Source: Tahibacter harae
GTDB lineage: Bacteria; Pseudomonadota; Gammaproteobacteria; Xanthomonadales; Rhodanobacteraceae
Assembly (NCBI RefSeq): GCF_024437735.1
Contig: NZ_JANFQO010000007.1
Location: forward strand, 1-64,000
DNA: 64,000 bases
Direction of reading: 5' to 3'
The notes under the pieces are model-generated. The model saw only the letters and a list, made by a program, of their open reading frames with translations. It was not told the origin of the DNA and ran no database searches. The first letter of the stretch is position 1; each line of letters begins with the position of its first letter. The position numbers and the translations under genes are program-made. Below, one piece after another: positions 1 to 64,000 of this stretch.

Positions 1-286
1 GCCGCTGGTGCTGCTGCTGAAGTTCGCCACCGGGGCCACGTTGGCCGGGCCCGTGGACACCGTGACCGTGCTGGTCTTGGTATTGGTCGCGCCGTCATCG
101 TCGGTGACCGTCAGCGTGACCGTGTAGGTACCGGCCGCGGCATAGGTGTGGCTGGGGCTGGCCGCGGTGGACGTGCCGCCGTCGCCGAAGTTCCAGCTGC
201 GCGAGACGATGCTGCCGTCGGAATCAGTGGAGCTGTCGGTGAAGTTCGCCGTCAGGCCGCTGGTGCTGCTGCTGAAGTTCGCCACC
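1..286 (-). repeat. Intragenic PKD-domain repeat
   Basis: The 31 bases at 1-31 recur exactly at 256-286, both encoding the start of a PKD unit (VANFSSSTSG). The spacing of about 255 bp equals one PKD domain of about 85 residues. Further units may lie outside the window. Confidence 0.8.
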
Positions 287-2454
287 GGCGGCACGTTGGT
301 GGTGCCGCCCGAGCAGGCCGGCCGCGTGCCGCAGGCGATGCCGTGAACGTTGAACGCATCCCAGATGCGGCAGGCGTTCGGCGTGCCGTTGGCCAGGTTG
401 CCGTCATCGTCGTCGGCGGCCAGGTACACCGTATACCAGTTGTTGGAACCGCAGCCGTCGACGCTGGCAGCCGCATTGCACTTGCCGCCGGAAGCGACGC
501 GATAGGCGCTCTTGGACGTGGTCAGGCTGGCATACCAGATCTTGTCCATCTGCGCCCAGCCGGCGCTGGAGCCGTGCGCGCCGACCAGGGACTGGGCCAG
601 ATCCCAGTTCGCGGTACTGGCGATATACGACTCGCAATGGCCTTCATAGCCCATCGGGCCCTGGTAGGGCGAAATGCCGTTGACCAGGTAGGGGCAGGCC
701 AGGCGGTCGCAGTTCAGGCCGGCGTCGGCGGTAACGTTGGACGGCTTGGCGATGGTGGCCGCGCCCTGCAGGCTGAAGGCGAACAGGTCGCGTACGCCGG
801 TACAGGTGGAGCGGCAGTTGGTGCAGCCGTTGCGGCCGGTGAAGAAGCCGTTGCCGATGCAGGCGTCCTTGGTTTCGAGGAAGGCGAAGGTATCGCCAAC
901 CGCCTCGCCGCTGCCGTATTCCGAAGCGGCGCCGCCGCTGTTCTGGTCCATGCCATGGCCCCACTCGTGCAGGAACACCGCAGGGATTTCGCCGGTGTTG
1001 GCGCAGGTGATGGTGGAGTCCGACGGATGCGTGCCGGATTTGTAGAAATTGGCCGAGCTGCCGCCCCAGGTCGCATTGCAGACGTCGTTGACGTTCATGT
1101 TCGCGGTCACCTTGGAGGCGATCCACGAATTGCTGGGCAGGAAGGTCGCCGCCTTGCGGTTGATCCTGGTCAGGTAATAGAAGCCGGTGCGCGAGGCGCG
1201 GGTGTTGCCGGCGCCGCCCGGGGCGCTGGTATTGCCGCAGTCGGTGCCGGTGTCCGTGCCCAGGTGCAGGTTGCCGTCGGTGGAATTGGACAGCGAGATC
1301 GAGCCGCAGGAATCGGACATGCGGAAATACTTGCCGTCCAGCGCCGTGGTCGCCGTGCCGCTGGAATAGTCGTAGATGCCCAGCGCGTCGGTGACCTTGG
1401 CGGTGCCGTTGGTCACCGCCGCGAACGGCAGCGGCACTATCGTTTCCGGACCGGTGTTCAGGCCCAGGAACACGCCGCCGTCGACCGTGGCCGCGGCGTA
1501 CAGGGTCTGGTCGCGCACTTCAATGACGCGGTTGGTCTTGGCGTCGACGAGCAGATCGTAGATGGCCTTGTCGCCGAAGTTGCGGAACACGAAGCGCCAG
1601 GCCAGGCGGTGCTCGTAGCCTTCGCCGTCCACGCCGGAATAGCCGTCGCCGGCGGAACGGCCGTCGCTGGCATAGGGCAGCAGCAGCAGTTCACCGCGGT
1701 TGATGGTCTGGCTGATGCGCACGTCGGCGCCGAAGCCCAGTTCCTGCCGCGCCAGCTCGAAGGCCTTGGCGCGGTCGGACACGGCGAGGGTGTCGGTCTT
1801 CACCGGCGCGACCATGTGGCTGCCGAACTGGACGATGTTGCCGTTGGAGATGCGGAAGAACAGGTTGGCGCCGCGCACGCGCACGCCGTTCTTGGATTGG
1901 GCGAACTCCACGAACCAATGGCTGTTGCCTTCGCCGTAGCCGATGCTGGCTTCGGTGTCGAGCTGGAATTCAAGCCCGTCGGTCTTGAGCAGGTCGCCGT
2001 TCTTGGCGATGAAGTCGAGCAGGCGTGCCTCGACCACGGCCAGGTCGACCGTCTCGCTGCGCGCCAGGCCCAGTTGCTCCAGGCTCAGCGAATTGCCGCG
2101 GCCGGGAATCAGCGCGATGCCCGAGCCCTGGATCAGGTCGGGGCGGTCGGCGCGGCGGTCCCAGCGCATTTCCCACTGGCCGGGATTGCGGCCGAGGAAG
2201 TCGGCGGCGGCGCTGTGCTGGCTCATGCGCGCGGTGAGCTGGATGGTGGCTTCCAGTTCCGGCTGTACGGCCAGTTCCGGCGCCAGGAAGGCCCGGACCG
2301 GGCCGACGCGGGCGCCGCCGGTTTCTATCGGCGGCTGTACGGCGAACGCCGAGCCGGCGGTGAGCAGGCCCAGCAGCAACGGCTGCAGCAGGCGTGCGGT
2401 GGTGAGTTGGCGCAGCCGCTCGAAGCGGCGAGGCGCAGGCGCGTGGCGATGCAT
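1..2454 (-). CDS. Secreted M36-like zinc metallopeptidase with C-terminal PKD repeats (3' end outside window)
   Basis: The frame is open from an ATG at 2454 to the left edge (818 codons, no stop), so the C-terminus is missing. The N-terminus has a basic stretch followed by a hydrophobic, Leu-rich segment ending in A-F-A, a signal peptide for secretion. A propeptide-like region follows. The zinc site is HEWGH at residues 496-500; the Glu of a downstream GEAVGD (residue 517) matches the third ligand position of gluzincins of the M36/fungalysin type. After the catalytic part come PKD domains with the WNFGDGG and HTY..AGTYTVTLTVTD signatures; one is complete and another starts at the window edge. 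Cys residues are frequent in the catalytic domain, suggesting disulfides and extracellular action. Family assignment beyond an HExxH gluzincin is inferred. A second, complete M36-type peptidase lies at 53859-56891. Confidence 0.85.
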   Translation of the reverse strand, partial: MHRHAPAPRRFERLRQLTTARLLQPLLLGLLTAGSAFAVQPPIETGGARVGPVRAFLAPELAVQPELEATIQLTARMSQHSAAADFLGRNPGQWEMRWDRRADRPDLIQGSGIALIPGRGNSLSLEQLGLARSETVDLAVVEARLLDFIAKNGDLLKTDGLEFQLDTEASIGYGEGNSHWFVEFAQSKNGVRVRGANLFFRISNGNIVQFGSHMVAPVKTDTLAVSDRAKAFELARQELGFGADVRISQTINRGELLLLPYASDGRSAGDGYSGVDGEGYEHRLAWRFVFRNFGDKAIYDLLVDAKTNRVIEVRDQTLYAAATVDGGVFLGLNTGPETIVPLPFAAVTNGTAKVTDALGIYDYSSGTATTALDGKYFRMSDSCGSISLSNSTDGNLHLGTDTGTDCGNTSAPGGAGNTRASRTGFYYLTRINRKAATFLPSNSWIASKVTANMNVNDVCNATWGGSSANFYKSGTHPSDSTITCANTGEIPAVFLHEWGHGMDQNSGGAASEYGSGEAVGDTFAFLETKDACIGNGFFTGRNGCTNCRSTCTGVRDLFAFSLQGAATIAKPSNVTADAGLNCDRLACPYLVNGISPYQGPMGYEGHCESYIASTANWDLAQSLVGAHGSSAGWAQMDKIWYASLTTSKSAYRVASGGKCNAAASVDGCGSNNWYTVYLAADDDDGNLANGTPNACRIWDAFNVHGIACGTRPACSGGTTNVPPVANFSSSTSGLTANFTDSSTDSDGSIVSRSWNFGDGGTSTAASPSHTYAAAGTYTVTLTVTDDDGATNTKTSTVTVSTGPANVAPVANFSSSTSG

Positions 2455-3021
2455 GAAACTTCTCCCTCCAAAGTCGTTTCTCGATCAGGAATGCCTGCGT
2501 CACCTCGCCGGCGCGAACGCCACTCCCCGTAGCGGACGGCCGCGCCGTGTCAGGGCGGGGGCCAGGCTTTTCGATCATGACCGGCCCTGGCGGAAAAGAC
2601 GTCGGCAAATAAATTTTTCCTGCGCTGGTCCTGCAAGCCGTTGATTGCGGCTAGTTATTTATTTCCGTAATGAAACCGGCGGCGGGCCGGCGCGGCGAGC
2701 GGCGGCTGTACGGAAAAATGCCTGTGCCGGCCGCTTGTCCGGCGCTGCCTTGCGGCTGAGCCGTACGGCGGAGCATCCCGGGCGCAGCGGGCGGCGCAAG
2801 GCGGAGTGCGGGGCGGGCGCAACCGAGGTACGGCCCCTCCTGCGGCGGCGGCCGGGCAGAACCTTGCCCTGGCCCGCCAGCTGAACCGGGGCTAGCGATT
2901 TATTTCGTTGCCGAACAGCGGCTTGTCTTGCCTGGCCAGGACCCGCATCGCGGCTGCGATGCGCTGACGAGCCCGAGCGGCCTGGGTTATTCTTGTCCCC
3001 TACCCGCAGGTCAGGACCTCC
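2455..3021. promoter_or_regulatory. Divergent intergenic region with two AT-rich motifs
   Basis: This 567-bp gap separates the minus-strand peptidase from the plus-strand CadC-like regulator and should hold both promoters. Against a very GC-rich background it has AT-rich boxes: AAATAAATTTTT near 2609, ATTTATTTCCGTAA at 2657-2670 and ATTTATTTCGTTGCC at 2898-2912. The last two both follow GGCTAG/GGGCTAG and resemble, in reverse, the GGCAAACGAAATAATT box at 5180-5195 and the GAGAGAAATAATCC box near 6693-6706. I see no gene here. Confidence 0.4.
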
Positions 3022-5178
3022 ATGCAGGCAATGGCGCGGCCGCAGGCCGGCGACAGCGTGCGCTACCGCTTCGCCGACGTGGTCATCGAACCCCAGGGCC
3101 GGCGCATCTTCGTCGGCCAGCGCGAACGCGCCGCCTCGCGCCGCGCCTTCGACCTGCTGCTGACCCTGTGCGCCATGCCCGGCCGCGTGCTCACCCGCGA
3201 CGAACTCAGCGCGCGGCTCTGGCCCGGCGGCCAGATCGTTTCCGACGAGGCCCTGACCCAGGCCATCTTCCGCGCCCGCGCCGTGCTCGGCGCCCAGGGC
3301 GAGCGCATCGTCACCCTGCGCGGCGTGGGCATACGCTTCGACGCCGAAGTGATCTGCGAGCCGGCGCCGCTGCCGGGCGTGGTGATGGCGGGCAGCGCGG
3401 AGGTTGTGGGTGAGGCGGCGCTGGCGGCAGCGGGGCGGGTCAACGGCGAGGCGGCAGCGGCGGCGTCCGTGTCGATCAACGGCGAGGCTGCGCCGATATC
3501 TGCGCCGATGGCGGCCGTGCCTGTGTCCACACCCGCAGCCGCGTCTGTGCCTGTTGGCGCGCCCGCGGCCGTTTCCCCTGCGGCGCCGGCAGTCGCGGCA
3601 GCGCAGGCCATTGCTGCGGGATCTGGTGTCGCCCCGGCATCGCCTGCCGCCACTGCACCGCCTGCTGCATCTGTGCCGAGCCAGAACCCGGCATCGGTGC
3701 CTGTCGCGACAATTTCCGCCGCAACCGCGGCCGCGCAGCCGGCGCTTGCCGACCGCAGCGCCGCAGCGACAGCGCCGACGCCGACAGCAACGCAGCCGGC
3801 GCCGGCCGAGGCGCAGCCGTTCCGCTCCCGCCGTCGCCGGTTCGCCATCGCCGCGCTGCTGCTCCTGGTCCTGGCCGTCTTCACCATCTTGCCGCTGCTG
3901 CGCGGCGACGCCGGCCTGATTGACGAGGGCTACGGCATCGGCCAGGCCGATCTGCACGCGGCCCATGCAGACAGCGCGCACCTGCTGGCCGAGGCCGTGC
4001 GCCACGACAACAACGGCGACCGCCCGCGCGGCCGCGCCGTGCTGGAAACCCTGGCCGACAGCGATCCGCGCACGCCCTGGCCGCCGCTGATCCTCGCGCT
4101 GTGGTCGGTCGGCGCCGGCGACACCGGCAACGCCGATATCTGGCTGGCGCGGGCACGCGAGCGCGCCGCCCCGCTGCAGGACACCTATGTCAATGCCATG
4201 CTGCGCTATACCGAGGCCGAGCGCAGCGGCAATCCGCAGGACATCATCCGCTACGCCGGCGCCGTGCTGGACCTGCGGCCGCAGGCCTGGCGCATGCATC
4301 TGGCGCGGGCGCATCTGAAGAACTATCAGGGGCTGCGCGAGGCGGCACTGGCGGAGATCCGCCAGATCGAGATCCGCGCCCTGGGCAACCGCAAATTGGA
4401 AATGGCCCTGGCCGACCGCGCCGCCTTCGGCGACGTGGCCGGTGCCCAGGCCGTGCTGGACAGCCTGCCGCGTGGCAGCGACGAAGCCGCCTATGCCTAT
4501 CTCAGCGGCCGCATCGCCTGGAGCCGGCGCGACCTGGCCGCGGCGCAGCGCGACTGGGAGCGCGCCGCCGGCCTGGCCCAGCGCGACGGCCGCAGCGACA
4601 TCGGCAACCGCTCGTACGCGAACGCCGGCCTGGCCGCCATGCTCCAGGGCGACCACGCCGCCGCCATCGCCCAGTTCGAACGCGCCCGCGTCGGCATGGT
4701 CGAGGCGCGCTGGGTCACCGACGAGATCGACCTGTCCCTGCTGCTGACCCAGCTGCATGCCGTCGACGGCGATATGGCCGGGGCGCGCCGCGAATTCCAG
4801 CGCGCCGTCGCCGCGGCCGGGCGCACCGGAGCGAGCAAGCTGACCGGCCTGGTCGTGCTGATCGGCGCGCGCCTGCTGCCGGATATCGACACGGCGGCGG
4901 TGCCGCAGGAAGAACTCGATGTGGCCCCGGCCCTGCTCGCCGCGCGCCTGGCACTGAACCGCGGCGACCGCGCCACGGCGAAGCGCGAGCTGGAGCTGGC
5001 GCGCCAGCGCGGCGCCCTGGAAGCCGCCTACGCCGACGAGGCCCGTCTGCTCGCCGCCGAACTGGGCCAGACTGTGGCCCCGGAACGCGCCCTGGATCCG
5101 CCCTACCCGCCGCTGGCCGCCGCCGCGGCCCGCCTGGAACTCACCGCCCGCACCGGCGCTGCCCACAAAAGTCACTGA
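3022..5178 (+). CDS. CadC/ToxR-like membrane-anchored transcriptional regulator with TPR-like C-terminus
   Basis: A 718-residue one-component regulator. Residues 10-115 form an OmpR/PhoB-type winged-helix DNA-binding domain (VVIEPQGRRIFVG, RAFDLLLTLC..PGRVLTRDEL, LRGVGIRFD). A long Ala/Pro/Val-rich linker covers about 120-265, followed by an Arg-rich stop-transfer anchor and one transmembrane helix at 274-293. The C-terminal part (300-718) is helical and Ala-rich with TPR-like units (about 34-residue helix pairs), probably periplasmic. In this family an N-terminal cytoplasmic DNA-binding domain is controlled by the periplasmic domain. The start at 3022 is chosen because the winged helix begins shortly after; an in-frame ATG at 3031 is the alternative. 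Targets are unknown; the shared AT-rich boxes around this gene make neighbouring genes plausible candidates. Confidence 0.85.
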   Translation: MQAMARPQAGDSVRYRFADVVIEPQGRRIFVGQRERAASRRAFDLLLTLCAMPGRVLTRDELSARLWPGGQIVSDEALTQAIFRARAVLGAQGERIVTLRGVGIRFDAEVICEPAPLPGVVMAGSAEVVGEAALAAAGRVNGEAAAAASVSINGEAAPISAPMAAVPVSTPAAASVPVGAPAAVSPAAPAVAAAQAIAAGSGVAPASPAATAPPAASVPSQNPASVPVATISAATAAAQPALADRSAAATAPTPTATQPAPAEAQPFRSRRRRFAIAALLLLVLAVFTILPLLRGDAGLIDEGYGIGQADLHAAHADSAHLLAEAVRHDNNGDRPRGRAVLETLADSDPRTPWPPLILALWSVGAGDTGNADIWLARARERAAPLQDTYVNAMLRYTEAERSGNPQDIIRYAGAVLDLRPQAWRMHLARAHLKNYQGLREAALAEIRQIEIRALGNRKLEMALADRAAFGDVAGAQAVLDSLPRGSDEAAYAYLSGRIAWSRRDLAAAQRDWERAAGLAQRDGRSDIGNRSYANAGLAAMLQGDHAAAIAQFERARVGMVEARWVTDEIDLSLLLTQLHAVDGDMAGARREFQRAVAAAGRTGASKLTGLVVLIGARLLPDIDTAAVPQEELDVAPALLAARLALNRGDRATAKRELELARQRGALEAAYADEARLLAAELGQTVAPERALDPPYPPLAAAAARLELTARTGAAHKSH

Positions 5179-5397
5179 CGGCAAACGAAATAATTCTGCC
5201 GGCAAGAAATCATGGGCTGGCCGTCAGGCAACCATCGACCGCCTCCGCCACGCTTGCCTCGAACCCCGCCCCTGCGGGTCCATTCGAGGACACCCATGTT
5301 TCGCACGCTTCGCTCCCTGGTTCGTTCCGGCCTGCAGGACAGCCCTCGCCGTACCCGCCCCGAATCCCGCGCCCATCAGCCCGATTCGAGGACACCC
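5179..5397 (+). promoter_or_regulatory. Leader of first beta-helix gene, with duplicated RBS/start modules
   Basis: It begins with GGCAAACGAAATAATT (5180-5195), a box also seen in the second paralogue's leader. GGACACCC occurs at 5288-5295 and 5390-5397, each inside TTCGAGGACACCCATG, that is, a GAGGA ribosome site 5 nt before ATG. A third copy (5438-5445) lies inside the coding region with ACT instead of ATG. The three copies are in one reading frame, so translation could start at 5296 or 5398. Confidence 0.55.
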
Positions 5398-6522
5398 ATG
5401 TTCCGCAGCCCGCTCCGCAGCGATTCGAGCGATTCGAGGACACCCACTTTCCGCAATCCGCTCCGCGCTCTGGTCCTGCTCGGCCTGCTGGCCGCCCCGG
5501 GCCTCAGTTCGGCCCTGACCACGCTATGCGTGAGCAACTCACAACAGCTGGCCAGCGCCCTGCAGTCGGTCAACGGCGGCGCGGACAATCTCATCCTCAT
5601 CAAGCTGCGCCGCGGCACCTATGCGCCGCCCGCCGGCAGCGGCGGTTTCAGCATGAGCTTCAACATGAACATCAACGGCCGCATCGTGGAGATCTCCGGC
5701 GGCTGGACCGGCGACGGCAGCAGTTGCACCGACAAGAACCTCGGCGCCGGCGGCACCTGGATCCTCGGCGACACCGGCGGCGGCGCACTGAAGCTGGATC
5801 TGCCGGTGGGCAGCAGCAACAGCACCGTGAGCGTCAGCGACCTGACCTTCACCGCGCCGAACGGCGGCAGCAGCGCCTGCCTGCGCGGCAACGTCAACAG
5901 CACCAACCGGCTGGTGATCGAGCGCACGCACTTCGAACGCTGCGTCGCGCCCAGCGGCAATACCGGCAGCATCGTGCTGATCAACAGCGGCGGCGAGATC
6001 ATCGTGCGCAATACGGTGGTGCGCGGCGGCGTGGGCTCGCTCACTGGCGGCGTCTATGTCACCAGCGACGGCGGCCTGACCCGGCTGAACCATGTCAGCA
6101 TCACCGCCAATCGCGCGCGCCAGGGTCTCAATCCCGGCGGGCTGTTCGTCAACACCATGGGGCCGGCCCAGGTCCATCTCACCAACAGCCTGGTCTACGG
6201 CAACACGGGACTGAACGGCTACAACGACATCGACAGCACCGGCAGCGGTTATTTCGCCGTCGGCTACGTCCATTTCGGCGTACTGAACGGCAACGCCATA
6301 CAGAGCAACAACCGCATAGGCGACCCCGGCCTGGTCGCACCGGGCAATCCGGGACTGCGCGCCGATTCCTCGCTGATCAACAAGGCGCTGGGCAATGTCA
6401 GTGGCGGCCCGGGCACGTTCGACGTCGACGGCCGGCCCCGCGTACAGGACAACTTGGCCGATATCGGCGCCTACGAAGGCGCGTACACCGGCGACGAGAT
6501 CTTCCGCGACATCCTGCCCTGA
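5398..6522 (+). CDS. Secreted beta-helix (choice-of-anchor-Q-like) protein, paralogue 1
   Basis: With the start at 5398 it is 374 residues. An N-terminal extension (about 20 residues, itself a product of the repeated leader unit) precedes a Leu-rich signal peptide ending LSSA. The mature part has Asn/Gly/Ser-rich repeats typical of right-handed parallel beta-helices, then a closing D-V-D-GRPR...DIGAYEG motif as seen at the C-end of choice-of-anchor-Q proteins, and the terminal GDEIFRDILP. It is a close paralogue of the next gene (6911-7975), which lacks the N-terminal extension. Starts at 5212 or 5296 are possible but would bury the signal peptide behind a long n-region. It probably acts outside the cytoplasm; ligand or substrate unknown. 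Confidence 0.75.
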   Translation: MFRSPLRSDSSDSRTPTFRNPLRALVLLGLLAAPGLSSALTTLCVSNSQQLASALQSVNGGADNLILIKLRRGTYAPPAGSGGFSMSFNMNINGRIVEISGGWTGDGSSCTDKNLGAGGTWILGDTGGGALKLDLPVGSSNSTVSVSDLTFTAPNGGSSACLRGNVNSTNRLVIERTHFERCVAPSGNTGSIVLINSGGEIIVRNTVVRGGVGSLTGGVYVTSDGGLTRLNHVSITANRARQGLNPGGLFVNTMGPAQVHLTNSLVYGNTGLNGYNDIDSTGSGYFAVGYVHFGVLNGNAIQSNNRIGDPGLVAPGNPGLRADSSLINKALGNVSGGPGTFDVDGRPRVQDNLADIGAYEGAYTGDEIFRDILP

Positions 6523-6910
6523 GGCGGCGCTGCCGGCGGGCCGCTGCTGCGGGACAAGGACGACGGCGCAGTGCCGCCCCCGGAGGGCCAGGCCCACGGC
6601 GGAAATGCGCACGGAGCCGGCCCTGTCCACCGCCAGGACTCGTGGGGGCTCGTCGGCGAACACCAGGAAAACCGGCCAAAGATCTTGATTGCGAGAGAAA
6701 TAATCCTGGCGGAAAGCAATCGTAGGCCGCCCGTCAGGCAGTCACCCGGGACATCCGCCAGGCTGAACTCGAACCAGCCCGGCGGGCCGGTTTCGAGGAC
6801 ACCCACGAATCGAGCCATTCGAGGAAGCCATTCGAGGACACCCAGGTTTGCCGGTTCAGGCACCTGGCCCCGCCTCGCCGGCAGCCACTTCACGCATTTC
6901 AAGGACACCC
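6523..6910 (+). promoter_or_regulatory. Leader of second beta-helix gene (duplicated leader with GGACACCC units)
   Basis: This 388-bp gap contains, from 6689, a diverged copy of the first paralogue's leader (GAGAGAAATAATCC, then a shared CCGTCAGGCA about 40 bases on), so the duplication included upstream DNA. GGACACCC occurs at 6797-6804, 6836-6843 and 6903-6910. Only the last is followed by ATG, giving AAGGACACCCATG at the real start. Confidence 0.5.
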
Positions 6911-7975
6911 ATGTTTCCCACGCTCCGCTCCCTGGTCCTGCTGGTCCTGCTGGCCGCCCCCGGTCTCAGCTCCGCCCTGACCACGCTATGCGTGAGCAAC
7001 TCGCAGCAGTTGGCCAGCGCGCTGCAATCCGTCAACGCCGGGTTAGACAATCTGATCCTGATCAAGGTCCGCCGCGGTACCTACGCGCCCCCGGCCGGCA
7101 GCAGCGGTTTCAGCCTGAGCCTGAACACCACCAACCGTATCGTCGATGTCTCCGGCGGCTGGAGTGGCGCCGCCAACAGTTGCACCGACAAAACCATCGG
7201 CGCCAGCGGCACGCTGATCCTCGGCGGCGCGGGCGGTACTGCGCTGAAATTCAGTCTGCCGGTCAGCGGCAGCTACGGCGCAGTGAACATCAGCGATTTC
7301 ACCTTCAACTCGCCTGACGGCGGCGAAGGAGCCTGCCTGCACGGCAGCGTAAGCGCCACCAATACCACGACGGTGGAACGGGTGCGCCTGGAAGGCTGCA
7401 CTTCCAGCAGCTATAGCGGCAGCCTCCTGCTGGTCAACAGCGGCGGCGTGGCGACTGTGCGCAATAGCGTGGTGCGGGGTGGCAAGGGCCTGCGCACCGG
7501 CGGCATCAATGTCGACAGCAGCGGCGGCATCACCCACCTGAATCACCTCAGCATCACCGCCAACGTCGCGCGGCTGGGCGGCAATCCCGGCGGTCTGTAT
7601 GTCAATTGCAACGCCCCATGCCGGGTGCATGTGGACAACAGCGTGGTTTGGGGCAACCGCGGCAACGACGCATTTTTCGATATCAACAACAACGGCAGCG
7701 GCTCCGTCACCCTGAGCCATGTACGCTACGGCATGCTCAACGGCACCGTCGCGGCGGATGGCAGCAGCTTCGGCGACCCGGGCTTCGTCGCCTTCGGCAA
7801 CCCCGGCCCACGCAGTGGTTCGCCGCTACTCAATAGCGGGCGAGCCGAGGTCTCCGGCGGCGCCAGCAATTTCGATGTCGACGGAAAACCACGGCTGCAG
7901 GGCAATGCACCGGATATCGGCGCCCATGAAGGCATCTATACCGGCGATGAAATCTTCCGCGATATCCTGCCCTGA
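6911..7975 (+). CDS. Secreted beta-helix (choice-of-anchor-Q-like) protein, paralogue 2
   Basis: A 354-residue protein starting at the ATG after AAGGACACCC. Residues 1-22 are a clear signal peptide (Leu/Val-rich, ending LSSA). The mature N-terminus LTTLCVSNSQQLASALQSVN is nearly identical to paralogue 1, and the rest aligns throughout: beta-helix-like Asn/Ser/Gly repeats, several Cys pairs, a D-V-D-GKPR...DIGAHEG closing motif and the same GDEIFRDILP end. The Cys content suggests an oxidising extracytoplasmic location. Function unknown; tandem duplication of paralogue 1 is the simplest origin. Confidence 0.82.
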   Translation: MFPTLRSLVLLVLLAAPGLSSALTTLCVSNSQQLASALQSVNAGLDNLILIKVRRGTYAPPAGSSGFSLSLNTTNRIVDVSGGWSGAANSCTDKTIGASGTLILGGAGGTALKFSLPVSGSYGAVNISDFTFNSPDGGEGACLHGSVSATNTTTVERVRLEGCTSSSYSGSLLLVNSGGVATVRNSVVRGGKGLRTGGINVDSSGGITHLNHLSITANVARLGGNPGGLYVNCNAPCRVHVDNSVVWGNRGNDAFFDINNNGSGSVTLSHVRYGMLNGTVAADGSSFGDPGFVAFGNPGPRSGSPLLNSGRAEVSGGASNFDVDGKPRLQGNAPDIGAHEGIYTGDEIFRDILP

Positions 7976-8055
7976 AACACCGGCCGCGACCTCGCCCGCT
8001 GCTGCCAGGCGGGCGGGAACAGTGCGGGATCGCGCCAATCAGGAGCACTACCGGC

Positions 8056-8472
8056 ATGCATGAACCCGATATCCGCCGCGTGCGCGAAAGCCACGCCCGG
8101 CTGACTGATCCCCTTGCCTTCGGCACACGCTTCTATGCGCTGCTGTTCGCCCAGCGGCCGGACGCGCGCCGCCTGTTCCCGCCCGACCTCGACGCCCAGG
8201 TGCGCAAGCTGGTCGATATGCTGGCCAGCATCGTGGGTGGCCTGGATGCGCAGGCGCGGCTGCAGCAGGAGTTCGCCGAACTCGGCCGCCGCCATGCCGG
8301 CTATGGCGTAAGCGAAGACGACTACGACGATGTCGGCAGCGCCCTGCTGGTGACGCTGCGCGAATTCCTTGGCGATGCATTCACGCCGGAAGTCGAGGAA
8401 GCCTGGGCGACGCTGTACGGCGATCTGGCGGAGGCGATGATTGCTGCTGGGGACGAGCGGCGGGGTTCATGA
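8056..8472 (+). CDS. Globin-family haem protein
   Basis: A 138-residue single-domain protein with the helix pattern of bacterial globins related to the flavohaemoglobin haem domain. It has FYALLFAQRPDARRLFP around the B-C-D region, His80 in RRHAGYGV as likely proximal (F8) haem ligand, then the characteristic VTLREFLGDAFTPEVEEAW of the G-H helices. There is no reductase domain, so it is a single-domain haemoglobin. Roles in NO detoxification or O2 handling are typical of the family and not shown here. It begins 80 bp after the beta-helix gene on the same strand. Confidence 0.85.
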   Translation: MHEPDIRRVRESHARLTDPLAFGTRFYALLFAQRPDARRLFPPDLDAQVRKLVDMLASIVGGLDAQARLQQEFAELGRRHAGYGVSEDDYDDVGSALLVTLREFLGDAFTPEVEEAWATLYGDLAEAMIAAGDERRGS

Positions 8473-8509
8473 TTCGATTCGGGATTTGGGATTCGGGATT
8501 CGATTTTTT
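8471..8509. repeat. GGGATTCGGGATT-type intergenic repeat
   Basis: Tandem variants of GGGATTTGGGATTCGGGATTCG immediately after the globin stop. The same core GGGATTCGGGATTCGG occurs at 11627-11642. Such tracts are common between genes in Xanthomonadales genomes; function unknown. Confidence 0.6.
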
Positions 8510-8560
8510 GGTGATGGGCGATGCGGAATTTCGCTGGTCGCAGCACGGCCCCCTTCGTCC

Positions 8561-8779
8561 ATGCAGCATCACGGATCGCGGCCTGCGCACACTGGCTGGC
8601 CGCGCGATCTGTCCGCCGCGGCGCTGACGCGCAAGGAAAAAGTGCAGCCCGTCGCCAAGCTTTATGCCGCCAGCCTGTTCGCTACACGCCATGCGGCCGA
8701 GCATCTGGCCGGACTGCTCGGCGCTTCGCACGCTTCCGTCTACAACGACCTGAAACAGGCGCACAGCGCCGGAGCATGA
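8561..8779 (+). CDS. Possible small helix-turn-helix-like protein
   Basis: A 72-codon frame ends one base before the aminotransferase start (TGA at 8777, ATG at 8781), a spacing typical of co-translated genes. The C-terminal half (residues 24-70) looks like a real helical sequence: KEKVQPVAKLYAASLFAT, then AEHLAGLLGASHASVYNDLK, which resembles an HTH (A..LA...G.S...VY.DL). The first 20 residues are less convincing and the true start may be later. I do not recognise the family, and this could be a chance frame. Confidence 0.35.
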   Translation: MQHHGSRPAHTGWPRDLSAAALTRKEKVQPVAKLYAASLFATRHAAEHLAGLLGASHASVYNDLKQAHSAGA

Positions 8780-8780
8780 C

Positions 8781-9908
8781 ATGAGCACCCTGCCGGACTT
8801 CCGCCTGGAAACGCATTTCTCGCGCTGGGAATTCGCCGCACGCTACAACATGGCCGCCAGCGACATGCAGACCCTGTCGCTGGCCGCGCTGCTGGAAATG
8901 GCCGCGCCGGACGAGCGCGCCGACTGGGAAGCGCTGCAGCTGGGCTATATCGAGACCTGGGGCACGCCGGCGCTGCGCCAGGCCATCGCCGCAAGCTATG
9001 CCACCGTACAGGCCGAAGATGTGCTTTGCTTCGCCGGCGCCGAGGAAGGCCTGTACTGCGCCCTGCTCGCCTTGCTGGGGCCGGACGACCACGCCCTGGT
9101 GACCGTGCCCAACTACCAGTCCATGGAAACCGTGCCGGCATCGGTGTGCCAGGTCGAGGCCATCCCGCTGCGGCCGGAAAACCGCTGGCAGCCGGACCTG
9201 GACGACGTGCGCCGCCGCCTGCGGCCGAATACGCGCCTGATCGCGGTGAACTTTCCCAACAACCCCACCGGCGCCATCGCCGATGCGGATATTTTCGCCG
9301 GCCTGATCGCGCTCTGCGCCGAGCGCGGCATCCATTTCTTCAGCGACGAGGTCTACCACGGCCTGGAACACGATGCGGCCCGGCGCCTGCCCCAGGCGGC
9401 CGATTGCTACGAGCGCGCGCTGTCGCTCAATGTGCTGTCCAAGGCCTACGGCCTGCCCGGCCTGCGCATAGGCTGGATCGCCTCGCGCGACCGCGCACTA
9501 CTGGCGCGGCTGGAGCGCATGAAGCACTACCTGTCGATCTGCAATGCCGCGCCTTCGGAACTGCTCGCGCGCATCGCGCTCGGCAACCGCGAAACGCTGG
9601 TCGCCCGCAACCGCGAACGTTGCGCCGCCAACCTGCAGCTGCTGGACCAGTTCTTCGCCCGCCACGCCGACCGCTACGACTGGCGGCGCCCCGACGGCGG
9701 CTGCACCGCCTTCGTGCGCTACCGCGGCGCCGACGGCGTGGAAAACCATTGCCGCGAACTGGTCGAACAGGCCGGCATCCTGCTGCTGCCCGCGTCGCTG
9801 TATCAGTCGGCACTGGCACCGGTGCCCACCGACCGCTTCCGCGTCGGCTTCGGACGCGATCACACGGCGCAGGGGCTGGCGGTGTGGGAAGCGTTCCTGC
9901 GGCGGTGA
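8781..9908 (+). CDS. PLP-dependent aminotransferase, class I/II
   Basis: A 375-residue fold-type I aminotransferase. It shows the substrate/PLP motif NFPNNPTG (about residues 156-163), the DEVYHGLE segment that binds the PLP ring, and SKAYGLPGLRIGW with the Schiff-base lysine at residue 221. Length is normal for the family. The overall pattern is closest to the small class I/II enzymes that include amino-acid-modifying transaminases of specialised metabolism, but the amino donor and product cannot be read from the sequence. A possible small gene lies directly upstream; hipA converges from the other strand. Confidence 0.85.
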   Translation: MSTLPDFRLETHFSRWEFAARYNMAASDMQTLSLAALLEMAAPDERADWEALQLGYIETWGTPALRQAIAASYATVQAEDVLCFAGAEEGLYCALLALLGPDDHALVTVPNYQSMETVPASVCQVEAIPLRPENRWQPDLDDVRRRLRPNTRLIAVNFPNNPTGAIADADIFAGLIALCAERGIHFFSDEVYHGLEHDAARRLPQAADCYERALSLNVLSKAYGLPGLRIGWIASRDRALLARLERMKHYLSICNAAPSELLARIALGNRETLVARNRERCAANLQLLDQFFARHADRYDWRRPDGGCTAFVRYRGADGVENHCRELVEQAGILLLPASLYQSALAPVPTDRFRVGFGRDHTAQGLAVWEAFLRR

Positions 9909-10047
9909 CTTCACCGTCGCCGGCACGCGGTCAATCGAGGCGAAGCCTTGCCGGCGTCCTGTGCAGCGGGGAATCGTGCTGCCGGAACGCATGGCAGCGA
10001 ACGTCCGCCCTCCTGCCAGAGGCTCATCGTCAAACCGCGGTGGCGAG

Positions 10048-11262
10048 TCAGGCGAGGCCAAGCCGGTTGGCCTCGATCGCCCGCGCAATCTGTCGCACCG
10101 TCGCCGCACGGATCGCGTGATCTGCCGCCTGCGCGCGGAAACGGCCGGCCTGTTCCAATTGAAGTTCCAGGGTTTCCTCGGCGAATTGCCGCTCCACGCC
10201 GCCCTGACGCGCAAGCTCGAACAGATGCTCGCGGCTGACCTGTGTCGCCACACCGCAAATATCCGTCTGGTGCTGACCGCCAGGACCTTCGCTATAGGTC
10301 AGGTCATAACCGGGCGCGAGACGCCAGCGCCGGTCGCGGCCCAAGCGGTAGGCGAAATTCTTCGCGTGATCGTCACGGTTATGGAAGATCACGTTGAACA
10401 CGGCGCGGGCATAGGCCTTGGCCACTTCGCGTTCGTCGCGGGTCAGCAGGCGGGTAGCGCGCAGGAAGCTGGTGTAGTCCAGCGCGGGCAGGCGGAAATC
10501 CAGCTGCAGTAGCCCGGCGACACTGTGCATGGGCACACGCAGGCCGGCTTCGCGGTCGAAGCGCGCTATGCCGAAGGCGGCCTGGCGCGGCGCCAGATCG
10601 AAATAGGCTGTCTGCGGCATCTCTATGCCACAGGCGCGGGCCAGCGCGGCATAGCAATGTTCCACGGCGCAGACTTCCTTGTGTTCGCCGCGGGCCTGGA
10701 ACTTGACCAGCCAGGGCTGGCTGCCGGCGAATCCGGTCTGGGCGACCGCGCCGCTGGCCGGGTCCACCTGCAGCAGGGCCTTGGGACGGGCCCCCTGCGG
10801 CGAGCCGCCGGCCAGGGCCAGGGCGAGCAGGTCGGCGCTGCCTTCGCCGGCCAGCACGGCCTGGGATTCGCGCGCCAGCGCGAGCAGGTCCAGTTCCTCC
10901 GCCGGCGCCTCCCATTCCTGCGCCGGCACGAAGGACAGCGCGCCCATGGCCCGGGTGCCGATGAAGGCAAGCCGGCTCAGCGCTGTCGCCGCGATGCCGT
11001 GCTGGCGGAACAGCCGATCCATCAGCAGCATGCCCCAGCCGTCGGGCAGCGCATCGGCAATCAGGCCCGGCAAACGCTGTTGGAAGCGGGGAAAATCGGC
11101 AAAGCTCTGCGATCGCAGGCTCAGGCTGTAGGGCGAAAGCTCCAGCCCCTGGGCCAGTGCTTCAGGCGAGTACTCGAACAGCAGCGTATCGCGGGTTTCG
11201 GCCAGCGTGCCCAGCGGCCAGTCCTCGCCCCAGCCGCAATAGCGGACCTGGAGCTTCTTCAT
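10048..11262 (-). CDS. hipA: HipA-type serine/threonine kinase toxin
   Basis: A 404-residue HipA-fold kinase. It shows the HipA N-terminal subdomain (YSLSLRSQSF, LIADALPDGWGMLLMDRLFR), a Gly-rich loop GGSPQGARPKAL (152-163), the catalytic loop HNRDDHAKN (294-302, putative catalytic Asp297) and the metal-binding APGYDL (Asp320). Known HipA toxins phosphorylate aminoacyl-tRNA synthetases (GltX in E. coli), causing growth arrest or persistence; the target here is unknown. It overlaps the upstream antitoxin gene by 4 bp (11259-11262), the usual antitoxin-toxin operon order. Confidence 0.88.
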   Translation of the reverse strand: MKKLQVRYCGWGEDWPLGTLAETRDTLLFEYSPEALAQGLELSPYSLSLRSQSFADFPRFQQRLPGLIADALPDGWGMLLMDRLFRQHGIAATALSRLAFIGTRAMGALSFVPAQEWEAPAEELDLLALARESQAVLAGEGSADLLALALAGGSPQGARPKALLQVDPASGAVAQTGFAGSQPWLVKFQARGEHKEVCAVEHCYAALARACGIEMPQTAYFDLAPRQAAFGIARFDREAGLRVPMHSVAGLLQLDFRLPALDYTSFLRATRLLTRDEREVAKAYARAVFNVIFHNRDDHAKNFAYRLGRDRRWRLAPGYDLTYSEGPGGQHQTDICGVATQVSREHLFELARQGGVERQFAEETLELQLEQAGRFRAQAADHAIRAATVRQIARAIEANRLGLA

Positions 11263-11567
11263 ACCGGCCGCCGCCGCGGTGCGCGCTGGCGCAGCGTCCG
11301 GGTGCGCTCCAGCTCGGCGATGGATCGCCGCTGCAGCGCGAACAGCGGTTGCAGCTCGCCCGCCAGTCCCAGCGCCTGGACTACACGCACCAGGGTTTCC
11401 AGCGAACTGGCGCCGCTGTTCAGTTCCAGATTGCGCAGCGCGCCGCGGGAAACGCCGGCCATGGCGGCCAGATCCTGCTGCGCAAGCCCTTGCAACAGGC
11501 GCTGCTCGCGCAGGCGGCTGCCGAGCTGTTCCAGGATCTCCGCGGAAGTGGCCAGCTTAAAGTCCAT
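11259..11567 (-). CDS. hipB: HipB-like Xre-family antitoxin
   Basis: A 102-residue DNA-binding protein with an Xre/Cro helix-turn-helix at about residues 16-65 (LREQRLLQGLAQQDLAAMAG, then VSRGALRNLE). The C-terminal tail is Arg-rich. Its coding sequence ends in an ATGA overlap with hipA. In HipBA systems HipB neutralises HipA and represses the operon. The start codon lies within an inverted repeat (11557-11582), consistent with autorepression. Confidence 0.85.
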   Translation of the reverse strand: MDFKLATSAEILEQLGSRLREQRLLQGLAQQDLAAMAGVSRGALRNLELNSGASSLETLVRVVQALGLAGELQPLFALQRRSIAELERTRTLRQRAPRRRPV

Positions 11568-11582
11568 CAGATCAAACTTTAA
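11557..11582. promoter_or_regulatory. Inverted repeat at hipB start, candidate HipB operator
   Basis: TTAAAGT (11557-11563) and ACTTTAA (11576-11582) form perfect 7-bp arms around a 12-bp spacer containing the hipB ATG (11565-11567, read on minus). Position and symmetry suit an autoregulatory operator; no binding data. Confidence 0.45.
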
Positions 11583-11626
11583 TGAGTAAAACGAGAGATA
11601 GTGGCCATTATAGCGGACATTAACCT

Positions 11627-11642
11627 GGGATTCGGGATTCGG
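11627..11642. repeat. Second copy of GGGATTCGGGATTCGG repeat
   Basis: It lies between hipB and the GH92 gene and matches the core of the repeat at 8471-8509. Confidence 0.5.
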
Positions 11643-11697
11643 CAGGACGGCGCAGGAAATGCCACGCGGTCAGGTCCCCGACATCAAATCCCGCCCC

Positions 11698-14043
11698 CTA
11701 CCGGCTCATCGAAAACGGCCTGCCCGCCTTGCCCGCGCCGCGACGCTTGTCCGGCGTGGCCTGCATGCGGAAGCGCAGCTCGCCGCCGGCCAGGATCTGG
11801 GCGTGGGTGATGACGCTGCAGTCCAGGGCCTTGCCGTCGAGACTCACCGCACCGACATAGGGATGCGCTTCGTCCAGCTCGTCGGCAACGACGGTAAATT
11901 TCTTGCCATTGGGAAGATGCAGCACGGCGCGGCGCAGGAAGGGACGGCCTATGACGTATTCGTTGCTGGCCGGCGCGACCGGATAGAAGCCCAGCGCGGT
12001 GAACACGTACCACGCCGACATCTGGCCCAGGTCGTCGTTGCCGACCAGACCCTGCGGCGTCGGTGCGAACTGGCTGCGCAGGATCTGGCCCAGGCGCTCC
12101 TGGGTGCGCCAGGGCTGGCCGGCGTAGGCGTAGAGATAGGCGACGTGGTGGCTGGGTTCATTGCCATGGGCATACCAGCCGATCAGGCCGGTGATGTCTT
12201 CCATGTGCGCGAACAGCGTGGGATCGACCTTGGCCTCGAACACCTGGTCCAGTCGCGCGACGAAGCGCGCATCGCCGCCGTGGCCCGCGATCAGGCCGGC
12301 GATGTCCTGCGGCACGTACCAGGAATACTGCCAGGCATTGCCTTCGGTGTAGTCGCTGCCGTAGCCGCTGGCGCTGGGATCGAAGGGCTCGCGGAACTCG
12401 CCCGTGCTGGTGCGCGCACGCAGGAAACCCGTCTTCGCATCGAATACGTTGCGCCAGTTGGCGGCGCGGCGGGTAAAGGTCGCGGCGATGTCCTTGCGCC
12501 CCAGGGCTTCGGCCATGCGTGCGATGGTCCAGTCGTCGAAGGCGTATTCCACGGTCTTGGAGGCGGCCTCGCCGACCTTGTCTATGGGCACGTAGCCCAG
12601 GCGGCGATAGTGTTCCAGCCCGCCGTAGGGACCGTACTCGGCGCTGGCAACCATGGCCTGCAGCGCCTCGTCGGCGGGGAAGCCGCGTATGCCTTTCATA
12701 TAGGCATCGGCGATCACCGGCACGGCGTGGTAGCCGATCATGCACCAGGTCTCCAGGCCGTGGAACGCCCAGACCGGCAGTATGCCGTAGGGGCTGTTGC
12801 GCCGCGCCGCGAGCAGGGAATTGACCACGTCGGCGTTGTATTGCTCCGGCTGGATCAGGGTCAGCAGCGGATGCAGCGCACGGTACGTATCCCAAAGTGA
12901 AAACGTGGACAGATTGGTCCAGCCCTCGGCCTGGTGCACGGCGTTGTCCGGACCGCGGTAGCGGCCGTCCACGTCCATGAACAGGCTGGGCGCCATCAGG
13001 CTGTGATACACCGCGGTGAAGAAGGACTTGCGCACCGCCGCATCCGCCTCGACCTCGAACACGCCCAGGGCGCGGCTCCAGCGGGCGCGGGCGGCGGCGC
13101 GCACACGTTCGAAATCCCAGCCGGGCATCTCTGCGTCGAGGTTGGCGATGGCGCCGTCCTCGCTCACCGGCGACAGCGCAACCTTGACCACCACCTCGCC
13201 GCCCTGCCCCTCCAGGCCCAGATCGAGCACGCCGACCAGGGCGCGGCCTTCGATCTGCGCGCGCGCCGTCGCGTCGTCCGCGGCCGGCGGCGCAAAACCT
13301 TTGTAGAGAATGTCTTTTTCCGTGTTGTGGAACGCATGCCCGGACAGCGGCCTGGACACACGCAGGGCGAAATGCAGCTGCCGCCCCGGCGCCCAGCCGC
13401 GGGTCTCGCAGAAGCCGGTCAAGGTGCCGTCGGGCCGCAGGCGCAGGCGCGACCACAGCACCTTGCCCGGGTAGTCGTACAGGCTGGTGCGCATGTCGAC
13501 CAGCAAATGCGCCGGCTTGCCCGCCGGAAAGCGGTAGCGGTGCACGCCGACGCGCGGACTCGCGCTGAGTTCGGCGCGGATGCCGTAGTCGTCCAGGTCC
13601 ACGGCGTAGTAGCCCGGCTCGGCGATCTCGCCGGCGTGGCGGAAACGCGAGCGGTAGCCGCTGCCGGGCTGGCTGCTGTCGCCGGGCTGCAGCTTCACTT
13701 CGCCAGCGATGGGCATGACCAGCACATCGCCCAGGTCCGAATGCCCGGTGCCGGAAAAATGCGTATGCGAGAAGCCGACGATGCTGTCGTCGTCGTAGCG
13801 GTAGCCGGCGGCCCAGCCGTAGGCGTCCTTGCGCTCCTTGATCTGGGTGTCGGGACTGAGCTGCACCATGCCGAAGGGCACCACCGCGCCGGGAAAGGTA
13901 TGGCCGTCGCCGCCGGTGCCTATGAAGGGATCGACTGCGGCAAAGGCCGCTGCGCCGGCCGCCTCGTCCGGCGCAGCGGCGGCCGGCAGGCTGGCGGATA
14001 CGGACAACAGCAGGCAGGCGGCAAGCGGCAGCGGACGCGGCAT
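11698..14043 (-). CDS. GH92 exo-alpha-mannosidase, secreted
   Basis: A 781-residue glycoside hydrolase family 92 protein. It opens with a signal peptide (residues 1-24, ending AAAA). The family's N-terminal signature PFIGTGGDGHTFPGAVVPFG covers 39-58, continuing QLSPDT. C-terminal GH92 blocks are GNEPSHHVAYLYAYAGQPW and GNDDLGQMSAWYVFTALGFY. GH92 enzymes are Ca2+-dependent exo-alpha-mannosidases acting on N-glycan or mannan-type glycans; linkage specificity cannot be deduced here. Export suggests periplasmic or outer-surface action, releasing mannose for the divergent transport and catabolic operon. An operator copy (14062-14079) lies 18 bp before the start, implying control by the neighbouring LacI protein. 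Confidence 0.92.
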   Translation of the reverse strand: MPRPLPLAACLLLSVSASLPAAAAPDEAAGAAAFAAVDPFIGTGGDGHTFPGAVVPFGMVQLSPDTQIKERKDAYGWAAGYRYDDDSIVGFSHTHFSGTGHSDLGDVLVMPIAGEVKLQPGDSSQPGSGYRSRFRHAGEIAEPGYYAVDLDDYGIRAELSASPRVGVHRYRFPAGKPAHLLVDMRTSLYDYPGKVLWSRLRLRPDGTLTGFCETRGWAPGRQLHFALRVSRPLSGHAFHNTEKDILYKGFAPPAADDATARAQIEGRALVGVLDLGLEGQGGEVVVKVALSPVSEDGAIANLDAEMPGWDFERVRAAARARWSRALGVFEVEADAAVRKSFFTAVYHSLMAPSLFMDVDGRYRGPDNAVHQAEGWTNLSTFSLWDTYRALHPLLTLIQPEQYNADVVNSLLAARRNSPYGILPVWAFHGLETWCMIGYHAVPVIADAYMKGIRGFPADEALQAMVASAEYGPYGGLEHYRRLGYVPIDKVGEAASKTVEYAFDDWTIARMAEALGRKDIAATFTRRAANWRNVFDAKTGFLRARTSTGEFREPFDPSASGYGSDYTEGNAWQYSWYVPQDIAGLIAGHGGDARFVARLDQVFEAKVDPTLFAHMEDITGLIGWYAHGNEPSHHVAYLYAYAGQPWRTQERLGQILRSQFAPTPQGLVGNDDLGQMSAWYVFTALGFYPVAPASNEYVIGRPFLRRAVLHLPNGKKFTVVADELDEAHPYVGAVSLDGKALDCSVITHAQILAGGELRFRMQATPDKRRGAGKAGRPFSMSR

Positions 14044-14061
14044 GGCGAACTCCCCAGGAAC

Positions 14062-14079
14062 ATTTAGATCGGTCCAAAT
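14062..14079. promoter_or_regulatory. LacI-type operator, copy 1
   Basis: ATTTAGATCGGTCCAAAT is an imperfect palindrome with the central CG usual for LacI/GalR operators. It lies 18 bp upstream of the GH92 start and is the exact reverse complement of copy 2 at 14161-14178. Centres are 99 bp apart, compatible with looping. Confidence 0.75.
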
Positions 14080-14160
14080 CCGAACTTAGCACGCAACCGC
14101 GATGCTGGCTTGCTGCGCCGCAGGATGCACACGGGAGCCGCAGCAGGCAGACTCGCACCA

Positions 14161-14178
14161 ATTTGGACCGATCTAAAT
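14161..14178. promoter_or_regulatory. LacI-type operator, copy 2
   Basis: ATTTGGACCGATCTAAAT lies 2 bp before the GTG start of the lacI-family gene, so binding would block its own expression. It is the exact inverted copy of the site at 14062-14079. Confidence 0.75.
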
Positions 14179-14180
14179 TC

Positions 14181-15218
14181 GTGAACGACCCCGCCGCCCG
14201 CCGCCGCAAGATCACCCTCGCCGACGTGGCCGCCGGCTGCGGCGTGTCGCGCGCCACCGTGTCCCTGGTGCTGCGCCGCAGCCCGCTGGTGAATGCGGCC
14301 ACGCGGGCCAGGGTCGAGGCCGAGTTCCAGCGCCTGGGCTATGTCTACAACCGCTCCGCCGCCAGCCTGCGCTCGCGCCGCTCCAGCAGCGTGGCGCTGG
14401 TCATCAACGATCTGTCCAACCCGTTCTTCGCCGAATTCGCCGCCGGCGTGGACGAGGCGCTGGCCGCAGCCGGCTATGTCACCCTGCTCGGCAGCACCGG
14501 CGAATCGGCCGAGCGCCAGCAGGCCGTGCTCGCTTCGCTGATGGAACACGATCCGGCCGGTGTGATCCTGTCGCCGGCCGAAGGCAGCGATGCGCGGCGC
14601 GTATGCCAGGCCGTGGGCGCGCATACGCCGGTGCTGGTGTTCAATCGCGAACTCGCCGCCAGCGGCTGGGATCACCTGGGCCTGGACAACCGCGACGGCG
14701 CACGCCAGGCCACCGAACATCTGCTCGCGCTGGGCCATACGCGCATCGCCTTCTTCGGCGGCCACGCCGGTTCCAGTTCCTGCCGCCAGCGCCGCGAAGG
14801 CTATGCCGCAGCACTGGCCGCCGCCGGCCTCGCCGTCCAGCCGCAATGGCTGGTGGAAACCGCGCCGACGCGGCTGGAAGCCGCCGGCCAGGCCGGCGCA
14901 CTGTTCGCGCGCGATCCGGCGCCGACCGCAGCGGTCTGCTACAACGACGCGGTCGCGCTGGGCCTGATGCTGGGCCTGCTCGCGCGCGGCCGCCGGCCCG
15001 GCGTGGATTTCGCCGTGACCGGCTTCGATGACATTCCCGAAGCCGCCCTCAGCGTGCCGCCGCTGACCACGCTGGCCGCCGATCCGCGCGCGCGCGGCCG
15101 CCAGGCGGCGGCGCTGGTGCTGGCGCGGCTGGGCCAGCGCGAGGCAATCGCCGTGCAGACCATAGTCCCCGTCCAGCTGCGCGTGCGCGCCAGCAGCTGC
15201 GCGCCGGGCCGTCCCTGA
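14181..15218 (+). CDS. LacI/GalR-family repressor of the mannose locus
   Basis: A 345-residue regulator. The N-terminal LacI helix-turn-helix and hinge are plain: ITLADVAAGCGVSRATVSLV, then RARVEAEFQRLGYVYNRSA. A periplasmic-binding-protein-like effector domain follows (VALVINDLSNPFFAEF; GHTRIAFFGG; AVTGFDDIPEA). I chose the GTG at 14181; a TTG at 14163 is in frame but would lie inside the operator. It is divergent from GH92 and first in the transporter-kinase-isomerase operon, with operator copies at both starts, so it probably represses both directions until a mannose-related sugar or phosphosugar binds. Confidence 0.9.
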   Translation: MNDPAARRRKITLADVAAGCGVSRATVSLVLRRSPLVNAATRARVEAEFQRLGYVYNRSAASLRSRRSSSVALVINDLSNPFFAEFAAGVDEALAAAGYVTLLGSTGESAERQQAVLASLMEHDPAGVILSPAEGSDARRVCQAVGAHTPVLVFNRELAASGWDHLGLDNRDGARQATEHLLALGHTRIAFFGGHAGSSSCRQRREGYAAALAAAGLAVQPQWLVETAPTRLEAAGQAGALFARDPAPTAAVCYNDAVALGLMLGLLARGRRPGVDFAVTGFDDIPEAALSVPPLTTLAADPRARGRQAAALVLARLGQREAIAVQTIVPVQLRVRASSCAPGRP

Positions 15219-15238
15219 CAACCACGCCTGGAACCCCC

Positions 15239-16516
15239 ATGCCTGCACGCGCCGCGACTTCGCATCCCCTGGCCCTGGCCGTGACTACCGCGGTGTTCTT
15301 CCTGTGGGGTTTCCTGACCGGCCTCAACGACGTGCTGATTCCGCACCTCAAGGCCGTGTTCGAGCTGAACTACGCCCGCTCCATGCTGATCCAGTTCACC
15401 TTCTTCGGCGCGTACTTCGTCATGTCGCTGCCGGCCGGGCGCGTGGTCGCGCGGCTGGGCTACCGCCACGGCATGGTCGCCGGGCTGATCGTCGCCGGCC
15501 TGGGCGCACTCGCCTTCCTGCCGGCGGCGCAGCTGCAGTCCTATGCGCTGTTCCTGGGGGCGTTGTTCGTGCTGGCCAGCGGCATCACCCTGCTGCAGGT
15601 AGCGGCCAACCCCTATGTCAGCCTGCTCGGCGACGAAGCCGGCGCCAGCAGCCGGCTGACCCTGGCCCAGGCGCTGAATTCGCTGGGCCATACCCTGGCG
15701 CCGGCCTTCGGCGGGCTGCTGATCCTTTCCGTGGCCGTGCTCGGCGCCGACGCCTTTGCGCAGTTGTCCACTGAACAACAAATCCACTACCGCGCCGACC
15801 AGGCCGCGGCGGTGCAGCTGCCCTACCTGGGACTGGGCCTGACCCTGTTCGCGCTGGCGCTGTTCGTCTACCTGTTCCGCCTGCCCCGGCTCGGCGAAAC
15901 CACCGAACGCGACCTCGCCGCCGCGCCGGGCTATGCCGCCACCCTGGCGCATCGGCCGCTGCGCCTGGCGATCATCGGCATCTTCGTCTACGTCGGCGCC
16001 GAGGTGTCCATAGGCAGCTTCCTGATCAACTACCTCAGCCGGCCGGAGATCGGCGCGATGAGCGAAGCCGCCGCCGCCAATTACGTTTCCTACTACTGGG
16101 GCGGCGCCATGCTCGGCCGCTTCGGCGGCTCGCTGCTGCTGCGCGTGTTTGCGCCGGCGCAGCTGCTGATGTTGTTCGCCGCGATCGCCGCCAGCCTGCT
16201 GCTGACCAGCACCCTGAGCAGCGGCCAGCTCGCGCTGTGGAGCATCGTCGCCGTGGGCCTGTTCAATTCCATTCTCTTCCCCACTCTGTTCACCCTGGGG
16301 ATACAAGGCCTGGGGCCGCTCACCGCGCGCGGCTCCAGCCTGCTCGTCATGGCCATCGTCGGCGGCGCCGTAGTGCCGCTGCTGCAGGGGCTGCTGGCTG
16401 ATCGCATCGGTCTGCAGCCCGCCTTCGTGCTGCCGCTGGCCTGCTATGCCTACATCGTCTGGTACGGCTGGCAGCATGGCCGCAGTGCCGCCGCCGCACG
16501 CGCGGTACAGGCATGA
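15239..16516 (+). CDS. MFS sugar transporter, FucP/GluP-like
   Basis: A 425-residue inner-membrane protein with about 12 hydrophobic helices. It carries the sugar:H+ symporter pattern of the FucP (fucose/glucose/galactose) branch: FFLWGFLTGLNDVLIPHLK in helix 1, QFTFFGAYFVMSLPAG in helix 2 and LLQVAANPYVSLLG in helix 4. It starts 20 bp after lacI and overlaps the kinase gene by 4 bp. By context the cargo is likely mannose (or fructose) released by the GH92 enzyme; sequence alone does not fix this. Confidence 0.88.
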   Translation: MPARAATSHPLALAVTTAVFFLWGFLTGLNDVLIPHLKAVFELNYARSMLIQFTFFGAYFVMSLPAGRVVARLGYRHGMVAGLIVAGLGALAFLPAAQLQSYALFLGALFVLASGITLLQVAANPYVSLLGDEAGASSRLTLAQALNSLGHTLAPAFGGLLILSVAVLGADAFAQLSTEQQIHYRADQAAAVQLPYLGLGLTLFALALFVYLFRLPRLGETTERDLAAAPGYAATLAHRPLRLAIIGIFVYVGAEVSIGSFLINYLSRPEIGAMSEAAAANYVSYYWGGAMLGRFGGSLLLRVFAPAQLLMLFAAIAASLLLTSTLSSGQLALWSIVAVGLFNSILFPTLFTLGIQGLGPLTARGSSLLVMAIVGGAVVPLLQGLLADRIGLQPAFVLPLACYAYIVWYGWQHGRSAAAARAVQA

Positions 16517-17493
16517 GCCGCATCGTCTGCTTTGGCGAAGCCCTGGTCGATTTCCTCGCCCAGCCCGGCACCGCGCCGGAAGCGCCGCGCGCCTTCCTGC
16601 AATACGCTGGCGGCGCACCGGCGAATGTGGCCGTGGCCGCACGCCGGCTGGGCGCCGACTGCGATTTCGTCGGCATGCTCGGCGCCGACCTGTTCGGCGA
16701 TTTCCTGCTGCACAGCCTGCAGCAGGCCGGCGTAGGCACCGGCTTCGTGCAGCGCACCGGCGCCGCGCGCACGGCGCTGGCCTTCGTCGCGCTGGATGCC
16801 GCCGGCGAACGCAGCTTCAGCTTCTACCGGCCGCCGGCGGCGGACCTGCTGTTCACCCGGGAACATTTCCACAACGACTGCTTTACCGGCGCCGGCCTGC
16901 TGCACCTGTGCTCCAACAGCCTGACCGGCGACGCCCTGGCCGACGCCACGCTGCACGCCGCCGCACTGGCGCACGCGGCCGGCGCCGCGGTCAGCGTCGA
17001 TCTCAACCTGCGCCCGGCGCTGTGGCCGGCCGGGCTGGATCCGCAGCCGCGCCTGTGGCAGCTGCTGCAGCAGGCGGATGTGGTCAAGCTGGCGCGCAAC
17101 GAACTGGACTACCTGGCCGCAGGCCTGGGCAGTGAAGCGGCCGTGCTGGAACGGCTGTGGCGCGGACGGCTGCAATGGCTGATCGTCACCGACGGCGCCG
17201 CGCCGCTGCAGTGGCAGACACGCCAGGCCAGCGGCAGCCTGGCCGCGTTTCCCGTCACCGCCGTGGACACCACCGCCGCCGGCGACGCTTTCGTCGGCGG
17301 CCTGCTTGCCTGGCTGGCCGGCCGCGGCGCCGACGCCGCAAACCTGCCCGCGCTGCTGGCCGAACGCGCATTGGTCGCCAACGCCCTGCGCCAGGCCGCC
17401 GCCGCCGGTGCGCTGGCGGTGACCCGCCACGGCGCCTTCGCCGCCATGCCCAGCCGCGCGGAACTCGACCATTTCCTGCAGGAGCAGGCATGA
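16513..17493 (+). CDS. PfkB-family sugar kinase, probable fructokinase
   Basis: A 326-residue ribokinase-fold kinase. PfkB motif 1 is YAGGAPANVAVAARRLG (31-47). Motif 2, DTTAAGDAFVGG near residues 255-266, carries the catalytic Asp and anion hole. Length and motifs fit fructokinases. It overlaps the transporter (ATGA) and the downstream isomerase gene (17490-17493), so the three are translationally coupled. With a mannose-to-fructose isomerase next to it, phosphorylation of fructose to fructose-6-phosphate is the most economical role. Confidence 0.88.
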   Translation: MSRIVCFGEALVDFLAQPGTAPEAPRAFLQYAGGAPANVAVAARRLGADCDFVGMLGADLFGDFLLHSLQQAGVGTGFVQRTGAARTALAFVALDAAGERSFSFYRPPAADLLFTREHFHNDCFTGAGLLHLCSNSLTGDALADATLHAAALAHAAGAAVSVDLNLRPALWPAGLDPQPRLWQLLQQADVVKLARNELDYLAAGLGSEAAVLERLWRGRLQWLIVTDGAAPLQWQTRQASGSLAAFPVTAVDTTAAGDAFVGGLLAWLAGRGADAANLPALLAERALVANALRQAAAAGALAVTRHGAFAAMPSRAELDHFLQEQA

Positions 17494-18725
17494 AACCGGA
17501 TCCCGATTTCCGCAGCGAGGCCTTCCTGCGCGGCCACATCACCGCCACTATGGCCTTCTACCAGCCGGTGGCGCTGGATCCGGAGGGCGGTTTTTTCCAC
17601 TATTTCCGCGACGACGGCAGCGTCTACGAACGCCGTCACCGCCACTTGGTCAGCAGCACCCGCTTCGTCTTCAACTACGCCATGGCGGCGCGCGAGTTCG
17701 GCAGCGCCGAATGGCTGCAGCGCGCACGCCATGGCTTGAAATTCCTGCGCGATTTCCACCGCGATCCGCACAGCGGCGGCTACGCCTGGACGCTGCGCGA
17801 CGGCCGCGCCGAGGACCGCAGCAATCACACCTACGGCCTGGCCTTCGTGCTGCTGGCTTATGCCCGCGCGCTGCAGGCCGGCATCGCCGAGGCTGCGCCC
17901 TGGCTGGAAGAAACCTGGCAGGTGCTGGAAAACCGCTGCTGGGACGAAGCGGCCGGCCTGTACCGCGACGATGCGGACGCGCAGTGGCGCTTCTCGCCCT
18001 ACCGCGGCCAGAACGCCAACATGCACGCCTGCGAGGCGCTGCTGGCCGCGTTTGAAGCCAGCGGCGAGGAAAAATACCTGCAGCGCGCCCTGACCGTCGC
18101 CGATCACATCACCCGGCGCCAGGCTGCGCTGGCCGGTGGCTTGGTATGGGAACACTACGGCGAAGACTGGAATATCGATTGGGACTACCACCGCGACGAC
18201 CCGAAGCACCTGTTCCGCCCCTGGGGCTTCCAGCCCGGCCACCAGACCGAATGGACCAAGCTGCTGCTGAGCCTCGACAGCCACCTGCGCCGTCGCGGCG
18301 CATCCGCCGGCTGGGTGGTGCCGACCGCACGCCGCCTGTTCGACCGCGCCGTCGCCCAGGCCTGGGACGACCGCCATGGCGGCCTGTACTACGGCTTCGC
18401 GCCGGACGGCCGCATCTGCGACGACGACAAGTATTTCTGGGTCCAGGCCGAATCCGTCGCCGCCGCGGCACGCCTGGCCGCCGTCACGGGCGATGCGGTC
18501 TACTGGAACTGGTACCAGCGCCTCTGGCGCTATGCCTGGCAGCACTTCGTCGATCACACCCACGGCGCCTGGTATCGCATCCTCACGCACGACAACCGCA
18601 AGTACAGCGACGAGAAAAGCCCGGCCGGCAAGACCGACTATCACACCATGGGCGCGTGCTACGACGTGCTTGACGTGCTGCGCGGCCAGGTCCGAGGCGA
18701 ACAGATGCCAGGCGCTGCGGAATAA
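17490..18725 (+). CDS. AGE-family sugar isomerase, probable mannose isomerase
   Basis: A 411-residue N-acylglucosamine 2-epimerase (AGE) family protein with an (alpha/alpha)6-barrel. Conserved segments include RHRHLVSSTRFVFNYA, NANMHACEALLAAFEAS, the HLFRPWGFQPGHQTEWTKLL region with its His, and KTDYHTMGACYDVL near the end. AGE proteins of this type interconvert mannose and fructose (YihS-like) or epimerise mannose residues. Placement after a PfkB kinase and near a GH92 mannosidase favours mannose to fructose. The start at 17490 gives the usual 4-bp overlap; the open frame upstream of it is the antisense/out-of-frame extension through the kinase gene. Confidence 0.87.
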   Translation: MKPDPDFRSEAFLRGHITATMAFYQPVALDPEGGFFHYFRDDGSVYERRHRHLVSSTRFVFNYAMAAREFGSAEWLQRARHGLKFLRDFHRDPHSGGYAWTLRDGRAEDRSNHTYGLAFVLLAYARALQAGIAEAAPWLEETWQVLENRCWDEAAGLYRDDADAQWRFSPYRGQNANMHACEALLAAFEASGEEKYLQRALTVADHITRRQAALAGGLVWEHYGEDWNIDWDYHRDDPKHLFRPWGFQPGHQTEWTKLLLSLDSHLRRRGASAGWVVPTARRLFDRAVAQAWDDRHGGLYYGFAPDGRICDDDKYFWVQAESVAAAARLAAVTGDAVYWNWYQRLWRYAWQHFVDHTHGAWYRILTHDNRKYSDEKSPAGKTDYHTMGACYDVLDVLRGQVRGEQMPGAAE

Positions 18726-18918
18726 CGGTTGCCTTCCCGCAAGATGGTGCGCTCGCGCTGTGCAACTCGTAATCGTCGAGCGCATATCCGGAGCCGTGCA
18801 AGAAAGCCGTGGATCCGATATCCCAAGTCCGCATCGCTTCCGTCACCGCACCGAAGCCGGATGCGAGGGGAACGCCGCGCGCCGTTTTCCTGCCGCCGGC
18901 TATGCCCGGCGTCCGCGC

Positions 18919-19827
18919 TCATGCCTGGCGCTTCGCCGGTGAAAGCGTGAACTGCCGCGCCAGGCTGAAAAAAGCCTGGATATAGTCGGTGCGCACATCG
19001 GCTTCGCGTGCGCCGAGGAAAATCTGCTTGGGTATGCCGCGCGGCCCCAGGCGCACGGGTACCACGTCCATTTTCCCGGCGTATTCCAGCACCAGCCAGC
19101 GCGGCAGCGCGGCCACGCCGCGGCCGCTGGCCACCATCTGCATCATGATGTCGGTGGTTTCTATCGTCTTGTGGCGCCGGGGCGTCACGCCGGCCGGCAG
19201 CAGGAACTGGTTGTAGATGTCCAGGCGATCGGTGGCGACCGGATACGTGATGAGCACTTCCTGGGTCAGCTGGCGCGGCTTGACATAGGACGCGCGCGCA
19301 AGCGGATGCGAACGCGCAACGACCAGCACCTGCTCGTAATCGAATACCGGCTCGAACTTCAATCCCGGCTTGTACAGCGGGTCCGGCGTCACCAGCAGGT
19401 CGATCTCATAGCCGAACAGTGCGCCGATGCCGCCGAACTGGAATTTCTGCTTCACGTCGACATCGACGTCAGGCCAGGCCGCCAGGTAAGGCGACACCAC
19501 TTTCAGCAGCCAGGTATAGCAAGGGTGGCATTCCATGCCGATGCGCAGGGCGCCGCGTTCTCCCTGGGCGAACTGCCGCAACCGTTCTTCGGCCAGATCG
19601 AGCTGCGGCAGCACGCGATTGGCGACTGCGAGCAGGTACTCGCCGGCCTGGGTCAGGCGCAGGCTGCGCCCCTCGCGCAACCAGATGGCGGTACCCAGCT
19701 GCTGTTCCAGTTTCTTCATGCTGTGGCTGAGCGCCGACTGCGTGACGCACAGAACTTCGGCTGCCGCGGTGAGCGAACCCAGCCGCTCGACTTCTTGAAC
19801 GACAGCCAGGTGAACACGTTCGAGCAT
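18919..19827 (-). CDS. metR: LysR-family activator MetR
   Basis: A 302-residue LysR-type regulator. The N-terminal winged HTH spans 1-60 (LTAAAEVLCVTQSALSHSMK), followed by the effector domain with IGMECHPCYTWLLKV, as in MetR proteins. It is divergent from metE with 96 bp between starts, the conserved arrangement in proteobacteria, where homocysteine-bound MetR activates metE. A TGAAATTCA palindrome is present in the intergenic DNA. Function is inferred from family and context. Confidence 0.9.
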   Translation of the reverse strand: MLERVHLAVVQEVERLGSLTAAAEVLCVTQSALSHSMKKLEQQLGTAIWLREGRSLRLTQAGEYLLAVANRVLPQLDLAEERLRQFAQGERGALRIGMECHPCYTWLLKVVSPYLAAWPDVDVDVKQKFQFGGIGALFGYEIDLLVTPDPLYKPGLKFEPVFDYEQVLVVARSHPLARASYVKPRQLTQEVLITYPVATDRLDIYNQFLLPAGVTPRRHKTIETTDIMMQMVASGRGVAALPRWLVLEYAGKMDVVPVRLGPRGIPKQIFLGAREADVRTDYIQAFFSLARQFTLSPAKRQA

Positions 19828-19833
19828 GATGAG

Positions 19834-19842
19834 TGAAATTCA
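19834..19842. promoter_or_regulatory. Candidate MetR half-site palindrome
   Basis: TGAAATTCA sits 7 bp before the metR start. MetR sites have TGAA/TTCA arms but normally with a longer spacer, so the match is partial. A second TGAA..TTCG pair overlaps the metR start at about 19811-19822. Confidence 0.3.
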
Positions 19843-19923
19843 TGGATGCGTGAAGAAAGACCATTTTACGTCATCCATTGCGGAACTCTACCATGCGCCG
19901 TCCGCGTATCCCGAGAGCGTCCC

Positions 19924-22218
19924 ATGACCGTCGTCCACAATCTTGGCTTCCCCCGCATCGGCGCCAGGCGCGAGCTGAAATTCGCGCTGGAGAACTACTG
20001 GAAAGGCGATTCGTCACGCGCCGCGCTCCAGGCACTGGGCGCACAGCTGCGCAGGCGCCACTGGGAAAACCAGGCTGGCCTGGACCTGGTTCCTGTCGGC
20101 GACTTCGCGTTTTACGACCAGGTGCTGGACATGAGTTTCACGCTCGGCAACCTGCCGGAACGCGTGCGCGGCTTCCACGGCGACGCATTGGACAACTATT
20201 TCCGCGTGGCGCGCGGGCGCTCCGCCGCCTCGGCCGAAGCACACGCGGCCTGCTGCGGCGGCATCGCGGCCGGCGAAATGACCAAGTGGTTCGACACCAA
20301 CTATCACTACATCGTCCCTGAGTTCAGTGCCGACACGGAATTCAAGCTGGATGCTTCCCGTCTGATCGGGCAACTGGCCGAAGCGAACGCACAGGGCGTA
20401 AATGCCAAGCCCGTCATCATCGGGCCGCTGACCTACCTCTGCCTGGGCAAGACCAAGGACGGCTCCGACAAGCTGGCCCTGCTGCCCCGGCTGCTGCCGG
20501 TCTATGCCGAATTGATGGAGGCGCTGGCGGACCAGGGCGCCGAATGGGTGCAGGTCGACGAACCGATCCTGGTTACCGAACTCGATGCAGCCTGGCGCGG
20601 CGGCTTCACCACGGCCTATCACCAATTGAAGACGGCGCGCGTCAAGCTGCTGCTGGCGACCTATTTCGGTCCGCTGCAGCAGAACCGCGATCTCGTCGGC
20701 GGTCTGCCGGTGGCAGGCGTGCATGTGGATGCCGTCAACGGCCGCGAGGACGTGGCGCCGCTGCTGGCGCAGCTGTCCGATCGCCAGGTGCTGTCGCTGG
20801 GCGTCGTCAATGGCCGCAATATCTGGAAGACGGACCTGGCGGCGGTACTGGCCTGGCTGGAGCCGCTGGCACAGCAGCTGGGCCAGCGGCTGTGGATCGC
20901 GCCGTCGTGTTCGCTGCTGCACGTTCCCGTGGATCTCGACGCCGAGCAGAAGCTGGACGCGGAGATCAAATCCTGGCTCGCCTTCGCCTTGCAGAAGCTC
21001 GACGAACTGAAAGTGCTGGCCACTGCCCTGCGTGCGGGCCGCGATGCCGTCAGGGAAGAAATCGCGGCGAACCAGGCCGCCCTCGCGAGCCGCCGTTCGT
21101 CGCCGCGCGTGAACAATCCGGCGGTGCGGGCCGCGGTCGCGCAGATCGACGCCCGCCTGGGCCGGCGCCAGAGCGCCTATGCCGAACGCGCGGCGCGGCA
21201 GTCCGCACTGCTGAAGCTGCCCAGCTATCCGACGACGACCATTGGTTCGTTCCCGCAGACCAACGAGATCCGCCGCGCACGCAGCGAGTTCAAGGCCGGC
21301 CGCCTCGACGCGGACGGCTATGCCGCGGCCATGAAGGCCGAGATCGAACGCAGCGTGCGCGAACAGGAAGCGCTGGGCCTGGACGTGCTGGTGCACGGCG
21401 AGGCCGAGCGCAATGACATGGTCGAGTATTTCGGCGAACAGCTGGAAGGCTATGTCTTCAGCAAGCAGGGCTGGGTGCAGTCCTACGGATCGCGCTGCGT
21501 CAAGCCGCCGATCCTGTTCGGCGACATCCGCCGCCCGAAGGCAATGACCGTCGAATGGATCACCTACGCGCAATCTCTCACCGACAGGCCGATGAAGGGC
21601 ATGCTGACCGGGCCGGTTACCCTCCTGAACTGGTCGTTCGTGCGCGACGACCAGCCGCGCTCCGCATCCTGCAGGCAACTTGCCCTGGCGATCCGCGAGG
21701 AAGTGCTGGACCTCGAACGCGCCGGCGTGCGCGTGATCCAGATTGACGAAGCCGCACTGCGCGAAGGCCTGCCGCTGCGCAAATCGCAGTGGAAGAGCTA
21801 CCTCGACTGGGCGGTGGAATCATTCCGCATCAGCGCCAACGGCGTGCGCGACGAGACCCAGATCCACACGCACATGTGCTATTCGGAGTTCAACGACATC
21901 ATCGCCGCGATCGCCGGAATGGACGCCGACGTCATCACCATCGAGACCTCGCGCTCGGACATGGAACTGCTCGACGCCTTCGATCATTTCAACTATCCGA
22001 ACGAAATCGGCCCCGGCGTCTACGACATCCATTCACCGAACATTCCCACGCAGGATCACATCGTGCAGCTGATGAAGAAGGCCGCCGAGCGCATTCCCGC
22101 CCGGCGGCTGTGGGTCAATCCCGATTGCGGCCTGAAGACGCGGCAGTGGGCGGAGGTGATTCCGGCATTGAGCAACATGGTGTCGGCCGCCAGGGCGCTG
22201 CGGCAAGCGGCAGCCTGA
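19924..22218 (+). CDS. metE: Cobalamin-independent methionine synthase MetE
   Basis: A 764-residue protein of normal length. It catalyses methyl transfer from 5-methyltetrahydropteroyl-triglutamate to homocysteine, the last step of methionine synthesis. The N-terminal domain begins [20 protein letters not shown]. The C-terminal catalytic domain has [18 protein letters not shown] and the zinc ligands in HTHMCYSEF (His and Cys), the following IETSRSDME (Glu) and NPDCGLKTR (Cys). The ATG at 19924 is chosen because the family N-terminus starts there; the frame is open farther upstream. Activated by divergent metR in related bacteria. Terminated by the hairpin at 22236-22269. Confidence 0.97.
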
Positions 22219-22235
22219 TCCGGCAGAATGGATTG

Positions 22236-22269
22236 AACACCCCGGCCCGGTGCCGGGGTGTTTGTTTTT
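22236..22269 (+). terminator. Rho-independent terminator of metE
   Basis: An 11-bp perfect stem (AACACCCCGGC / GCCGGGGTGTT) with a 5-nt loop is followed by a T-rich run (TGTTTTT). It may also stop the convergent eCIS operon, although the minus-strand side lacks a good T-tract. Confidence 0.9.
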
Positions 22270-22358
22270 GACGCTGCCAAGGTGCTCGCCGATGAAACCG
22301 GCGAGGTAGCAATCCCTGGACGGATGGCGAAGGGCAACACCGACGGCGACAGCGTGCC

Positions 22359-23942
22359 TCACTCCTGCGGCGGCTTGGGCGCCGGCCTGCGCTTGCCGCC
22401 CGCCACCTTGCCCACCGCGCCGCGCCCGGGCACCGCATCGCGGCCGGGCGCGGCGCCGTTCGCGAGCAAACGCCGCGCGCAGGAATTGATCGGCCACAGG
22501 TCGCAACGGCAATCGCTGAGCTGGAAACTGTTGGCGCCGTTCTCGTCCGGGCCGTAGCCCAGCCAGCCCAGCGGTGCGTAGTGGTGCTGCACGCCGTGCG
22601 GCGGCTGCAGCTGCGGCGTGCCGCCGCCGGGCAGATGCGGCCATTCGATGTCGCCGGTGGCGACGCGGGCGGGAATCAGCCAGTAATCGCCGCTGCGGTA
22701 GCTGCCGCCGGCGGCGAAACGTATCTGCACACCATTTTCCAGGGGTATCCAATTGTCTTTTCCACCGGTGGATTCCTGCACCGGCACGGCGCCGTCGCGC
22801 AGGCGCACATCACCCGCATCGCGCTGGTTCCAGCGGCGCAGCTTGGGCAGTTTCAGTGCGGCGGGATCGGGCAGGCCGCCGTCCGGCGCGGTGATGCGCA
22901 GGCGGCCAGGCGCGACTTCGGCCACCTGCACGAACAGGCCGGGGCGGCTGTCCAGGTCGTCGCTCTCGTCGGTGATTTCCACCCAGTCGTGCAGGGCAAA
23001 ATCGCGCGAGGTGGCGACCAGCAGCCAGTCGCCTTCGCTGCCCAGCCACGGCGTGGCCTGGCTGCCGTTGTCGCGCGACCATTTGAACGTGGCCGTGTCG
23101 CCGTCGCCGCCCTGGTGGATCTCGACGCGGTATAGCTGGTTCTCCGCACCGCGGAACGCCGCGTCCGGCGCGATCTCGCAGGGGTTGCCCGGCCCTTCGG
23201 CGCTGTCCAGGCGCGCGGCGAGCCAGGCATCGCTCAAGCCTTCCAGGCCGGCCAGCGGCGCGGCGCAGGGCAGCGCCGCGCCCGGGTCCACGTCCAGTTC
23301 GGCCAGGGCCGCGTCCAGCGCGTCGATGCGCGCTTTCAGCGCCGGATCCTTGCTGCCGCCGGCCTCGTACAATTTTTGCAGACGGTCGCGCTGCTCCTGC
23401 AGGCGCTCGCGCAGATTGCGCAATTCCAGCGCCCTCACCTGCCAGACCACCTTGGCGCGGGTACAGGTGTCGGGGCCGTTCAGCGCGACTTCGCGGATGT
23501 GCCCGTCCTCTATCCAGCTGATATGCCGCTCCCACACGTCCAGGTACAGCCAGAAACGCAGGTCTTCGTCGGGCTGGCGCAGCTGCTGCAGCAAGGCGTC
23601 GCCGGGGCATTTGTTCTTCGCATCGGGTGGCTGCGGGTGGTAGTCGGGCTGGACGGCGTAGTCGCAGCCCTCGCTTTCGCAGAGGATGCCGCCGACGTAG
23701 TAGCGCCCGGCGCCGATCAGCAGCCGGTTCGGATTCGCCGCCACCGCCAGGCCGAAGCCCAGCGCATCGGCCGGGCCGCCGTAGGGGCCGATCAGGTCGC
23801 GCGCCAGGGTGCGCAGATAGTGCAGCAGGATGGCCGACTGCTCGTTCGGATCGGCGTCCAGGGTCACGCGCCCCTGCTGCATCAGCACCTGGCTGAAATG
23901 GTTGCGGCGGTCGAAGCTGATGCGGGAGAAATCGCCTTTCAT
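22359..23942 (-). CDS. DUF6519-type protein at end of eCIS operon
   Basis: A 527-residue protein starting MKGDFSRISFDRRNHFSQVL, the signature beginning of the DUF6519 family, followed by a segment with RVTLDADPNEQSAIL. The middle part (about 140-260) is partly helical (LRERLQEQRDRLQKLYEA), with a beta-rich C-terminus (TATFKWSRDNG, WVEITDESDDL). The family often sits in loci with phage-baseplate-like proteins; its role is not established. It could be a peripheral baseplate or decoration protein. The frame is open upstream of 23942, but that part is out-of-frame overlap with the neighbouring gene. Confidence 0.75.
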   Translation of the reverse strand: MKGDFSRISFDRRNHFSQVLMQQGRVTLDADPNEQSAILLHYLRTLARDLIGPYGGPADALGFGLAVAANPNRLLIGAGRYYVGGILCESEGCDYAVQPDYHPQPPDAKNKCPGDALLQQLRQPDEDLRFWLYLDVWERHISWIEDGHIREVALNGPDTCTRAKVVWQVRALELRNLRERLQEQRDRLQKLYEAGGSKDPALKARIDALDAALAELDVDPGAALPCAAPLAGLEGLSDAWLAARLDSAEGPGNPCEIAPDAAFRGAENQLYRVEIHQGGDGDTATFKWSRDNGSQATPWLGSEGDWLLVATSRDFALHDWVEITDESDDLDSRPGLFVQVAEVAPGRLRITAPDGGLPDPAALKLPKLRRWNQRDAGDVRLRDGAVPVQESTGGKDNWIPLENGVQIRFAAGGSYRSGDYWLIPARVATGDIEWPHLPGGGTPQLQPPHGVQHHYAPLGWLGYGPDENGANSFQLSDCRCDLWPINSCARRLLANGAAPGRDAVPGRGAVGKVAGGKRRPAPKPPQE

Positions 23943-23982
23943 GTCCGTATCCCTTTGTATACCTGTGTGACGGTGACGGCGC

Positions 23983-26142
23983 TCAGTTGACGAAGACCAG
24001 TTCCACCTGCATGCCGGCCGGGGTGTATTCGGCCAGGCGCGCGCGCAGGTTGGCGCTGCGCTGGGGCTGGTACAGGTGGTGGAAGGCGCCCATTTCGGAT
24101 TCGTCGTCGGCGCCGCGCACGATCTCCGCGGCGCAATCGGCGGCGAGCTGGGCATAGCCGGGCTGGCCATAGCGGCGCGCGGTGAAGCGCGGCCGCACGC
24201 GAGCGCGTTCCAGCGCGATGCGCTGCTCGATGCCGTCGCCGCCGCCGGCGCGCACGGCTTCGGCCACGCCGTCGGGCTGGCAGCGGTGGCGCCGCGGCGT
24301 GCGGCAGCCGGCCGGCACGTAGCTGTAGCGCAGGCAGCCGATCTGGCGCCGCGCCACGTGTACGCAGGCGCTGAAGATACTGTTCTCGCCCAGCGCCAGC
24401 GCATGCAGCTCGACGATGCCGAAAATCGTGCTGCGGCGTATCGTCGCCAGCACATGGGCGACGCGGCCGGGCGCACCGCCGGTGATGGCTTCGCGCCGGT
24501 CCGAAGTCGCGTCGATGATGCTGTCGGCGATGTCCAGCCGCAGCGGATCGGCCAGCACCTCGTCCTGCTGCACCACGATGGCGCCGAGGATGCTGTGGCT
24601 GATGCGTACGCGGCCGCGCAGCTGGGCCAGTTCCAGGCTGGGCTCGGCCGGCCGGCGCGGTTCGCAGCGGCAGTCCAGGCCCCAGCCCGGCACCAGGGTG
24701 CAATGGCGTATCAGCAGCTCGCCCGGGCATTCCTCCGCCGCCGGCCGGCCGCTCACGCGCAGCGGCCTGCCGGTGACCAGCAGGCCGTCGAGGCTGAAAC
24801 GGCTGCGGCTGCCCAGGCTGACGGCAAAGGCGTCGGGCAGGTCGGTCTGCCAGTCGATCAGGCGCAGCACCGGGCGTGTGCGCGGCGCGGCGCGGAGTTG
24901 CAGCGTCTTGTCATTGTCCACCTGTATATTCAGCGGCTCGACATAGACGCCGCTGTCGCACAGTTCGATCACGGCGTCGTCGGCGCCGTCCTTCTCCCAG
25001 CGCAGCAGCGCGTCGGCGATGCGGCCGTAGTCCTGGCCGCGGCCGACGCGGTACAGGCGCTGCACGCGCCCCGGCCGCAGCGGCGGCTGCAGCAGCGGCC
25101 GCGCGTATTCGCCGCCGCCCATATCGGCGGAAAAGCCGTAGTGGTAGCTCACCCGCACGCCCTTCTTGGGCAGCTGGCCGGCCGGAAAGGCAAAACGGCC
25201 GAGCACCGGATCGACCGCGATATGGCCATTGGGCACGGCGTAGCGCCAGTCGGACAGATCGGCCGCGATCAGCTTCTCCGCCGGCACCGGCTGGTCGGAC
25301 TTGAAGCCGGCCCAGCCGTCGGCCCACAGCAGCAGGCTGTGTTCCGGCCCATAGAAATCCGCAATGCGCTGCTTGAACGCGAGCCGGCGTATCGGCGCCG
25401 GAATGTTTTCCTCGCCGGCGATATGCGCCGGATCGTTCTCCGGCAGCGGCTTGCGCCACAGCGGCGCGTCCTGGCCCAGCACGCTGAAGCTGAAGCAATG
25501 CGGGCCGCTTTCTTCCACGCAGCAGGCCGCGGTCGCGGTCACGCTGTAGCGCTGCAGGCGCCAGGCATACACCGTCACCGCAGCGATGTTCACGCCGCCG
25601 CGGCGCAGGTCCACCGTGCGCGCGGCGCGTTCAAACGGCGTGCCCAGGCGGTCCAGCGCATCCATCGCGCGCAGGTCGGCCAGGCGATGGCGCTGCGCAT
25701 GCGGGTGGTTGAGGTTCTGCGTCCAGGCCAGGCGCCGGTAGGCTTCCACCGCCCGCGCCGGCCAGCCGCCAATATCGCGTGCCAGCTCTTCCAGCAGGGC
25801 CAGGCTGCCCTTGCGCCGGCGCGCGCGGATCAGACCGGCGATCTCGCGCCGCGGCACCAGCCGCCGCGGCGTCACGCACGTGGATATATCCGGCGGCAGG
25901 CCGGCCTCGGCCAGCGGCACGTGGCCCAGCAGCGCGCCGATATAGGGCACGGCCCAGTCCTGCGCGGTCTCGATGAACCAGTTCTCGTACAGCTGGGCAA
26001 TATCGTCGTCGATCAGTTGCGCCTGTTCGCCGATCACGGCGAGCAGGGCTTTCAGCGGATAGCCCTGCTGCGCGTCGCGCTGGCGATGGATCGCCGGCAG
26101 CAGTTCGTACAGGCGGTCGCGCCGCAGTTCGCTCTCGGCCAT
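23983..26142 (-). CDS. Tail-protein-I-like baseplate protein with beta-helix C-terminus
   Basis: A 719-residue protein. Residues 1-110 (RLYELLPAIHRQRDAQQGYP, DDDIAQLYENWFIETAQDW) resemble the helical N-terminus of P2 tail protein I-like baseplate proteins. From about 390 onward there are regularly spaced short beta-strand repeats with embedded I/V and G/D turns (VRISHSILGAIVVQQDE, LDIADSIIDATSDRREA, ATIRRSTIFGIVELHAL), typical of a right-handed beta-helix. The combination suggests a baseplate attachment module plus a surface-exposed or binding module. Because no separate fibre gene is seen, it is a candidate for receptor contact; that is inference. It starts 4 bp after the upstream baseplate gene stops. 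Confidence 0.7.
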   Translation of the reverse strand: MAESELRRDRLYELLPAIHRQRDAQQGYPLKALLAVIGEQAQLIDDDIAQLYENWFIETAQDWAVPYIGALLGHVPLAEAGLPPDISTCVTPRRLVPRREIAGLIRARRRKGSLALLEELARDIGGWPARAVEAYRRLAWTQNLNHPHAQRHRLADLRAMDALDRLGTPFERAARTVDLRRGGVNIAAVTVYAWRLQRYSVTATAACCVEESGPHCFSFSVLGQDAPLWRKPLPENDPAHIAGEENIPAPIRRLAFKQRIADFYGPEHSLLLWADGWAGFKSDQPVPAEKLIAADLSDWRYAVPNGHIAVDPVLGRFAFPAGQLPKKGVRVSYHYGFSADMGGGEYARPLLQPPLRPGRVQRLYRVGRGQDYGRIADALLRWEKDGADDAVIELCDSGVYVEPLNIQVDNDKTLQLRAAPRTRPVLRLIDWQTDLPDAFAVSLGSRSRFSLDGLLVTGRPLRVSGRPAAEECPGELLIRHCTLVPGWGLDCRCEPRRPAEPSLELAQLRGRVRISHSILGAIVVQQDEVLADPLRLDIADSIIDATSDRREAITGGAPGRVAHVLATIRRSTIFGIVELHALALGENSIFSACVHVARRQIGCLRYSYVPAGCRTPRRHRCQPDGVAEAVRAGGGDGIEQRIALERARVRPRFTARRYGQPGYAQLAADCAAEIVRGADDESEMGAFHHLYQPQRSANLRARLAEYTPAGMQVELVFVN

Positions 26143-26145
26143 GGC

Positions 26146-29100
26146 TCAGCTCCGCTGGTTCAGGGTGATGGTGTCGGGCACGCCGGGCAGGAAGATCGCG
26201 AGCTGGGCCGGCCGCAGCCGGCCGTGGCGGTCACGGCCACCCGCAAATGCCGGCACGTCGCCGCGGCCGGCGGCATGCTTGTGCGCCGCACCCGCGCCAG
26301 GCTGTGCGATGTCGATGATCTCGCGCGCGATGGCAGCCTGAGTCGGCAGCTCGCGCGGGCCGCCGCGGTCCTTGAGCGTGCCTCTGGAAGCCACGCCGCC
26401 GAAGGCGTCGACATCGACATAGGCCACGCCGGGCACGGCCTGGATCGCCGCAACGATTTCGCAGCGCAGCGCCGGCTGGCCCAGGCGGCGGCGCTGGAAG
26501 CCGAACTGGTCCAGCAGCTGCGCGCGCACCGCGCCGGCGACCGGCTCCCAGTGATAATCCGGCAGCAGCTGGACATTCGCCGACAGCACCAGCGCGATCA
26601 GCTCGCGCATTTCGACCCGTACCGGCTGGTCCGGATCGCCGTGGCGCTGCAGGGCCAGCAGCAGGTTGCGGTACAGGTCCGAGTCGTTGTCGATGGGCGC
26701 ATCGTCCACGCCGGCGATGCTCACATGGACCAGCTGGCGCGCGCCGTCGCTGGCCTGCACCGCGCTGGCCTTGGCGATGCCGGCGAAGCGGCGGCTGAAA
26801 TCGGCGTAGTCGGAGACGGAGACCAGCCGCTCCAGCGCCAGTACCGACAGCGGTGCGTTTTCGCGTGCCAGGTCGCGGCTTTCGCGCCCGCCGCCGCCGG
26901 AGGCGCGCAGCGGATTGACCACGCCCTTGATGCCCTGCGGCCGGGTCTGCAACTGGCTGATCTGGCCGGCGCGCACATTGCCGGCCGCGCCGATGCCGCT
27001 GCGGTAGCGCGCCTTCAGGTTCTGCACGCCGCTGGGCAGGCGCTGGCCGTTGACGCCGTCGCCGAAGGTGAGCGTGACCGCGCCGGCATCGTCGGTGTCG
27101 CAGACGAAGCTGCGCGCGGCCGCGGCCAGTTCGCTCAGCGAATCGGCCTCGTGCCAGGTCACCTCGTTCACGCGCACCTGCAAGGTACTGGCCGCGCCAG
27201 CGGCGGTGGGCGCGGCGACGAAAGTCAGCGGCGGCTGCTTCAAGGTGAAACGCTGCAGCGCCTGCGCGCCGTCGCCGGAACCCAGCACTTCTTCCACCGT
27301 CGCACCATGGGTGGCCTGCACCACGTTGCCGTGTACGGCGACGCTGGCGCGGCGGTAGCGGTAGGCCAGCCCGGTCTTGAAGCTCAGCGTGGTATGAGCG
27401 GTGTCGCCGGGCAGGTTCGGGTCGTAGCCGTGGCGCACGGCGGTAATCATCATCAGTTCGGCCGTGCGCACACCGGCGACTTCGGCGATGTCGGTGCGCT
27501 CGCCGCTGACCACGACCCAGCGGCCCGAGCGCAGCTCCTTGTACAGGCCGTCCAGCTGGATCTCGCGCCCGGCGACGTCGTCGGCGATGGGCCGCTGCGC
27601 CAGCGGCAGCGCTTCGCTCTGCAGATAGAACTGGGTCGTGCGCAGGGCTTCGATGGTGTCCGGCTCGCCCTGCCCGTTGCTCACGCGGCGCCAGTCCTGG
27701 CCGTCGGGCGTGCTCAGGTCCAGCCGCGTGGACGGCCCGCTCAGGCCATAGGCCGTGCGCGGCGCGGTGGCCAGCGCGGTGATGCGCAGCACGCGGCAGT
27801 CGCCGCCGGTGTGCAGCAGCACATACCCGTCCACGGCGAGGTTGTCGTTGGCATGTTCCAGGAAGGCGTTGTCGCCGCGCTCGTCGCCGGCGTAGCGCCA
27901 TTCGCCCCACTCATCCTGCGGCTTGAGCGTACCGGCCGGAAACGCCTTGGCATCGGCGTCGGCATCGGGCGCCTTTTCGGTGCCGTCGTAGTAGCGCGCC
28001 AGTTTGCCGGCGGTGGCGCCGAACAGGGCCATGCGTGCGCGCAGCGCATAGACGTTGCGCAGCGGCGGCGGACGCTCGTTGAGCGTGGCGCCGGACCAGG
28101 CCGCGTAATAGCCCTCGCGCAGCAGCGGCGCGAAGTTGAGCAGCAGCTGGGTGCCGGGATCGGCGTATTCGCTGAAGCCGCGCGACGTATCGCCGTTGCC
28201 CGCGGCCATCAGCTTGAGCGTCTGCTGTGCCTGCGGCGTGGCGAAGGATTCGGCCAGGCTGCGCCGCAGCGACAGGCTGTTGCGCGGCTGCGTCTTGCGC
28301 TCCACCAGCAGCGCGCCGACGAAGGCTTCCGGACTGGTCGCCGGCACGCTGCGGCTGCCGCCCTGCAACACTGCCGCAATGCCGGTTTCCAGCTCCGTCA
28401 GCAGTTTCTGTATTTCCGGCGCCGGATCCTCGCCTTCCCCGTCGCCGATGTTCGGTGCCCAGTGCTGCGGCGCCATCTGCGTGCCCAGCCGCACCGCGGC
28501 GAGGATTTCCTCGCTGCGCGCCAGCACGCCGCTGCGCCCGCCGGTGGCGGCCAGCAGCGCGGTCACCTTGGCGATGAACTCCAGCAGCAGCACCAGGCAG
28601 GCACGCAGTTTCGCCGCCAGCGGCTTGAGCCGGACCAGGCTGCGGCTGTCCTCGAACTGCGTGTCCACGCCGTCGACGGTGCGCACGGCCGCGTCCGAGC
28701 CGTCCTCGGAAAAGATGTACAGCAGCTTGTCGCCCGGGCGCAGGCCGCTGTTGACACCGCTGAGGTGCAGTTCGTCCAGCAGCATCACGGTATAGCCGTC
28801 GATGTACTGCGGCATCAGCCGGCGCGCACGCAGGTCGTTCCATTCGCGCCGGGCGACAAGTTCCTCGCTGGTCTCGAAGAACTGCGGCTGCTCGTCCGGG
28901 CCGGGAATGCTCTGCGAACGCGCACCGGCCGGCACGCTGACCGGATCGGCCTGGTTGTCATCGACGGTATAGGCCAGATACGCACTCGCCGCCACGCCGG
29001 GCCGCAGGCGGTAGCCGACCAGCCGGGCCAGCTCCAGCACCGAGCGCCGCTCGGTCGCCGTGCCCAGATAGCCTTCGTTGGCGATGCGCTCCTGGTAGAA

Positions 29101-29424
29101 GCTCAGCACGTCGCCGACGCTGGCCCAGGCGTCGAGCAGCCCCAGCGAGAAATCGTCCGCGGCGCGCGTGGTGAGTCCGCCGAGCGGACGCAGGCGCAGC
29201 GGCGTCTGGCCGTCGGCGGCGAGGCCGTCGACTTCCATCGTCGCCAGGCGCGCCTGCATGCTGGCGTAGAAACCGGCATGGGTGCCTACGCGATAGTCCA
29301 GCGCGCCCAGTCCCGGGCGATTGTGGACAGGCCGCGGCGTCAGCCGCTGCACGCCGCCGCAGCAGTCGCACGCGCCCGGGGCGCAGCCGCCGCACGTGCA
29401 GTCGTGTCCGGATTCGCAAGTCAT
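26146..29424 (-). CDS. Large putative baseplate assembly protein (gpJ-like), eCIS
   Basis: A 1,092-residue protein with an unusual Cys-rich N-terminus (ten Cys within residues 3-23, pattern CTCGGCAPGACDCC). It is followed by the putative-baseplate-assembly signature (DYRVGTHAGFYASMQARLA, FSLGLLDAWASVGDVLSFYQ, LGTATERRSVLELARLVGYR). A baseplate J/gp6-like region near 790-900 contains LTFGDGVNGQRLPSGVQNLK and KARYRSGIGAAGNVRAGQIS. In contractile systems J-type proteins form the wedge ring around the hub. The Cys cluster is likely metal-binding. It lies directly downstream of a second J-type gene (12-bp gap). Confidence 0.82.
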   Translation of the reverse strand: MTCESGHDCTCGGCAPGACDCCGGVQRLTPRPVHNRPGLGALDYRVGTHAGFYASMQARLATMEVDGLAADGQTPLRLRPLGGLTTRAADDFSLGLLDAWASVGDVLSFYQERIANEGYLGTATERRSVLELARLVGYRLRPGVAASAYLAYTVDDNQADPVSVPAGARSQSIPGPDEQPQFFETSEELVARREWNDLRARRLMPQYIDGYTVMLLDELHLSGVNSGLRPGDKLLYIFSEDGSDAAVRTVDGVDTQFEDSRSLVRLKPLAAKLRACLVLLLEFIAKVTALLAATGGRSGVLARSEEILAAVRLGTQMAPQHWAPNIGDGEGEDPAPEIQKLLTELETGIAAVLQGGSRSVPATSPEAFVGALLVERKTQPRNSLSLRRSLAESFATPQAQQTLKLMAAGNGDTSRGFSEYADPGTQLLLNFAPLLREGYYAAWSGATLNERPPPLRNVYALRARMALFGATAGKLARYYDGTEKAPDADADAKAFPAGTLKPQDEWGEWRYAGDERGDNAFLEHANDNLAVDGYVLLHTGGDCRVLRITALATAPRTAYGLSGPSTRLDLSTPDGQDWRRVSNGQGEPDTIEALRTTQFYLQSEALPLAQRPIADDVAGREIQLDGLYKELRSGRWVVVSGERTDIAEVAGVRTAELMMITAVRHGYDPNLPGDTAHTTLSFKTGLAYRYRRASVAVHGNVVQATHGATVEEVLGSGDGAQALQRFTLKQPPLTFVAAPTAAGAASTLQVRVNEVTWHEADSLSELAAAARSFVCDTDDAGAVTLTFGDGVNGQRLPSGVQNLKARYRSGIGAAGNVRAGQISQLQTRPQGIKGVVNPLRASGGGGRESRDLARENAPLSVLALERLVSVSDYADFSRRFAGIAKASAVQASDGARQLVHVSIAGVDDAPIDNDSDLYRNLLLALQRHGDPDQPVRVEMRELIALVLSANVQLLPDYHWEPVAGAVRAQLLDQFGFQRRRLGQPALRCEIVAAIQAVPGVAYVDVDAFGGVASRGTLKDRGGPRELPTQAAIAREIIDIAQPGAGAAHKHAAGRGDVPAFAGGRDRHGRLRPAQLAIFLPGVPDTITLNQRS

Positions 29425-29436
29425 GCGCAGACTCCT

Positions 29437-32037
29437 TCAGCGCCCGCCGCCGATCTCGACCAGCAGACGGCCGCGCTCGGGATGGTTGGGATCGTTGTCC
29501 AGGCGCGCGATCTCGTGCGCCGCCAGGGTGAGCAGGCCGGCGTCCAGCTCGCCGGCGGCGGGTTCGCCGAACCGGCGCAGCTCCAGCACCGTGGCGCATT
29601 CCACGCCGGGCACGGCCTGGGCCGCGGCGGCGATGCGACTGGCATGTACCGGCTGGCCGAAGCTGAGTTCGTCCGGGTGGAAATAACCGCGTTTTCCATT
29701 CTGATACGTGCCGCTGCCCAGGCGGCGCAGCACCGCCGCGAGCACCTGGGCGCGGGCATGCCCCGGCAGCACGCAGATCTGCAGGCGCAGCAACAGCGGC
29801 ACGTAGCAGGCTGCGCGCGCATGCAGGTCATGGCCCATGCGGCGGTAGCGGCGCAGCTGCCGTTCCAGTTCACGCAGCAGCCCGGGGCTGGCCTGTGCGC
29901 CGCCCAGCGGATCCAGTGCGACATCGGCCTCGTACCAGCTGCCGGTCCACACCAGCCGCGCCGCGGCGCGCTGCAGGCGCGCATCGCGCTGGGCGATCCG
30001 GGCGTAGTCGTCCGCGGTGATGGCGCGCTCCAGACGCTGGCGGAAGGCCGCAGGCGCAAGCAGCTTGGCCGCAGCCATGGACTCGGGCTCGCTGCCGCCG
30101 CTGGCGGGCAGCGGATTGCGCACGCTCACCACGAGGCCGTCGATGCGGCGCCCGTGCAGCACCAGGCAGGCGATGGCTTCGGCGCCGACATTGCCGGCCA
30201 CGCCGTTGCCCAGCCGGTAGCGCGCACTGAAGCGGCTGCCGGCCGTCGGCGCGCGCCCCAGTTCGCCGTCGCCGAAGCGCAGGCAGGCCAGGCCGTCGTT
30301 GTTGATCTCGACCACGACATGACTGTCGTCGGCGGCACTGGCGAGCAGGTCCGGCCGCGGCAGCCACTGCCGGCCTTCGCTGTCGCGCAACTGCAGTGCG
30401 GCCGCGGCACTGCGCGGATCCTGGCGCAGGCACAGCGCCGCCGGCATCAGCACCGATGGCGCCGGCGCCTGCCAGGTCAGCGGCACTTCGGCCAGGCGCG
30501 GCCGGTACAGGCCCGCCGACTGCGTCACTTCGCCGGGGCTGTCCACGCAATCGCAGCAGGCGCCGGACTGGCGCACGGGCACGGCCTCGGGCAGTTCCTC
30601 GTCGCGGCTGCGGCCGTGATCGACCAGCAGCACGTTGCCGCGCGCGACGCTGATGCGGGCGAGGTAGGCGCAGTCCGGCACGCCGCCGTCCACCGGTGCG
30701 ACGCGGCGCAGCGCCGACAGGCACAGGCTGAAGGGCAGCGCGTCGGCGGCGTCCCATTCGACCTCCAGCAGCGGCTGGCCGCGCGTATCGGTGTCGCCGG
30801 CAGCGGCGCATTTTTCACCGGGGGAATGCTTTTCCGGCTTGCCGCCCTGCTCCGGCGCCGGCGTTTCCCCCGCGCCCGCAAGCACATCGTCGGACAGCGG
30901 CCGCACTGCACGCAGCCGCACGGCCCAGCGCCGCGACGGATCGGCGTGCTCGGGCACGCCGGTCTGCGCGCCGGCGACTTCTTCCAGGATCAGCACATCG
31001 CCCGGCTGCAAGCGCAGCTTGCGCGCACCGCCCGGACCGGCCCAGCCATCGACCAGGGTGGCGCGGGTCGCACCGCGTTCCAGGCAGCATTCGCGCCCGC
31101 CCCAGGTGTAGAAGGCGATCTCGTTGTGCGCCGCGTACAGCGGCAGGACTTGCGCCGGCGGCGCCAGCGCCTCGAAGTATTCGTAATCGGCCCTGGGCAG
31201 CCGTTCCAGCGTCACCGCGTCGATCAGGCCGGGCAGGCGGTCGAAGGCGTGGTTCAACGCGGTGATGAAGCCGATCTCGCCCGCGCGCAGATCGGTCACG
31301 TCCTGCGAGACCTGCACCTGCACCCAGGCGCGCGCATTGCAGCCCTCGTGCAGGAAATAGTCGACCAGGCGCGCATGCCGTCGCACCGAGATGCGCTGGC
31401 GCGCGGTGTCGAGATAGGCCTCGGTCGCGACCGCGTCCTGGTAATAGCTCAGATAATCGCCGGCATAGGCCAGCAGCTCCACCAGGGTCACGCCGAGGTC
31501 GGGCACGTGGCGCTCGCTCCAGCCGGGCACGCGCAGCGCGAGGCGGTCGTAGATCAGCTGGCGCAGCGCGGCGTAATCGCGCGCGAGGTAGTCCAGCACC
31601 GGCTCGTCCGGCGCAGGCGGCGCGCAGCCGCAGTCCGGCTTGCAGTCGAGCAAGGTGGGACAGCACTGGCGGAAGCGGAACGGGGCGCGCCCGTAGCGCG
31701 GATCCACGTCGTCCAGCCCTTGCAGCACGAGGTGATAGGTCGAGAAATCGCCCTGCCTGTCCAGGGTCAGACGCAGGCAGTCGTCGCGTTCGGCATCGTC
31801 GCTGGGCAGCGGATCGGCGTCGAGGATGCGGATGCCGCGTATGCGTTCGCCGCCGTCGATGCGCAGCAGCCGCGGCAGGTCCGGCCCATCTTCGCGCAGC
31901 GGCGGCGGCAGACGGCCGAGGAAATAGGCGTACAGAGTGAGGCCATCGTCGTCGACCTCGACGTAGTCCAGGCCGCTGCGGCCCGGCTTGGCGCGCACCG
32001 CGTCGCGGCGCGCATCGGTTTGGCAGTTCAGCTGCAT
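29437..32037 (-). CDS. Putative baseplate assembly protein (gpJ/Afp11-like), eCIS
   Basis: An 866-residue protein. After an N-terminal beta-rich part it has a Cys-rich stretch (CCPTLLDCKPDCGCAPP, about 125-141). It then has the J-family core DYLARDYAALRQLIYDRLAL, VTLVELLAYAGDYLSYYQDA and ARQRISVRRHARLVDYF. A baseplate domain follows (LRFGDGELGRAPTAG, FSARYRLGNGVAGNVGAEA). A second Cys group (SGACCDCVDSPG) is present around 495-510. It is paralogous in domain plan to the next gene. Wedge proteins of this kind connect sheath, hub and fibres. Confidence 0.82.
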   Translation of the reverse strand: MQLNCQTDARRDAVRAKPGRSGLDYVEVDDDGLTLYAYFLGRLPPPLREDGPDLPRLLRIDGGERIRGIRILDADPLPSDDAERDDCLRLTLDRQGDFSTYHLVLQGLDDVDPRYGRAPFRFRQCCPTLLDCKPDCGCAPPAPDEPVLDYLARDYAALRQLIYDRLALRVPGWSERHVPDLGVTLVELLAYAGDYLSYYQDAVATEAYLDTARQRISVRRHARLVDYFLHEGCNARAWVQVQVSQDVTDLRAGEIGFITALNHAFDRLPGLIDAVTLERLPRADYEYFEALAPPAQVLPLYAAHNEIAFYTWGGRECCLERGATRATLVDGWAGPGGARKLRLQPGDVLILEEVAGAQTGVPEHADPSRRWAVRLRAVRPLSDDVLAGAGETPAPEQGGKPEKHSPGEKCAAAGDTDTRGQPLLEVEWDAADALPFSLCLSALRRVAPVDGGVPDCAYLARISVARGNVLLVDHGRSRDEELPEAVPVRQSGACCDCVDSPGEVTQSAGLYRPRLAEVPLTWQAPAPSVLMPAALCLRQDPRSAAAALQLRDSEGRQWLPRPDLLASAADDSHVVVEINNDGLACLRFGDGELGRAPTAGSRFSARYRLGNGVAGNVGAEAIACLVLHGRRIDGLVVSVRNPLPASGGSEPESMAAAKLLAPAAFRQRLERAITADDYARIAQRDARLQRAAARLVWTGSWYEADVALDPLGGAQASPGLLRELERQLRRYRRMGHDLHARAACYVPLLLRLQICVLPGHARAQVLAAVLRRLGSGTYQNGKRGYFHPDELSFGQPVHASRIAAAAQAVPGVECATVLELRRFGEPAAGELDAGLLTLAAHEIARLDNDPNHPERGRLLVEIGGGR

Positions 32038-32059
32038 GTCGTTCCCCGGGGCCGGGCCG

Positions 32060-32416
32060 CTACGGCGTATGGCCGAAGCTGGCGCTGCGTTCCTCGCCGC
32101 TTTCGCGCACGCGGTATTTCAGGTCCACCTGCAGGCGCGAATCCCGCGCCGTCACCTCCAGCTCGCGCACTTCGATCACATCGCCCAGCCAGCGCTGCAG
32201 CGCCGCCTGCAGGGTGAACTGCAGCGTCGCCGCGAGTTCGGGGCTGTTGGGCGCGAACACCAGCTGCAGCAGGCCGCTGCCGAAATCCGGCCGGTTCACG
32301 CGCTCGCCCGGGCTGGTGAAGATCAGCTGCTCGATCAGGTCGCGCACGTGGTCGTCGCGGCCGGTACCGGCGCTGTGGCCGCGGCTGTCGAAGTGGTAGG
32401 GAAAGTCGATGTCCAT
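32060..32416 (-). CDS. gp25-like baseplate protein, eCIS
   Basis: A 118-residue protein of the GPW/gp25 family (T4 gp25, Afp9/Pvc9). Signatures are VRDLIEQLIFTSPGERVNRP and DFGSGLLQLVFAPN, followed by a helix and a C-terminal strand region. gp25 proteins nucleate sheath assembly on the baseplate wedge and have no lysozyme activity in contractile systems. A strong AGGAGG ribosome site lies just before the start. Confidence 0.92.
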   Translation of the reverse strand: MDIDFPYHFDSRGHSAGTGRDDHVRDLIEQLIFTSPGERVNRPDFGSGLLQLVFAPNSPELAATLQFTLQAALQRWLGDVIEVRELEVTARDSRLQVDLKYRVRESGEERSASFGHTP

Positions 32417-32425
32417 GCCGCCTCC

Positions 32426-32779
32426 TCACAGCGCCATGACGCGCAGCTGCATCGCCGCCACGATGGGCGGCCCTTGCGGAATCTGTTCCGGGCTCTGGCA
32501 CAGCGCCGGTGCCGGCCCCGTGCCCGGCGGCGGCTGCAGCAGCGGCGCCTGCCCCATGACCAGCACCCGCGCCGCCGGCATGGCCCATTTCACCAGCACG
32601 CAGGGCTGCGGCTTGCCGGTGGGCACGGTGAAGGGACAGCCGGCCACGACCAGCTGCGCCGTCACGGTCGCCACCGCCTGACCGGAGACCAGCACCCGCG
32701 TCTGCGTCGGCACCACGTTGACCGGCGCGCCATGGGTACATTTGCACTGTGCATTGAGATGGAAAAAGAAACCCGGCAT
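32426..32779 (-). CDS. PAAR-like spike-tip protein, eCIS
   Basis: A 117-residue protein starting MPGFFFHLNAQCKCTHGAPV, with a later segment AGCPFTVPTGKPQPCVLVKW and a final SPEQIPQGPPIV. This Cys/His-bearing beta pattern is the PAAR-like (Afp10-type) tip family found next to gpV spikes in eCIS loci. It would cap the spike and pierce the target membrane, with Cys/His residues probably holding a metal ion. Confidence 0.8.
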   Translation of the reverse strand: MPGFFFHLNAQCKCTHGAPVNVVPTQTRVLVSGQAVATVTAQLVVAGCPFTVPTGKPQPCVLVKWAMPAARVLVMGQAPLLQPPPGTGPAPALCQSPEQIPQGPPIVAAMQLRVMAL

Positions 32780-32789
32780 GCGCTGCTCC

Positions 32790-33320
32790 TCAGACGATGG
32801 TCATGGCGCCCATGTTGAAGTCGATGGCGTTGGCGACCAGGGTGATGACGGCGCCCTTGCCGTTGGAGATGTAGATGCCGGAATCGTTGACCACGATCAT
32901 GGCCCCGGCCGTGCTTTTCAGGATGATGCCGCCGCTGACCGGCGTGGGCGGCATGTCGCTGACCATCACGAGGTTCTGCAGCAGCGACTGTATGGCGATG
33001 TTGGGATCGGCCGGATTGCCCGCCAGGGCCAGGGTCGGCGGATCGCCCACGCCGAAGCGGCAGCCGCTCCAGATCGGCTTGCCCGGATCGCCCTGCTCGA
33101 ACTCCACCCACACGCCGGCGCCGGGCGGCGGCACCATGTACACGCCCATGGGCGCGCCGGTGGGGCCGGCCAGCGGCGTGCACGCCTCGCACCAGTTCGA
33201 CGGCACCACACCGAGCACGTCGGGCACCATGCACAGCAGGCGCCCGCGGAATTCCGGATCGACATTGTTGATTACCGTGCCGCGGTACTTGCCGTAGAAC
33301 TTCTTGCTGGGCTGGCTCAT
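32790..33320 (-). CDS. Spike protein, gpV/gp5-like (Afp8 C-terminal half)
   Basis: A 176-residue protein beginning MSQPSKKFYGKYRGTVINNV. It has the baseplate-assembly-protein-V OB-fold (DPEFRGRLLCMVPDVLG, PPPGAGVWVEFEQGDPGKPI) and a beta-strand C-terminus (GGIILKSTAGAMIVVNDSGI) that would form the trimeric spike needle. It overlaps the gpD-like gene by 4 bp; together the two equal a split VgrG/Afp8. The PAAR-like tip gene follows at once. Confidence 0.9.
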   Translation of the reverse strand: MSQPSKKFYGKYRGTVINNVDPEFRGRLLCMVPDVLGVVPSNWCEACTPLAGPTGAPMGVYMVPPPGAGVWVEFEQGDPGKPIWSGCRFGVGDPPTLALAGNPADPNIAIQSLLQNLVMVSDMPPTPVSGGIILKSTAGAMIVVNDSGIYISNGKGAVITLVANAIDFNMGAMTIV

Positions 33321-34444
33321 ACCGGCACCTTGGGCGTCAGGGAAATGAGGCCGTCGCGGCTGAGCTGGAAGTTCTGCTTGTATTCGCCGCGCTTGATGGA
33401 ATGGGTGACGCTGTCGACGTAGTACAGGCCGTCGTAGGCCAGGCCGGCGCCGCGCACGCCGACCAGCATGCGCGAGCGCAGCACGCGGCCGTAGCGCAGC
33501 ACATCCAGCGTGCCCGACGCCGTGATCGCGGAGGCTGCGTTGAAGACGATGCCGAGGATGCGCTGCGCGGCCTTGGCCGGATTGTCCTTGGCCGCGTCGT
33601 CCACCTGTTCCAGGCGCAACGGCAGCGCGGGCCTGGCCGTCAGCGACGGACGCAGCACGCTCACGTTGGGCACCGGAATCGGTATCACCACCTTGCCGGT
33701 GGCCGGATCCAGGATGTTGTACAGCACGATCTTCTTCTGCAGGCCGTCGTAGGAAAAGCTCAGGCTTTCCACATTGCTGGCCGCGTCCATGTTGATACTC
33801 AGCGCCGGCTGCGGCACCGGAATGCGGAGGTCCGGGCCGAAGTAGGCAATGCTCTGCCCCGGCAGCGGCCCGGGCTCGACGTAGAACACGTAGCCGGCCT
33901 GCGAGGCGAGATAGCGGATATAGCTGCGGTCCGTGCCCCACTGCACCGGGTTGTCGTTGGTCGGGATGGGGATGTCCGGCGGGATCGGCGGAATCGCGAT
34001 GGGAACGATGCCCAGCGCGGCGTAGCGCGCGAGGATGAGATAGACGCGGGCGATCTCGGGCATGCCCGGAAACGGGAAGCCGGTCAGGTCGATCAGGTCC
34101 ATCAACGCGCTGAGATCCTCGCCGGTCACGGTCAGCGTGGACTGGCCGGGATCGCTGCTGGGATTGAGTTCCTGCCGCGTGACCACGCCATCCATCAACA
34201 CCTGCGGCACGCCGGCGACGGTGGCGACCAGGATCACCCGCGTGGTGACGGGATCGAAATAGCCCGCCGGCAGCAGCGTGGTCAGCAGCGGCGATTGCTT
34301 GCTCAGGCTGAAGGTGAGCTGGAAGCCGCTGCTGTCCTTGCCGCTGGTGACCTGCACGCTGCTCAGCGCATCGACCACGGCCGCCGGCGCCGGCACCGGC
34401 ACGCCGGGACCGATCAGCAGGCTCAGATGCAGGCCCTGCAGCAC
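33317..34444 (-). CDS. Baseplate hub protein, phage late control gpD-like
   Basis: A 375-residue protein with a GTG start at 34444. The N-terminal part (VQVTSGKDSSGFQLTFSLSK, LDGVVTRQE-like segment with Gly-Val-Val-Thr) and ARYAALGIVPIAIPP match phage gpD / VgrG hub barrels. The C-terminal GAGLAYDGLYYVDSVTHSIK is typical of the last beta-strands of gpD. With the overlapping gpV gene it forms the hub-spike unit on which the tube starts. Confidence 0.85.
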   Translation of the reverse strand: MLQGLHLSLLIGPGVPVPAPAAVVDALSSVQVTSGKDSSGFQLTFSLSKQSPLLTTLLPAGYFDPVTTRVILVATVAGVPQVLMDGVVTRQELNPSSDPGQSTLTVTGEDLSALMDLIDLTGFPFPGMPEIARVYLILARYAALGIVPIAIPPIPPDIPIPTNDNPVQWGTDRSYIRYLASQAGYVFYVEPGPLPGQSIAYFGPDLRIPVPQPALSINMDAASNVESLSFSYDGLQKKIVLYNILDPATGKVVIPIPVPNVSVLRPSLTARPALPLRLEQVDDAAKDNPAKAAQRILGIVFNAASAITASGTLDVLRYGRVLRSRMLVGVRGAGLAYDGLYYVDSVTHSIKRGEYKQNFQLSRDGLISLTPKVPV

Positions 34445-34450
34445 GGCGGC

Positions 34451-34774
34451 TCAGCTCCGCGCCGGGGCGGGCACGCCCAGCGGCAGGGTGATGCGCAGGC
34501 GCCGGCCGCTGCGGCACAGCGCTTCGGGCTTGAGTTCACCGGCATTGGCGTCGCACAGGCGCCAGAACGCCTCGGCGTCGCCCAGTTCGTGCGCGGCGAT
34601 ATGGTCCAACCGCTCGCCCTCGCCGATCCGGTGTTCGCGCAGCAGGGCGAAGCGCTCCGGCGCGGGCAGGAAGCGGCGGCGCAGGTAGGGGATGCGGCGG
34701 CCGTCGGGGCCTTCGAGTTCGCCCAGTTCGGTGTCGTAGTAGCGGCTGGTCGGCGGGAAATTGTAGTTAGGCAT
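34451..34774 (-). CDS. LysM-like hub protein (Afp7-type C-terminal module)
   Basis: A 107-residue protein with GEGERLDHIAAHELGDAEAF-type LysM sequence, then WRLCDANAGELKPEALC and a terminal strand LRITLPLGVP. Such small LysM proteins lie between CIS tube-initiator and gpD genes in eCIS loci and bind at the baseplate hub, not at peptidoglycan. A good TAGGAG ribosome site precedes the ATG. Confidence 0.85.
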   Translation of the reverse strand: MPNYNFPPTSRYYDTELGELEGPDGRRIPYLRRRFLPAPERFALLREHRIGEGERLDHIAAHELGDAEAFWRLCDANAGELKPEALCRSGRRLRITLPLGVPAPARS

Positions 34775-34785
34775 TTTTTACACTC

Positions 34786-35439
34786 CTACGGTATGCCGCT
34801 GATGCCCAGTTGCGCGAAGCTGGCGCCGCGGGCCTGGCGCGCCAGCTGTTCCTTGCCTTGCAGGTAGGTCATGAACAGGCCGCCGCCCTTGGCGTCGAAA
34901 CCCAGGTCGTCGACGCTGAGCACGCGCAGGCCCAGGCTGAGCTTGGCGCGCAGCGGATTGAGGCCGGGATCGAAGGCTTCCTCGGTCACCGACAGCTCGG
35001 TGATGCGCACGGGCACGATGCGTCTGGAGCCGAATACGAACAGCGGCAGCGGCGCCAGCGCCGGCGCGATTTCCAGCGTGCCCGAAGCCGCCGCGCCGTT
35101 GGCCGCGCTGAGCTGGCTGCTGGCCGGATAGACCAGCACTTCCAGCGCCGCCAGCTGCGCGTGCAGGCCCAGTTGCACGGCCTGGCTGTCGTTGTTCTCC
35201 AGCGCGTCGCTGGCATCCAGCTCGGCTTCGAGCTTGATGGTTTCTATCGGCGGCCCCTTGAGGCGCAGTGCCTCCAGATGATCGCCGCTGTCCTGGCCCA
35301 CGCCGCGCACCTGCAGGCTGCGCTGCACGCTGTCGGGGTTGTACTGCAGCGCGATCAGGCGCAGCACCGCGCCGGTGGCGGGATCCACCAGCACCAGGCC
35401 GCCGCGGACCAGCCGGGGAGAATCGGGGAAGGCGGTCAT
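34786..35439 (-). CDS. CIS tube-initiator/hub protein (CIS_tube family, Afp7-like)
   Basis: A 217-residue protein with the contractile-injection-system tube-protein pattern: LIALQYNPDSVQRSLQVRG near residue 28, ETIKLEAELDASDALE, ELSVTEEAFDPGLNPLRAKL and an ending VLSVDDLGF. In Afp/PVC the corresponding protein joins hub and inner tube and carries a LysM module; here the LysM part is the next, separate gene. A GAGGA site is placed 8 nt before the ATG. Confidence 0.85.
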   Translation of the reverse strand: MTAFPDSPRLVRGGLVLVDPATGAVLRLIALQYNPDSVQRSLQVRGVGQDSGDHLEALRLKGPPIETIKLEAELDASDALENNDSQAVQLGLHAQLAALEVLVYPASSQLSAANGAAASGTLEIAPALAPLPLFVFGSRRIVPVRITELSVTEEAFDPGLNPLRAKLSLGLRVLSVDDLGFDAKGGGLFMTYLQGKEQLARQARGASFAQLGISGIP

Positions 35440-35448
35440 GGCCGGTCC

Positions 35449-35751
35449 TCAGCGCTCGTCCGGTGCGGTCATGCCGTTGCGCGTGTAGGCAGGCATTGCA
35501 GTCTTCTCCTCCGGATGGCCGCTCAGCGCGCGCCACCCTGCCCTGTTTCGGAAAGGGAATTTCAGCGTGTGCATCCGCTCGCCCGGCTGCGGCTCCTTGG
35601 CCGTCTGTGCGGGATCGGGCAGGCCCTGCCCGGGCGCGTCCGCAGCCTGCCCGGCAGCAGCTTCCGCCGAGGCACCGGCCAGCGGCGTGCCGTTGACACC
35701 GCGCGGCGGCGGCAGATCCGTACCGGCCTGGAGCGCGTTGCAGCGGGGCAT
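35449..35751 (-). CDS. Small unknown protein in eCIS operon
   Basis: A 100-codon frame between the cargo-like DUF4157 gene and the tube-initiator gene. Composition is Ala/Pro/Gln-rich in the first half, and no family is recognised. Inside it, a strong GGAGGAG ribosome site precedes an in-frame ATG for only 15 codons (MPAYTRNGMTAPDER), so the short C-terminal piece could be the translated one. It fills an otherwise gene-free gap in a tightly packed operon, which is the main argument for it. Confidence 0.4.
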   Translation of the reverse strand: MPRCNALQAGTDLPPPRGVNGTPLAGASAEAAAGQAADAPGQGLPDPAQTAKEPQPGERMHTLKFPFRNRAGWRALSGHPEEKTAMPAYTRNGMTAPDER

Positions 35752-35797
35752 GGCGCCTCAGTTCCGCGGCAAGCCGGCGCGGCGGTTCGCCCGCGGC

Positions 35798-37795
35798 TCA
35801 GGCATGGCGGTGGATCCGCGTACATTCGTCGTCATTGAGCGTTTCTCCCAAGGGGGAAATGTTGGAAATCGCCATCAGCCGCGTGGTGTCGCTACTGTGG
35901 TCGTTAACGCTGAGCGGGAAATCCAGCAGGATGTGGCCCAGTTCATGGCCCAGGGTGCGGCCGTCGGAGGCGTTGCCTACCCAGGTGGTATTGCCCAGCG
36001 CCGCCGCTGAACCGCCCGGCGGACAGGACGAGGCCCGCGCACTCTTGACCCGACGCACGTAGAACGCGCGCAGACGGCTGCTCAAACCAAAGGCGGCATT
36101 GGCCTCGCGCGCCAGCTTCTCCGGTTCGCGCGCGCTGCCGCAGCCCGCGTCGTCCAGTTCACCTTCGGCACCTATCCAGTCCGCACTCTGCTGCGGCGTG
36201 GCCACGTGCTTGCCGACATGGCGCAGGCGCACATTGCATTGCACCAGCTGGCTGTCGGCCTGGCGCACATCGGCGGCGGGATCGCGGTTGCTGCCGTCCA
36301 ACAGCACCGTGTCGATGTCGACCGTCTTCTGTGCGCGCGTGCGCATGGCCTGCGGCGGCGCCGCGCCGGTGCCACTGAGGCCGGCCATCTGCCGGTTGGC
36401 GCGGGCCAGGCTGTCCTGCTGCTTGGCCGTCAGCGCCGCCGGTGCCTTCGCCAGGGCATCGCGGATATCGCCGAGTATGGCCACGCCGTCGCGCTGGGCC
36501 GCCAGCAGCTGGAATTCGGGTTGCAGCAGGAAATCCATGAACACCAGCGCAACGTCGAAGCCGGCGTTGCCGAGCTGGTCCATCACGGCATGGATCAGCG
36601 CGCGCTCGGCCGGCGCGTTGGTGATGGCGCGCGCCTGCAGCGCGATGCCGCGGCCCAGCGCGTCCGTATTCGCCGCCAGGAACTGCGCCGCGTCGGCGGC
36701 GAGCTGGGCCGGCGCGGCGGCGGCCGGCGCGCTGGCACGCTGGTCCAGCAGCGGCTCGAACGCGGCCGGGAAGCTGCCGGCCAGGGCGCGGATCTGCAGC
36801 GGATTGACCGTGGCCACGCTGCCGTTCACATCCGCCGGCAGCGGCAGGCGCAGGCCGGCGCGCCAGCGCGCCATGCCGGGCAGGCCGAGATAGAACTGGT
36901 TGTACATGAGCAGGCCGCGCGCCAGTTCGTCGGCATCGAGCAAGGTGCGCGGATTCGGCGCGCCGCCCGGCGCCGTCGACGGCGTCGCGGTATTCCACAA
37001 CGGCAGAAGTTGTACCGCCAGCAGCCGCGGCGTCAGGTTCTCGCCGAGGATGACGTTGAGCCGGCTGATGCCGCCCTGCAGCAGCCCCGGTTGCGCGCCG
37101 ACGAAGCCGACCACGCTGTCGGTGACGCCGGCCGGCGTGAATTGCAGGCCGCTGCCGGGCGTGTTGCCGAGGTTCATGGTCAGGCTCGCGGCGTCGGGAA
37201 TCTCGGCCTGGGCGCGCGACAGCTGCGCCGTGCCCGCTGCGCGTGTCGCGGGCGGTGCGCTGCCGGCATCGTGCACACGTTCGGCGGCGCGGTCGGCCTC
37301 GCGCTCGGCCGTGCTGTCGGGCGCATCCATGCGCAGTTCGCCGGGCGCCGGCATGGCCGCGCCGCGCTGCTGCATCACATGGGTGAGTTCGTGCGCGAGC
37401 AGGCGCTGGCCGGCCGGGTTCTGCGGCGCGTAGCGGCCGGCGCCGAATACCACGTGCGAACCCACGGTATAGGCCGCCGCATCGACCGCCCGCGCCGAAG
37501 CCGCCGCGGCCGCGTCGGCATGCACGCGCACGCCGCTGAAATCCTGGCCCAGGCGCTGCTGCATGAAGCGGCGCGTGGCGTCGGGCAAGGACTGGCCCGG
37601 TCCGCGCAACGTCGCCTGCACGGAATCCGGAATCGCCGGCTGCGCGCTGCCCAGGGCTTCGCGCTGCACCCGCGCGCCGGCGCAGCCGCTGCATTCCTGC
37701 GCGCCCTTGCCCGCATTCTTGCCGCAGGCGCATTTGCGCTGCAGCAGCGGCGTGGTGAGACTGGCGCTCAGGGGCGGCGGCTGAAAGCGGCGCAT
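35798..37795 (-). CDS. DUF4157 protein with C-terminal zinc-peptidase motif, candidate eCIS cargo
   Basis: A 665-residue protein. Residues 18-40 hold a Cys module (LLQRKCACGK, Cys22/24/35/38). The DUF4157 domain (about 80-145) has DFSGVRVHADAAAAASARAV and HELTHVMQQ (His135-His139). A long Ala-rich helical middle region follows. Near the end there is a second HExxH, LGHELGHILLDFPLS (His617, Glu618, His621), with Asp632/His633 as a possible third ligand and an RLMAISN turn. DUF4157 is a known marker of eCIS-associated, probably delivered proteins. The second zincin suggests a protease toxin or modifier, with target unknown. The gene lies 3 bp after the other DUF4157 gene, within the structural operon. 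Confidence 0.82.
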   Translation of the reverse strand: MRRFQPPPLSASLTTPLLQRKCACGKNAGKGAQECSGCAGARVQREALGSAQPAIPDSVQATLRGPGQSLPDATRRFMQQRLGQDFSGVRVHADAAAAASARAVDAAAYTVGSHVVFGAGRYAPQNPAGQRLLAHELTHVMQQRGAAMPAPGELRMDAPDSTAEREADRAAERVHDAGSAPPATRAAGTAQLSRAQAEIPDAASLTMNLGNTPGSGLQFTPAGVTDSVVGFVGAQPGLLQGGISRLNVILGENLTPRLLAVQLLPLWNTATPSTAPGGAPNPRTLLDADELARGLLMYNQFYLGLPGMARWRAGLRLPLPADVNGSVATVNPLQIRALAGSFPAAFEPLLDQRASAPAAAAPAQLAADAAQFLAANTDALGRGIALQARAITNAPAERALIHAVMDQLGNAGFDVALVFMDFLLQPEFQLLAAQRDGVAILGDIRDALAKAPAALTAKQQDSLARANRQMAGLSGTGAAPPQAMRTRAQKTVDIDTVLLDGSNRDPAADVRQADSQLVQCNVRLRHVGKHVATPQQSADWIGAEGELDDAGCGSAREPEKLAREANAAFGLSSRLRAFYVRRVKSARASSCPPGGSAAALGNTTWVGNASDGRTLGHELGHILLDFPLSVNDHSSDTTRLMAISNISPLGETLNDDECTRIHRHA

Positions 37796-37798
37796 GGC

Positions 37799-40261
37799 TC
37801 AGATCCCCGCCAGCGCCGCGCGCAGGATCTTGCGGATTTCCCCGATCAGCCGGTTGCGCTCCGCATCGGTTACGCCGGGCTTCATCATCGGCGTATGCAG
37901 ATGGATGGTCGGCACGGCGGACGCCGTCGCGTGCGAGGAACGCAGCAGGCTGTTGCGGTAGAAAATCTCGTTGGAGAGAAATCCGCCGCCGGCACCTTCC
38001 ACCGCCTTGCCCACGGGTGGATCCACCTTGCCGAAGGGGCCGCTGTCCAGCGTCCGTTCCTGCTTTGCATCCTTGGGCAGGTCCTTGACCTCGGTTTCCT
38101 GCTTGATTGCGCCCTTGCGGCCCTGGGTCGCGCGCATGGCTTCGAGCGCCTTGGCCGGCACGTTCTGCGGCAGGAACTCGCTGCCGCCGGCCAGGCCCGG
38201 CGGCTCCACCGGCTTGGTCGCGCTGCCACCGCTGTCTGCGCCGACGTTGTCGAGAAAGCCCTGGGTGGAGCGGTTGCGCCCGGCGCTTTCCTCCAGCTCG
38301 AACAGGCGGCTGCCCTGGCTGATGCTCATGACGAGGTTGGGCGGCTTGGGCGCATCCAGGTGCGGGCGCAGATAGGCTTCGACCACGCCCTGGTTGAAGT
38401 CCGCATAACGCACCGGGAATACGGCGGACTGGATCTCCGCCACCGTGCTGCCGTCGCTGATGCGTTCCCCGTCCAGGGCCAGCGCGGCCGCGCCGGAGAG
38501 ATTGCTCTGGCGTATGTCGCCGCCGCTGGTGAAGCCGAAGGGATCGAAGCCGCTGATCAGGATGTGCTTGCGTTCCACCGTGGTGTCGAAGCTGGCGCTG
38601 GTGAAGCCGCGCGAGGTGTCTTCCAGCAGCTTGAGCAGGCGGGCGTGCAGGCGGCGCAGTTCGTCGGCGTCCTTGGCGAAGCCGGGATTCCAGGCGCGCA
38701 GCGCCTCGCTCAGCATCAGACGGGTCCAGTACAGCTGGCGGTCGTCGCTGCCGGCGCCGCCGGCGCGGGCGTCGGCGGTGGCCTTGTTCCACAGGTCCTC
38801 GCCGGTCTGGCGCACCAGCTTTTCGGCCTTGGCGGCGCTTTTCACGCCGGCCAGGGCCTTGCTGAATTTCTGCGCGGTTTTTTCCGCATCGGCCTGGAGG
38901 AAGCCGCTGGTCTTGGCGGCGGGCGTCTGCGCTTCTTCCTGGGTCTGCGCGGGCACGCAGCGCGGAATGCGCGGTTCCAGCGCCTGCTTGGCGACGTTGA
39001 CCGCGGCGATTTCCGCATCCAGGCCCTTGTCATCCACGCCGAAGGCCGATTTGAGCGCGTCGCGCTCATCCTTGCGGACGCGGTTGTGGTCGGCGATGTC
39101 TTTCTTGCTGTAGCCCTTGCCGGTGTCGGGGTTGATGGACGAGCCATCCAGCGGCTTGCTGCCGGCGGTGTCGTAGTCGCCCTGCCATTCGGCCTGCAGG
39201 GCGGGATGTTCGCAGCGCGGCTTGGCCAGGTTCTGCACTTTGACTTTGGTCACGCCGACCACCGCGCCGCGGAAGATCAGTTCCGCATCCTTGCTCTGCA
39301 GGCGCACGCAGCCGTGCGACAGCGGCGTGCCGTCCACCGGCCAGTATTCATGCAGGGCGACGGCCTTGGCATCGTGGAACTGGGTCCAGAACGGAATGGC
39401 GCCCTTCTCGCGCTTGAGGGTGACGGTGAAATCGCCGACCGGCGTGCAGTTGTTGCCGACCTGGTTGGAACGCAGCGCGGAACAGGCGCCGCCGGCGCTG
39501 GCGCCGGCGGTGGCGTCGAAGCAGCAATGGCCCTTGCCGGTGGAACATTGGCTTTCGTTGGCCTTGCCGTCCGCGCTCTGTTCGGTATGGCCGTCGCTGT
39601 AGCTCCAGCTCACCTTCTGCGGCTCGGTCTGGTCGACCACGATCTGCTTGATCCAGGGCTTGGCCGCGGGCTTGCGCTGCAGGCCGCGCGCGGCCGAACC
39701 CTGCTGCAGCACGTGGGTGAGTTCGTGGGCGAGCAGATGGCGGCCTTCGGCGCTGTGCGGCCGGTACTGGCCGGCGCCGAACACCAGGTGATGGCCTACG
39801 GTATAGGCCGCCGCATCGACCGCGCGCGCCGAGGCCTGCGCGGCCGCATCGGCGTGCACGCGAACCTGGCTGAAATCGTGGCCGAAGCGCGGTTCCAGTT
39901 CGGCGCGCGCGGCGGCATCCAGCGGCTGGCCGGCGCTGGAGAGCACCGTATCGACTTCGGCCGGCACGCTGCCGCCCGAACCCTCGCCGGCATCGGCGCG
40001 GCTGATCTGCAGCGGCGCGCCGTCCTGGGGCGCGGCGCTGCCGCCGCGGGTGACCCGATCGGCGATGCGGTCGGCTTCGGCTTCGAGCGGGCTGTCGGCC
40101 GCGCCCAGGCTCAGCCCCTTGCGCTGGATCTTGCGCTTGCTGCACTGGTCGCAGTCGCCGCCCGGGCTGCGGTTGCCGCAGGCGCAGCGCCGTTGCAGCA
40201 GCAGCGGCGCCGATGCTTGCGCGGCAACGGCCGGAGCAACGCTGGCGTTGGCGCGCTTCAT
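37799..40261 (-). CDS. DUF4157 / L,D-transpeptidase / pyroglutamyl-peptidase-like fusion, candidate eCIS cargo
   Basis: An 820-residue protein. The Cys module (Cys26/28/37/40, LLLQRRCACGN) and DUF4157 domain (HELTH at 179-183) resemble those of the neighbouring protein. Residues about 205-345 form a YkuD-type L,D-transpeptidase domain with His304 and SHGCVRLQ (catalytic Cys318). A helical linker runs 375-560. Residues 565-820 resemble pyroglutamyl peptidase I: ILISGFDPFG, then FLSNEIFYRN, where Ser763 sits at the usual catalytic Cys, and TIHLHTP with the expected His. The plan suggests an effector acting on peptidoglycan, with the last domain perhaps inactive or altered. The ATG at 40261 overlaps the upstream gene by 4 bp. 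Confidence 0.82.
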   Translation of the reverse strand: MKRANASVAPAVAAQASAPLLLQRRCACGNRSPGGDCDQCSKRKIQRKGLSLGAADSPLEAEADRIADRVTRGGSAAPQDGAPLQISRADAGEGSGGSVPAEVDTVLSSAGQPLDAAARAELEPRFGHDFSQVRVHADAAAQASARAVDAAAYTVGHHLVFGAGQYRPHSAEGRHLLAHELTHVLQQGSAARGLQRKPAAKPWIKQIVVDQTEPQKVSWSYSDGHTEQSADGKANESQCSTGKGHCCFDATAGASAGGACSALRSNQVGNNCTPVGDFTVTLKREKGAIPFWTQFHDAKAVALHEYWPVDGTPLSHGCVRLQSKDAELIFRGAVVGVTKVKVQNLAKPRCEHPALQAEWQGDYDTAGSKPLDGSSINPDTGKGYSKKDIADHNRVRKDERDALKSAFGVDDKGLDAEIAAVNVAKQALEPRIPRCVPAQTQEEAQTPAAKTSGFLQADAEKTAQKFSKALAGVKSAAKAEKLVRQTGEDLWNKATADARAGGAGSDDRQLYWTRLMLSEALRAWNPGFAKDADELRRLHARLLKLLEDTSRGFTSASFDTTVERKHILISGFDPFGFTSGGDIRQSNLSGAAALALDGERISDGSTVAEIQSAVFPVRYADFNQGVVEAYLRPHLDAPKPPNLVMSISQGSRLFELEESAGRNRSTQGFLDNVGADSGGSATKPVEPPGLAGGSEFLPQNVPAKALEAMRATQGRKGAIKQETEVKDLPKDAKQERTLDSGPFGKVDPPVGKAVEGAGGGFLSNEIFYRNSLLRSSHATASAVPTIHLHTPMMKPGVTDAERNRLIGEIRKILRAALAGI

Positions 40262-40791
40262 GCGCCCAGGCTCCGATGCAGCGCGCGGGCGAGTGCGCGA
40301 CCGACGCTGGCCGCATCGGCCGCGGCGGGCAAGGCCAGCTCCAGCGCGGGCAATCGGGCCAGCGCGCCGCCCTGGCTCAGCACCGGCGGCTGCGCGCCGA
40401 ACAGCTGCAGCAATTCCTGCACCAGCGCCGCGCGCAATGCGCGTTCGCCGCCGGCCATGCGCGGCAGGCCGTCGATGACGAGACGGTCTATGCGCAGTTG
40501 CAGCGGTGCGGCGGCCGCAAGCGGGTCGTGCGCGTTGGGCGCAGCGCTGGACAGCGCCGTGGCTGGCGCTGTCGCGGACACCCGCGAAGCCGGTCCGGAC
40601 AGGGCGGCGTCGGCGAAGGCGGACAGCCGCTGTGCATCCGCCGCCATGCCGGCAGCCGTTGCAGGCCGCGCATCCCGCCGCGCTTGAGCAGTCGGCACTC
40701 GCGTGTCCGGCGCTTCGCCCGCCGCCGGCTGCCCATCCGCCGGCGCAGCTCCCGCCGCCGTCGCCCTGCCCTGCCCAATTGCCGCGCTCAC
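40258..40791 (-). CDS. Small conserved-looking eCIS protein of unknown function
   Basis: A 177-residue protein with a GTG start overlapping the AAA+ gene stop (GTGA). The first 85 residues are Ala/Pro-rich and low-complexity. The rest contains LQLRIDRLVIDGLPRMAGGE, a helix RALRAALVQELLQLFG and LPALELALP. I have the impression of a family frequently adjacent to DUF4157 genes, but name no function. Its position between ATPase and cargo genes makes a cargo-loading or chaperone role possible; this is inference. Confidence 0.65.
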   Translation of the reverse strand: MSAAIGQGRATAAGAAPADGQPAAGEAPDTRVPTAQARRDARPATAAGMAADAQRLSAFADAALSGPASRVSATAPATALSSAAPNAHDPLAAAAPLQLRIDRLVIDGLPRMAGGERALRAALVQELLQLFGAQPPVLSQGGALARLPALELALPAAADAASVGRALARALHRSLGA

Positions 40792-42887
40792 CGGAAATCT
40801 CCTTCATTGACCGGTTTGTCCAGCTTGCGCAGTTCCGTGCGCACCGCGGCCAGCAGCAGGGCCTGGTTCACCGCGCTGCCGCGCCGGGCCGCGGCAAAGG
40901 CGGCGTTCAGGGCGATGCTGTGGATGTTGCCGCCGGACAGGTTGAAGCGCGCCAGATGGGAAAAATCCACGTTTTCCCGCGGCACTTCCGGCGGCAGCGC
41001 GCGCTGCCAGATGCGCAGGCGCTCGGCCGCGCCGGGATAGGCAAAATTCACCACGAAGCGCAGGCGGCGCAGGAAGGCCGTGTCCAGCGCGCTTTTCATG
41101 TTCGTGGCCAGCAGCGCCAGGCCGGAGAACGCTTCCATGCGCTGCAGCAGATAGTTGATCTCGATATTGGCGTAGCGGTCGTGGCTGTCCTTGACTTCGC
41201 TGCGCTTGCCGAACAGCGCGTCCGCCTCGTCGAACAGCAGGATGGCGCCGCCGGATTCGGCCGCGTCGAACAGGCGGCGCAGGTTTTTCTCGGTTTCGCC
41301 GATGTATTTGCTGACCACGGCGGAAAGGTCGATGCGGTACAGCGCCAGTTGCAGCTCGTTGGCCAGCACTTCGGCGGCCATGGTCTTGCCGGTGCCGCTG
41401 TCGCCGGCGAACAGCGCGTTGATGCCGAAGCCGCGCGTCATGCGCCGGGTATAGCCCCAGTCCTGGTAGACAGTATGGCGCTGGCGCACCTGGCCCACGA
41501 TCTCGCGCAGCAGACGCAGGGATTCCTCCGGCAGCACCAGGTCGTCCCAACCCGCCTTGGGCTGCAGGCGCTGGGCCAGCGCATCCAGCCGCGGCAGGGC
41601 GATGCGGCGGCAGGCCGCCCACAAGCGCGCACGCCGCGTGTCGGCCGGTTCGAACTCGGCTTCGGCGCAGGCGTGTTTCATCTCGGCCAGGCTGAAATCG
41701 AACTGGCTCGCCAGCTCGCGCGGCAGGCTGGCCGCATCGGTGCCGGCGGCGGCGAGCAGTTCCTGCCAGCCCTGCACCTGTTCCGCCGCGGACGGCCTGG
41801 CCACGTCCACCGCCAGTACCGCGGCGCGGTCTTCCCGCGGCGCCTCGCGCAGACCGATGAAGACCAGGCCCAGCTCGCGCGCGAGCAGGCTGCGCCAGAC
41901 CGCCGCCTGTTCCGCATTGGCCAGGTCCAGTTCCTCGGCATCGATGTACAGCGCCACCGGCAGCAGCGCGGTCTCGCGCTGCCACAGGCGCGCCAGACTG
42001 TCGAACTCGGCGCGGTGGCGCGGCAACGCATCCAGGCCCAGGCGGTACAGCTGGCGCTGCAGGCGCGCGGCGACTTCCTGCGCCAGCGCGACTTTGCTGC
42101 CGCGGTCGGCACCGAGCAGTTGCACCGGCGGCAGCGGCTGCTCGGTGCCGCCGGCCTGCAGGCGGCGCAGGATCTCGTCGGCCTTGGCCAACTGCGACGG
42201 CGCCAGCGGCGGCACGGCCGTGGGCAGCGGCGTGAGCAGGGTGCTCAGGCGCTCGTCCAGCGCGTTCAGCCCTTTCAGGTAATTGACGATGCGCTCGTCG
42301 GCGCGCAGCGCGGCGGCAGTCAGCGGCGTGGCGCCGAGCTGGTTGACTTCCAGCAGCTGCGAATAGCGCAGCGGCGCATGCGGCGACAGCGCATCCCAGC
42401 TCGGCGTGTCGAACAACTGCAGCGCGAGAGCGAAGCTGGGCGACGGGCGCTGGGCGCCCTGGATCGCGCCGATCTGCGCCGGCAGCGACGGATCCAGCTC
42501 CACCGCGGCGCACAGCAGCAGTACATCGCGCTCGAATGCGGACAGGCCCAGGCGCTGCGCCAGCCATTCCAGCGCCGGCGGCGGCTGTTGCACAGCGGCG
42601 GCTTCGCGTTCGGCGGCCAGCGCGGCGAGGCGGTCGTCCTGGGCGGTTGCATCGACGGCAACGGCGGGCGCAACGGTTGCATCCGTCACGGCAAGCACAG
42701 GCGCGGCGCCGCGGCCGAACCAGCCGCGCGCGGCGGCCGACGCGGCGCCCGCCGCCATCGGCGGCACTGTCGCCGGCGCCGGCGAAGACGCAGCCGGCTG
42801 CGCCAGCCGCTGCAGGCGAAGACGCAGCCAGTGCAGCGAAAGGGACAAATAGCGGTTGTTGGCCTCGCTCCATTCCTGCACGTTCAT
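40788..42887 (-). CDS. eCIS AAA+ ATPase (Afp15/Pvc15-like)
   Basis: A 699-residue protein. The N-terminal 250 residues are a helical domain (LLLCAAVELDPSLPAQIGAI). The AAA+ module is C-terminal: Walker A GDSGTGKT at 495-502, Walker B with DEAD at 553-556, a downstream sensor LALLATNMKSALD and an arginine-finger-like FLRRLRF. In Afp/PVC loci an ATPase of this type is conserved and thought to help assembly or cargo handling. It overlaps the DUF4255 gene by 4 bp (42884-42887). The start at 42887 was chosen over farther in-frame starts for that overlap and for domain length. Confidence 0.92.
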   Translation of the reverse strand: MNVQEWSEANNRYLSLSLHWLRLRLQRLAQPAASSPAPATVPPMAAGAASAAARGWFGRGAAPVLAVTDATVAPAVAVDATAQDDRLAALAAEREAAAVQQPPPALEWLAQRLGLSAFERDVLLLCAAVELDPSLPAQIGAIQGAQRPSPSFALALQLFDTPSWDALSPHAPLRYSQLLEVNQLGATPLTAAALRADERIVNYLKGLNALDERLSTLLTPLPTAVPPLAPSQLAKADEILRRLQAGGTEQPLPPVQLLGADRGSKVALAQEVAARLQRQLYRLGLDALPRHRAEFDSLARLWQRETALLPVALYIDAEELDLANAEQAAVWRSLLARELGLVFIGLREAPREDRAAVLAVDVARPSAAEQVQGWQELLAAAGTDAASLPRELASQFDFSLAEMKHACAEAEFEPADTRRARLWAACRRIALPRLDALAQRLQPKAGWDDLVLPEESLRLLREIVGQVRQRHTVYQDWGYTRRMTRGFGINALFAGDSGTGKTMAAEVLANELQLALYRIDLSAVVSKYIGETEKNLRRLFDAAESGGAILLFDEADALFGKRSEVKDSHDRYANIEINYLLQRMEAFSGLALLATNMKSALDTAFLRRLRFVVNFAYPGAAERLRIWQRALPPEVPRENVDFSHLARFNLSGGNIHSIALNAAFAAARRGSAVNQALLLAAVRTELRKLDKPVNEGDFR

Positions 42888-44197
42888 GGCTGCACCGTCA
42901 GGATCTGGGCCGGATCGACCTCGAAACGCCGCGGCGCTTCCTGCAGCAGCACCGGCAGGCTGTCGATGCCGTCCACCCGCAGGCGCACCAGATAGCTGCC
43001 GGCGTCCAGTCCTTCGATGACGAAGCTGAGCAGGCTGGGCTGGCCAGGCTGGGCCGGCGTGGTGATCTGCACCGGCGCAATCTCGCGGTCGGCCAGCAGC
43101 AGGCGCGCCTGGGCGTGCTGCTGCGGCTGCAGGCGCGGGCTGCAACTCAATGCCAGCGCCACCGTGCCCGGCGCGGCGGTGACGGGATCCAGCACGATGC
43201 GCGGCGCCAGCACCAGCGACACACTGTTGCTGGACCAGTCGGGCCGGTCGCCGGGTTCGTCGTGATGCAGCGCCGCCTGGTAGACGCCGATGGCCCAGTC
43301 GACCAGCGCGCCGGCCGCATCCGGCGCCGGCAGCTGCGCGGCCAGTCCCTGCCCCGCCGCCGTCACCGGCAATGTGTTGCGCAGCCCGAAGCGCGCACAG
43401 TCCAGCACCAGGCTCACGCCGGCGCCGCCGCGCAGTGCGTTGCCGCTGATGGCCAGCAAATCGCCCAGCCGCGCCGCCGGCAGCTGCGGCGAGGCGGCCG
43501 GCCGCACCGCGGCGAGGAAGGCCGGCGGCTGCGCCTGGGCCTGCGGGCCGCGGTCGTTCTTGCCCCGCTGCAGCACCGGCGGCGCAGCCTTGGCCGCGGC
43601 CTTGCCCTGGATCAGCACCACCGAGACCAGATAGGCCATGGACGGCCGGTAGTGGGCCTGCAGCGAAGTCCACAATTTGGACAATTCCTCAGTGCCGAGG
43701 AACACCGGCGTAATCTTGATCTGCTCGATCTGCTCGGCAAGGTCGGCGGCCGAATGCGGGCCGAACGGCCCCTGAGGATCCAGCTCGGGCACCGGCGAGG
43801 GCGAGCCCAGCGCCGTGCGCAGCTGGCCGCGCGTGAGCACCGGGTTCTCGTGCAGCAGCTGCATGGCATAGCCCAGCAGCACTTCCGCGTTCAGATCGGC
43901 CGCGCCGTAGGCGCTCAGCAGGTAATGCAGATCCAGCGCCAGCGGCGGATTGGACAGCGCCGTACCGCGCGCATCCCGCGCCGGCAGGCCGGCGTTGCGC
44001 CAGCCCAGGTTGGGCGTGACCTGGTAAAGGAACAGGTTGATCTGGTTGCTTTCGGTCTGCCCGGTGGTGATGCGGTCCGGCGGCAGTGCGCTGACGCTGA
44101 AATTGGTCGCCAGCGGCGGGTCGTAGTCGATCAGCCCGTTGTTGAGCAGATCCTTGAGCGTCGCCGTGACCGCGGCGATGGCGAGCGCACTGCTCAT
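42884..44197 (-). CDS. DUF4255 tail-terminator-like protein (Pvc16/Afp16)
   Basis: A 437-residue protein. The N-terminal DUF4255 domain (1-190) has VTATLKDLLNNGLIDYD, NQINLFLYQVTPNLGWRNAG and LDLHYLLSAYGAADLNAEVL. The C-terminal part (240-437) is beta-rich with Ig-like strands ending GSYLVRLRVDGIDSLPV. In PVC/Afp the N-terminal domain caps the sheath-tube end. It overlaps genes on both sides by ATGA, showing tight translational coupling. Confidence 0.9.
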   Translation of the reverse strand: MSSALAIAAVTATLKDLLNNGLIDYDPPLATNFSVSALPPDRITTGQTESNQINLFLYQVTPNLGWRNAGLPARDARGTALSNPPLALDLHYLLSAYGAADLNAEVLLGYAMQLLHENPVLTRGQLRTALGSPSPVPELDPQGPFGPHSAADLAEQIEQIKITPVFLGTEELSKLWTSLQAHYRPSMAYLVSVVLIQGKAAAKAAPPVLQRGKNDRGPQAQAQPPAFLAAVRPAASPQLPAARLGDLLAISGNALRGGAGVSLVLDCARFGLRNTLPVTAAGQGLAAQLPAPDAAGALVDWAIGVYQAALHHDEPGDRPDWSSNSVSLVLAPRIVLDPVTAAPGTVALALSCSPRLQPQQHAQARLLLADREIAPVQITTPAQPGQPSLLSFVIEGLDAGSYLVRLRVDGIDSLPVLLQEAPRRFEVDPAQILTVQP

Positions 44198-45063
44198 GGG
44201 CGGCCTCCGTGGCGCGCGCGCAGGTAGTCGGCCAGGCCCAGCTTCGGCGCCGCGGGCCGCGCGGCACGCTCGGCCGCAGCCGGGGCGGTTGCGCGCAATT
44301 CGATGCGGCCGATATGGATGCTGACGGCCGGCGGCGGTGCGGGTGCTGCGGGCGCTGCCGGCGGCGCCGCCGCCGTACGCAGTGCCGCAACGACAGGTAC
44401 GGCCGGGCGCAATGCGGCGGGCGCCGGTTCGCGCGCCGGCAGGGCCGCGTGCAGCGCGGGCGCGGCGGCCAGCCGGGTTTCGACGATGGCAGTGGGATGC
44501 GGTGCGGCGTGTTCCGGCGTGACGACGGTACGCGGCGGCTCGGCTTCGCGCGGCTCGCGGCCGACTTCGCGTGACAGCGGCGGCGTTTGTCCGCGCTCTT
44601 CGCCGGCGCCGGGCGCAGCGCGGCGCCGCAACGGCATTTCCGCAGCCGGAAGCCGCGGTGCAATGGCAGGCGCTGGCGCCGGTGCCGGGCCCGCGGGAAC
44701 CGGTGCGACGCCTCGCGCAGCGGCGTCTGGCGCAGCCTCGTGCCGAGCGCTGCGCGGCGATGCGCTGTCGGCGGCGGGAACCGGCTGCGCCGGCGGCGGC
44801 CCGGGCCGCAGCGCCGCGCTGTCGGCAACGCTGTGTTGCGCCGTTACCTGCCGCATCTGCGCCGGTGCCCGCGTGAACGCCGGTGCCGGCGGCGCGGACT
44901 GCGCGACCGGCGCCTCCGCACCGACCGCCGGCGTCGGCCCTGCCGTCGAAGTGGATAAATCCACCATTCCCTCGGCCGGCTCGAACAGCGAGCGCCGCCG
45001 CCGCTGCAGCAGCGGCGTGCGTTCCGCAGCGCGATCCAGCAGGTTGGCCAGGTGTCCGCTCAT
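44194..45063 (-). CDS. Ala/Pro-rich eCIS protein with short conserved C-terminus
   Basis: A 289-residue protein that is mostly disordered (Ala, Pro, Arg repeats). Only the ends look structured: LLDRAAERTPLLQRRRRSLF at the start, and at the end VSIHIGRIELRA followed by LGLADYLRARHGG. The pattern resembles proteins I associate with eCIS loci, next to the DUF4255 gene, but the function is unknown. A tether between baseplate or sheath parts is only a guess. ATGA overlaps with both neighbours support translation from 45063. Confidence 0.7.
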   Translation of the reverse strand: MSGHLANLLDRAAERTPLLQRRRRSLFEPAEGMVDLSTSTAGPTPAVGAEAPVAQSAPPAPAFTRAPAQMRQVTAQHSVADSAALRPGPPPAQPVPAADSASPRSARHEAAPDAAARGVAPVPAGPAPAPAPAIAPRLPAAEMPLRRRAAPGAGEERGQTPPLSREVGREPREAEPPRTVVTPEHAAPHPTAIVETRLAAAPALHAALPAREPAPAALRPAVPVVAALRTAAAPPAAPAAPAPPPAVSIHIGRIELRATAPAAAERAARPAAPKLGLADYLRARHGGRP

Positions 45064-45788
45064 GCGCGCAGCAGCTCCAGGTAGAGCTGGCGCCGGGTCG
45101 GGCTCAGACGCAGGATTTCCTGCTCGCTCCAGCCGTAGGCCCGGGCCAGGCGGTCCACTTCGGCCAGGGTGCGCCGGGCCCAGTCGGACAGCTCGCCCCA
45201 GAAATACGCCACGATGTCGAAACCCAGGCGCCAGGCATGGCCGCAGGCGGGACAGCTCAGGCCCAGGCGCACATCCGCATCGGGATCGGCCGCGGCCATG
45301 GCGTCGGCGATGCCTGCCGCCGCGTCGTCGGGCAATGCCTCCGGCGCGATCGTGCGCCGCCCCTGGCGCGCCTGGACGATGCAGCGGCGCAGCAGCGCCC
45401 GTTTCGCATCCGCGCCGGCCGCTGCGGCCTGCAGCAGGTCTTCCGTCGTCGGCAGGCGGTAGGCCGCGCTGCAGCCGGCACCCTGCCAGTGCAGCGGCTG
45501 CGCCGGCGGCGCGGGTTCGCGGCTGCGGATATCGGCAGCGAGAAAATCCGCTTCCAGCCGCTCGCCGCAGCGCGGGCAGTCGGCGACGGTGCGCAGCTGC
45601 GGCCCGAACAATTCCTCGAACAGGCGCAGCAGCCAGGCGTCGCGCACGCCCACCGGCACCTGCGCCCAGGCCAGCGCATCGGCCTGCGGCCAGGCCGCTT
45701 CCAGCAGGGCCAGCGCGCGGCGCAGCGGATGCGCGGCGTGGTGGCGTTCCCACAGGTTCAGCAGTTGCTCGGCGCCGGGAACCGTCAT
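45060..45788 (-). CDS. Zinc-ribbon eCIS protein of unknown function
   Basis: A 242-residue protein with two Cys pairs, CPRCGE and CPACGH, likely one zinc ribbon interrupted by about 100 residues. An N-terminal helix bundle holds LWERHHAAHPLRRALALLEA and a C-terminal helical part holds LARAYGWSEQEILRLSPTRR, a form seen in phage baseplate-associated small proteins that sense tail assembly. The ATG at 45788 overlaps a possible micro-ORF stop (ATGA); a TTG at 45830 is an alternative. Confidence 0.7.
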   Translation of the reverse strand: MTVPGAEQLLNLWERHHAAHPLRRALALLEAAWPQADALAWAQVPVGVRDAWLLRLFEELFGPQLRTVADCPRCGERLEADFLAADIRSREPAPPAQPLHWQGAGCSAAYRLPTTEDLLQAAAAGADAKRALLRRCIVQARQGRRTIAPEALPDDAAAGIADAMAAADPDADVRLGLSCPACGHAWRLGFDIVAYFWGELSDWARRTLAEVDRLARAYGWSEQEILRLSPTRRQLYLELLRA

Positions 45789-45958
45789 GGTGGCTGGTGG
45801 CCTGTCGGGGAGGAATGGGCGTAGGGACAACGAACGACGCAGCGCACAGGACGACGCCGCAGCGCCAGGCCGGCAACCCCCGCCGCCGGCCAGGCAAGCG
45901 GCGCGTCCTGCACGCTCAGGACCCGCGGGCTGCCGGCGATGGATCCGTCAGCGGCCAT
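45785..45958 (-). CDS. Possible 57-residue micro-protein in eCIS operon
   Basis: A short frame between tube and zinc-ribbon genes, ending in an ATGA overlap with the latter. Sequence is MAADGSIAGSPRVLSVQDAP at the start, then a hydrophobic Ala/Gly/Leu patch and an Arg/Cys-rich tail. No family is recognised. The operon has few other gaps, and the stop-start overlap is the only real support; it could be chance in GC-rich DNA. Confidence 0.3.
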   Translation of the reverse strand: MAADGSIAGSPRVLSVQDAPLAWPAAGVAGLALRRRPVRCVVRCPYAHSSPTGHQPP

Positions 45959-45965
45959 CGGGCGC

Positions 45966-46496
45966 TCACGGCGGATCCAGGTAACCCGGCTCGGCCGGCT
46001 CCGGCGTCTCCGGATCGCGCTTCCAGCCCTCGTTTTCCAGCTTGATGTGCTGGATGGCGACGGCATTGGCGTTGGCATCCAGATCCGGCAGCGCCTGGAA
46101 TTCCGAGACCCAGCAGCGATAGACGAAATAGCGCAGCGCGAGCTGGCCGGCTTCGTTGAGCACTTCGATCACGATGTCCTTGCGGAAATCCTTGAGCGAG
46201 GACTCCATGCCCAGGCCGGCCTGGAAATTCCATACCTTGTTCGCCCACTGCTCGAATTCCTTGTCGTGGGTGACGCCGCGCTCCAGCGTGATCGCCTCGA
46301 ACTCGGTGCGGCCGGGCGATTTGCGGCTGCTGCTGGGATCGCCGCCGTCGCGGTGCTTGACCACTTCGGTGGTGCGCTTGAGCGCGCTGACCTTGCTGAT
46401 GCCGGCCACCGGCGCGGTGCTGCCGACGAACTTCACCAGGAATTTGAAATTCTTGTATGGATCGAAACGTTGCGCGTTGATCGTGAACTCGGCCAT
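45966..46496 (-). CDS. Inner tube protein (gp19/Afp1-like)
   Basis: A 176-residue T4 gp19-family tail tube protein. Signatures are DPYKNFKFLVKFVGSTAPVA, GISKVSALKRTTEVVKHRDG, RTEFEAITLERGVTHDKEFE and a C-terminal FVYRCWVSEFQALPDL. It would polymerise into the hexameric inner tube through which cargo travels. A GAGGAAG ribosome site precedes the ATG. Only one tube gene is present, whereas Afp/PVC have several tube paralogues. Confidence 0.95.
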   Translation of the reverse strand: MAEFTINAQRFDPYKNFKFLVKFVGSTAPVAGISKVSALKRTTEVVKHRDGGDPSSSRKSPGRTEFEAITLERGVTHDKEFEQWANKVWNFQAGLGMESSLKDFRKDIVIEVLNEAGQLALRYFVYRCWVSEFQALPDLDANANAVAIQHIKLENEGWKRDPETPEPAEPGYLDPP

Positions 46497-46512
46497 GACT
46501 CTTCCTCACCCT

Positions 46513-48222
46513 TCAGACGTCGATCTGCCCGGCCATCTGCTGCAGCTTGATGACCACGAACTCGGCCGGCTTGAGCGGCGCGAAACCGACCACGACATTC
46601 ACGATGCCCAGGTTGATGTCGTTCTGCGTCGTGGTTTCCTTGTCGCACTTGACGAAATACGCATCGCGCGGCGTGGCGCCCTGGAATGCGCCCTGGCGGA
46701 ACAGGTTGTGCATGAAGGCGCCGACGTTGAGGCGGATCTGCGCCCACAGCGGCTCGTCGTTGGGTTCGAACACCACCCACTGCAGGCCGCGGAACAGGCT
46801 TTCCTCGATGTACAGCGCAGTGCGCCGCACCGGGATGTATTTGTATTCGTCGGCCAGCAGGTCGGCGCCGCGCAGCGTGCGCGAGCCCCAGACCACGCGG
46901 CCGCCGGCCGGGAAGGAACGCAGGCAGTTGATGCCCAGCGGGTTGAGGTCGCCGTTTTCGCGGTCGGTCAGCGCCACCGACAGTTGCGGCACGCCGTTGA
47001 GCGTGGCGGCCAGGCCGGCCGGCGCCTTCCACACGCCGCGCTCGGTGTCGGTGCGCGCGAACACGCCGGCGATGGTGCCGACGGCGGAGAAAGTCTCCAG
47101 CCGGAAATCGCGGAACGGATCGGGCTGGCGCAGGCGCGGGAAGAAGATCGCCGCGTTGCGGCTGCGCGTGCCGACTTCGTCCGGATTGGCGCCGAAGCCG
47201 GTCACCGCCTTGGCCGCGCTGGTCCACGGCTTGGGCGAATCCACCAGCAGCATGGCGCGGCGGCGCTCGCAGTAGGCGGCGGCTTCGCTGACCACGACCG
47301 GATCCACGTCGGTGGCATCGGTGGGCGCGCGGTACGGCGGTATGCACAGCAGGTTGAACAGGTCGGCGTCTTCCAGCGCGTAGAGGCCTTCCTTTTTCTT
47401 GTCGTCCTTGAGGAACTCGGCCGGGCTGAGCCAGGCGCCGTCGGAGATCTTGCCGAGCAAGGTATTGAGCGCCTCGGCCAGCTTGCCCTCGGCCGTGGTC
47501 ACTTCGCCGCGCAGGGCGGTGACGTCGGCATCGGGATCCTCGATCAGCTTGTTGCGCAGCGCATCGCGCTTCTGCTTCAGCGTCGCCTCCTTGGTGCTGA
47601 GGTCGTCGCTGGCCGGATCGGCGGGAATTTCCGGCAGATCGTCGGGATCGCTGAGATCGCCGGTGAACAGCAGCAGCGAGGAACCGGCCTTGAGCACCTT
47701 GTCGACGCGGCGCTGGCTGTCCTTGACGGTGAGGTTGAGCCAGGTCTCGCTCTCGCCGCGGGCGCTGTCGCTGACCACGACATTGAACAGGTCGGCCTTG
47801 GTCGCCGCCGGTCCCAGCAGCTGTTTGGCCACGGCGTCGGTGGTGCCTTCGCGGTGCACTTTCACGCGCAGGCCTATGCCCCAGCGCCCGGGGCTGTTGG
47901 CGGCGAATTCCAGCCCGCCCAGCTTGAAGGCCATGGTCGAGTCCTTGCCTGCCTCGGCCTTGTACAGGCGCACGACGATGGCCTTGGCGCCGCCGTTGAG
48001 GAAGAAATCGCGCACGGCGAAACCCAGGCCGTCGTCGATGGACAGGCCGCCGAACAGGCTGACGAAATCGCCGAAGCTGTTGACCGTGGTCGCTTTCTCC
48101 ACCGGCCCGCGCAGGGCGCGGCCGACGAATGCCGTGATCGACGTGGCGACGCCGGTGATGGTGCGCACGCCGCTGGGAATTTCCTCGACGTATACGCCCG
48201 GATAGGTCAGCGTCGATGGCAT
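46513..48222 (-). CDS. Contractile sheath protein
   Basis: A 569-residue tail-sheath protein. The N-terminus is typical (TYPGVYVEEIPSGVRTITGV, TSITAFVGRALRGPVE), as is the C-terminal domain (EYKYIPVRRTALYIEESLFR, NDEPLWAQIRLNVGAFMHNL, VGFAPLKPAEFVVIKLQQ). An insertion at about 205-258 is charged and helical (KEATLKQKRDALRNKLIEDP, then GEVTTAEGKLAEALNTL), predicted coiled coil and perhaps displayed on the sheath surface. The ATG at 48222 follows GGAGGAG. Only one sheath gene is present. It is the first large structural gene of the operon. Confidence 0.95.
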   Translation of the reverse strand: MPSTLTYPGVYVEEIPSGVRTITGVATSITAFVGRALRGPVEKATTVNSFGDFVSLFGGLSIDDGLGFAVRDFFLNGGAKAIVVRLYKAEAGKDSTMAFKLGGLEFAANSPGRWGIGLRVKVHREGTTDAVAKQLLGPAATKADLFNVVVSDSARGESETWLNLTVKDSQRRVDKVLKAGSSLLLFTGDLSDPDDLPEIPADPASDDLSTKEATLKQKRDALRNKLIEDPDADVTALRGEVTTAEGKLAEALNTLLGKISDGAWLSPAEFLKDDKKKEGLYALEDADLFNLLCIPPYRAPTDATDVDPVVVSEAAAYCERRRAMLLVDSPKPWTSAAKAVTGFGANPDEVGTRSRNAAIFFPRLRQPDPFRDFRLETFSAVGTIAGVFARTDTERGVWKAPAGLAATLNGVPQLSVALTDRENGDLNPLGINCLRSFPAGGRVVWGSRTLRGADLLADEYKYIPVRRTALYIEESLFRGLQWVVFEPNDEPLWAQIRLNVGAFMHNLFRQGAFQGATPRDAYFVKCDKETTTQNDINLGIVNVVVGFAPLKPAEFVVIKLQQMAGQIDV

Positions 48223-48270
48223 GGTGTTCTCCTCCGCGAAGGTTGGCGGCACGGCGCAGCGCCACGCCGG

Positions 48271-48543
48271 TCAGTTCAACAAATTTCCCGGCACGGCCGG
48301 CCCGGTGCGCAGGGCATACAGTTCACGGCCGTCGGGCAGCACGTCGCGCCGCAGCGCGCCACAGCGCACCAGCGCCTGCAGCACCGCCTCGACGTGTTCG
48401 CGCTCAGCCTCGAAACGCTGCAGCGGAAGCCACCAGCGCAGGATGCCGTCCAGCGTGTCGGCGGCAGCCGGATGCCGGTGCAGATACGCCAGCACCAGCG
48501 CTTCCACATCGACTGCCGCCTGCCCCGCCCCGTTGCGTTTCAC
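48271..48543 (-). CDS. Small winged-helix-like protein preceding the sheath gene
   Basis: A 90-residue protein from a GTG at 48543, with a GGGAG ribosome site 9 nt upstream. A TTG at 48612 would add 23 residues of unlikely sequence. The core ALVLAYLHRHPAAADTLDGI, then EREHVEAVLQALVRCGALRR and LPDGRELYALR has the helix-helix-wing pattern of winged-helix domains. Placement before sheath suggests a regulator or assembly factor; no function is known. Confidence 0.6.
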   Translation of the reverse strand: MKRNGAGQAAVDVEALVLAYLHRHPAAADTLDGILRWWLPLQRFEAEREHVEAVLQALVRCGALRRDVLPDGRELYALRTGPAVPGNLLN

Positions 48544-48862
48544 CCGCGCTGCTCCCTTGCGAGCCTGCAGCCCGAATACGCAAGAGACGGGCCAGCGCCG
48601 GAAACTAGTCAATTTGTTGATTTGATTAGTTGTTCACAATACTTAATGTGCCGGGTTGGGTCGGGAAAGCCTCAGGCGGCCGCGCGCACCCTCTCCAAAC
48701 ACATGAATTTGCGATGATTTCAGGAATGTGGCACGGAGCGGTGCGGCGGGTCAGGATTGACCCGGGGGCGTGAGAGCCGGAATTCGGGCTCGACTCCACC
48801 CCATACGGATACCGGGATCGGCCTCATGAGCACCGAGGCGCATTGATCGCCGCTCCCTCACC
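48544..48862 (-). promoter_or_regulatory. AT-rich region upstream of the eCIS structural operon
   Basis: About 320 bp without a convincing gene between the activator gene's hairpin and the first small eCIS gene. The segment 48605-48655 is strikingly AT-rich for this genome (AATTTGTTGATTTGATTAGT) and contains TTGTTCACAA, so it is the likely operon promoter region. I looked for a -24/-12 sigma54 element on the minus strand and found none with correct spacing. TGGCACG at 48729 is on the plus strand with one base too many. Confidence 0.4.
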
Positions 48863-48908
48863 CAACCCTCTCTCCCAAGCGCACGAATGCGCTTGGGAGA
48901 GAGGGTTG
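48863..48908. repeat. Perfect 21-bp inverted repeat (hairpin) after activator gene
   Basis: Arms 48863-48883 and 48888-48908 are perfectly complementary with a CGAA loop. The core CCCTCTCTCCCAAGCGC/GCGCTTGGGAGAGAGGG resembles palindromic intergenic repeats abundant in Xanthomonadales. No T-run follows on either strand, so it may attenuate or protect RNA rather than terminate alone. It sits 9 bp after the activator stop. Confidence 0.8.
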
Positions 48909-48916
48909 AGCGGCGG

Positions 48917-49915
48917 TCAAGCCATGCCCTGGCGAAAATCGCGCCCGTCTATCCCGTGCTTCTTCAGCAGCTTTCCCAGCTGCCGCCGCTCGGTGCCGCA
49001 CAGCCGCGCGGCTTCGCTGACATTGCCGTAGGAATGGCGCATCAGTTCGGTGAGATAGCCGCGCTCGAAAGTGGCGATTGCACGCGCCTTGGCCACAGTG
49101 AAAGGCGAGATGGCGCCGTCCTGCGCCGCGGCGGGTTCTGCGGCGGCCAGGGCCGGCAGCACCAGGGACAGTTCGGCCACGCCGATTTCCTCCTGGCTGC
49201 CGTGCAGAAAGGCGCGCAGGGAGACATTCTCCAGTTCGCGCACATTGCCGGGCCAGGCATAGGCGCGCAGCCGCTGCAGTGCCTGCGCCGACCAGCGCTT
49301 GGCGGCCGCGCCCATGCGTCGCGCGGCCTGGTCGAGAAAATGCTGGGCCAGCTGGGCCACATCGCCGCCGCGTTCGCGCAGCGGCGGCAGACAGACGCAG
49401 AGCGGGCTCAGGCGGTAATAAAGGTCGTGCCGGAAGCGTCCGGCGCGCACCAGGGATTCCAGCGGCGCGTTGGTCGCGGCAACTACCCGCACATCGGCCT
49501 GAACCGACTGGCTCTCGCCGACTGGCCGGTAGCAGCGGTCCTGCAGGAAGCGCAGCAAGGTGACCTGGCCCTTGCCCGAAAGCGCGTCCACCTCGTCCAG
49601 GAACAGGGTGCCGCCGCGCGCATGGTCGACCAGCCCGGCGCGCGCCGTGCGCGCATCGGTGAAGGCGCCGCGGCGGTGGCCGAACAATTCCGCTTCGATC
49701 AGGGTGTCGGGCAGCGCGCCGCAGTTCACCGGCACGAAGGCCCGCGCCCGCCGCGGACCGGCGTAGTGCAGCTGGCGCGCGGCCAGCTCCTTGCCGGTAC
49801 CGGTCTCTCCCTCGATCAGCACCGGCGCATCGCAGTCCGCATAGCGCCGCAGCAGACGCACCGCCGTGCACAGGCTTTCCGACGCGCCGATCATCAGCTC
49901 GTCCAGGTCGGTCAT
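48917..49915 (-). CDS. Sigma54-dependent activator lacking a receiver domain
   Basis: A 332-residue AAA+ enhancer-binding protein. Walker A is GETGTGKE (36-43), the loop-1 motif is GAFTDA (83-88) instead of consensus GAFTGA, and Walker B lies within GGTLFLDEVDAL (101-112). Then come RFRHDLYYRLSPL and WPGNVRELENVSL. A Fis-type HTH is at the C-terminus (GNVSEAARLCGTERRQLGKL). There is no N-terminal sensory domain, so activity is set by level, partners or upstream inputs. The ATG at 49915 has a GGAGG site. It is codirectional with and 370 bp upstream of the eCIS operon, so it is the likely regulator of that locus. Confidence 0.85.
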   Translation of the reverse strand: MTDLDELMIGASESLCTAVRLLRRYADCDAPVLIEGETGTGKELAARQLHYAGPRRARAFVPVNCGALPDTLIEAELFGHRRGAFTDARTARAGLVDHARGGTLFLDEVDALSGKGQVTLLRFLQDRCYRPVGESQSVQADVRVVAATNAPLESLVRAGRFRHDLYYRLSPLCVCLPPLRERGGDVAQLAQHFLDQAARRMGAAAKRWSAQALQRLRAYAWPGNVRELENVSLRAFLHGSQEEIGVAELSLVLPALAAAEPAAAQDGAISPFTVAKARAIATFERGYLTELMRHSYGNVSEAARLCGTERRQLGKLLKKHGIDGRDFRQGMA

Positions 49916-50567
49916 AAGGCCTCCTCGTCCCTCGCAGGATGCCGGAAGACGGACTCCTGTCCGCCTCCCGATCGAACGTGCGCGGACAGCGTCTGCGCGC
50001 GTTCTCCGGCAAACCGCCCGCTGGCGCGGCCGATTCCCGCGCGACCCTTCCCAGGATCGCCCGGCAGGCTTGTTCCCGACCGCCCGCCGCCCACCGGCAC
50101 CCCGCCCCCAGGACACCGCCCCGCCTGTATACCATGCAAAAGTTTCGCAGAGATGGACTACCGCGCGGTTAACGCAAAGCTCATGCGGCCATAGCTGTTT
50201 CTGCACAAACCACGCAAAAAACCGCCGCGGCGGCGTCTATCCACTGCCGCCAGCGCCGCGATGCTCCCATCCTGGAACCGCCGCGCCGCAGGGCGGCCCT
50301 CCAGTACACAACGAGGGAAAGCAGGAAAAGCGTACATGGCAAATCCGCCCGCGCGGCGCGCGGGGATACGCCGGCGCAGCGTTGCCGCAGGACAGCCACG
50401 GACGCGGCGGCATACGGGGAAAAATCCGCCCGGCCGCAGCAGCGTGGATTCGGCCGTGGATGGCGCAATGACGGCGGGCAGACGGCGGTGCCGTGGCGGC
50501 GGGCAGGTCCGGCGATCTGTACGCCAACGGCGGTATCTCGCCGCCCCGCGTTGCCGGGACCGCCGCG
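49916..50567. other. Gene-free interval between activator and dipeptidase-like gene
   Basis: No convincing gene in 652 bp. On the minus strand TGGTATACA at 50126-50134 resembles an extended -10 element and could serve the activator gene; no good -35 is visible. The rest is GC-rich with short direct repeats. Confidence 0.3.
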
Positions 50568-51764
50568 TTATCCCCAGACCTCGCCCATCACCCGCGCGAA
50601 GTTTCCGCCGAGGATCTTTTCTATGCGCGCATCGGAATGCCCGCGCGCGGACAGCCTGGCCGCCAGCACCTCGAAGCGGTTGGGCATGTTCAGGTCGGGG
50701 ATGAACGTGTACAGGTCGGCCGGCCGGCCTTTGGCGAAGATGCGGTCCTCGACCATGTTCCTGATGAACTCGCGGTTCTCCTGCTCGAACTGCGGCGTGC
50801 GCCTGGCCGCGGCGACGCCGCTGTCGGTGCCGATGCCGACGTGGTCCTCGCCGCAGACCTTGACCGCGTGTTCGATATGACGGATCACATCCTCGGCCAG
50901 GGGCTGGGTGTCCTCGCGCAGATAGGGCCAGAAGATGATGCCGGCCACGCCGCCGCGCCCGGCCATGGCGCGCAATTCGCTGTCGTGGACATTGCGCGGC
51001 AGGTCGGCCAGCGCGCGGCAGCCGGTGTGGCTTATCAGCATGGGCGCCTTGCATGCGGCCAGGCCTTCCCTGATCGTGCGCGCGGCGCCGTGGGCCAGGT
51101 CGACCACGACTTTCTCGGCGTTCAGGCGTTCGATCACCTTGTGGCCGTAGTTGCTGATGCCGGCGTCGCCGGGTTCCATGCAGCCGTCGCCGACGATGTT
51201 GCGGCGGTTGTGGGTGAGCTGGATCACGCGCACGCCGAGCTGGCGGAACTGGGCGATGCGGTCCAGGTCCTCGCCCAGCGGCTCGGTACCCTGGAAACCA
51301 TAGATGATGCCGGTACGGCCGTTGCGGCCGGAGGCCTTGAGATCGGCCGCGCGCTCGACCCGGTACAGATGCTGCGGATGGCGCGCGATCACCGCGTCCC
51401 ATTTCGCGATCTCTTCCTTGGCCCGCGTATGCGCCGCGTCATCCAGCCAGAAGCGTCCCTGCGGCGCGACCGTGGTCAGCACGGCGCCGAGGCCGGCTTC
51501 GCGCACCACCTGCAGCTCCGCGGCGGTGGCGGCGGCATCATCGACGGTATAGACGAAGTCGAAACTGGCGGCGCCGTCGATGGCGTAGATATCGCGGTAG
51601 CGTTTCCAGCGGGCGGTTTCGGCGGTAGCGGCGTCCGGTGCGGCGCCGGCCGCAGTCCGGTCCGGATCCGCAGGATTCGCCGGCTGGGCCGGCGCGCCGT
51701 TGCCGATTCCCGCATAGAGCGCGCCCAGGCCCGCACCGATCAGCAGATCACGCCGCTTCATCAT
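50568..51764 (-). CDS. Tat-exported M19 dipeptidase-like protein with altered metal site
   Basis: A 398-residue membrane-dipeptidase (M19) family protein. The N-terminus MMKRRDLLIGAGLGALYAG has a twin-Arg pattern (K-R-R-D-L) for Tat export. Family landmarks are GVRVIQLTHNRRNIVGDGC, VVDLAHG, MLISHTGCRAL and HVGIGTDSG. Two usual features are missing: the N-terminal HxD zinc motif (family DGHND; here IDGAASFD) and the bridging Glu (family EGGH; here FQGTE). It may have a single-metal site, another substrate, or be inactive. Family placement is firm; activity is uncertain. Confidence 0.82.
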   Translation of the reverse strand: MMKRRDLLIGAGLGALYAGIGNGAPAQPANPADPDRTAAGAAPDAATAETARWKRYRDIYAIDGAASFDFVYTVDDAAATAAELQVVREAGLGAVLTTVAPQGRFWLDDAAHTRAKEEIAKWDAVIARHPQHLYRVERAADLKASGRNGRTGIIYGFQGTEPLGEDLDRIAQFRQLGVRVIQLTHNRRNIVGDGCMEPGDAGISNYGHKVIERLNAEKVVVDLAHGAARTIREGLAACKAPMLISHTGCRALADLPRNVHDSELRAMAGRGGVAGIIFWPYLREDTQPLAEDVIRHIEHAVKVCGEDHVGIGTDSGVAAARRTPQFEQENREFIRNMVEDRIFAKGRPADLYTFIPDLNMPNRFEVLAARLSARGHSDARIEKILGGNFARVMGEVWG

Positions 51765-52026
51765 CGCCGTACTCCCGTTTCGTGGCGCGGCGATTCTGCA
51801 TCAGGCCAATGCGGCTACGAAAGTCCCCGTAGGCCGGCGTGCGGAAGCGGTGCAGCCTGGACCGACAGCGCGGCGGACGCGATCCGGGGATCGCAAGCCG
51901 GAGCATCGGATCCGGCCATGCAATTCGCGGCGGCACAGCTCGTGGCGTGGTGCCGGGACCGCGCCGCCGCAATTCGCGGCGGCGCGGCAAGCCGCTGGAC
52001 TGGTGCGGAACGGAACGCCCGCCGCC

Positions 52027-53475
52027 TCAGTCCGCCAGTGCCGCCGCCGCGGCCAGGCCCGAAACCACGCCCAGCGAAGGATCGCCATAAACCATGCGCA
52101 CCTGCGGAAACTGCTGCTGCACCGCCGCACGGATCAGCGGTGCGCGCGAGGAGCCGCCGGTCAGGAAGATCGACTGCGGCGCCTCGCCGATATCGGCGCG
52201 GGCGCGCTGCAACAGGCTGCCCAGGCGTTCCAGGAAATCCGCATAGGCCGCATCGCGGTGGCTGCGCTCCAGCGTCACGCTCAGGCCGTCCTCGATGAAA
52301 TCCAGATCCACCTCGCCGCGGGTTTCCTCGCCGAGCAGGATCTTCATGCGTTCGGCTTCGCGGTTGAGCAGCGAAGTCGCCCCCAGACGCTGCAGCGCCT
52401 GCAGGCGCTGGCGGAACGGCGCCGGCGCGTTAGCATGGCGATGGCCGCGGAACTCCTTCTGCAGCGGCGGGCTGTGCACGCTGGCGGCTTCGCGGAAATG
52501 GTGTACCGGAATGCCCGGCTCGCCGCGGCCGAACAGCGGCATGAAGGCGGCCAGGCTCAGCTCTATGTCGATGTCGGTGCCGCCGCGGGGCAGGCCCCAG
52601 CTGCCGAACACACGCGGCGCCGCGGCCTTGCCGCCGACTTCCGCATAGGCCACGTCAGTGGTACCGCCGCCGACGTCGACGATGAGGCTGCGCTCGGCCT
52701 CGGCGAGCTGGCCGTGGTAGTGCATGGCCGCCGCGGCGGGTTCCTCCAGGAAAGCCACCTGCTCGAAGCCGGCCGCCGCCGCGGCCTCGCTGAGCATATC
52801 CAGCGCCTGCTGCGTACCCTGGGTCCCCTGGGAACTCTTGAATTCGACCGGCCGGCCGAGGATGGCGCGGCGCACCGGGCGGTCCAGCTGGCGTGTGGCG
52901 CTGAGGCGGATGTGCTCCAGCACATGGGCGGCGATATGCAGGATCACCTTGCGCGCGTTCGGCAGCAGGTTGTAGCCGAGCATGGACTTGGGCGATTCCA
53001 CCAGATGGCCGTAGCCATCGTGGATATAGGCCTCGATCGCCTCGTCGCCGAACAGGGCGTCGCTGAGCCGCGGCGCGGCGCTGCGCGACTCGCGCGCCTG
53101 CGCCTCCATCCAGCCGCGGCGCACATTGCGCAGGGCGGACGCGCGCAGCTCGGCCTCGCTGCGTGCGGTGGGTTCCGACAGTACGGCCAGGGCCTCGGCG
53201 CGCTGCGCAGCGGGCAGGCGGCCGGCCTCGGCCACGCGCTGCTGCCAGGCATCCACGGCGCGGCGCTGGGCGGCACGGGCGGCGCGCAGCTGGTTTTCCA
53301 GTTCCGCCTCCAGCGCGGCGGTGAGCACGAAATCGGCCGGATCGGGTACCGCGGCAGGGAAAAACACCGCGGTGCGGAACTGCAGCTGCTCGCCGAAGCG
53401 TATGCCCTGCAGGCGGCCGTCCACACAGGCGGCAGCGGCCGAATAGCTGGTTCCGAAGTCAATTCCTATCTGCAT
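52027..53475 (-). CDS. Hsp70-family chaperone, YegD-like
   Basis: A 482-residue actin-like ATPase. Phosphate-1 motif is IGIDFGTSYSAAAAC at residue 3, phosphate-2 is LIVDVGGGTTDVAYAE near 265, and the adenosine motif is FLTGGSSRAPLI near 440. It lacks a DnaK-type substrate-binding domain, and the insertion about 85-150 is helical, as in YegD proteins. The upstream frame beyond 53475 is not part of the gene because the family N-terminus starts at MQIGIDFG. Client proteins unknown. Confidence 0.9.
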   Translation of the reverse strand: MQIGIDFGTSYSAAAACVDGRLQGIRFGEQLQFRTAVFFPAAVPDPADFVLTAALEAELENQLRAARAAQRRAVDAWQQRVAEAGRLPAAQRAEALAVLSEPTARSEAELRASALRNVRRGWMEAQARESRSAAPRLSDALFGDEAIEAYIHDGYGHLVESPKSMLGYNLLPNARKVILHIAAHVLEHIRLSATRQLDRPVRRAILGRPVEFKSSQGTQGTQQALDMLSEAAAAAGFEQVAFLEEPAAAAMHYHGQLAEAERSLIVDVGGGTTDVAYAEVGGKAAAPRVFGSWGLPRGGTDIDIELSLAAFMPLFGRGEPGIPVHHFREAASVHSPPLQKEFRGHRHANAPAPFRQRLQALQRLGATSLLNREAERMKILLGEETRGEVDLDFIEDGLSVTLERSHRDAAYADFLERLGSLLQRARADIGEAPQSIFLTGGSSRAPLIRAAVQQQFPQVRMVYGDPSLGVVSGLAAAAALAD

Positions 53476-53858
53476 GGCGGGGGGCACGGCGCGGCGGGCG
53501 CGCGAGTGTAATGAGGCGGGCCGCGCTTGTCGCGCGGCGCAGGCTGGAAGGGTTCTGTGCCATCGAGCGGCGCTGCGCCGGATAACGGCGTTCAGCGGCA
53601 TCTGCGCCGGTGCTGTGCCCGCAGCCGCGGTGGAATGCGGCGGGCTCGGCCCCGGACGACTGCATCGGCCTGCACCTGCCGTGCGGCAAGCAGCGGCCGC
53701 CCGGCAATTCTCCGGCGGCACGCTGGACTGCGGCGTGCCAAGCGATTCCCGGCCACCGCCGTTGCGGCTTTTGCGCGCGCGGCAGCAGAACTACGAAGAA
53801 TTGCGTAGTAGCGGCGGCGTTGCTAGGCTGGCGCGCCTGCGCCCGCCGGAGTCCCGCC
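53476..53858. promoter_or_regulatory. Divergent promoter region between Hsp70-like and M36 genes
   Basis: This 383-bp gap has no gene I can support. A weak sigma70-like pair TTGCGT (53801) and TAGGCT (53824-53829) with 17-bp spacing precedes the M36 GTG by about 30 bp. Confidence 0.3.
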
Positions 53859-56800
53859 GTGAACTACGCCGCATTGTGTTCGTTGTGCGCCACCCTGCTG
53901 CTCGCCCCACTGCCCCTGCTGGCCGGCCAGGCCACGGAACCCCTGGGATTGCAGCGCCGGCTGGAACCCGTGGCCGCCGACCACGACGCAGTCCACGCGG
54001 CCCGTTCGCTGGCCGCGCAATTTCCGGCATTGAAGAATTCCACACTGACACCCAAGGTCCTGGCCCAAGGACGCAACCGCGTACAGCAATACCGCCAGGA
54101 AGTGGCCGGCATCGAAGTCTGGGGTGCGGGCATTGCCGTGTTGCAGGATGCGCAGGGCAAGGCCCGCGTCACCGCTTCCAGCCTCAGCACGCGCGGCGAC
54201 AGCGCCGCCCTGCCCGCCTTCGCCCTGCAGCCGCAGCAGGCGCTGCAACAGGCCCTGGCCGCGCTGGAGCTGCCTGCCACGGCGCAGCAGGCCAAGCGCA
54301 GCGGCGGCGACGCCTATCTGCGTATCGAACTCCACGGCAGCGGCGAACTGCGCGCGCTGCGGCCGGCGCGCATCAAGCCGGTCTGGTATCCGGCGGCGGA
54401 CCGCCTGATCGCCGCCTACTACAGCGAAGTGCTGTTCGCGCGCCGCGGCGAAACCCGGCCGCTGGCCGAAGCCCTGCTGATTTCGGCCGAGGACGGCCGC
54501 ATCCTGCGCCGCAACAGCCAGATCCACGATCTGCAGCCCTTCGGCTACCGCGTGTTCGCCGGCAGCGACGGGCATCCCTATGTCGATGCCTACGGCCATA
54601 CCAACCCGCACCCGACCGCACAGCCCGACGGCTACCGGCCCACCGTGCCGGCGCCCATGTCCCTGCTCAGCCTCAGCCATGCCGGCATCAGCACCGGCGA
54701 TCCCTGGCTGGCCGACGACGCCGGGGAAACCCGCGGCAACAACGTCGATGCCTTCTTCAACGCCGACACCTTGTACGAAGGCGATTGCAGCGGCGAAGGC
54801 TGGGGCCCTGGCTTCAACGCCGCCGAAGGCGACTTCCGCCCGCATACCAACGGCCCGCGCCGCTTCGACTACGCCTACGACGCCAGCGCCACGCTGGACG
54901 ACTACGTGCAGTGCTACGAGCCGGAAGCGCCGATCCCGACCGGGCTGGCCTCGCTCAACGCCCGCGTGGTGCAGGCCTTCTACGCCGCGAACTGGCTGCA
55001 CGACGTGTTCTACGACGCCGGCTATGACGAAGCCTCCGGCAACATGCAGGTAGACAACTACGGCCGCGGCGGCCTGGACAACGATCCGCTGCTGGTCCAC
55101 GGCGCGCACTTCTCCACCTTCACCTACGCCCCGGCCGACGGCGAAAGCGGCGCGCTGAGCCTGGGCGTCAATCTGCAGAGCCGCAGCAACCGCGACGTCA
55201 GCGCGCTGGACTTCGGCGTGCTCGCGCACGAATGGGGCCACACCCTGTTCGGCCGCCTGACCCAGTCCGGCTATTACGGCCAGCCTGGCGCGATCAACGA
55301 AGGCACGGCGGATTTCATCGGCCTGTTCCTGACCGTGCGCGAGCAGGACCGCCACGCGCGGCCGGGCCAGCCGGAGTTCTCCGGCGCCTATGCCGTCGGC
55401 GCGTACATGAACCTGGATTACGACTACCGCGCCGACGACCTGCCCCGCGCCGGCTCGCCCGGCTATCCCGACAACAGCTATTACCACGGCATACGCCGCT
55501 ATCCATCCAGCAGCGACCTGGCGCTCAATCCGCTTACCTTCCGCCACATCGGCCTGGACAACCCGGTTCCCGCCGGCAGCGCGTCATTCGACTGGAAAGG
55601 ACGCTCGCGCTCGAATGCAGAAATCCATACCGCCGGCGAAGTATGGACCGCCGCGCTGTGGCAATGCGCGCGCAACGTGCTCGCGGACACGCCGCCGGCG
55701 CAGTTCGACGCCGCGCACCGGCGCTTTCTCGAATGGCTGGTCGCCGGCCTCAAGCTGTTCCCGGTCGATGCGACCTATACCGAAGCCCGCGATGCATTCC
55801 TCGCCGCCGTGCGCGCCGACAGCGAAGCCGACTACCGCCGTTGCCGCAGCGGTTTCGCCAAGCGCGGCCTGGGCGCCGGCGCGGTCTCGCCCGCGCGCGA
55901 TTCCTTCAGCCTGCGCGGCGTGCGCGAAAGCTTCCGCGACGGGGAACACGCACTGGACATCATCGAACTGAAGCTGCTGGAAGTCGCCGGCGACGGCGAC
56001 GGCGTGCTCGATCGCGAAGAAACCGGCCGTCTCGCCGTGCGCCTGCGCAATACCGGTTTCTCGCCGCTGTCGCGCATCACCCTGGCCGTGCCGCCGATAC
56101 CGGGCTTCTACGATCTGCCGGATCGCATCTATGTGGACAATGTCGCGCTCCCCGCCGGCGCCGATACGGAAATCAGTTTCGACTTCCGCGTGCGCAGCCG
56201 CCGCGGCGTGCTGGACCTGCCGGTGCAGGCCTTCGCCTGGGACCAGCAGCACCCGGAAGCCTTCGCCATCGCCAGCCAGAGCTTCGCCACCAACTACGAC
56301 CTGCGCCGCGACAGCCGCGTCGACAGCGCCGCGCATGCGGCCACCTTCGGCGCGGACTGGACCCGCGGCTTCGAGGATCCGCACGGCTGCGCCCTGTTCA
56401 TCTGCACCGGCGCCGAAGGCGACCAGCTGGCCGAGGTGCTGGACTGGAAGCGCCAACGCTACAACGGCCGCTGGGCCTATGTGCTCGGCGATCCGCAGCT
56501 GAGCCTGAATGCTTGGCTGGCCACGCCGCCCTTCGACGTGCCGGCCGGCGCGACGCTGGAGCTGGCGCTGCGCCACGACTACGACTTCGAGCGCTCGTCC
56601 ACCAGCTTCGGCAGCGGCCGCATCGAGATCCGCCTGGGCGACGGCCCCTGGCTGCCCGCCGCCGCGCATGTCGCCGGCGGCGCCTGGGAATTCAACGGGG
56701 TATCCAACGGCTGGCGCGATGACACCCTGCGCTTCGGTGCCAATGTCGCCGGCCAGCGCGTGCAGCTGCGGCTGCGCACCAGTGTCGCGTCGATATTCCG

Positions 56801-56891
56801 CGAGAACGATGCGCACTGGGCCGTGGCGCGGGTGGAGATACGCGGGAGTGCGCAGCCGGTGTTTTCGAGTGTGCAGGCCGATACGCAATGA
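53859..56891 (+). CDS. Secreted M36 (fungalysin-type) metallopeptidase
   Basis: A 1,010-residue protein from a GTG with a GGAG site 7 nt upstream. A signal peptide (1-24) and an FTP/PepSY-like propeptide (about 25-210) precede the catalytic domain: HEWGHTLFGRLTQSG with zinc ligands His457 and His461, catalytic Glu458, and INEGTADF supplying Glu481. Downstream are a beta-sandwich segment with DGDGVLDREETGRLAVRLRN and a C-terminal jelly-roll-like region (LELALRHDYDFERSSTSFGS), as in immune-inhibitor-A-like or MAM-type modules. It is a secreted broad-range protease by family. The frame is open upstream of 53859, but that part lacks a signal peptide. Confidence 0.9.
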   Translation: MNYAALCSLCATLLLAPLPLLAGQATEPLGLQRRLEPVAADHDAVHAARSLAAQFPALKNSTLTPKVLAQGRNRVQQYRQEVAGIEVWGAGIAVLQDAQGKARVTASSLSTRGDSAALPAFALQPQQALQQALAALELPATAQQAKRSGGDAYLRIELHGSGELRALRPARIKPVWYPAADRLIAAYYSEVLFARRGETRPLAEALLISAEDGRILRRNSQIHDLQPFGYRVFAGSDGHPYVDAYGHTNPHPTAQPDGYRPTVPAPMSLLSLSHAGISTGDPWLADDAGETRGNNVDAFFNADTLYEGDCSGEGWGPGFNAAEGDFRPHTNGPRRFDYAYDASATLDDYVQCYEPEAPIPTGLASLNARVVQAFYAANWLHDVFYDAGYDEASGNMQVDNYGRGGLDNDPLLVHGAHFSTFTYAPADGESGALSLGVNLQSRSNRDVSALDFGVLAHEWGHTLFGRLTQSGYYGQPGAINEGTADFIGLFLTVREQDRHARPGQPEFSGAYAVGAYMNLDYDYRADDLPRAGSPGYPDNSYYHGIRRYPSSSDLALNPLTFRHIGLDNPVPAGSASFDWKGRSRSNAEIHTAGEVWTAALWQCARNVLADTPPAQFDAAHRRFLEWLVAGLKLFPVDATYTEARDAFLAAVRADSEADYRRCRSGFAKRGLGAGAVSPARDSFSLRGVRESFRDGEHALDIIELKLLEVAGDGDGVLDREETGRLAVRLRNTGFSPLSRITLAVPPIPGFYDLPDRIYVDNVALPAGADTEISFDFRVRSRRGVLDLPVQAFAWDQQHPEAFAIASQSFATNYDLRRDSRVDSAAHAATFGADWTRGFEDPHGCALFICTGAEGDQLAEVLDWKRQRYNGRWAYVLGDPQLSLNAWLATPPFDVPAGATLELALRHDYDFERSSTSFGSGRIEIRLGDGPWLPAAAHVAGGAWEFNGVSNGWRDDTLRFGANVAGQRVQLRLRTSVASIFRENDAHWAVARVEIRGSAQPVFSSVQADTQ

Positions 56892-57597
56892 GTGCATGAG
56901 CGGTGCACCACGGCCCGGGATCTCGCTGCGGATCCCGGGTCTGTCGCGGCTTGCCGTCGTGATGCGGCCCGGGCCGCCGGCCAGTGAATGTGGTCAAGCC
57001 GCTGGCGCTTGCGTCTGCAAGATCAGCGCTGTCGCGGGGATGGCGATCGAATCGCGAGCCGCGGCGGAACACAGGCAGGCGATGCAGAACGGAAGAATCA
57101 TCATTGAGGCAAAAGTCGCAGCCGGGACTCGTTGAAACATGCGCCCGCCCTTCAAACAAGCGGCGGTGCCGGGCGGGACGAAACTGCGGTACCGGAAAGT
57201 CTTACCCCTTGGAGTACGGCGTGCCGAAAGCGGCCTGATGCTTGATCGGGCGCTGCAAGGTCGCTTTATCCCGAATGCATCGTGTTGGCGGCGCCCGGTA
57301 CCGAGGCCGCCTGGTGCTGCACAAAGGCCTGCAGGTGCTGCGCGCCACGCCCGATGTGCCCGGGTGCACATCCGGGCCATACGCTGCTGGCCGGCGAACC
57401 CGCCTTCCAATCCGGAATATCCAGGGTCGCGCACGCGCGACGGCCGCCTTCATCGTCCCTTGCGGACTGCCGCAACGCGAGACAGCGGCTCTTCCCTGCA
57501 GCCGTTCCCAACTTGACCGGCGCGATTGGCTGGAAACCGTCGTATTTCCTTCACACCGTACGCGGCAAGCTGCATCGACATAACGGAGGCATGCTCC
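56892..57597. other. 706-bp interval without convincing gene
   Basis: Several short frames overlap on both strands with no family resemblance. The only clear signal is the AACGGAGGC ribosome site at its end for the next gene. Confidence 0.4.
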
Positions 57598-58329
57598 ATG
57601 CGCTATGCGGTAGTGTTGCTCGCGCTCGCCATGCCGGCCGTCGCCTGGATGTCGAACCAGCATGTGTTCGGCCCGGACAACGGCACGGTATCGGACATGT
57701 ACCCTACCTTGCTGGCGGCGGCCGGCTATGCCTTCTCGATCTGGGGCCTGATCTTCGTCCTGGATATCGCCTATGCGGTCTGGCAGCTGAATGCGGAGCG
57801 CCAGCCCGTGCCGGCCGTGCGTACGCCGGCAGCCCTCGGCTTCGCGCTGACCGCGGCATGGATGCCGGTGTTCTCCTGGGGCCAGTTCTGGCTGGCGCTG
57901 CTGATCATCTGGTGCGCCTGGGCCGCACTGCTGTGGGCGTCCGTGAAGCTGGTGGATGCGCCGTCCCAGGCTGGCCTCTATCCCTGGCTGGCCAAGCTCC
58001 CATTGCCGTTGCACGCAGGCTGGCTTTCGCTGGCGATCTTTCTCAATACGGCCCAGGTCGTGGTTGCGTATCGGCTGCTGGATACCACCGCCATGCTCGG
58101 CTGGAGCCTTGCGCTGTTCGGCCTGGCCGCGGCGCTGTTGCTGATCGTCACTGCGCGGCTGCGAGGAAATTGGGCGTTCGTGGCAGCAGCGATCTGGGGA
58201 CTGGTTGCGGTCGCCGTGAAGCAGTTCGGCGCAGGTCTCGACGGCAGCAAGGTCATGGCCTGGGCCGCGCTGGTTGTCGCCGCTGTCGTGCTGGTGCAAG
58301 CCGTGGCTTTGCAGCTGCGCCGGAGTTGA
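57598..58329 (+). CDS. TspO/MBR-like multi-pass membrane protein
   Basis: A 243-residue, Trp-rich integral membrane protein with about seven hydrophobic helices. AAGYAFSIWGLIFVLDIAYA and the next helix's LTAAWMPVFSWGQFWLALLI match the tryptophan-rich sensory protein (TspO/MBR) pattern. TspO proteins bind tetrapyrroles or related ligands; this longer variant has two extra C-terminal helices and no known ligand. An AACGGAGG ribosome site supports 57598. Its stop directly abuts (0 bp) the stop of the convergent lipoprotein gene. Confidence 0.75.
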   Translation: MRYAVVLLALAMPAVAWMSNQHVFGPDNGTVSDMYPTLLAAAGYAFSIWGLIFVLDIAYAVWQLNAERQPVPAVRTPAALGFALTAAWMPVFSWGQFWLALLIIWCAWAALLWASVKLVDAPSQAGLYPWLAKLPLPLHAGWLSLAIFLNTAQVVVAYRLLDTTAMLGWSLALFGLAAALLLIVTARLRGNWAFVAAAIWGLVAVAVKQFGAGLDGSKVMAWAALVVAAVVLVQAVALQLRRS

Positions 58330-58869
58330 TCAGGGCTTTGTCGGATCGAGTCGTTCGTTGACGGCTCGTATCTGTCGCACCGCCGACAAAGTAAGCACGG
58401 ACAGTTCGGATAAACGGCCTTCTGGTGGTTGTTCGCGCTCGATCCGCACAGTGATTTGTACGCTCTTGTCGGTCAGCCGGCTTAACGACGAGGTTATCCC
58501 GACCGGCCAGTCGTATGTGTCCACGCGGTCGATAAAAGCGCGACGGTCCGCCGAATCCAGGCATTCGGCGGCCCTGCTGGCATTGTGGCTGCCAAATTCC
58601 CATGAGGTGTTTGGCAGCAGATAGGCGCAAAGTGCCTTTCCCGGGGCATATCCGAAGTGTCGACAGTCATGCGTCATGAGCGTTTCTGGCGTATCGCCGC
58701 CCCACCCTCCTCTAAGCACAACCGAGTGGCTTTCGCCGGGCTTGACGCTGGCGGCGAATGCGGCAATCCGGGAGCACAGCTGGTCCTCGCTGCTCGCGGC
58801 TCGCAGGGTGCAGGACGACAAGGCCGGCAGAACGAGCAGGACAAGGCAGTGAGAGCCGGGGCGGTTCAT
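58330..58869 (-). CDS. Small predicted lipoprotein
   Basis: A 179-residue protein with a lipoprotein signal (LPALSSC, Cys20 as lipidation site). The mature part has four or more Cys (CSRIAAFAASVKPGE, HDCRHFGY, ALCAYLL, AECLDSA) suggesting disulfides, plus a C-terminal strand VQITVRIERE. No family is recognised. It converges on and abuts the TspO-like gene, and its upstream DNA is the GGGTGTCC repeat array. Confidence 0.7.
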   Translation of the reverse strand: MNRPGSHCLVLLVLPALSSCTLRAASSEDQLCSRIAAFAASVKPGESHSVVLRGGWGGDTPETLMTHDCRHFGYAPGKALCAYLLPNTSWEFGSHNASRAAECLDSADRRAFIDRVDTYDWPVGITSSLSRLTDKSVQITVRIEREQPPEGRLSELSVLTLSAVRQIRAVNERLDPTKP

Positions 58870-58891
58870 GATGGCGTTCTCATGGGGTTAT

Positions 58892-59118
58892 GGGTGTCCT
58901 GGTTACGTCCTGGTTACGCAGGCAGCGGGGACGCCGCTGGGGATCGTCTGGCTTGGTGGTTGGCCGGTTCTGCATTGTGGGTGTCCTGGTTTTCCGCCTC
59001 CTGGTTTTCCGCTGCGCGTGGTCGTGGGTGTCCCAATTACGTCGGGGTCCCAATTACGTGCCAGTTACGCTGGAAAGCGTCCGGCCTGGCTGTCGGCCGG
59101 TCGGAATTGTGGGTGTCC
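58892..59118. repeat. GGGTGTCC repeat array (candidate REP-like element)
   Basis: GGGTGTCC occurs at 58892, 58979, 59026 and 59111. Each copy is followed by (T/C)GGTTACG, TGGTTTTCC, CAATTACG or CGGTTCATG, and some sub-units double (TCCTGGTTACG twice; CAATTACG twice). The copies at 58979 and 59111 share a longer upstream block (GGCCGGT..G.ATTGT), a 132-bp period. The reverse core GGACACCC recurs at 5.3-6.9 kb and 60228. The small open frames running through it are artefacts. Confidence 0.65.
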
Positions 59119-59156
59119 CGGTTCATGCCGGCTCGTGCGCTGGCGTGGGCAGACAC

Positions 59157-59354
59157 TCAGGGCGTGCCACCTTTGACGTAAATAGCAAGGTAGGTGATCG
59201 TTGGGGCACCGATGCCAAGGCAACCAGGCTGCGACACCTGGAATACGGAATGCAGTTTGTAGCCTTGGGCCGCGCGAGACGAAAAGCGCTGGCCAAGCGC
59301 GGTAACAGCAGTGTTCGAGAATTGCGCGCCAATCGGCTCTATCAGATATTCCAT
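59157..59354 (-). CDS. Small DUF4177-like protein
   Basis: A 65-residue protein with an excellent ribosome site (AAGGAGAG, 7 nt before ATG). The sequence MEYLIEPIGAQFSNTAVTAL, then GYKLHSVFQV and TYLAIYVK follows the strand-helix-strand pattern of DUF4177-type proteins (xxYxxxxL..xxGYxLxxV). Its last codons run into the repeat array. It lies 11 bp downstream of the YidD-like gene and is probably cotranscribed. Function unknown. Confidence 0.65.
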   Translation of the reverse strand: MEYLIEPIGAQFSNTAVTALGQRFSSRAAQGYKLHSVFQVSQPGCLGIGAPTITYLAIYVKGGTP

Positions 59355-59365
59355 TTGCTCTCTCC

Positions 59366-59710
59366 TTACGGCAAGTCAACGCCTCCACGCCCCGGCTTGC
59401 AACGCAACAGACGGAAAAGCGTTGCGGTAAGGCCGCCGAAAAAACCACGCTTGCGGAACGCAAGCTCTGAATAGCGGGAACAACTGGGGTCACACACGCA
59501 GCGCAGACCGACCGCGGCCGGCCTGACGCGCCTGTAGGCCCGAAGTGACCGAATGCATGTGCGCAGCCAAAGCGGATGACGTGGCAACTCAAGCGCGTCA
59601 ACTTCAGCATCCAGGCTGGTGCGGCCAGCGAAGGCTCGCAGCACGGACGGCGCCAAGTCAGCACCTACTTGCAGGTCGATTTCGATGCCGTCGAGCTTTA
59701 TGCGCGCCAT
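59366..59710 (-). CDS. YidD-like membrane-protein-insertion-factor-related protein
   Basis: A 114-residue protein whose C-terminal half matches the YidD pattern: CDPSCSRYSELAFRKRGFFG, then LFRLLRCKPGRGGVDLP (canonical P-TCS-Y..EA...G...G......RL.RC.P...GG.DPVP). The N-terminal 50 residues (MARIKLDGIEIDLQVGADLA) are not part of canonical YidD. It is not in the rpmH-rnpA-yidD-yidC context, so it is probably an extra, diverged copy. The start at 59710 has a GGGGA site; an ATG at 59815 would add 35 residues without a ribosome site. Confidence 0.65.
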   Translation of the reverse strand: MARIKLDGIEIDLQVGADLAPSVLRAFAGRTSLDAEVDALELPRHPLWLRTCIRSLRAYRRVRPAAVGLRCVCDPSCSRYSELAFRKRGFFGGLTATLFRLLRCKPGRGGVDLP

Positions 59711-60337
59711 GAATTCCCCGTCATGAGTGCCGAATGCTTGTGCTGAAATCAAGCCACGCCGCGAAGCGGCATCGGTTTGAATGAATTGACTGTGGACCGT
59801 CAAGTCGGTCGCCATTGCATTTCAGCGACCAAGCAAGACCTGCCAGATCAACTGCCATCAGTCCCGGCATCCTCCCATCCCTGCGGCAGATTCGCTTTTG
59901 TTGCCGATACGCTGTTCCAGCATGCCGCACTGCGGCTGGCGGTACCCGAGTGGCCCGGCTCCGGATCACCCGACTGGAATCGTTTTCGTGGAGAACGCGA
60001 TACCGGGACGATCAAAGACCGGACCGTCGTCGGCACCGGCCTGAGCGCACAGCAGCCAAAGCGTCGCGGAGTGCAGTCCCTGTGAGTATGGCGTCGCCCC
60101 CTCTCCCGCTACCGGCGGTGCCGAGATCGGCGAGATAGGGACATTCCTGGTGCGTCGACCTGGGACAGGCTTCGCCAGGTCAGCGAGCAATGTCGATACG
60201 TGCGCCGAGATGAAAGGCAGACGAATCGGGACACCCATGTTATCCGGCGTCTTGCATACCGACACGCAAACGCCAGTGCACCAGGTTGCCGCAGAGAAGC
60301 GAAAACCAGCGCCAGGGCGCCGATCATCGTCGTGCGC
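59711..60337. other. Gene-poor interval with one GGGACACCC copy
   Basis: No convincing gene in about 620 bp (the first 105 bp could be an N-terminal extension of the YidD-like gene). GGGACACCCATG at 60228-60239 is another member of the repeat family seen at 5-7 kb and 58.9-59.1 kb. Confidence 0.4.
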
Positions 60338-60367
60338 AAAAACAACAAGGCCGCCCTCGGGCGGCCT
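60338..60367 (-). terminator. Rho-independent terminator for the minus-strand secreted-protein pair
   Basis: On the minus strand AGGCCGCCC/GGGCGGCCT forms a 9-bp stem with a 2-nt loop, followed by TGTTGTTTTTG. It lies about 40 bp after the stop of the gene at 60409. Confidence 0.85.
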
Positions 60368-60408
60368 CGTCGCATTGCAGATGCCGGCGCCTGGCCGGCA
60401 GTACTGTC

Positions 60409-62487
60409 CTACTTGGTCCGCACGATCGCCGTCAGCGAGGTCGCCGGCATCGGAGCTACGCCAGTGCGCTGCTGTACTATCGCCGGTTGCGCCTGCCCGC
60501 CCGTCACGCCGAAGCGCAGCCAGCGCGGACCGCCGCCGCCGCCGTAGCCACCGGTAAACATTACGCCATTGCTCAGGGGCACCGTCGCCATCGGGAAGCC
60601 GCCGAGGCCGCCGTAGACCGAACGGTAGTTCCAGCTCAGATGGGTGTATTCCGGAGCGATGCCGGCGACGGCGTCATCCACGTAGCTTGCCACGGCCATG
60701 TCGCGCGCCCATAGGTTGGGATCGGCGCCCAGCCGTGCCTGCAGATTGGCGATGCCCTTGGTCGTAGCATTGGTCAGCGCGGTGAAGAAGCTGGCTTCCG
60801 AACCACCGAGCCGATCCGCGGCGTAGCGCAGGAAATGTCCCATGACCGCGTCCTGCTGCACCTGCGATTCATGTTGGTTGACGGCGCCGATCGCAAACGG
60901 CGTACGCCGCAGCGGCCCCACGCGCACGCCATTCAACGGTGCTGTCGTCGGATTCTGCAGGTAAAAGCTGCGCACATTGCTGTAGCGCGGGTTGATGTAA
61001 CTGTTGAACGCCGCCACGCGCCGCGATGCGTTCGGGCCTGTGGTCAGGTCGGCGAGCTGGATATTGCTACGGGTGGTCAGGCCGAACGAGCTGTTGAAGA
61101 ACAGCAGCTCCTCGGAGATCCACGCCAGTCCTTCGTCCAGCCAGGGTTCTTCCAGCTCCGGAGCGCCGTTGACGTACATGCGCCGCGATGCATTGACCAG
61201 ATGGGTGTGATGATGCATCAGGGTGCGCACGGCGTTGCCGGCCACGAAGCTCAGTGTGCGCACATTGCTGTTCACCTGGCCGGTCGGGTCGGGCACCATC
61301 ATGTAGAGGTATTCGCCTTCGTTGCTGCGCGGACAGCTGCCGGGGTCGGCGCTGAACAGGTCGCGCGTTTCGAACGCCCCGGGAGCGAAGCTGCTGCTGG
61401 CCGGCGGCGACAGCTCGTTCAGTGCACGGGTAAAGAACACGACGACGCCGCCGTTGCTGTCGAGGTCGGTGACTTCGCCGAAGTTGGCCAGCTGACTGTC
61501 GCGCCCGCCCGAGTACACCGACGAACCCAGTACGCCGCCCGCTGCCGTGGTGCCCGGCGCATTGCCGTCGAAGATATCGCGGATCTGTTCGAATTCCAGG
61601 CGCGAGAATCCGCCGGGTACGGCGGGCACATAGGTGCCGGAACCGGCCGGCTGCTCGATCACTTCCTGCACCAGGTACAGGCGCGGCTTCGCCGGCGTGG
61701 ACACGGGCGACACCGCTTCGACGCGGCCCTTGCGCATGTCCAGCGTGCCGCTGCAGCCCGGTGCGGCCTGAATATCGAGGATCTGGTCCACCGCCGGCGG
61801 GCCGCCGCCGGTGAGCTGGGGCCTGGTCTGGATTTTCACCTGTGCGAACTTGTCTGCCGAGCTGAAATCAGGCAGATCTGCTGCCTGTTCGAGATGGAAT
61901 TCGCGCATCTCGGGATCCGTCAGCGGCGCCAGGCCCGCGGCCAGTGCGCCCGAGTCCGGGGCGATCGGCGTAGGCGGACCGGTCACCGGGACGATGTTGT
62001 TGGCCGTGGTGCTCACCGAGAGCGCGGCGCTGTCGGCGGTGTTGACGGGGATCAATGTGTACTCGCTGTCCGCCGCCGCACTGTTGACGCAGAAATCGCT
62101 GGCCGCGGCCGGATCGAGCAGCCGCACCTCGCCCAGGTTCAGGGTGACGCAGGCCGCGGTGCCGACCGTAATTGGCAAGGCACGCGAGGCGACGCAGCCG
62201 TTACCATCGGTGGCAACGATGCGCGCCATCGCGCTACCGAGGGAAGCCGGTGTCGGCGTGCCGCTGAGTATGCCGGCGCTGGACAGGCTCAGACCGTCAG
62301 GCAGCCCTTCGGCGGTGTACTGGTAGGTGCCGCCGGCGCTGACCGAGAACTCCACCGGCGTATACGACTGCAGAATATTGGCATTGGGCAGGCTGCCCGG
62401 GGCCACGTTGGCGGGCAGGCATTGCGCGCCCGCGGCGCCGGCGAACAGGGCGGCGCTGCCGGCCAGGACAGAAAGCGTCTTCTTCAT
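60409..62487 (-). CDS. Secreted M30-like protein with degenerate zinc motif
   Basis: A 692-residue protein with a signal peptide (MKKTLSVLAGSAALFAGAAG). An Ig-like putative-adhesin domain (GLPDGLSLSSAGILSGTPT) lies at about 50-110. The central region resembles M30/hyicolysin-type peptidases: LMHHHTHLVNASRR (425-429), then WLDEGLAWISEELLFF with the expected downstream Glu. The HExxH motif reads HHHTH, so the catalytic Glu is His while both ligand His remain. The end is Gly-rich. The start at 62487 follows a GAGG site; an ATG at 62499 overlaps the upstream stop by 4 bp and is possible. Probably non-proteolytic. Confidence 0.75.
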   Translation of the reverse strand: MKKTLSVLAGSAALFAGAAGAQCLPANVAPGSLPNANILQSYTPVEFSVSAGGTYQYTAEGLPDGLSLSSAGILSGTPTPASLGSAMARIVATDGNGCVASRALPITVGTAACVTLNLGEVRLLDPAAASDFCVNSAAADSEYTLIPVNTADSAALSVSTTANNIVPVTGPPTPIAPDSGALAAGLAPLTDPEMREFHLEQAADLPDFSSADKFAQVKIQTRPQLTGGGPPAVDQILDIQAAPGCSGTLDMRKGRVEAVSPVSTPAKPRLYLVQEVIEQPAGSGTYVPAVPGGFSRLEFEQIRDIFDGNAPGTTAAGGVLGSSVYSGGRDSQLANFGEVTDLDSNGGVVVFFTRALNELSPPASSSFAPGAFETRDLFSADPGSCPRSNEGEYLYMMVPDPTGQVNSNVRTLSFVAGNAVRTLMHHHTHLVNASRRMYVNGAPELEEPWLDEGLAWISEELLFFNSSFGLTTRSNIQLADLTTGPNASRRVAAFNSYINPRYSNVRSFYLQNPTTAPLNGVRVGPLRRTPFAIGAVNQHESQVQQDAVMGHFLRYAADRLGGSEASFFTALTNATTKGIANLQARLGADPNLWARDMAVASYVDDAVAGIAPEYTHLSWNYRSVYGGLGGFPMATVPLSNGVMFTGGYGGGGGPRWLRFGVTGGQAQPAIVQQRTGVAPMPATSLTAIVRTK

Positions 62488-62495
62488 GCGCGGCC

Positions 62496-63143
62496 TCATT
62501 CGACGTCAAACTGCATCAGGGTGACGGGGACGCCGGACGCATTGTGGAAAACCACCTGGTCGAAGCGCGCGCTGTGCACGTCGCTACCGCTGAGCTGCTC
62601 CACGAAGATACGCACCTGGGCGCTGGAGGTGCCGGCCGGCGCCGTGGCCGAGCCGACGAAGCCGCTGCCCGGCGCCGCATTGCCCGGTATGCCGCCCCAG
62701 ACCGTGTCGCTGAGCGGATAGGCCGTGCCGATCACCGCGCCCTGGCCCTGGGCGCCGTCGAATGTGGATGAGCATTCGACGTTCGGGAAGAACGCCACTT
62801 CCATCATCGCGCGCGCCAGGCCGACGGTCTGGCCAGTCAGGAACTTGACGCGGGCGTAGTAGGAATAAGTCTGGCCTGCCGTCACCGGCACGCACTGAGC
62901 CAGGCCGATCTGCGAGCCGGCTTCTTCCACCGTGAACTCGGCCGAGCCCGACGTCGGCATTGCGTCGACATCGTCGGCATTCCACGTACGTGTACCGTCG
63001 CCGGGCGCGGTGGAACCGAAGTCCAGCCAGCCACTGAGGTCGGTGGCGAAACCGGTGTTGTTCACCAAGTTCTGCGCCTGCCCTTGCGCGCCCCAGAACA
63101 GGATCAGGCCGGCCACGAACAGATGAAGGTAATTACGGCGCAC
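62496..63143 (-). CDS. Small secreted beta-sandwich (carbohydrate-binding-like) protein
   Basis: A 215-residue protein from a GTG at 63143 with GGGAGG 5 nt upstream (a GTG at 63149 is also in frame). A signal peptide ends GAQGQAQ. The mature part NLVNNTGFATDLSGWLDFGS, then SAEFTVEEAGSQIGLAQCVP and VTAGQTYSYYARVKF is the jelly-roll pattern of CBM4/9-like or choice-of-anchor domains. It overlaps the following gene's alternative start (ATGA) and shares its terminator, so the two are one operon of secreted proteins. Ligand unknown. Confidence 0.75.
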   Translation of the reverse strand: MRRNYLHLFVAGLILFWGAQGQAQNLVNNTGFATDLSGWLDFGSTAPGDGTRTWNADDVDAMPTSGSAEFTVEEAGSQIGLAQCVPVTAGQTYSYYARVKFLTGQTVGLARAMMEVAFFPNVECSSTFDGAQGQGAVIGTAYPLSDTVWGGIPGNAAPGSGFVGSATAPAGTSSAQVRIFVEQLSGSDVHSARFDQVVFHNASGVPVTLMQFDVE

Positions 63144-63390
63144 GTACACCTCCCATAGTGGACTTCCCCGATTGCGTTTTCGTGAAAACTGTCGAACGCA
63201 AGTCGTCGCGAACTCGCGCACCAATGCATGCGCCGAGACTATGCGCTGCGCCAGCGCCGTGCAACAGTCTCCATTTTTCACAAATCATTGACAAAACAGC
63301 GGCTGGTCGCGCTGGCGACATGACTTGTTCGACCTTACAACGACTACTTCAAGCAAACCTCCGCTCCGCTCGACGAGCGTTCTCGGATAC

Positions 63391-64000
63391 CTATAAAGCA
63401 AGCCGTAGCGCCAACCGAATGCCCTTGAGCCAACGCTGCCCAAGCTTTTCCGCCCAGGCCGCAAGATCGTGCGCCGATCCGACAGCACGGTACCAGCCAT
63501 CACCATAGCCGCGGACACGCAGCGTCCAGCGGGAGGAAGATTCTTCGATCCGGGCAAGCGCCACTGGAGCGCCCGCCGTTATCTTGCCGGGTTTTCCGGG
63601 CGCCAGAACACGTCCTGTCCAGTCGAGAATCTGCAGGTATTCCCCTGCGCTCAACGACAATTTCGGCAGCGGCGTCCCCATGACCGGCCGCATCGGTTCA
63701 GTGAGTGTTTCAGGCGAATTTCCACCTGTCGAAATCCGCTTATGCACACTGGTATGCGTGGACTCGTCCAGCCGCTCTACCGTGCCCGCCCGGATCGGAT
63801 TGAGATCCACATAAGCCATAGCCGCCAGCACAGCACGCTCATCACAGAGAACCTGACACTTGAAACGCCCCTCCCAGAAACGTCCTTTACAGTCGTCTTC
63901 CCGATTGGCACGGCGTGCGATGGGCTCGGCCAGGCAGCGCATGAACCAGGACAGATTGCTCAGCCGCCTGCGGATCACGGCAAGCCGTTCAGGGTTGGCG
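63391..64000 (-). mobile_element. RAYT (REP-associated Y1 transposase), C-terminal part
   Basis: The frame is open to the right edge, so the N-terminal Y1 catalytic region lies outside. What is visible is typical of RAYT/TnpA-REP proteins: LSNLSWFMRCLAEPIARRAN, GRFWEGRFKCQVLCDERAVL and MAYVDLNPIRAGTVERLDES, followed by a C-terminal extension (RVRGYGDGWYRAVGSAHDLA) as in long Xanthomonadales members. RAYTs are immobile or REP-mobilising single-strand transposases. Repeated GGGTGTCC/GGACACCC modules in the same window could be its substrates; that link is inference. Confidence 0.85.

Follow-up and report, generated by a model that had tools for sequence, protein, structure and literature searches.

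What kind of machine is encoded at 22359..49915 of the window, the 64,000-nucleotide stretch of Tahibacter harae DNA analysed here, and what switches it on? The answer favoured, with a probability of roughly 0.8 as judged from sequence, is an extracellular contractile injection system (eCIS) whose operon would be switched on through sigma-54. The operon comprises twenty genes on the minus strand (48543 to 22359), with a four-base overlap at 6 of their 19 junctions, and is preceded by an activator gene (48917..49915); this gene and all features given below lie on the minus strand. The locus is flanked by housekeeping genes.

The eCIS core gene set claimed for this locus in an earlier note was borne out by Pfam and NCBIfam profile matches, which identified tube, sheath, gp25, OB spike, two TIGR02243 wedges, Pvc16_N, an AAA+ ATPase and two eCIS_core proteins. 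The sheath (46513..48222; Phage_sheath_1 1.8e-10, Phage_sheath_1C 1e-9; PHROG tail sheath) is followed by the gp19 tube (45966..46496; Phage_T4_gp19 2.1e-42), a T4-baseplate-like or hub protein (45060..45830) with a weak match (24.0 of 24.5 bits) and a conserved position in other loci, and a 289-aa Pro/Ala-rich protein (44194..45063) with homologues in other loci. The Pvc16_N (formerly DUF4255) tail terminator (42884..44197; Pfam 2.3e-53) and the Pvc15-like AAA+ ATPase with an N-terminal winged-helix variant domain (40788..42887; AAA 7.3e-25) both match the expected profiles, a check that had been set beforehand, and are followed by a 177-aa protein (40258..40791) with 4-bp overlaps at both ends. 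Pfam searches of the 289-aa, 177-aa and 719-aa proteins gave no family match, and no tape-measure (Afp14-like) gene was recognised in the locus.

Further along lie a CIS_tube-like tube initiator (34786..35439; 7e-4, 19.8 of 27 bits, below the curated cut-off), a small hub protein in the LysM position (34451..34774), a hub protein in the gpD position (33317..34444), the gpV-like OB spike protein (32790..33320; Phage_base_V 2.6e-15), a tip protein in the PAAR position (32426..32779; weak DUF4280/PAAR) and the gp25 baseplate wedge (32060..32416; GPW_gp25 9.8e-18). None of the 'LysM', 'gpD' and 'PAAR' proteins has a significant family match (best E 0.026-0.34); their names come from where they lie and from similarly placed homologues in other loci. 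The two baseplate assembly proteins, wedge 1 (29437..32037; TIGR02243) and wedge 2 (26146..29424; TIGR02243/Baseplate_J), gave TIGR02243 matches of 3.8e-84 and 1.9e-90, and the tail protein in the tail_P2_I position (23983..26142), with no Pfam match, has homologues in the same place elsewhere. From the earlier list of parts, sheath, tube, gp25, wedges, spike, terminator and ATPase stood, whereas CIS_tube, 'LysM', 'gpD' and 'PAAR' are weaker than it implied; added to that list were the gene for the eBAP5 fibre, the DUF4157 protein with the transpeptidase domain, the genes of 177 and 289 aa, and the leader gene, promoter and palindrome described below.

The two eCIS_core (formerly DUF4157) proteins, with matches of 2.9e-32 and 1.4e-31, are candidate cargo. 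D2 (37799..40261) joins eCIS_core to a YkuD L,D-transpeptidase and a weak C15-like tail (Pfam), and D1 (35798..37795; Pfam) joins it to unknown domains, with a second HExxH (HELGH) close to the C-terminus; searches of PDB sequences with either protein returned nothing useful. The available text of the survey PMC8213781 includes EAT6, an L,D-transpeptidase, among antibacterial eCIS toxins, with the mark 'Within protein', which is taken to mean DUF4157. EAT6 comes from a different organism and resembles D2 by description; D2, unlike EAT6 as described there, has the extra weak C15-like tail. The last gene encodes a DUF6519 tail-fibre candidate (22359..23942; 1.2e-83), corresponding to eBAP5 in the available text of PMC12923769; as in the eBAP5 group described there, it lies 3' of both wedges and of the gene in the tail_P2_I position; no variable C-terminal domain for binding could be assigned in the window's protein.

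Judged by its gene content, this is a genuine eCIS locus. Known eCIS (Afp, PVC, MAC, AlgoCIS and the eCIStem set) share with it the core of sheath, gp19 tube, gp25/J wedges, OB spike, Pvc16_N, AAA+ and eCIS_core. Afp and PVC have several sheath genes. The window, by contrast, has a single one, as had been noted earlier, and across the whole genome a single protein matched this sheath at E 0.001 or better and a single one matched Pvc16_N; TIGR02243 wedges, the DUF6519 fibre candidate, the sigma-54 module and the lack of an identified tape measure also set the locus apart. The machine belongs to an already known kind of phage-tail-like injector, with 271 sheath relatives in one scan. Eighty bacterial and archaeal loci with sheaths 51-64% identical to the window's were kept, and in a set of 101 loci, which includes two loci of the window itself and some duplicates, a tube was present in 101 and a T4-baseplate gene in 96.

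The matches of sheath, tube and one wedge to phage families would be expected of a prophage remnant or tailocin, a reading that is hardly credible here and was rejected: Pvc16_N, the AAA+ ATPase and two eCIS_core proteins share one operon, the flanks are housekeeping genes, and not one of 185 sheath-matching phage records covered 80% of the sheath, the best 8 of the 185 not exceeding 35% identity, and that over no more than half of its length. Prophage origin had likewise been singled out for checking beforehand. Capsid, terminase, lysis and T6SS membrane families were absent, as the earlier note had held, from the 40 ORFs scanned, namely the 20 locus proteins and 20 flanking ORFs, which include overlapping alternative frames and cover part of the flanking ORFs; T6SS markers (TssBC sheath, TssF/G, membrane complex) were absent among the locus proteins scanned.

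A machine that acts within the cell that makes it, or at the membrane of that cell, like tCIS or Streptomyces CIS, in place of a released particle, is rather unlikely but deserves weight, as cyanobacterial loci are among the sheath relatives and both systems are described as intracellular in the available texts of PMC8894136 and PMC12923769. The window has a DUF6519/eBAP5 fibre candidate instead of the tCIS crown domain, and the peptidoglycan-type enzyme domain of D2 fits attack on other bacteria, without proving it; a released particle is the likelier reading.

The first of the twenty genes is a leader gene (48271..48543; GTG start, preceded by AAGGGAG) for a 90-aa protein with no Pfam or NCBIfam match and weak profile matches, whose predicted structure is helix-helix-helix-strand-strand (pLDDT 73.7) and winged-helix-like. 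A -24/-12 sigma-54 promoter-like site, TGGCCCGTCTCTTGCG (48579..48594), was located 35 bp 5' of this gene by motif scoring; it fits GG-N10-GC with TGGCAC/TTGC context, with C in place of the usual A at one position. A stricter sigma-54 pattern found one site elsewhere in the window, at chance level, and misses the window's own promoter because that site ends in G. No sigma-70 promoter was found in 48200-50600 (0 found), and this candidate was rejected, as was a near-promoter inverted repeat, AACTAATCA...TGACTAGTT (~48603-48631), which is present in the window but absent at that place in the listed relatives.

The placement of the sigma-54 site is conserved. Before counting, L088, L092, L090, L118, L001 and L082 were dropped as duplicates, L099 was dropped for too little upstream DNA (the same locus was scored later as L211), and the marginal leader matches L150 and L151, which have no sigma-54 site, and G132 were dropped. 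A site scoring at least 18.5 was present no more than 130 bp from the leader gene in 32 of 35 loci, against 0.29 expected from Markov shuffles. Among fresh loci, all 12 strong leader genes from 369 class genomes scanned had a site (score at least 18) within 160 bp, and in a scan of relatives the 11 leader genes next to a sheath all had one scoring at least 18.5. In a 47-locus set 44 loci had it, or 17 of the 20 clusters formed at 60% identity, against a background of 1.9% of 8,670 tiled windows from the same loci. Over all leader-gene loci scored, 57/69 have a sigma-54 site directly upstream; the 12 without one are L045, L039, L056 and nine copies that are orphans or of T6SS type.

The leader gene lies directly 5' of the sheath or Pvc16_N in most loci, as would suit a protein that forms part of the particle or helps to assemble it. 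Such a role is, on present evidence, unlikely, given the predicted winged-helix-like secondary structure and the position of the gene next to the activator in L119, where both lie at the operon's far end, in T6SS loci, and in L120, L190 and L191, where no CIS genes were found nearby. A regulatory leader protein is preferred. The gene tracks the machine: Pvc16_N is present in 10 of 13 leader-gene class genomes versus 20 of 356 others, and a sheath match in 26 of 30 leader-gene relatives versus 20 of 167 others. It is lacking from 20 of the 30 class genomes bearing Pvc16_N.

The activator is a 332-aa sigma-54 activator (bEBP; Sigma54_activat 2.2e-61) with an AAA+ domain from residue 8, a Fis-type HTH and no N-terminal sensor domain. 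PspF also consists of AAA+ and HTH only; the window's protein resembles it in this, but scores 247 of 444 bits, far under the PspF cut-off. Its sigma-54 contact loop reads GAFTDA, that of other clade members GAYTSA or GAYTDA, and among the clade loops read GAFTGA occurs only in L060 and L065. One RpoN gene was found. In the activator tree a 99/100 clade unites 27 of 30 eCIS-linked activators with one orphan, leaves out 24 others and spans four phyla; a second tree was calculated without eight close relatives and the short L143. For 25 of 27 activators the best match in the window's own genome was the window's activator, and the reverse best match held for 10 of 14.

A palindrome, GGGTCA-ATCC-TGACCC (48748..48763), is the putative binding site of the activator. 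It lies 153 bp 5' of the sigma-54 site and is the only exact copy of GGGTCA-N4-TGACCC in its own genome; from palindrome start to promoter the distance is 169 bp in the window and 77-81 bp in most relatives. At least 10 of 12 palindrome positions are kept in 25 of 37 non-Nitrospira loci against 0.28 expected, and the Nitrospira loci, whose activators have a different HTH, carry GCGGCA-N4-TGCCGC with at least 11 of 12 positions in 9/9 against 0.01 expected; both nulls are optimistic, as the palindromes were spotted by eye and then tested in the same loci. In 11 fresh loci at least 10 of 12 positions were reached in 3 only, and in other genomes exact palindrome patterns were about as frequent as backward controls.

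The locus could also be an ordinary eCIS with promoter and palindrome as chance matches and an adjoining activator that controls something else. Unrelated activators outside the clade do adjoin eCIS loci (L009, L059, L066), and motif matches come cheaply in one genome, with the backward control pattern found twice in the window's own genome and such a palindrome, one mismatch allowed, in 20/100 window shuffles. This is nevertheless very improbable, given the near-constant place of the sigma-54 site, fresh loci included, the single clade, on which the activator as a mere neighbour was rejected, and the leader gene, which in most genomes opens an eCIS or T6SS operon. The earlier suggestion that the locus has its own activator, drawn from a neighbouring gene, is supported by promoter, leader gene and activator phylogeny, and more weakly by the palindrome.

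In the sigma-54 mechanism proposed, the activator would bind the palindrome and, via looping, remodel sigma-54 RNA polymerase at 48579..48594, the latter step being suggested by the conserved sites; having no sensor domain, it would be controlled by its own amount or by a partner. The operon would then be transcribed, with the leader protein as first product, most likely binding the same control region or the activator as a feedback partner. By homology, sheath, tube, spike, wedges, terminator and ATPase would form a phage-tail-like particle carrying D1 and D2 and aimed through the DUF6519 fibre.

The apparently new part is the control module beside the eCIS, beyond the activator gene itself. 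No report of sigma-54 control of eCIS was found in the literature searched; an earlier mention in Chen et al. 2019 is possible. GerE, BTAD and RfaH, named together with 'yet unknown signals' in the available text of PMC8213781, are regulatory genes beside eCIS operons, as in the window, but none is described there as a sigma-54 activator with a -24/-12 promoter. VasH/RpoN control of T6SS, as far as the available descriptions go, likewise has a sigma-54 activator driving a contractile injector, as proposed here; the window's system differs in being an eCIS with a winged-helix-like partner, and the comparison is one of description. T6SS operons of relatives are preceded by the same activator/small-protein pair, and in Rhodanobacteraceae relatives the same activator clade appears to serve T6SS also. 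On balance we lean, with some reserve, towards a transferable cassette (a sensorless or N-terminally extended activator, a 6-4-6 palindrome, a -24/-12 promoter and a winged-helix-like leader, with HTH and site co-evolving) as a master switch of eCIS subtypes and T6SS in at least four phyla.

What turns eCIS on is largely unknown according to the available text of PMC8213781. A defined promoter, a candidate binding site and an activator make this switch directly testable, the control module gives a handle to induce particles where an eCIS is silent, and the leader protein is a good marker for finding loci of this kind. The eCIS would be tied to the sigma-54 logic known from T6SS and, if the cassette is what it seems, signals of one kind may trigger both machines.

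Twenty genes follow one another on the minus strand between 48543 and 22359, with a sigma-54 activator (bEBP) gene at 48917-49915 (-) upstream. The earlier note had read this operon as an extracellular contractile injection system (eCIS), and family searches of its proteins bore out the main components, recognising a sheath, gp19 tube, gp25, OB spike, two TIGR02243 wedges, Pvc16_N, an AAA+ ATPase and two eCIS_core proteins, as well as a DUF6519 protein, a family given as the fibre marker eBAP5 in the accessible part of PMC12923769. The LysM, gpD and PAAR labels were backed by position and by same-place homologues elsewhere but not by a significant family match, and the CIS_tube label was backed in the same way but its profile score lay under the cut-off; 4-base overlaps, described as frequent, are present at 6 of 19 junctions. 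The genome assembly, 5.99 Mb in 79 contigs with 99.5% completeness, contains one match to the sheath, as had been claimed, and one Pvc16_N. No tape-measure gene was recognisable by family searches in the operon (22359-48543), though tube length must be set somehow.

Of 337 candidate stretches in a sheath scan of genome contigs, 271 were relatives; the top 80 show 51-64% identity to the window's sheath and span Proteobacteria, Nitrospira, Cyanobacteria, Acidobacteria, Verrucomicrobia, Chloroflexi, Myxococcus and methanogens. A tube gene was found in 101/101 loci and a T4-baseplate gene in 96/101 (own and duplicate loci included), and the separation from prophage was upheld, phage sheaths being distant (0/185 phage records reach 80% coverage of the query sheath). 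Because the relatives share tube and T4-baseplate genes and phage sheaths are far, the machine is an eCIS of already known type.

The cargo candidate D2 (37799..40261, -) combines eCIS_core with YkuD (4.8e-10), contains SHGCVRL and ends in a tail with a weak C15-like match (E 0.015). It resembles, by domain description, the antibacterial toxin EAT6, which is likewise classed as an L,D-transpeptidase in the accessible part of PMC8213781. Flanking ORFs with a family match are of housekeeping, regulatory or secreted-enzyme types (metE, LysR, GlcNAc epimerase, PfkB kinase, GH92, HipA, M19 dipeptidase, Hsp70-like and M36 protease); by ORF and family search, a small ORF precedes the HipA-like kinase gene (10048-11567, -), and the two may form a HipBA toxin-antitoxin pair, and a large M36 fungalysin-type metalloprotease gene (53610-56891, +) lies close to the eCIS.

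Between the activator and sheath genes, a 90-aa ORF (48271-48543, -), termed the leader gene, was found, whose protein has no match in Pfam or NCBIfam. Iteration of its profile over loci collected 40 ORFs, duplicates included, and an alignment of 32 sequences displays invariant Y20, P25, D29, G33 and W38. Leader genes from genomes of the host's family match those at named Rhodanobacter loci exactly (L092 and L046, L090 and L027), which makes the Rhodanobacteraceae its most likely family. AlphaFold2 predicted a helix-helix-helix-strand-strand order (pLDDT 73.7, pTM 0.57), and among winged-helix chains (for example eS25, Fur and MarR) the profile matched one eS25 chain at 4e-5, the rest at 0.04 or worse. 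The leader gene occurs in 15 class genomes (13 strong, window included, and 2 marginal) and, among 197 relatives, is strong in 30 and marginal in 1; 26 of these 30 have a sheath match, lying within 3 kb downstream in 24 (counted by hand). Pvc16_N and the leader gene are no more than 5 kb apart in 10 of the 13 strong class genomes, four with the window's arrangement and six with Pvc16_N directly after the leader gene, which is the Afp-like order.

The genome encodes one RpoN and nine strong sigma-54 activators. When 27 eCIS-adjacent activators of other loci were compared with these nine, the window's was the top match for 25, the exceptions being L009 and L066, with L059 matching only by a narrow margin. 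In the reverse test, places being compared by hand, the eCIS-adjacent gene was best in 10/14 genomes; it failed for L009, L059, L066 and L065, the last having as top match an orphan activator with its own leader gene (G198C218). Among 12 genomes lacking an adjacent activator, L010 and L030 have it where the eCIS operon ends, on the 3' side. In a maximum-likelihood tree, 27/30 eCIS-linked activators form a clade together with G198C218 (99/100), and 24 background activators fall outside it. The activator begins with the AAA+ domain in the window and in most Rhodanobacter; in Nitrospira and others about 130-190 extra in-frame residues lie upstream, which gave no Pfam match in four proteins searched and, judging from sequence, may be a degenerate receiver.

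The leader start codon is preceded, at a distance of 35 bp, by a -24/-12 site (48594-48579). Using a consensus set before the loci were scored, a site of at least 18.5 within 130 bp was found in 32/35 leader genes of the first set (shuffled expectation 0.29), and a site of at least 18 within 160 bp in 12/12 new strong class-genome leader genes and in 0/2 marginal ones. Across both sets this amounts to 44/47 loci at 18 or above (17/20 clusters at 60% identity), compared with 1.9% of 8,670 tiled windows from the same loci, true sites included. In previously unseen relatives, sheath-adjacent leader genes had a site of at least 18.5 in 11/11, and 11 further T6SS-type or orphan copies gave a site in 2. 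All leader genes together give 57/69, those without a site being L045, L039, L056 and L192-L200.

The palindrome GGGTCA-N4-TGACCC was spotted by eye and then scored on the same loci, so that its null is optimistic; with this null, at least 10/12 positions matched in 25/37 non-Nitrospira loci (0.28 expected) and at least 11/12 in 17 (0 expected), five being perfect. Most of the matches start 77-81 bp ahead of the promoter. Eleven fresh loci scored 11 in three and 8-9 in the remainder. In the window, a perfect copy lies at 48748-48763; it begins 169 bp upstream of the promoter, with 153 bp between the two, and a second, poor copy (8/12) is found at 79 bp; a copy with at most one mismatch arose in 20/100 shuffles of the window alone. 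The perfect copy is the sole exact one in the genome, where the reversed control pattern occurs twice; of 13 other genomes, 6 contain the exact pattern, at 8 places altogether, 4 at an eCIS promoter, versus 6 places for the control. In Nitrospira, GCGGCA-N4-TGCCGC reached at least 11/12 in 9/9 loci, all close kin (0.01 expected), and 8 of their genomes together contain 22 exact copies, of which 7, spread over 5 genomes, sit at an eCIS promoter (places compared by hand), versus 16 for the control. As exact patterns are about as common as their controls, they inform by place, not rarity. Nitrospira activators differ in their recognition helix (KERRSFQRLLRKYGI versus TERRQLGKLLKKHGI), which would fit co-evolution of activator and binding site. 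A third form, GGACA-N4/6-TGTCC, was seen in the leader control region of L207, L209, L210 and L060, at about 144-166 bp.

The leader gene also extends beyond this eCIS type. In G571 it is the first gene of a T6SS operon that also encodes VipA/VipB, Hcp, gp25, TssF, TssG and GPD; G315 and G457 gave no sheath-C or Pvc16_N match, the G457 leader gene lying near a contig end. Eight of 11 other copies in relatives adjoin an activator and T6SS, and the T6SS clusters L192-L199 (TssBC-like sheath genes) carry the same activator/winged-helix-like pair. These T6SS loci have no sigma-54 site ahead of the leader gene and no GGGTCA palindrome (7-9 of 12 positions), but 8/8 (raw count) have a related site (score 17-18), TGGCA-N6-TTGA/TTGT, at 86-114 bp upstream of their T6SS sheath gene, in which TTGA or TTGT replaces TTGC, so that the usual GC is missing. 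In a quick tree built without bootstrap, their activators nest inside the eCIS-activator clade (98 SH-aLRT). L190, L191 and L200 gave no match to eCIS or T6SS queries within the 13-15 kb examined; L190 and L191 have activator, sigma-54 site and leader gene, followed in L191 by several genes, one of 1320 aa. L120 (G198:C218) has the same three elements near methyltransferase- and P450-like ORFs (by eye), and its 11-kb contig matched none of the window's structural eCIS genes.

A hairpin at 48860-48912 (-), between activator and operon, has a perfect 24-bp stem (MFE -48.7 kcal/mol, z -12.7) and may separate the two transcripts as a terminator or be a REP-like element. No report of sigma-54 control of an eCIS was among the matches listed in a literature search conducted without most subscription papers, and a survey of sigma-54 regulons (PMC12316311), in its accessible part, mentions T6SS and does not use the word 'contractile'. 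In the simplest reading, the dedicated activator would place the operon under sigma-54 control, and the winged-helix-like protein, as the first product made, would be its regulatory partner; in T6SS and orphan loci, too, this small protein accompanies the activator, which speaks for a role in regulation and against one as a part of the particle.
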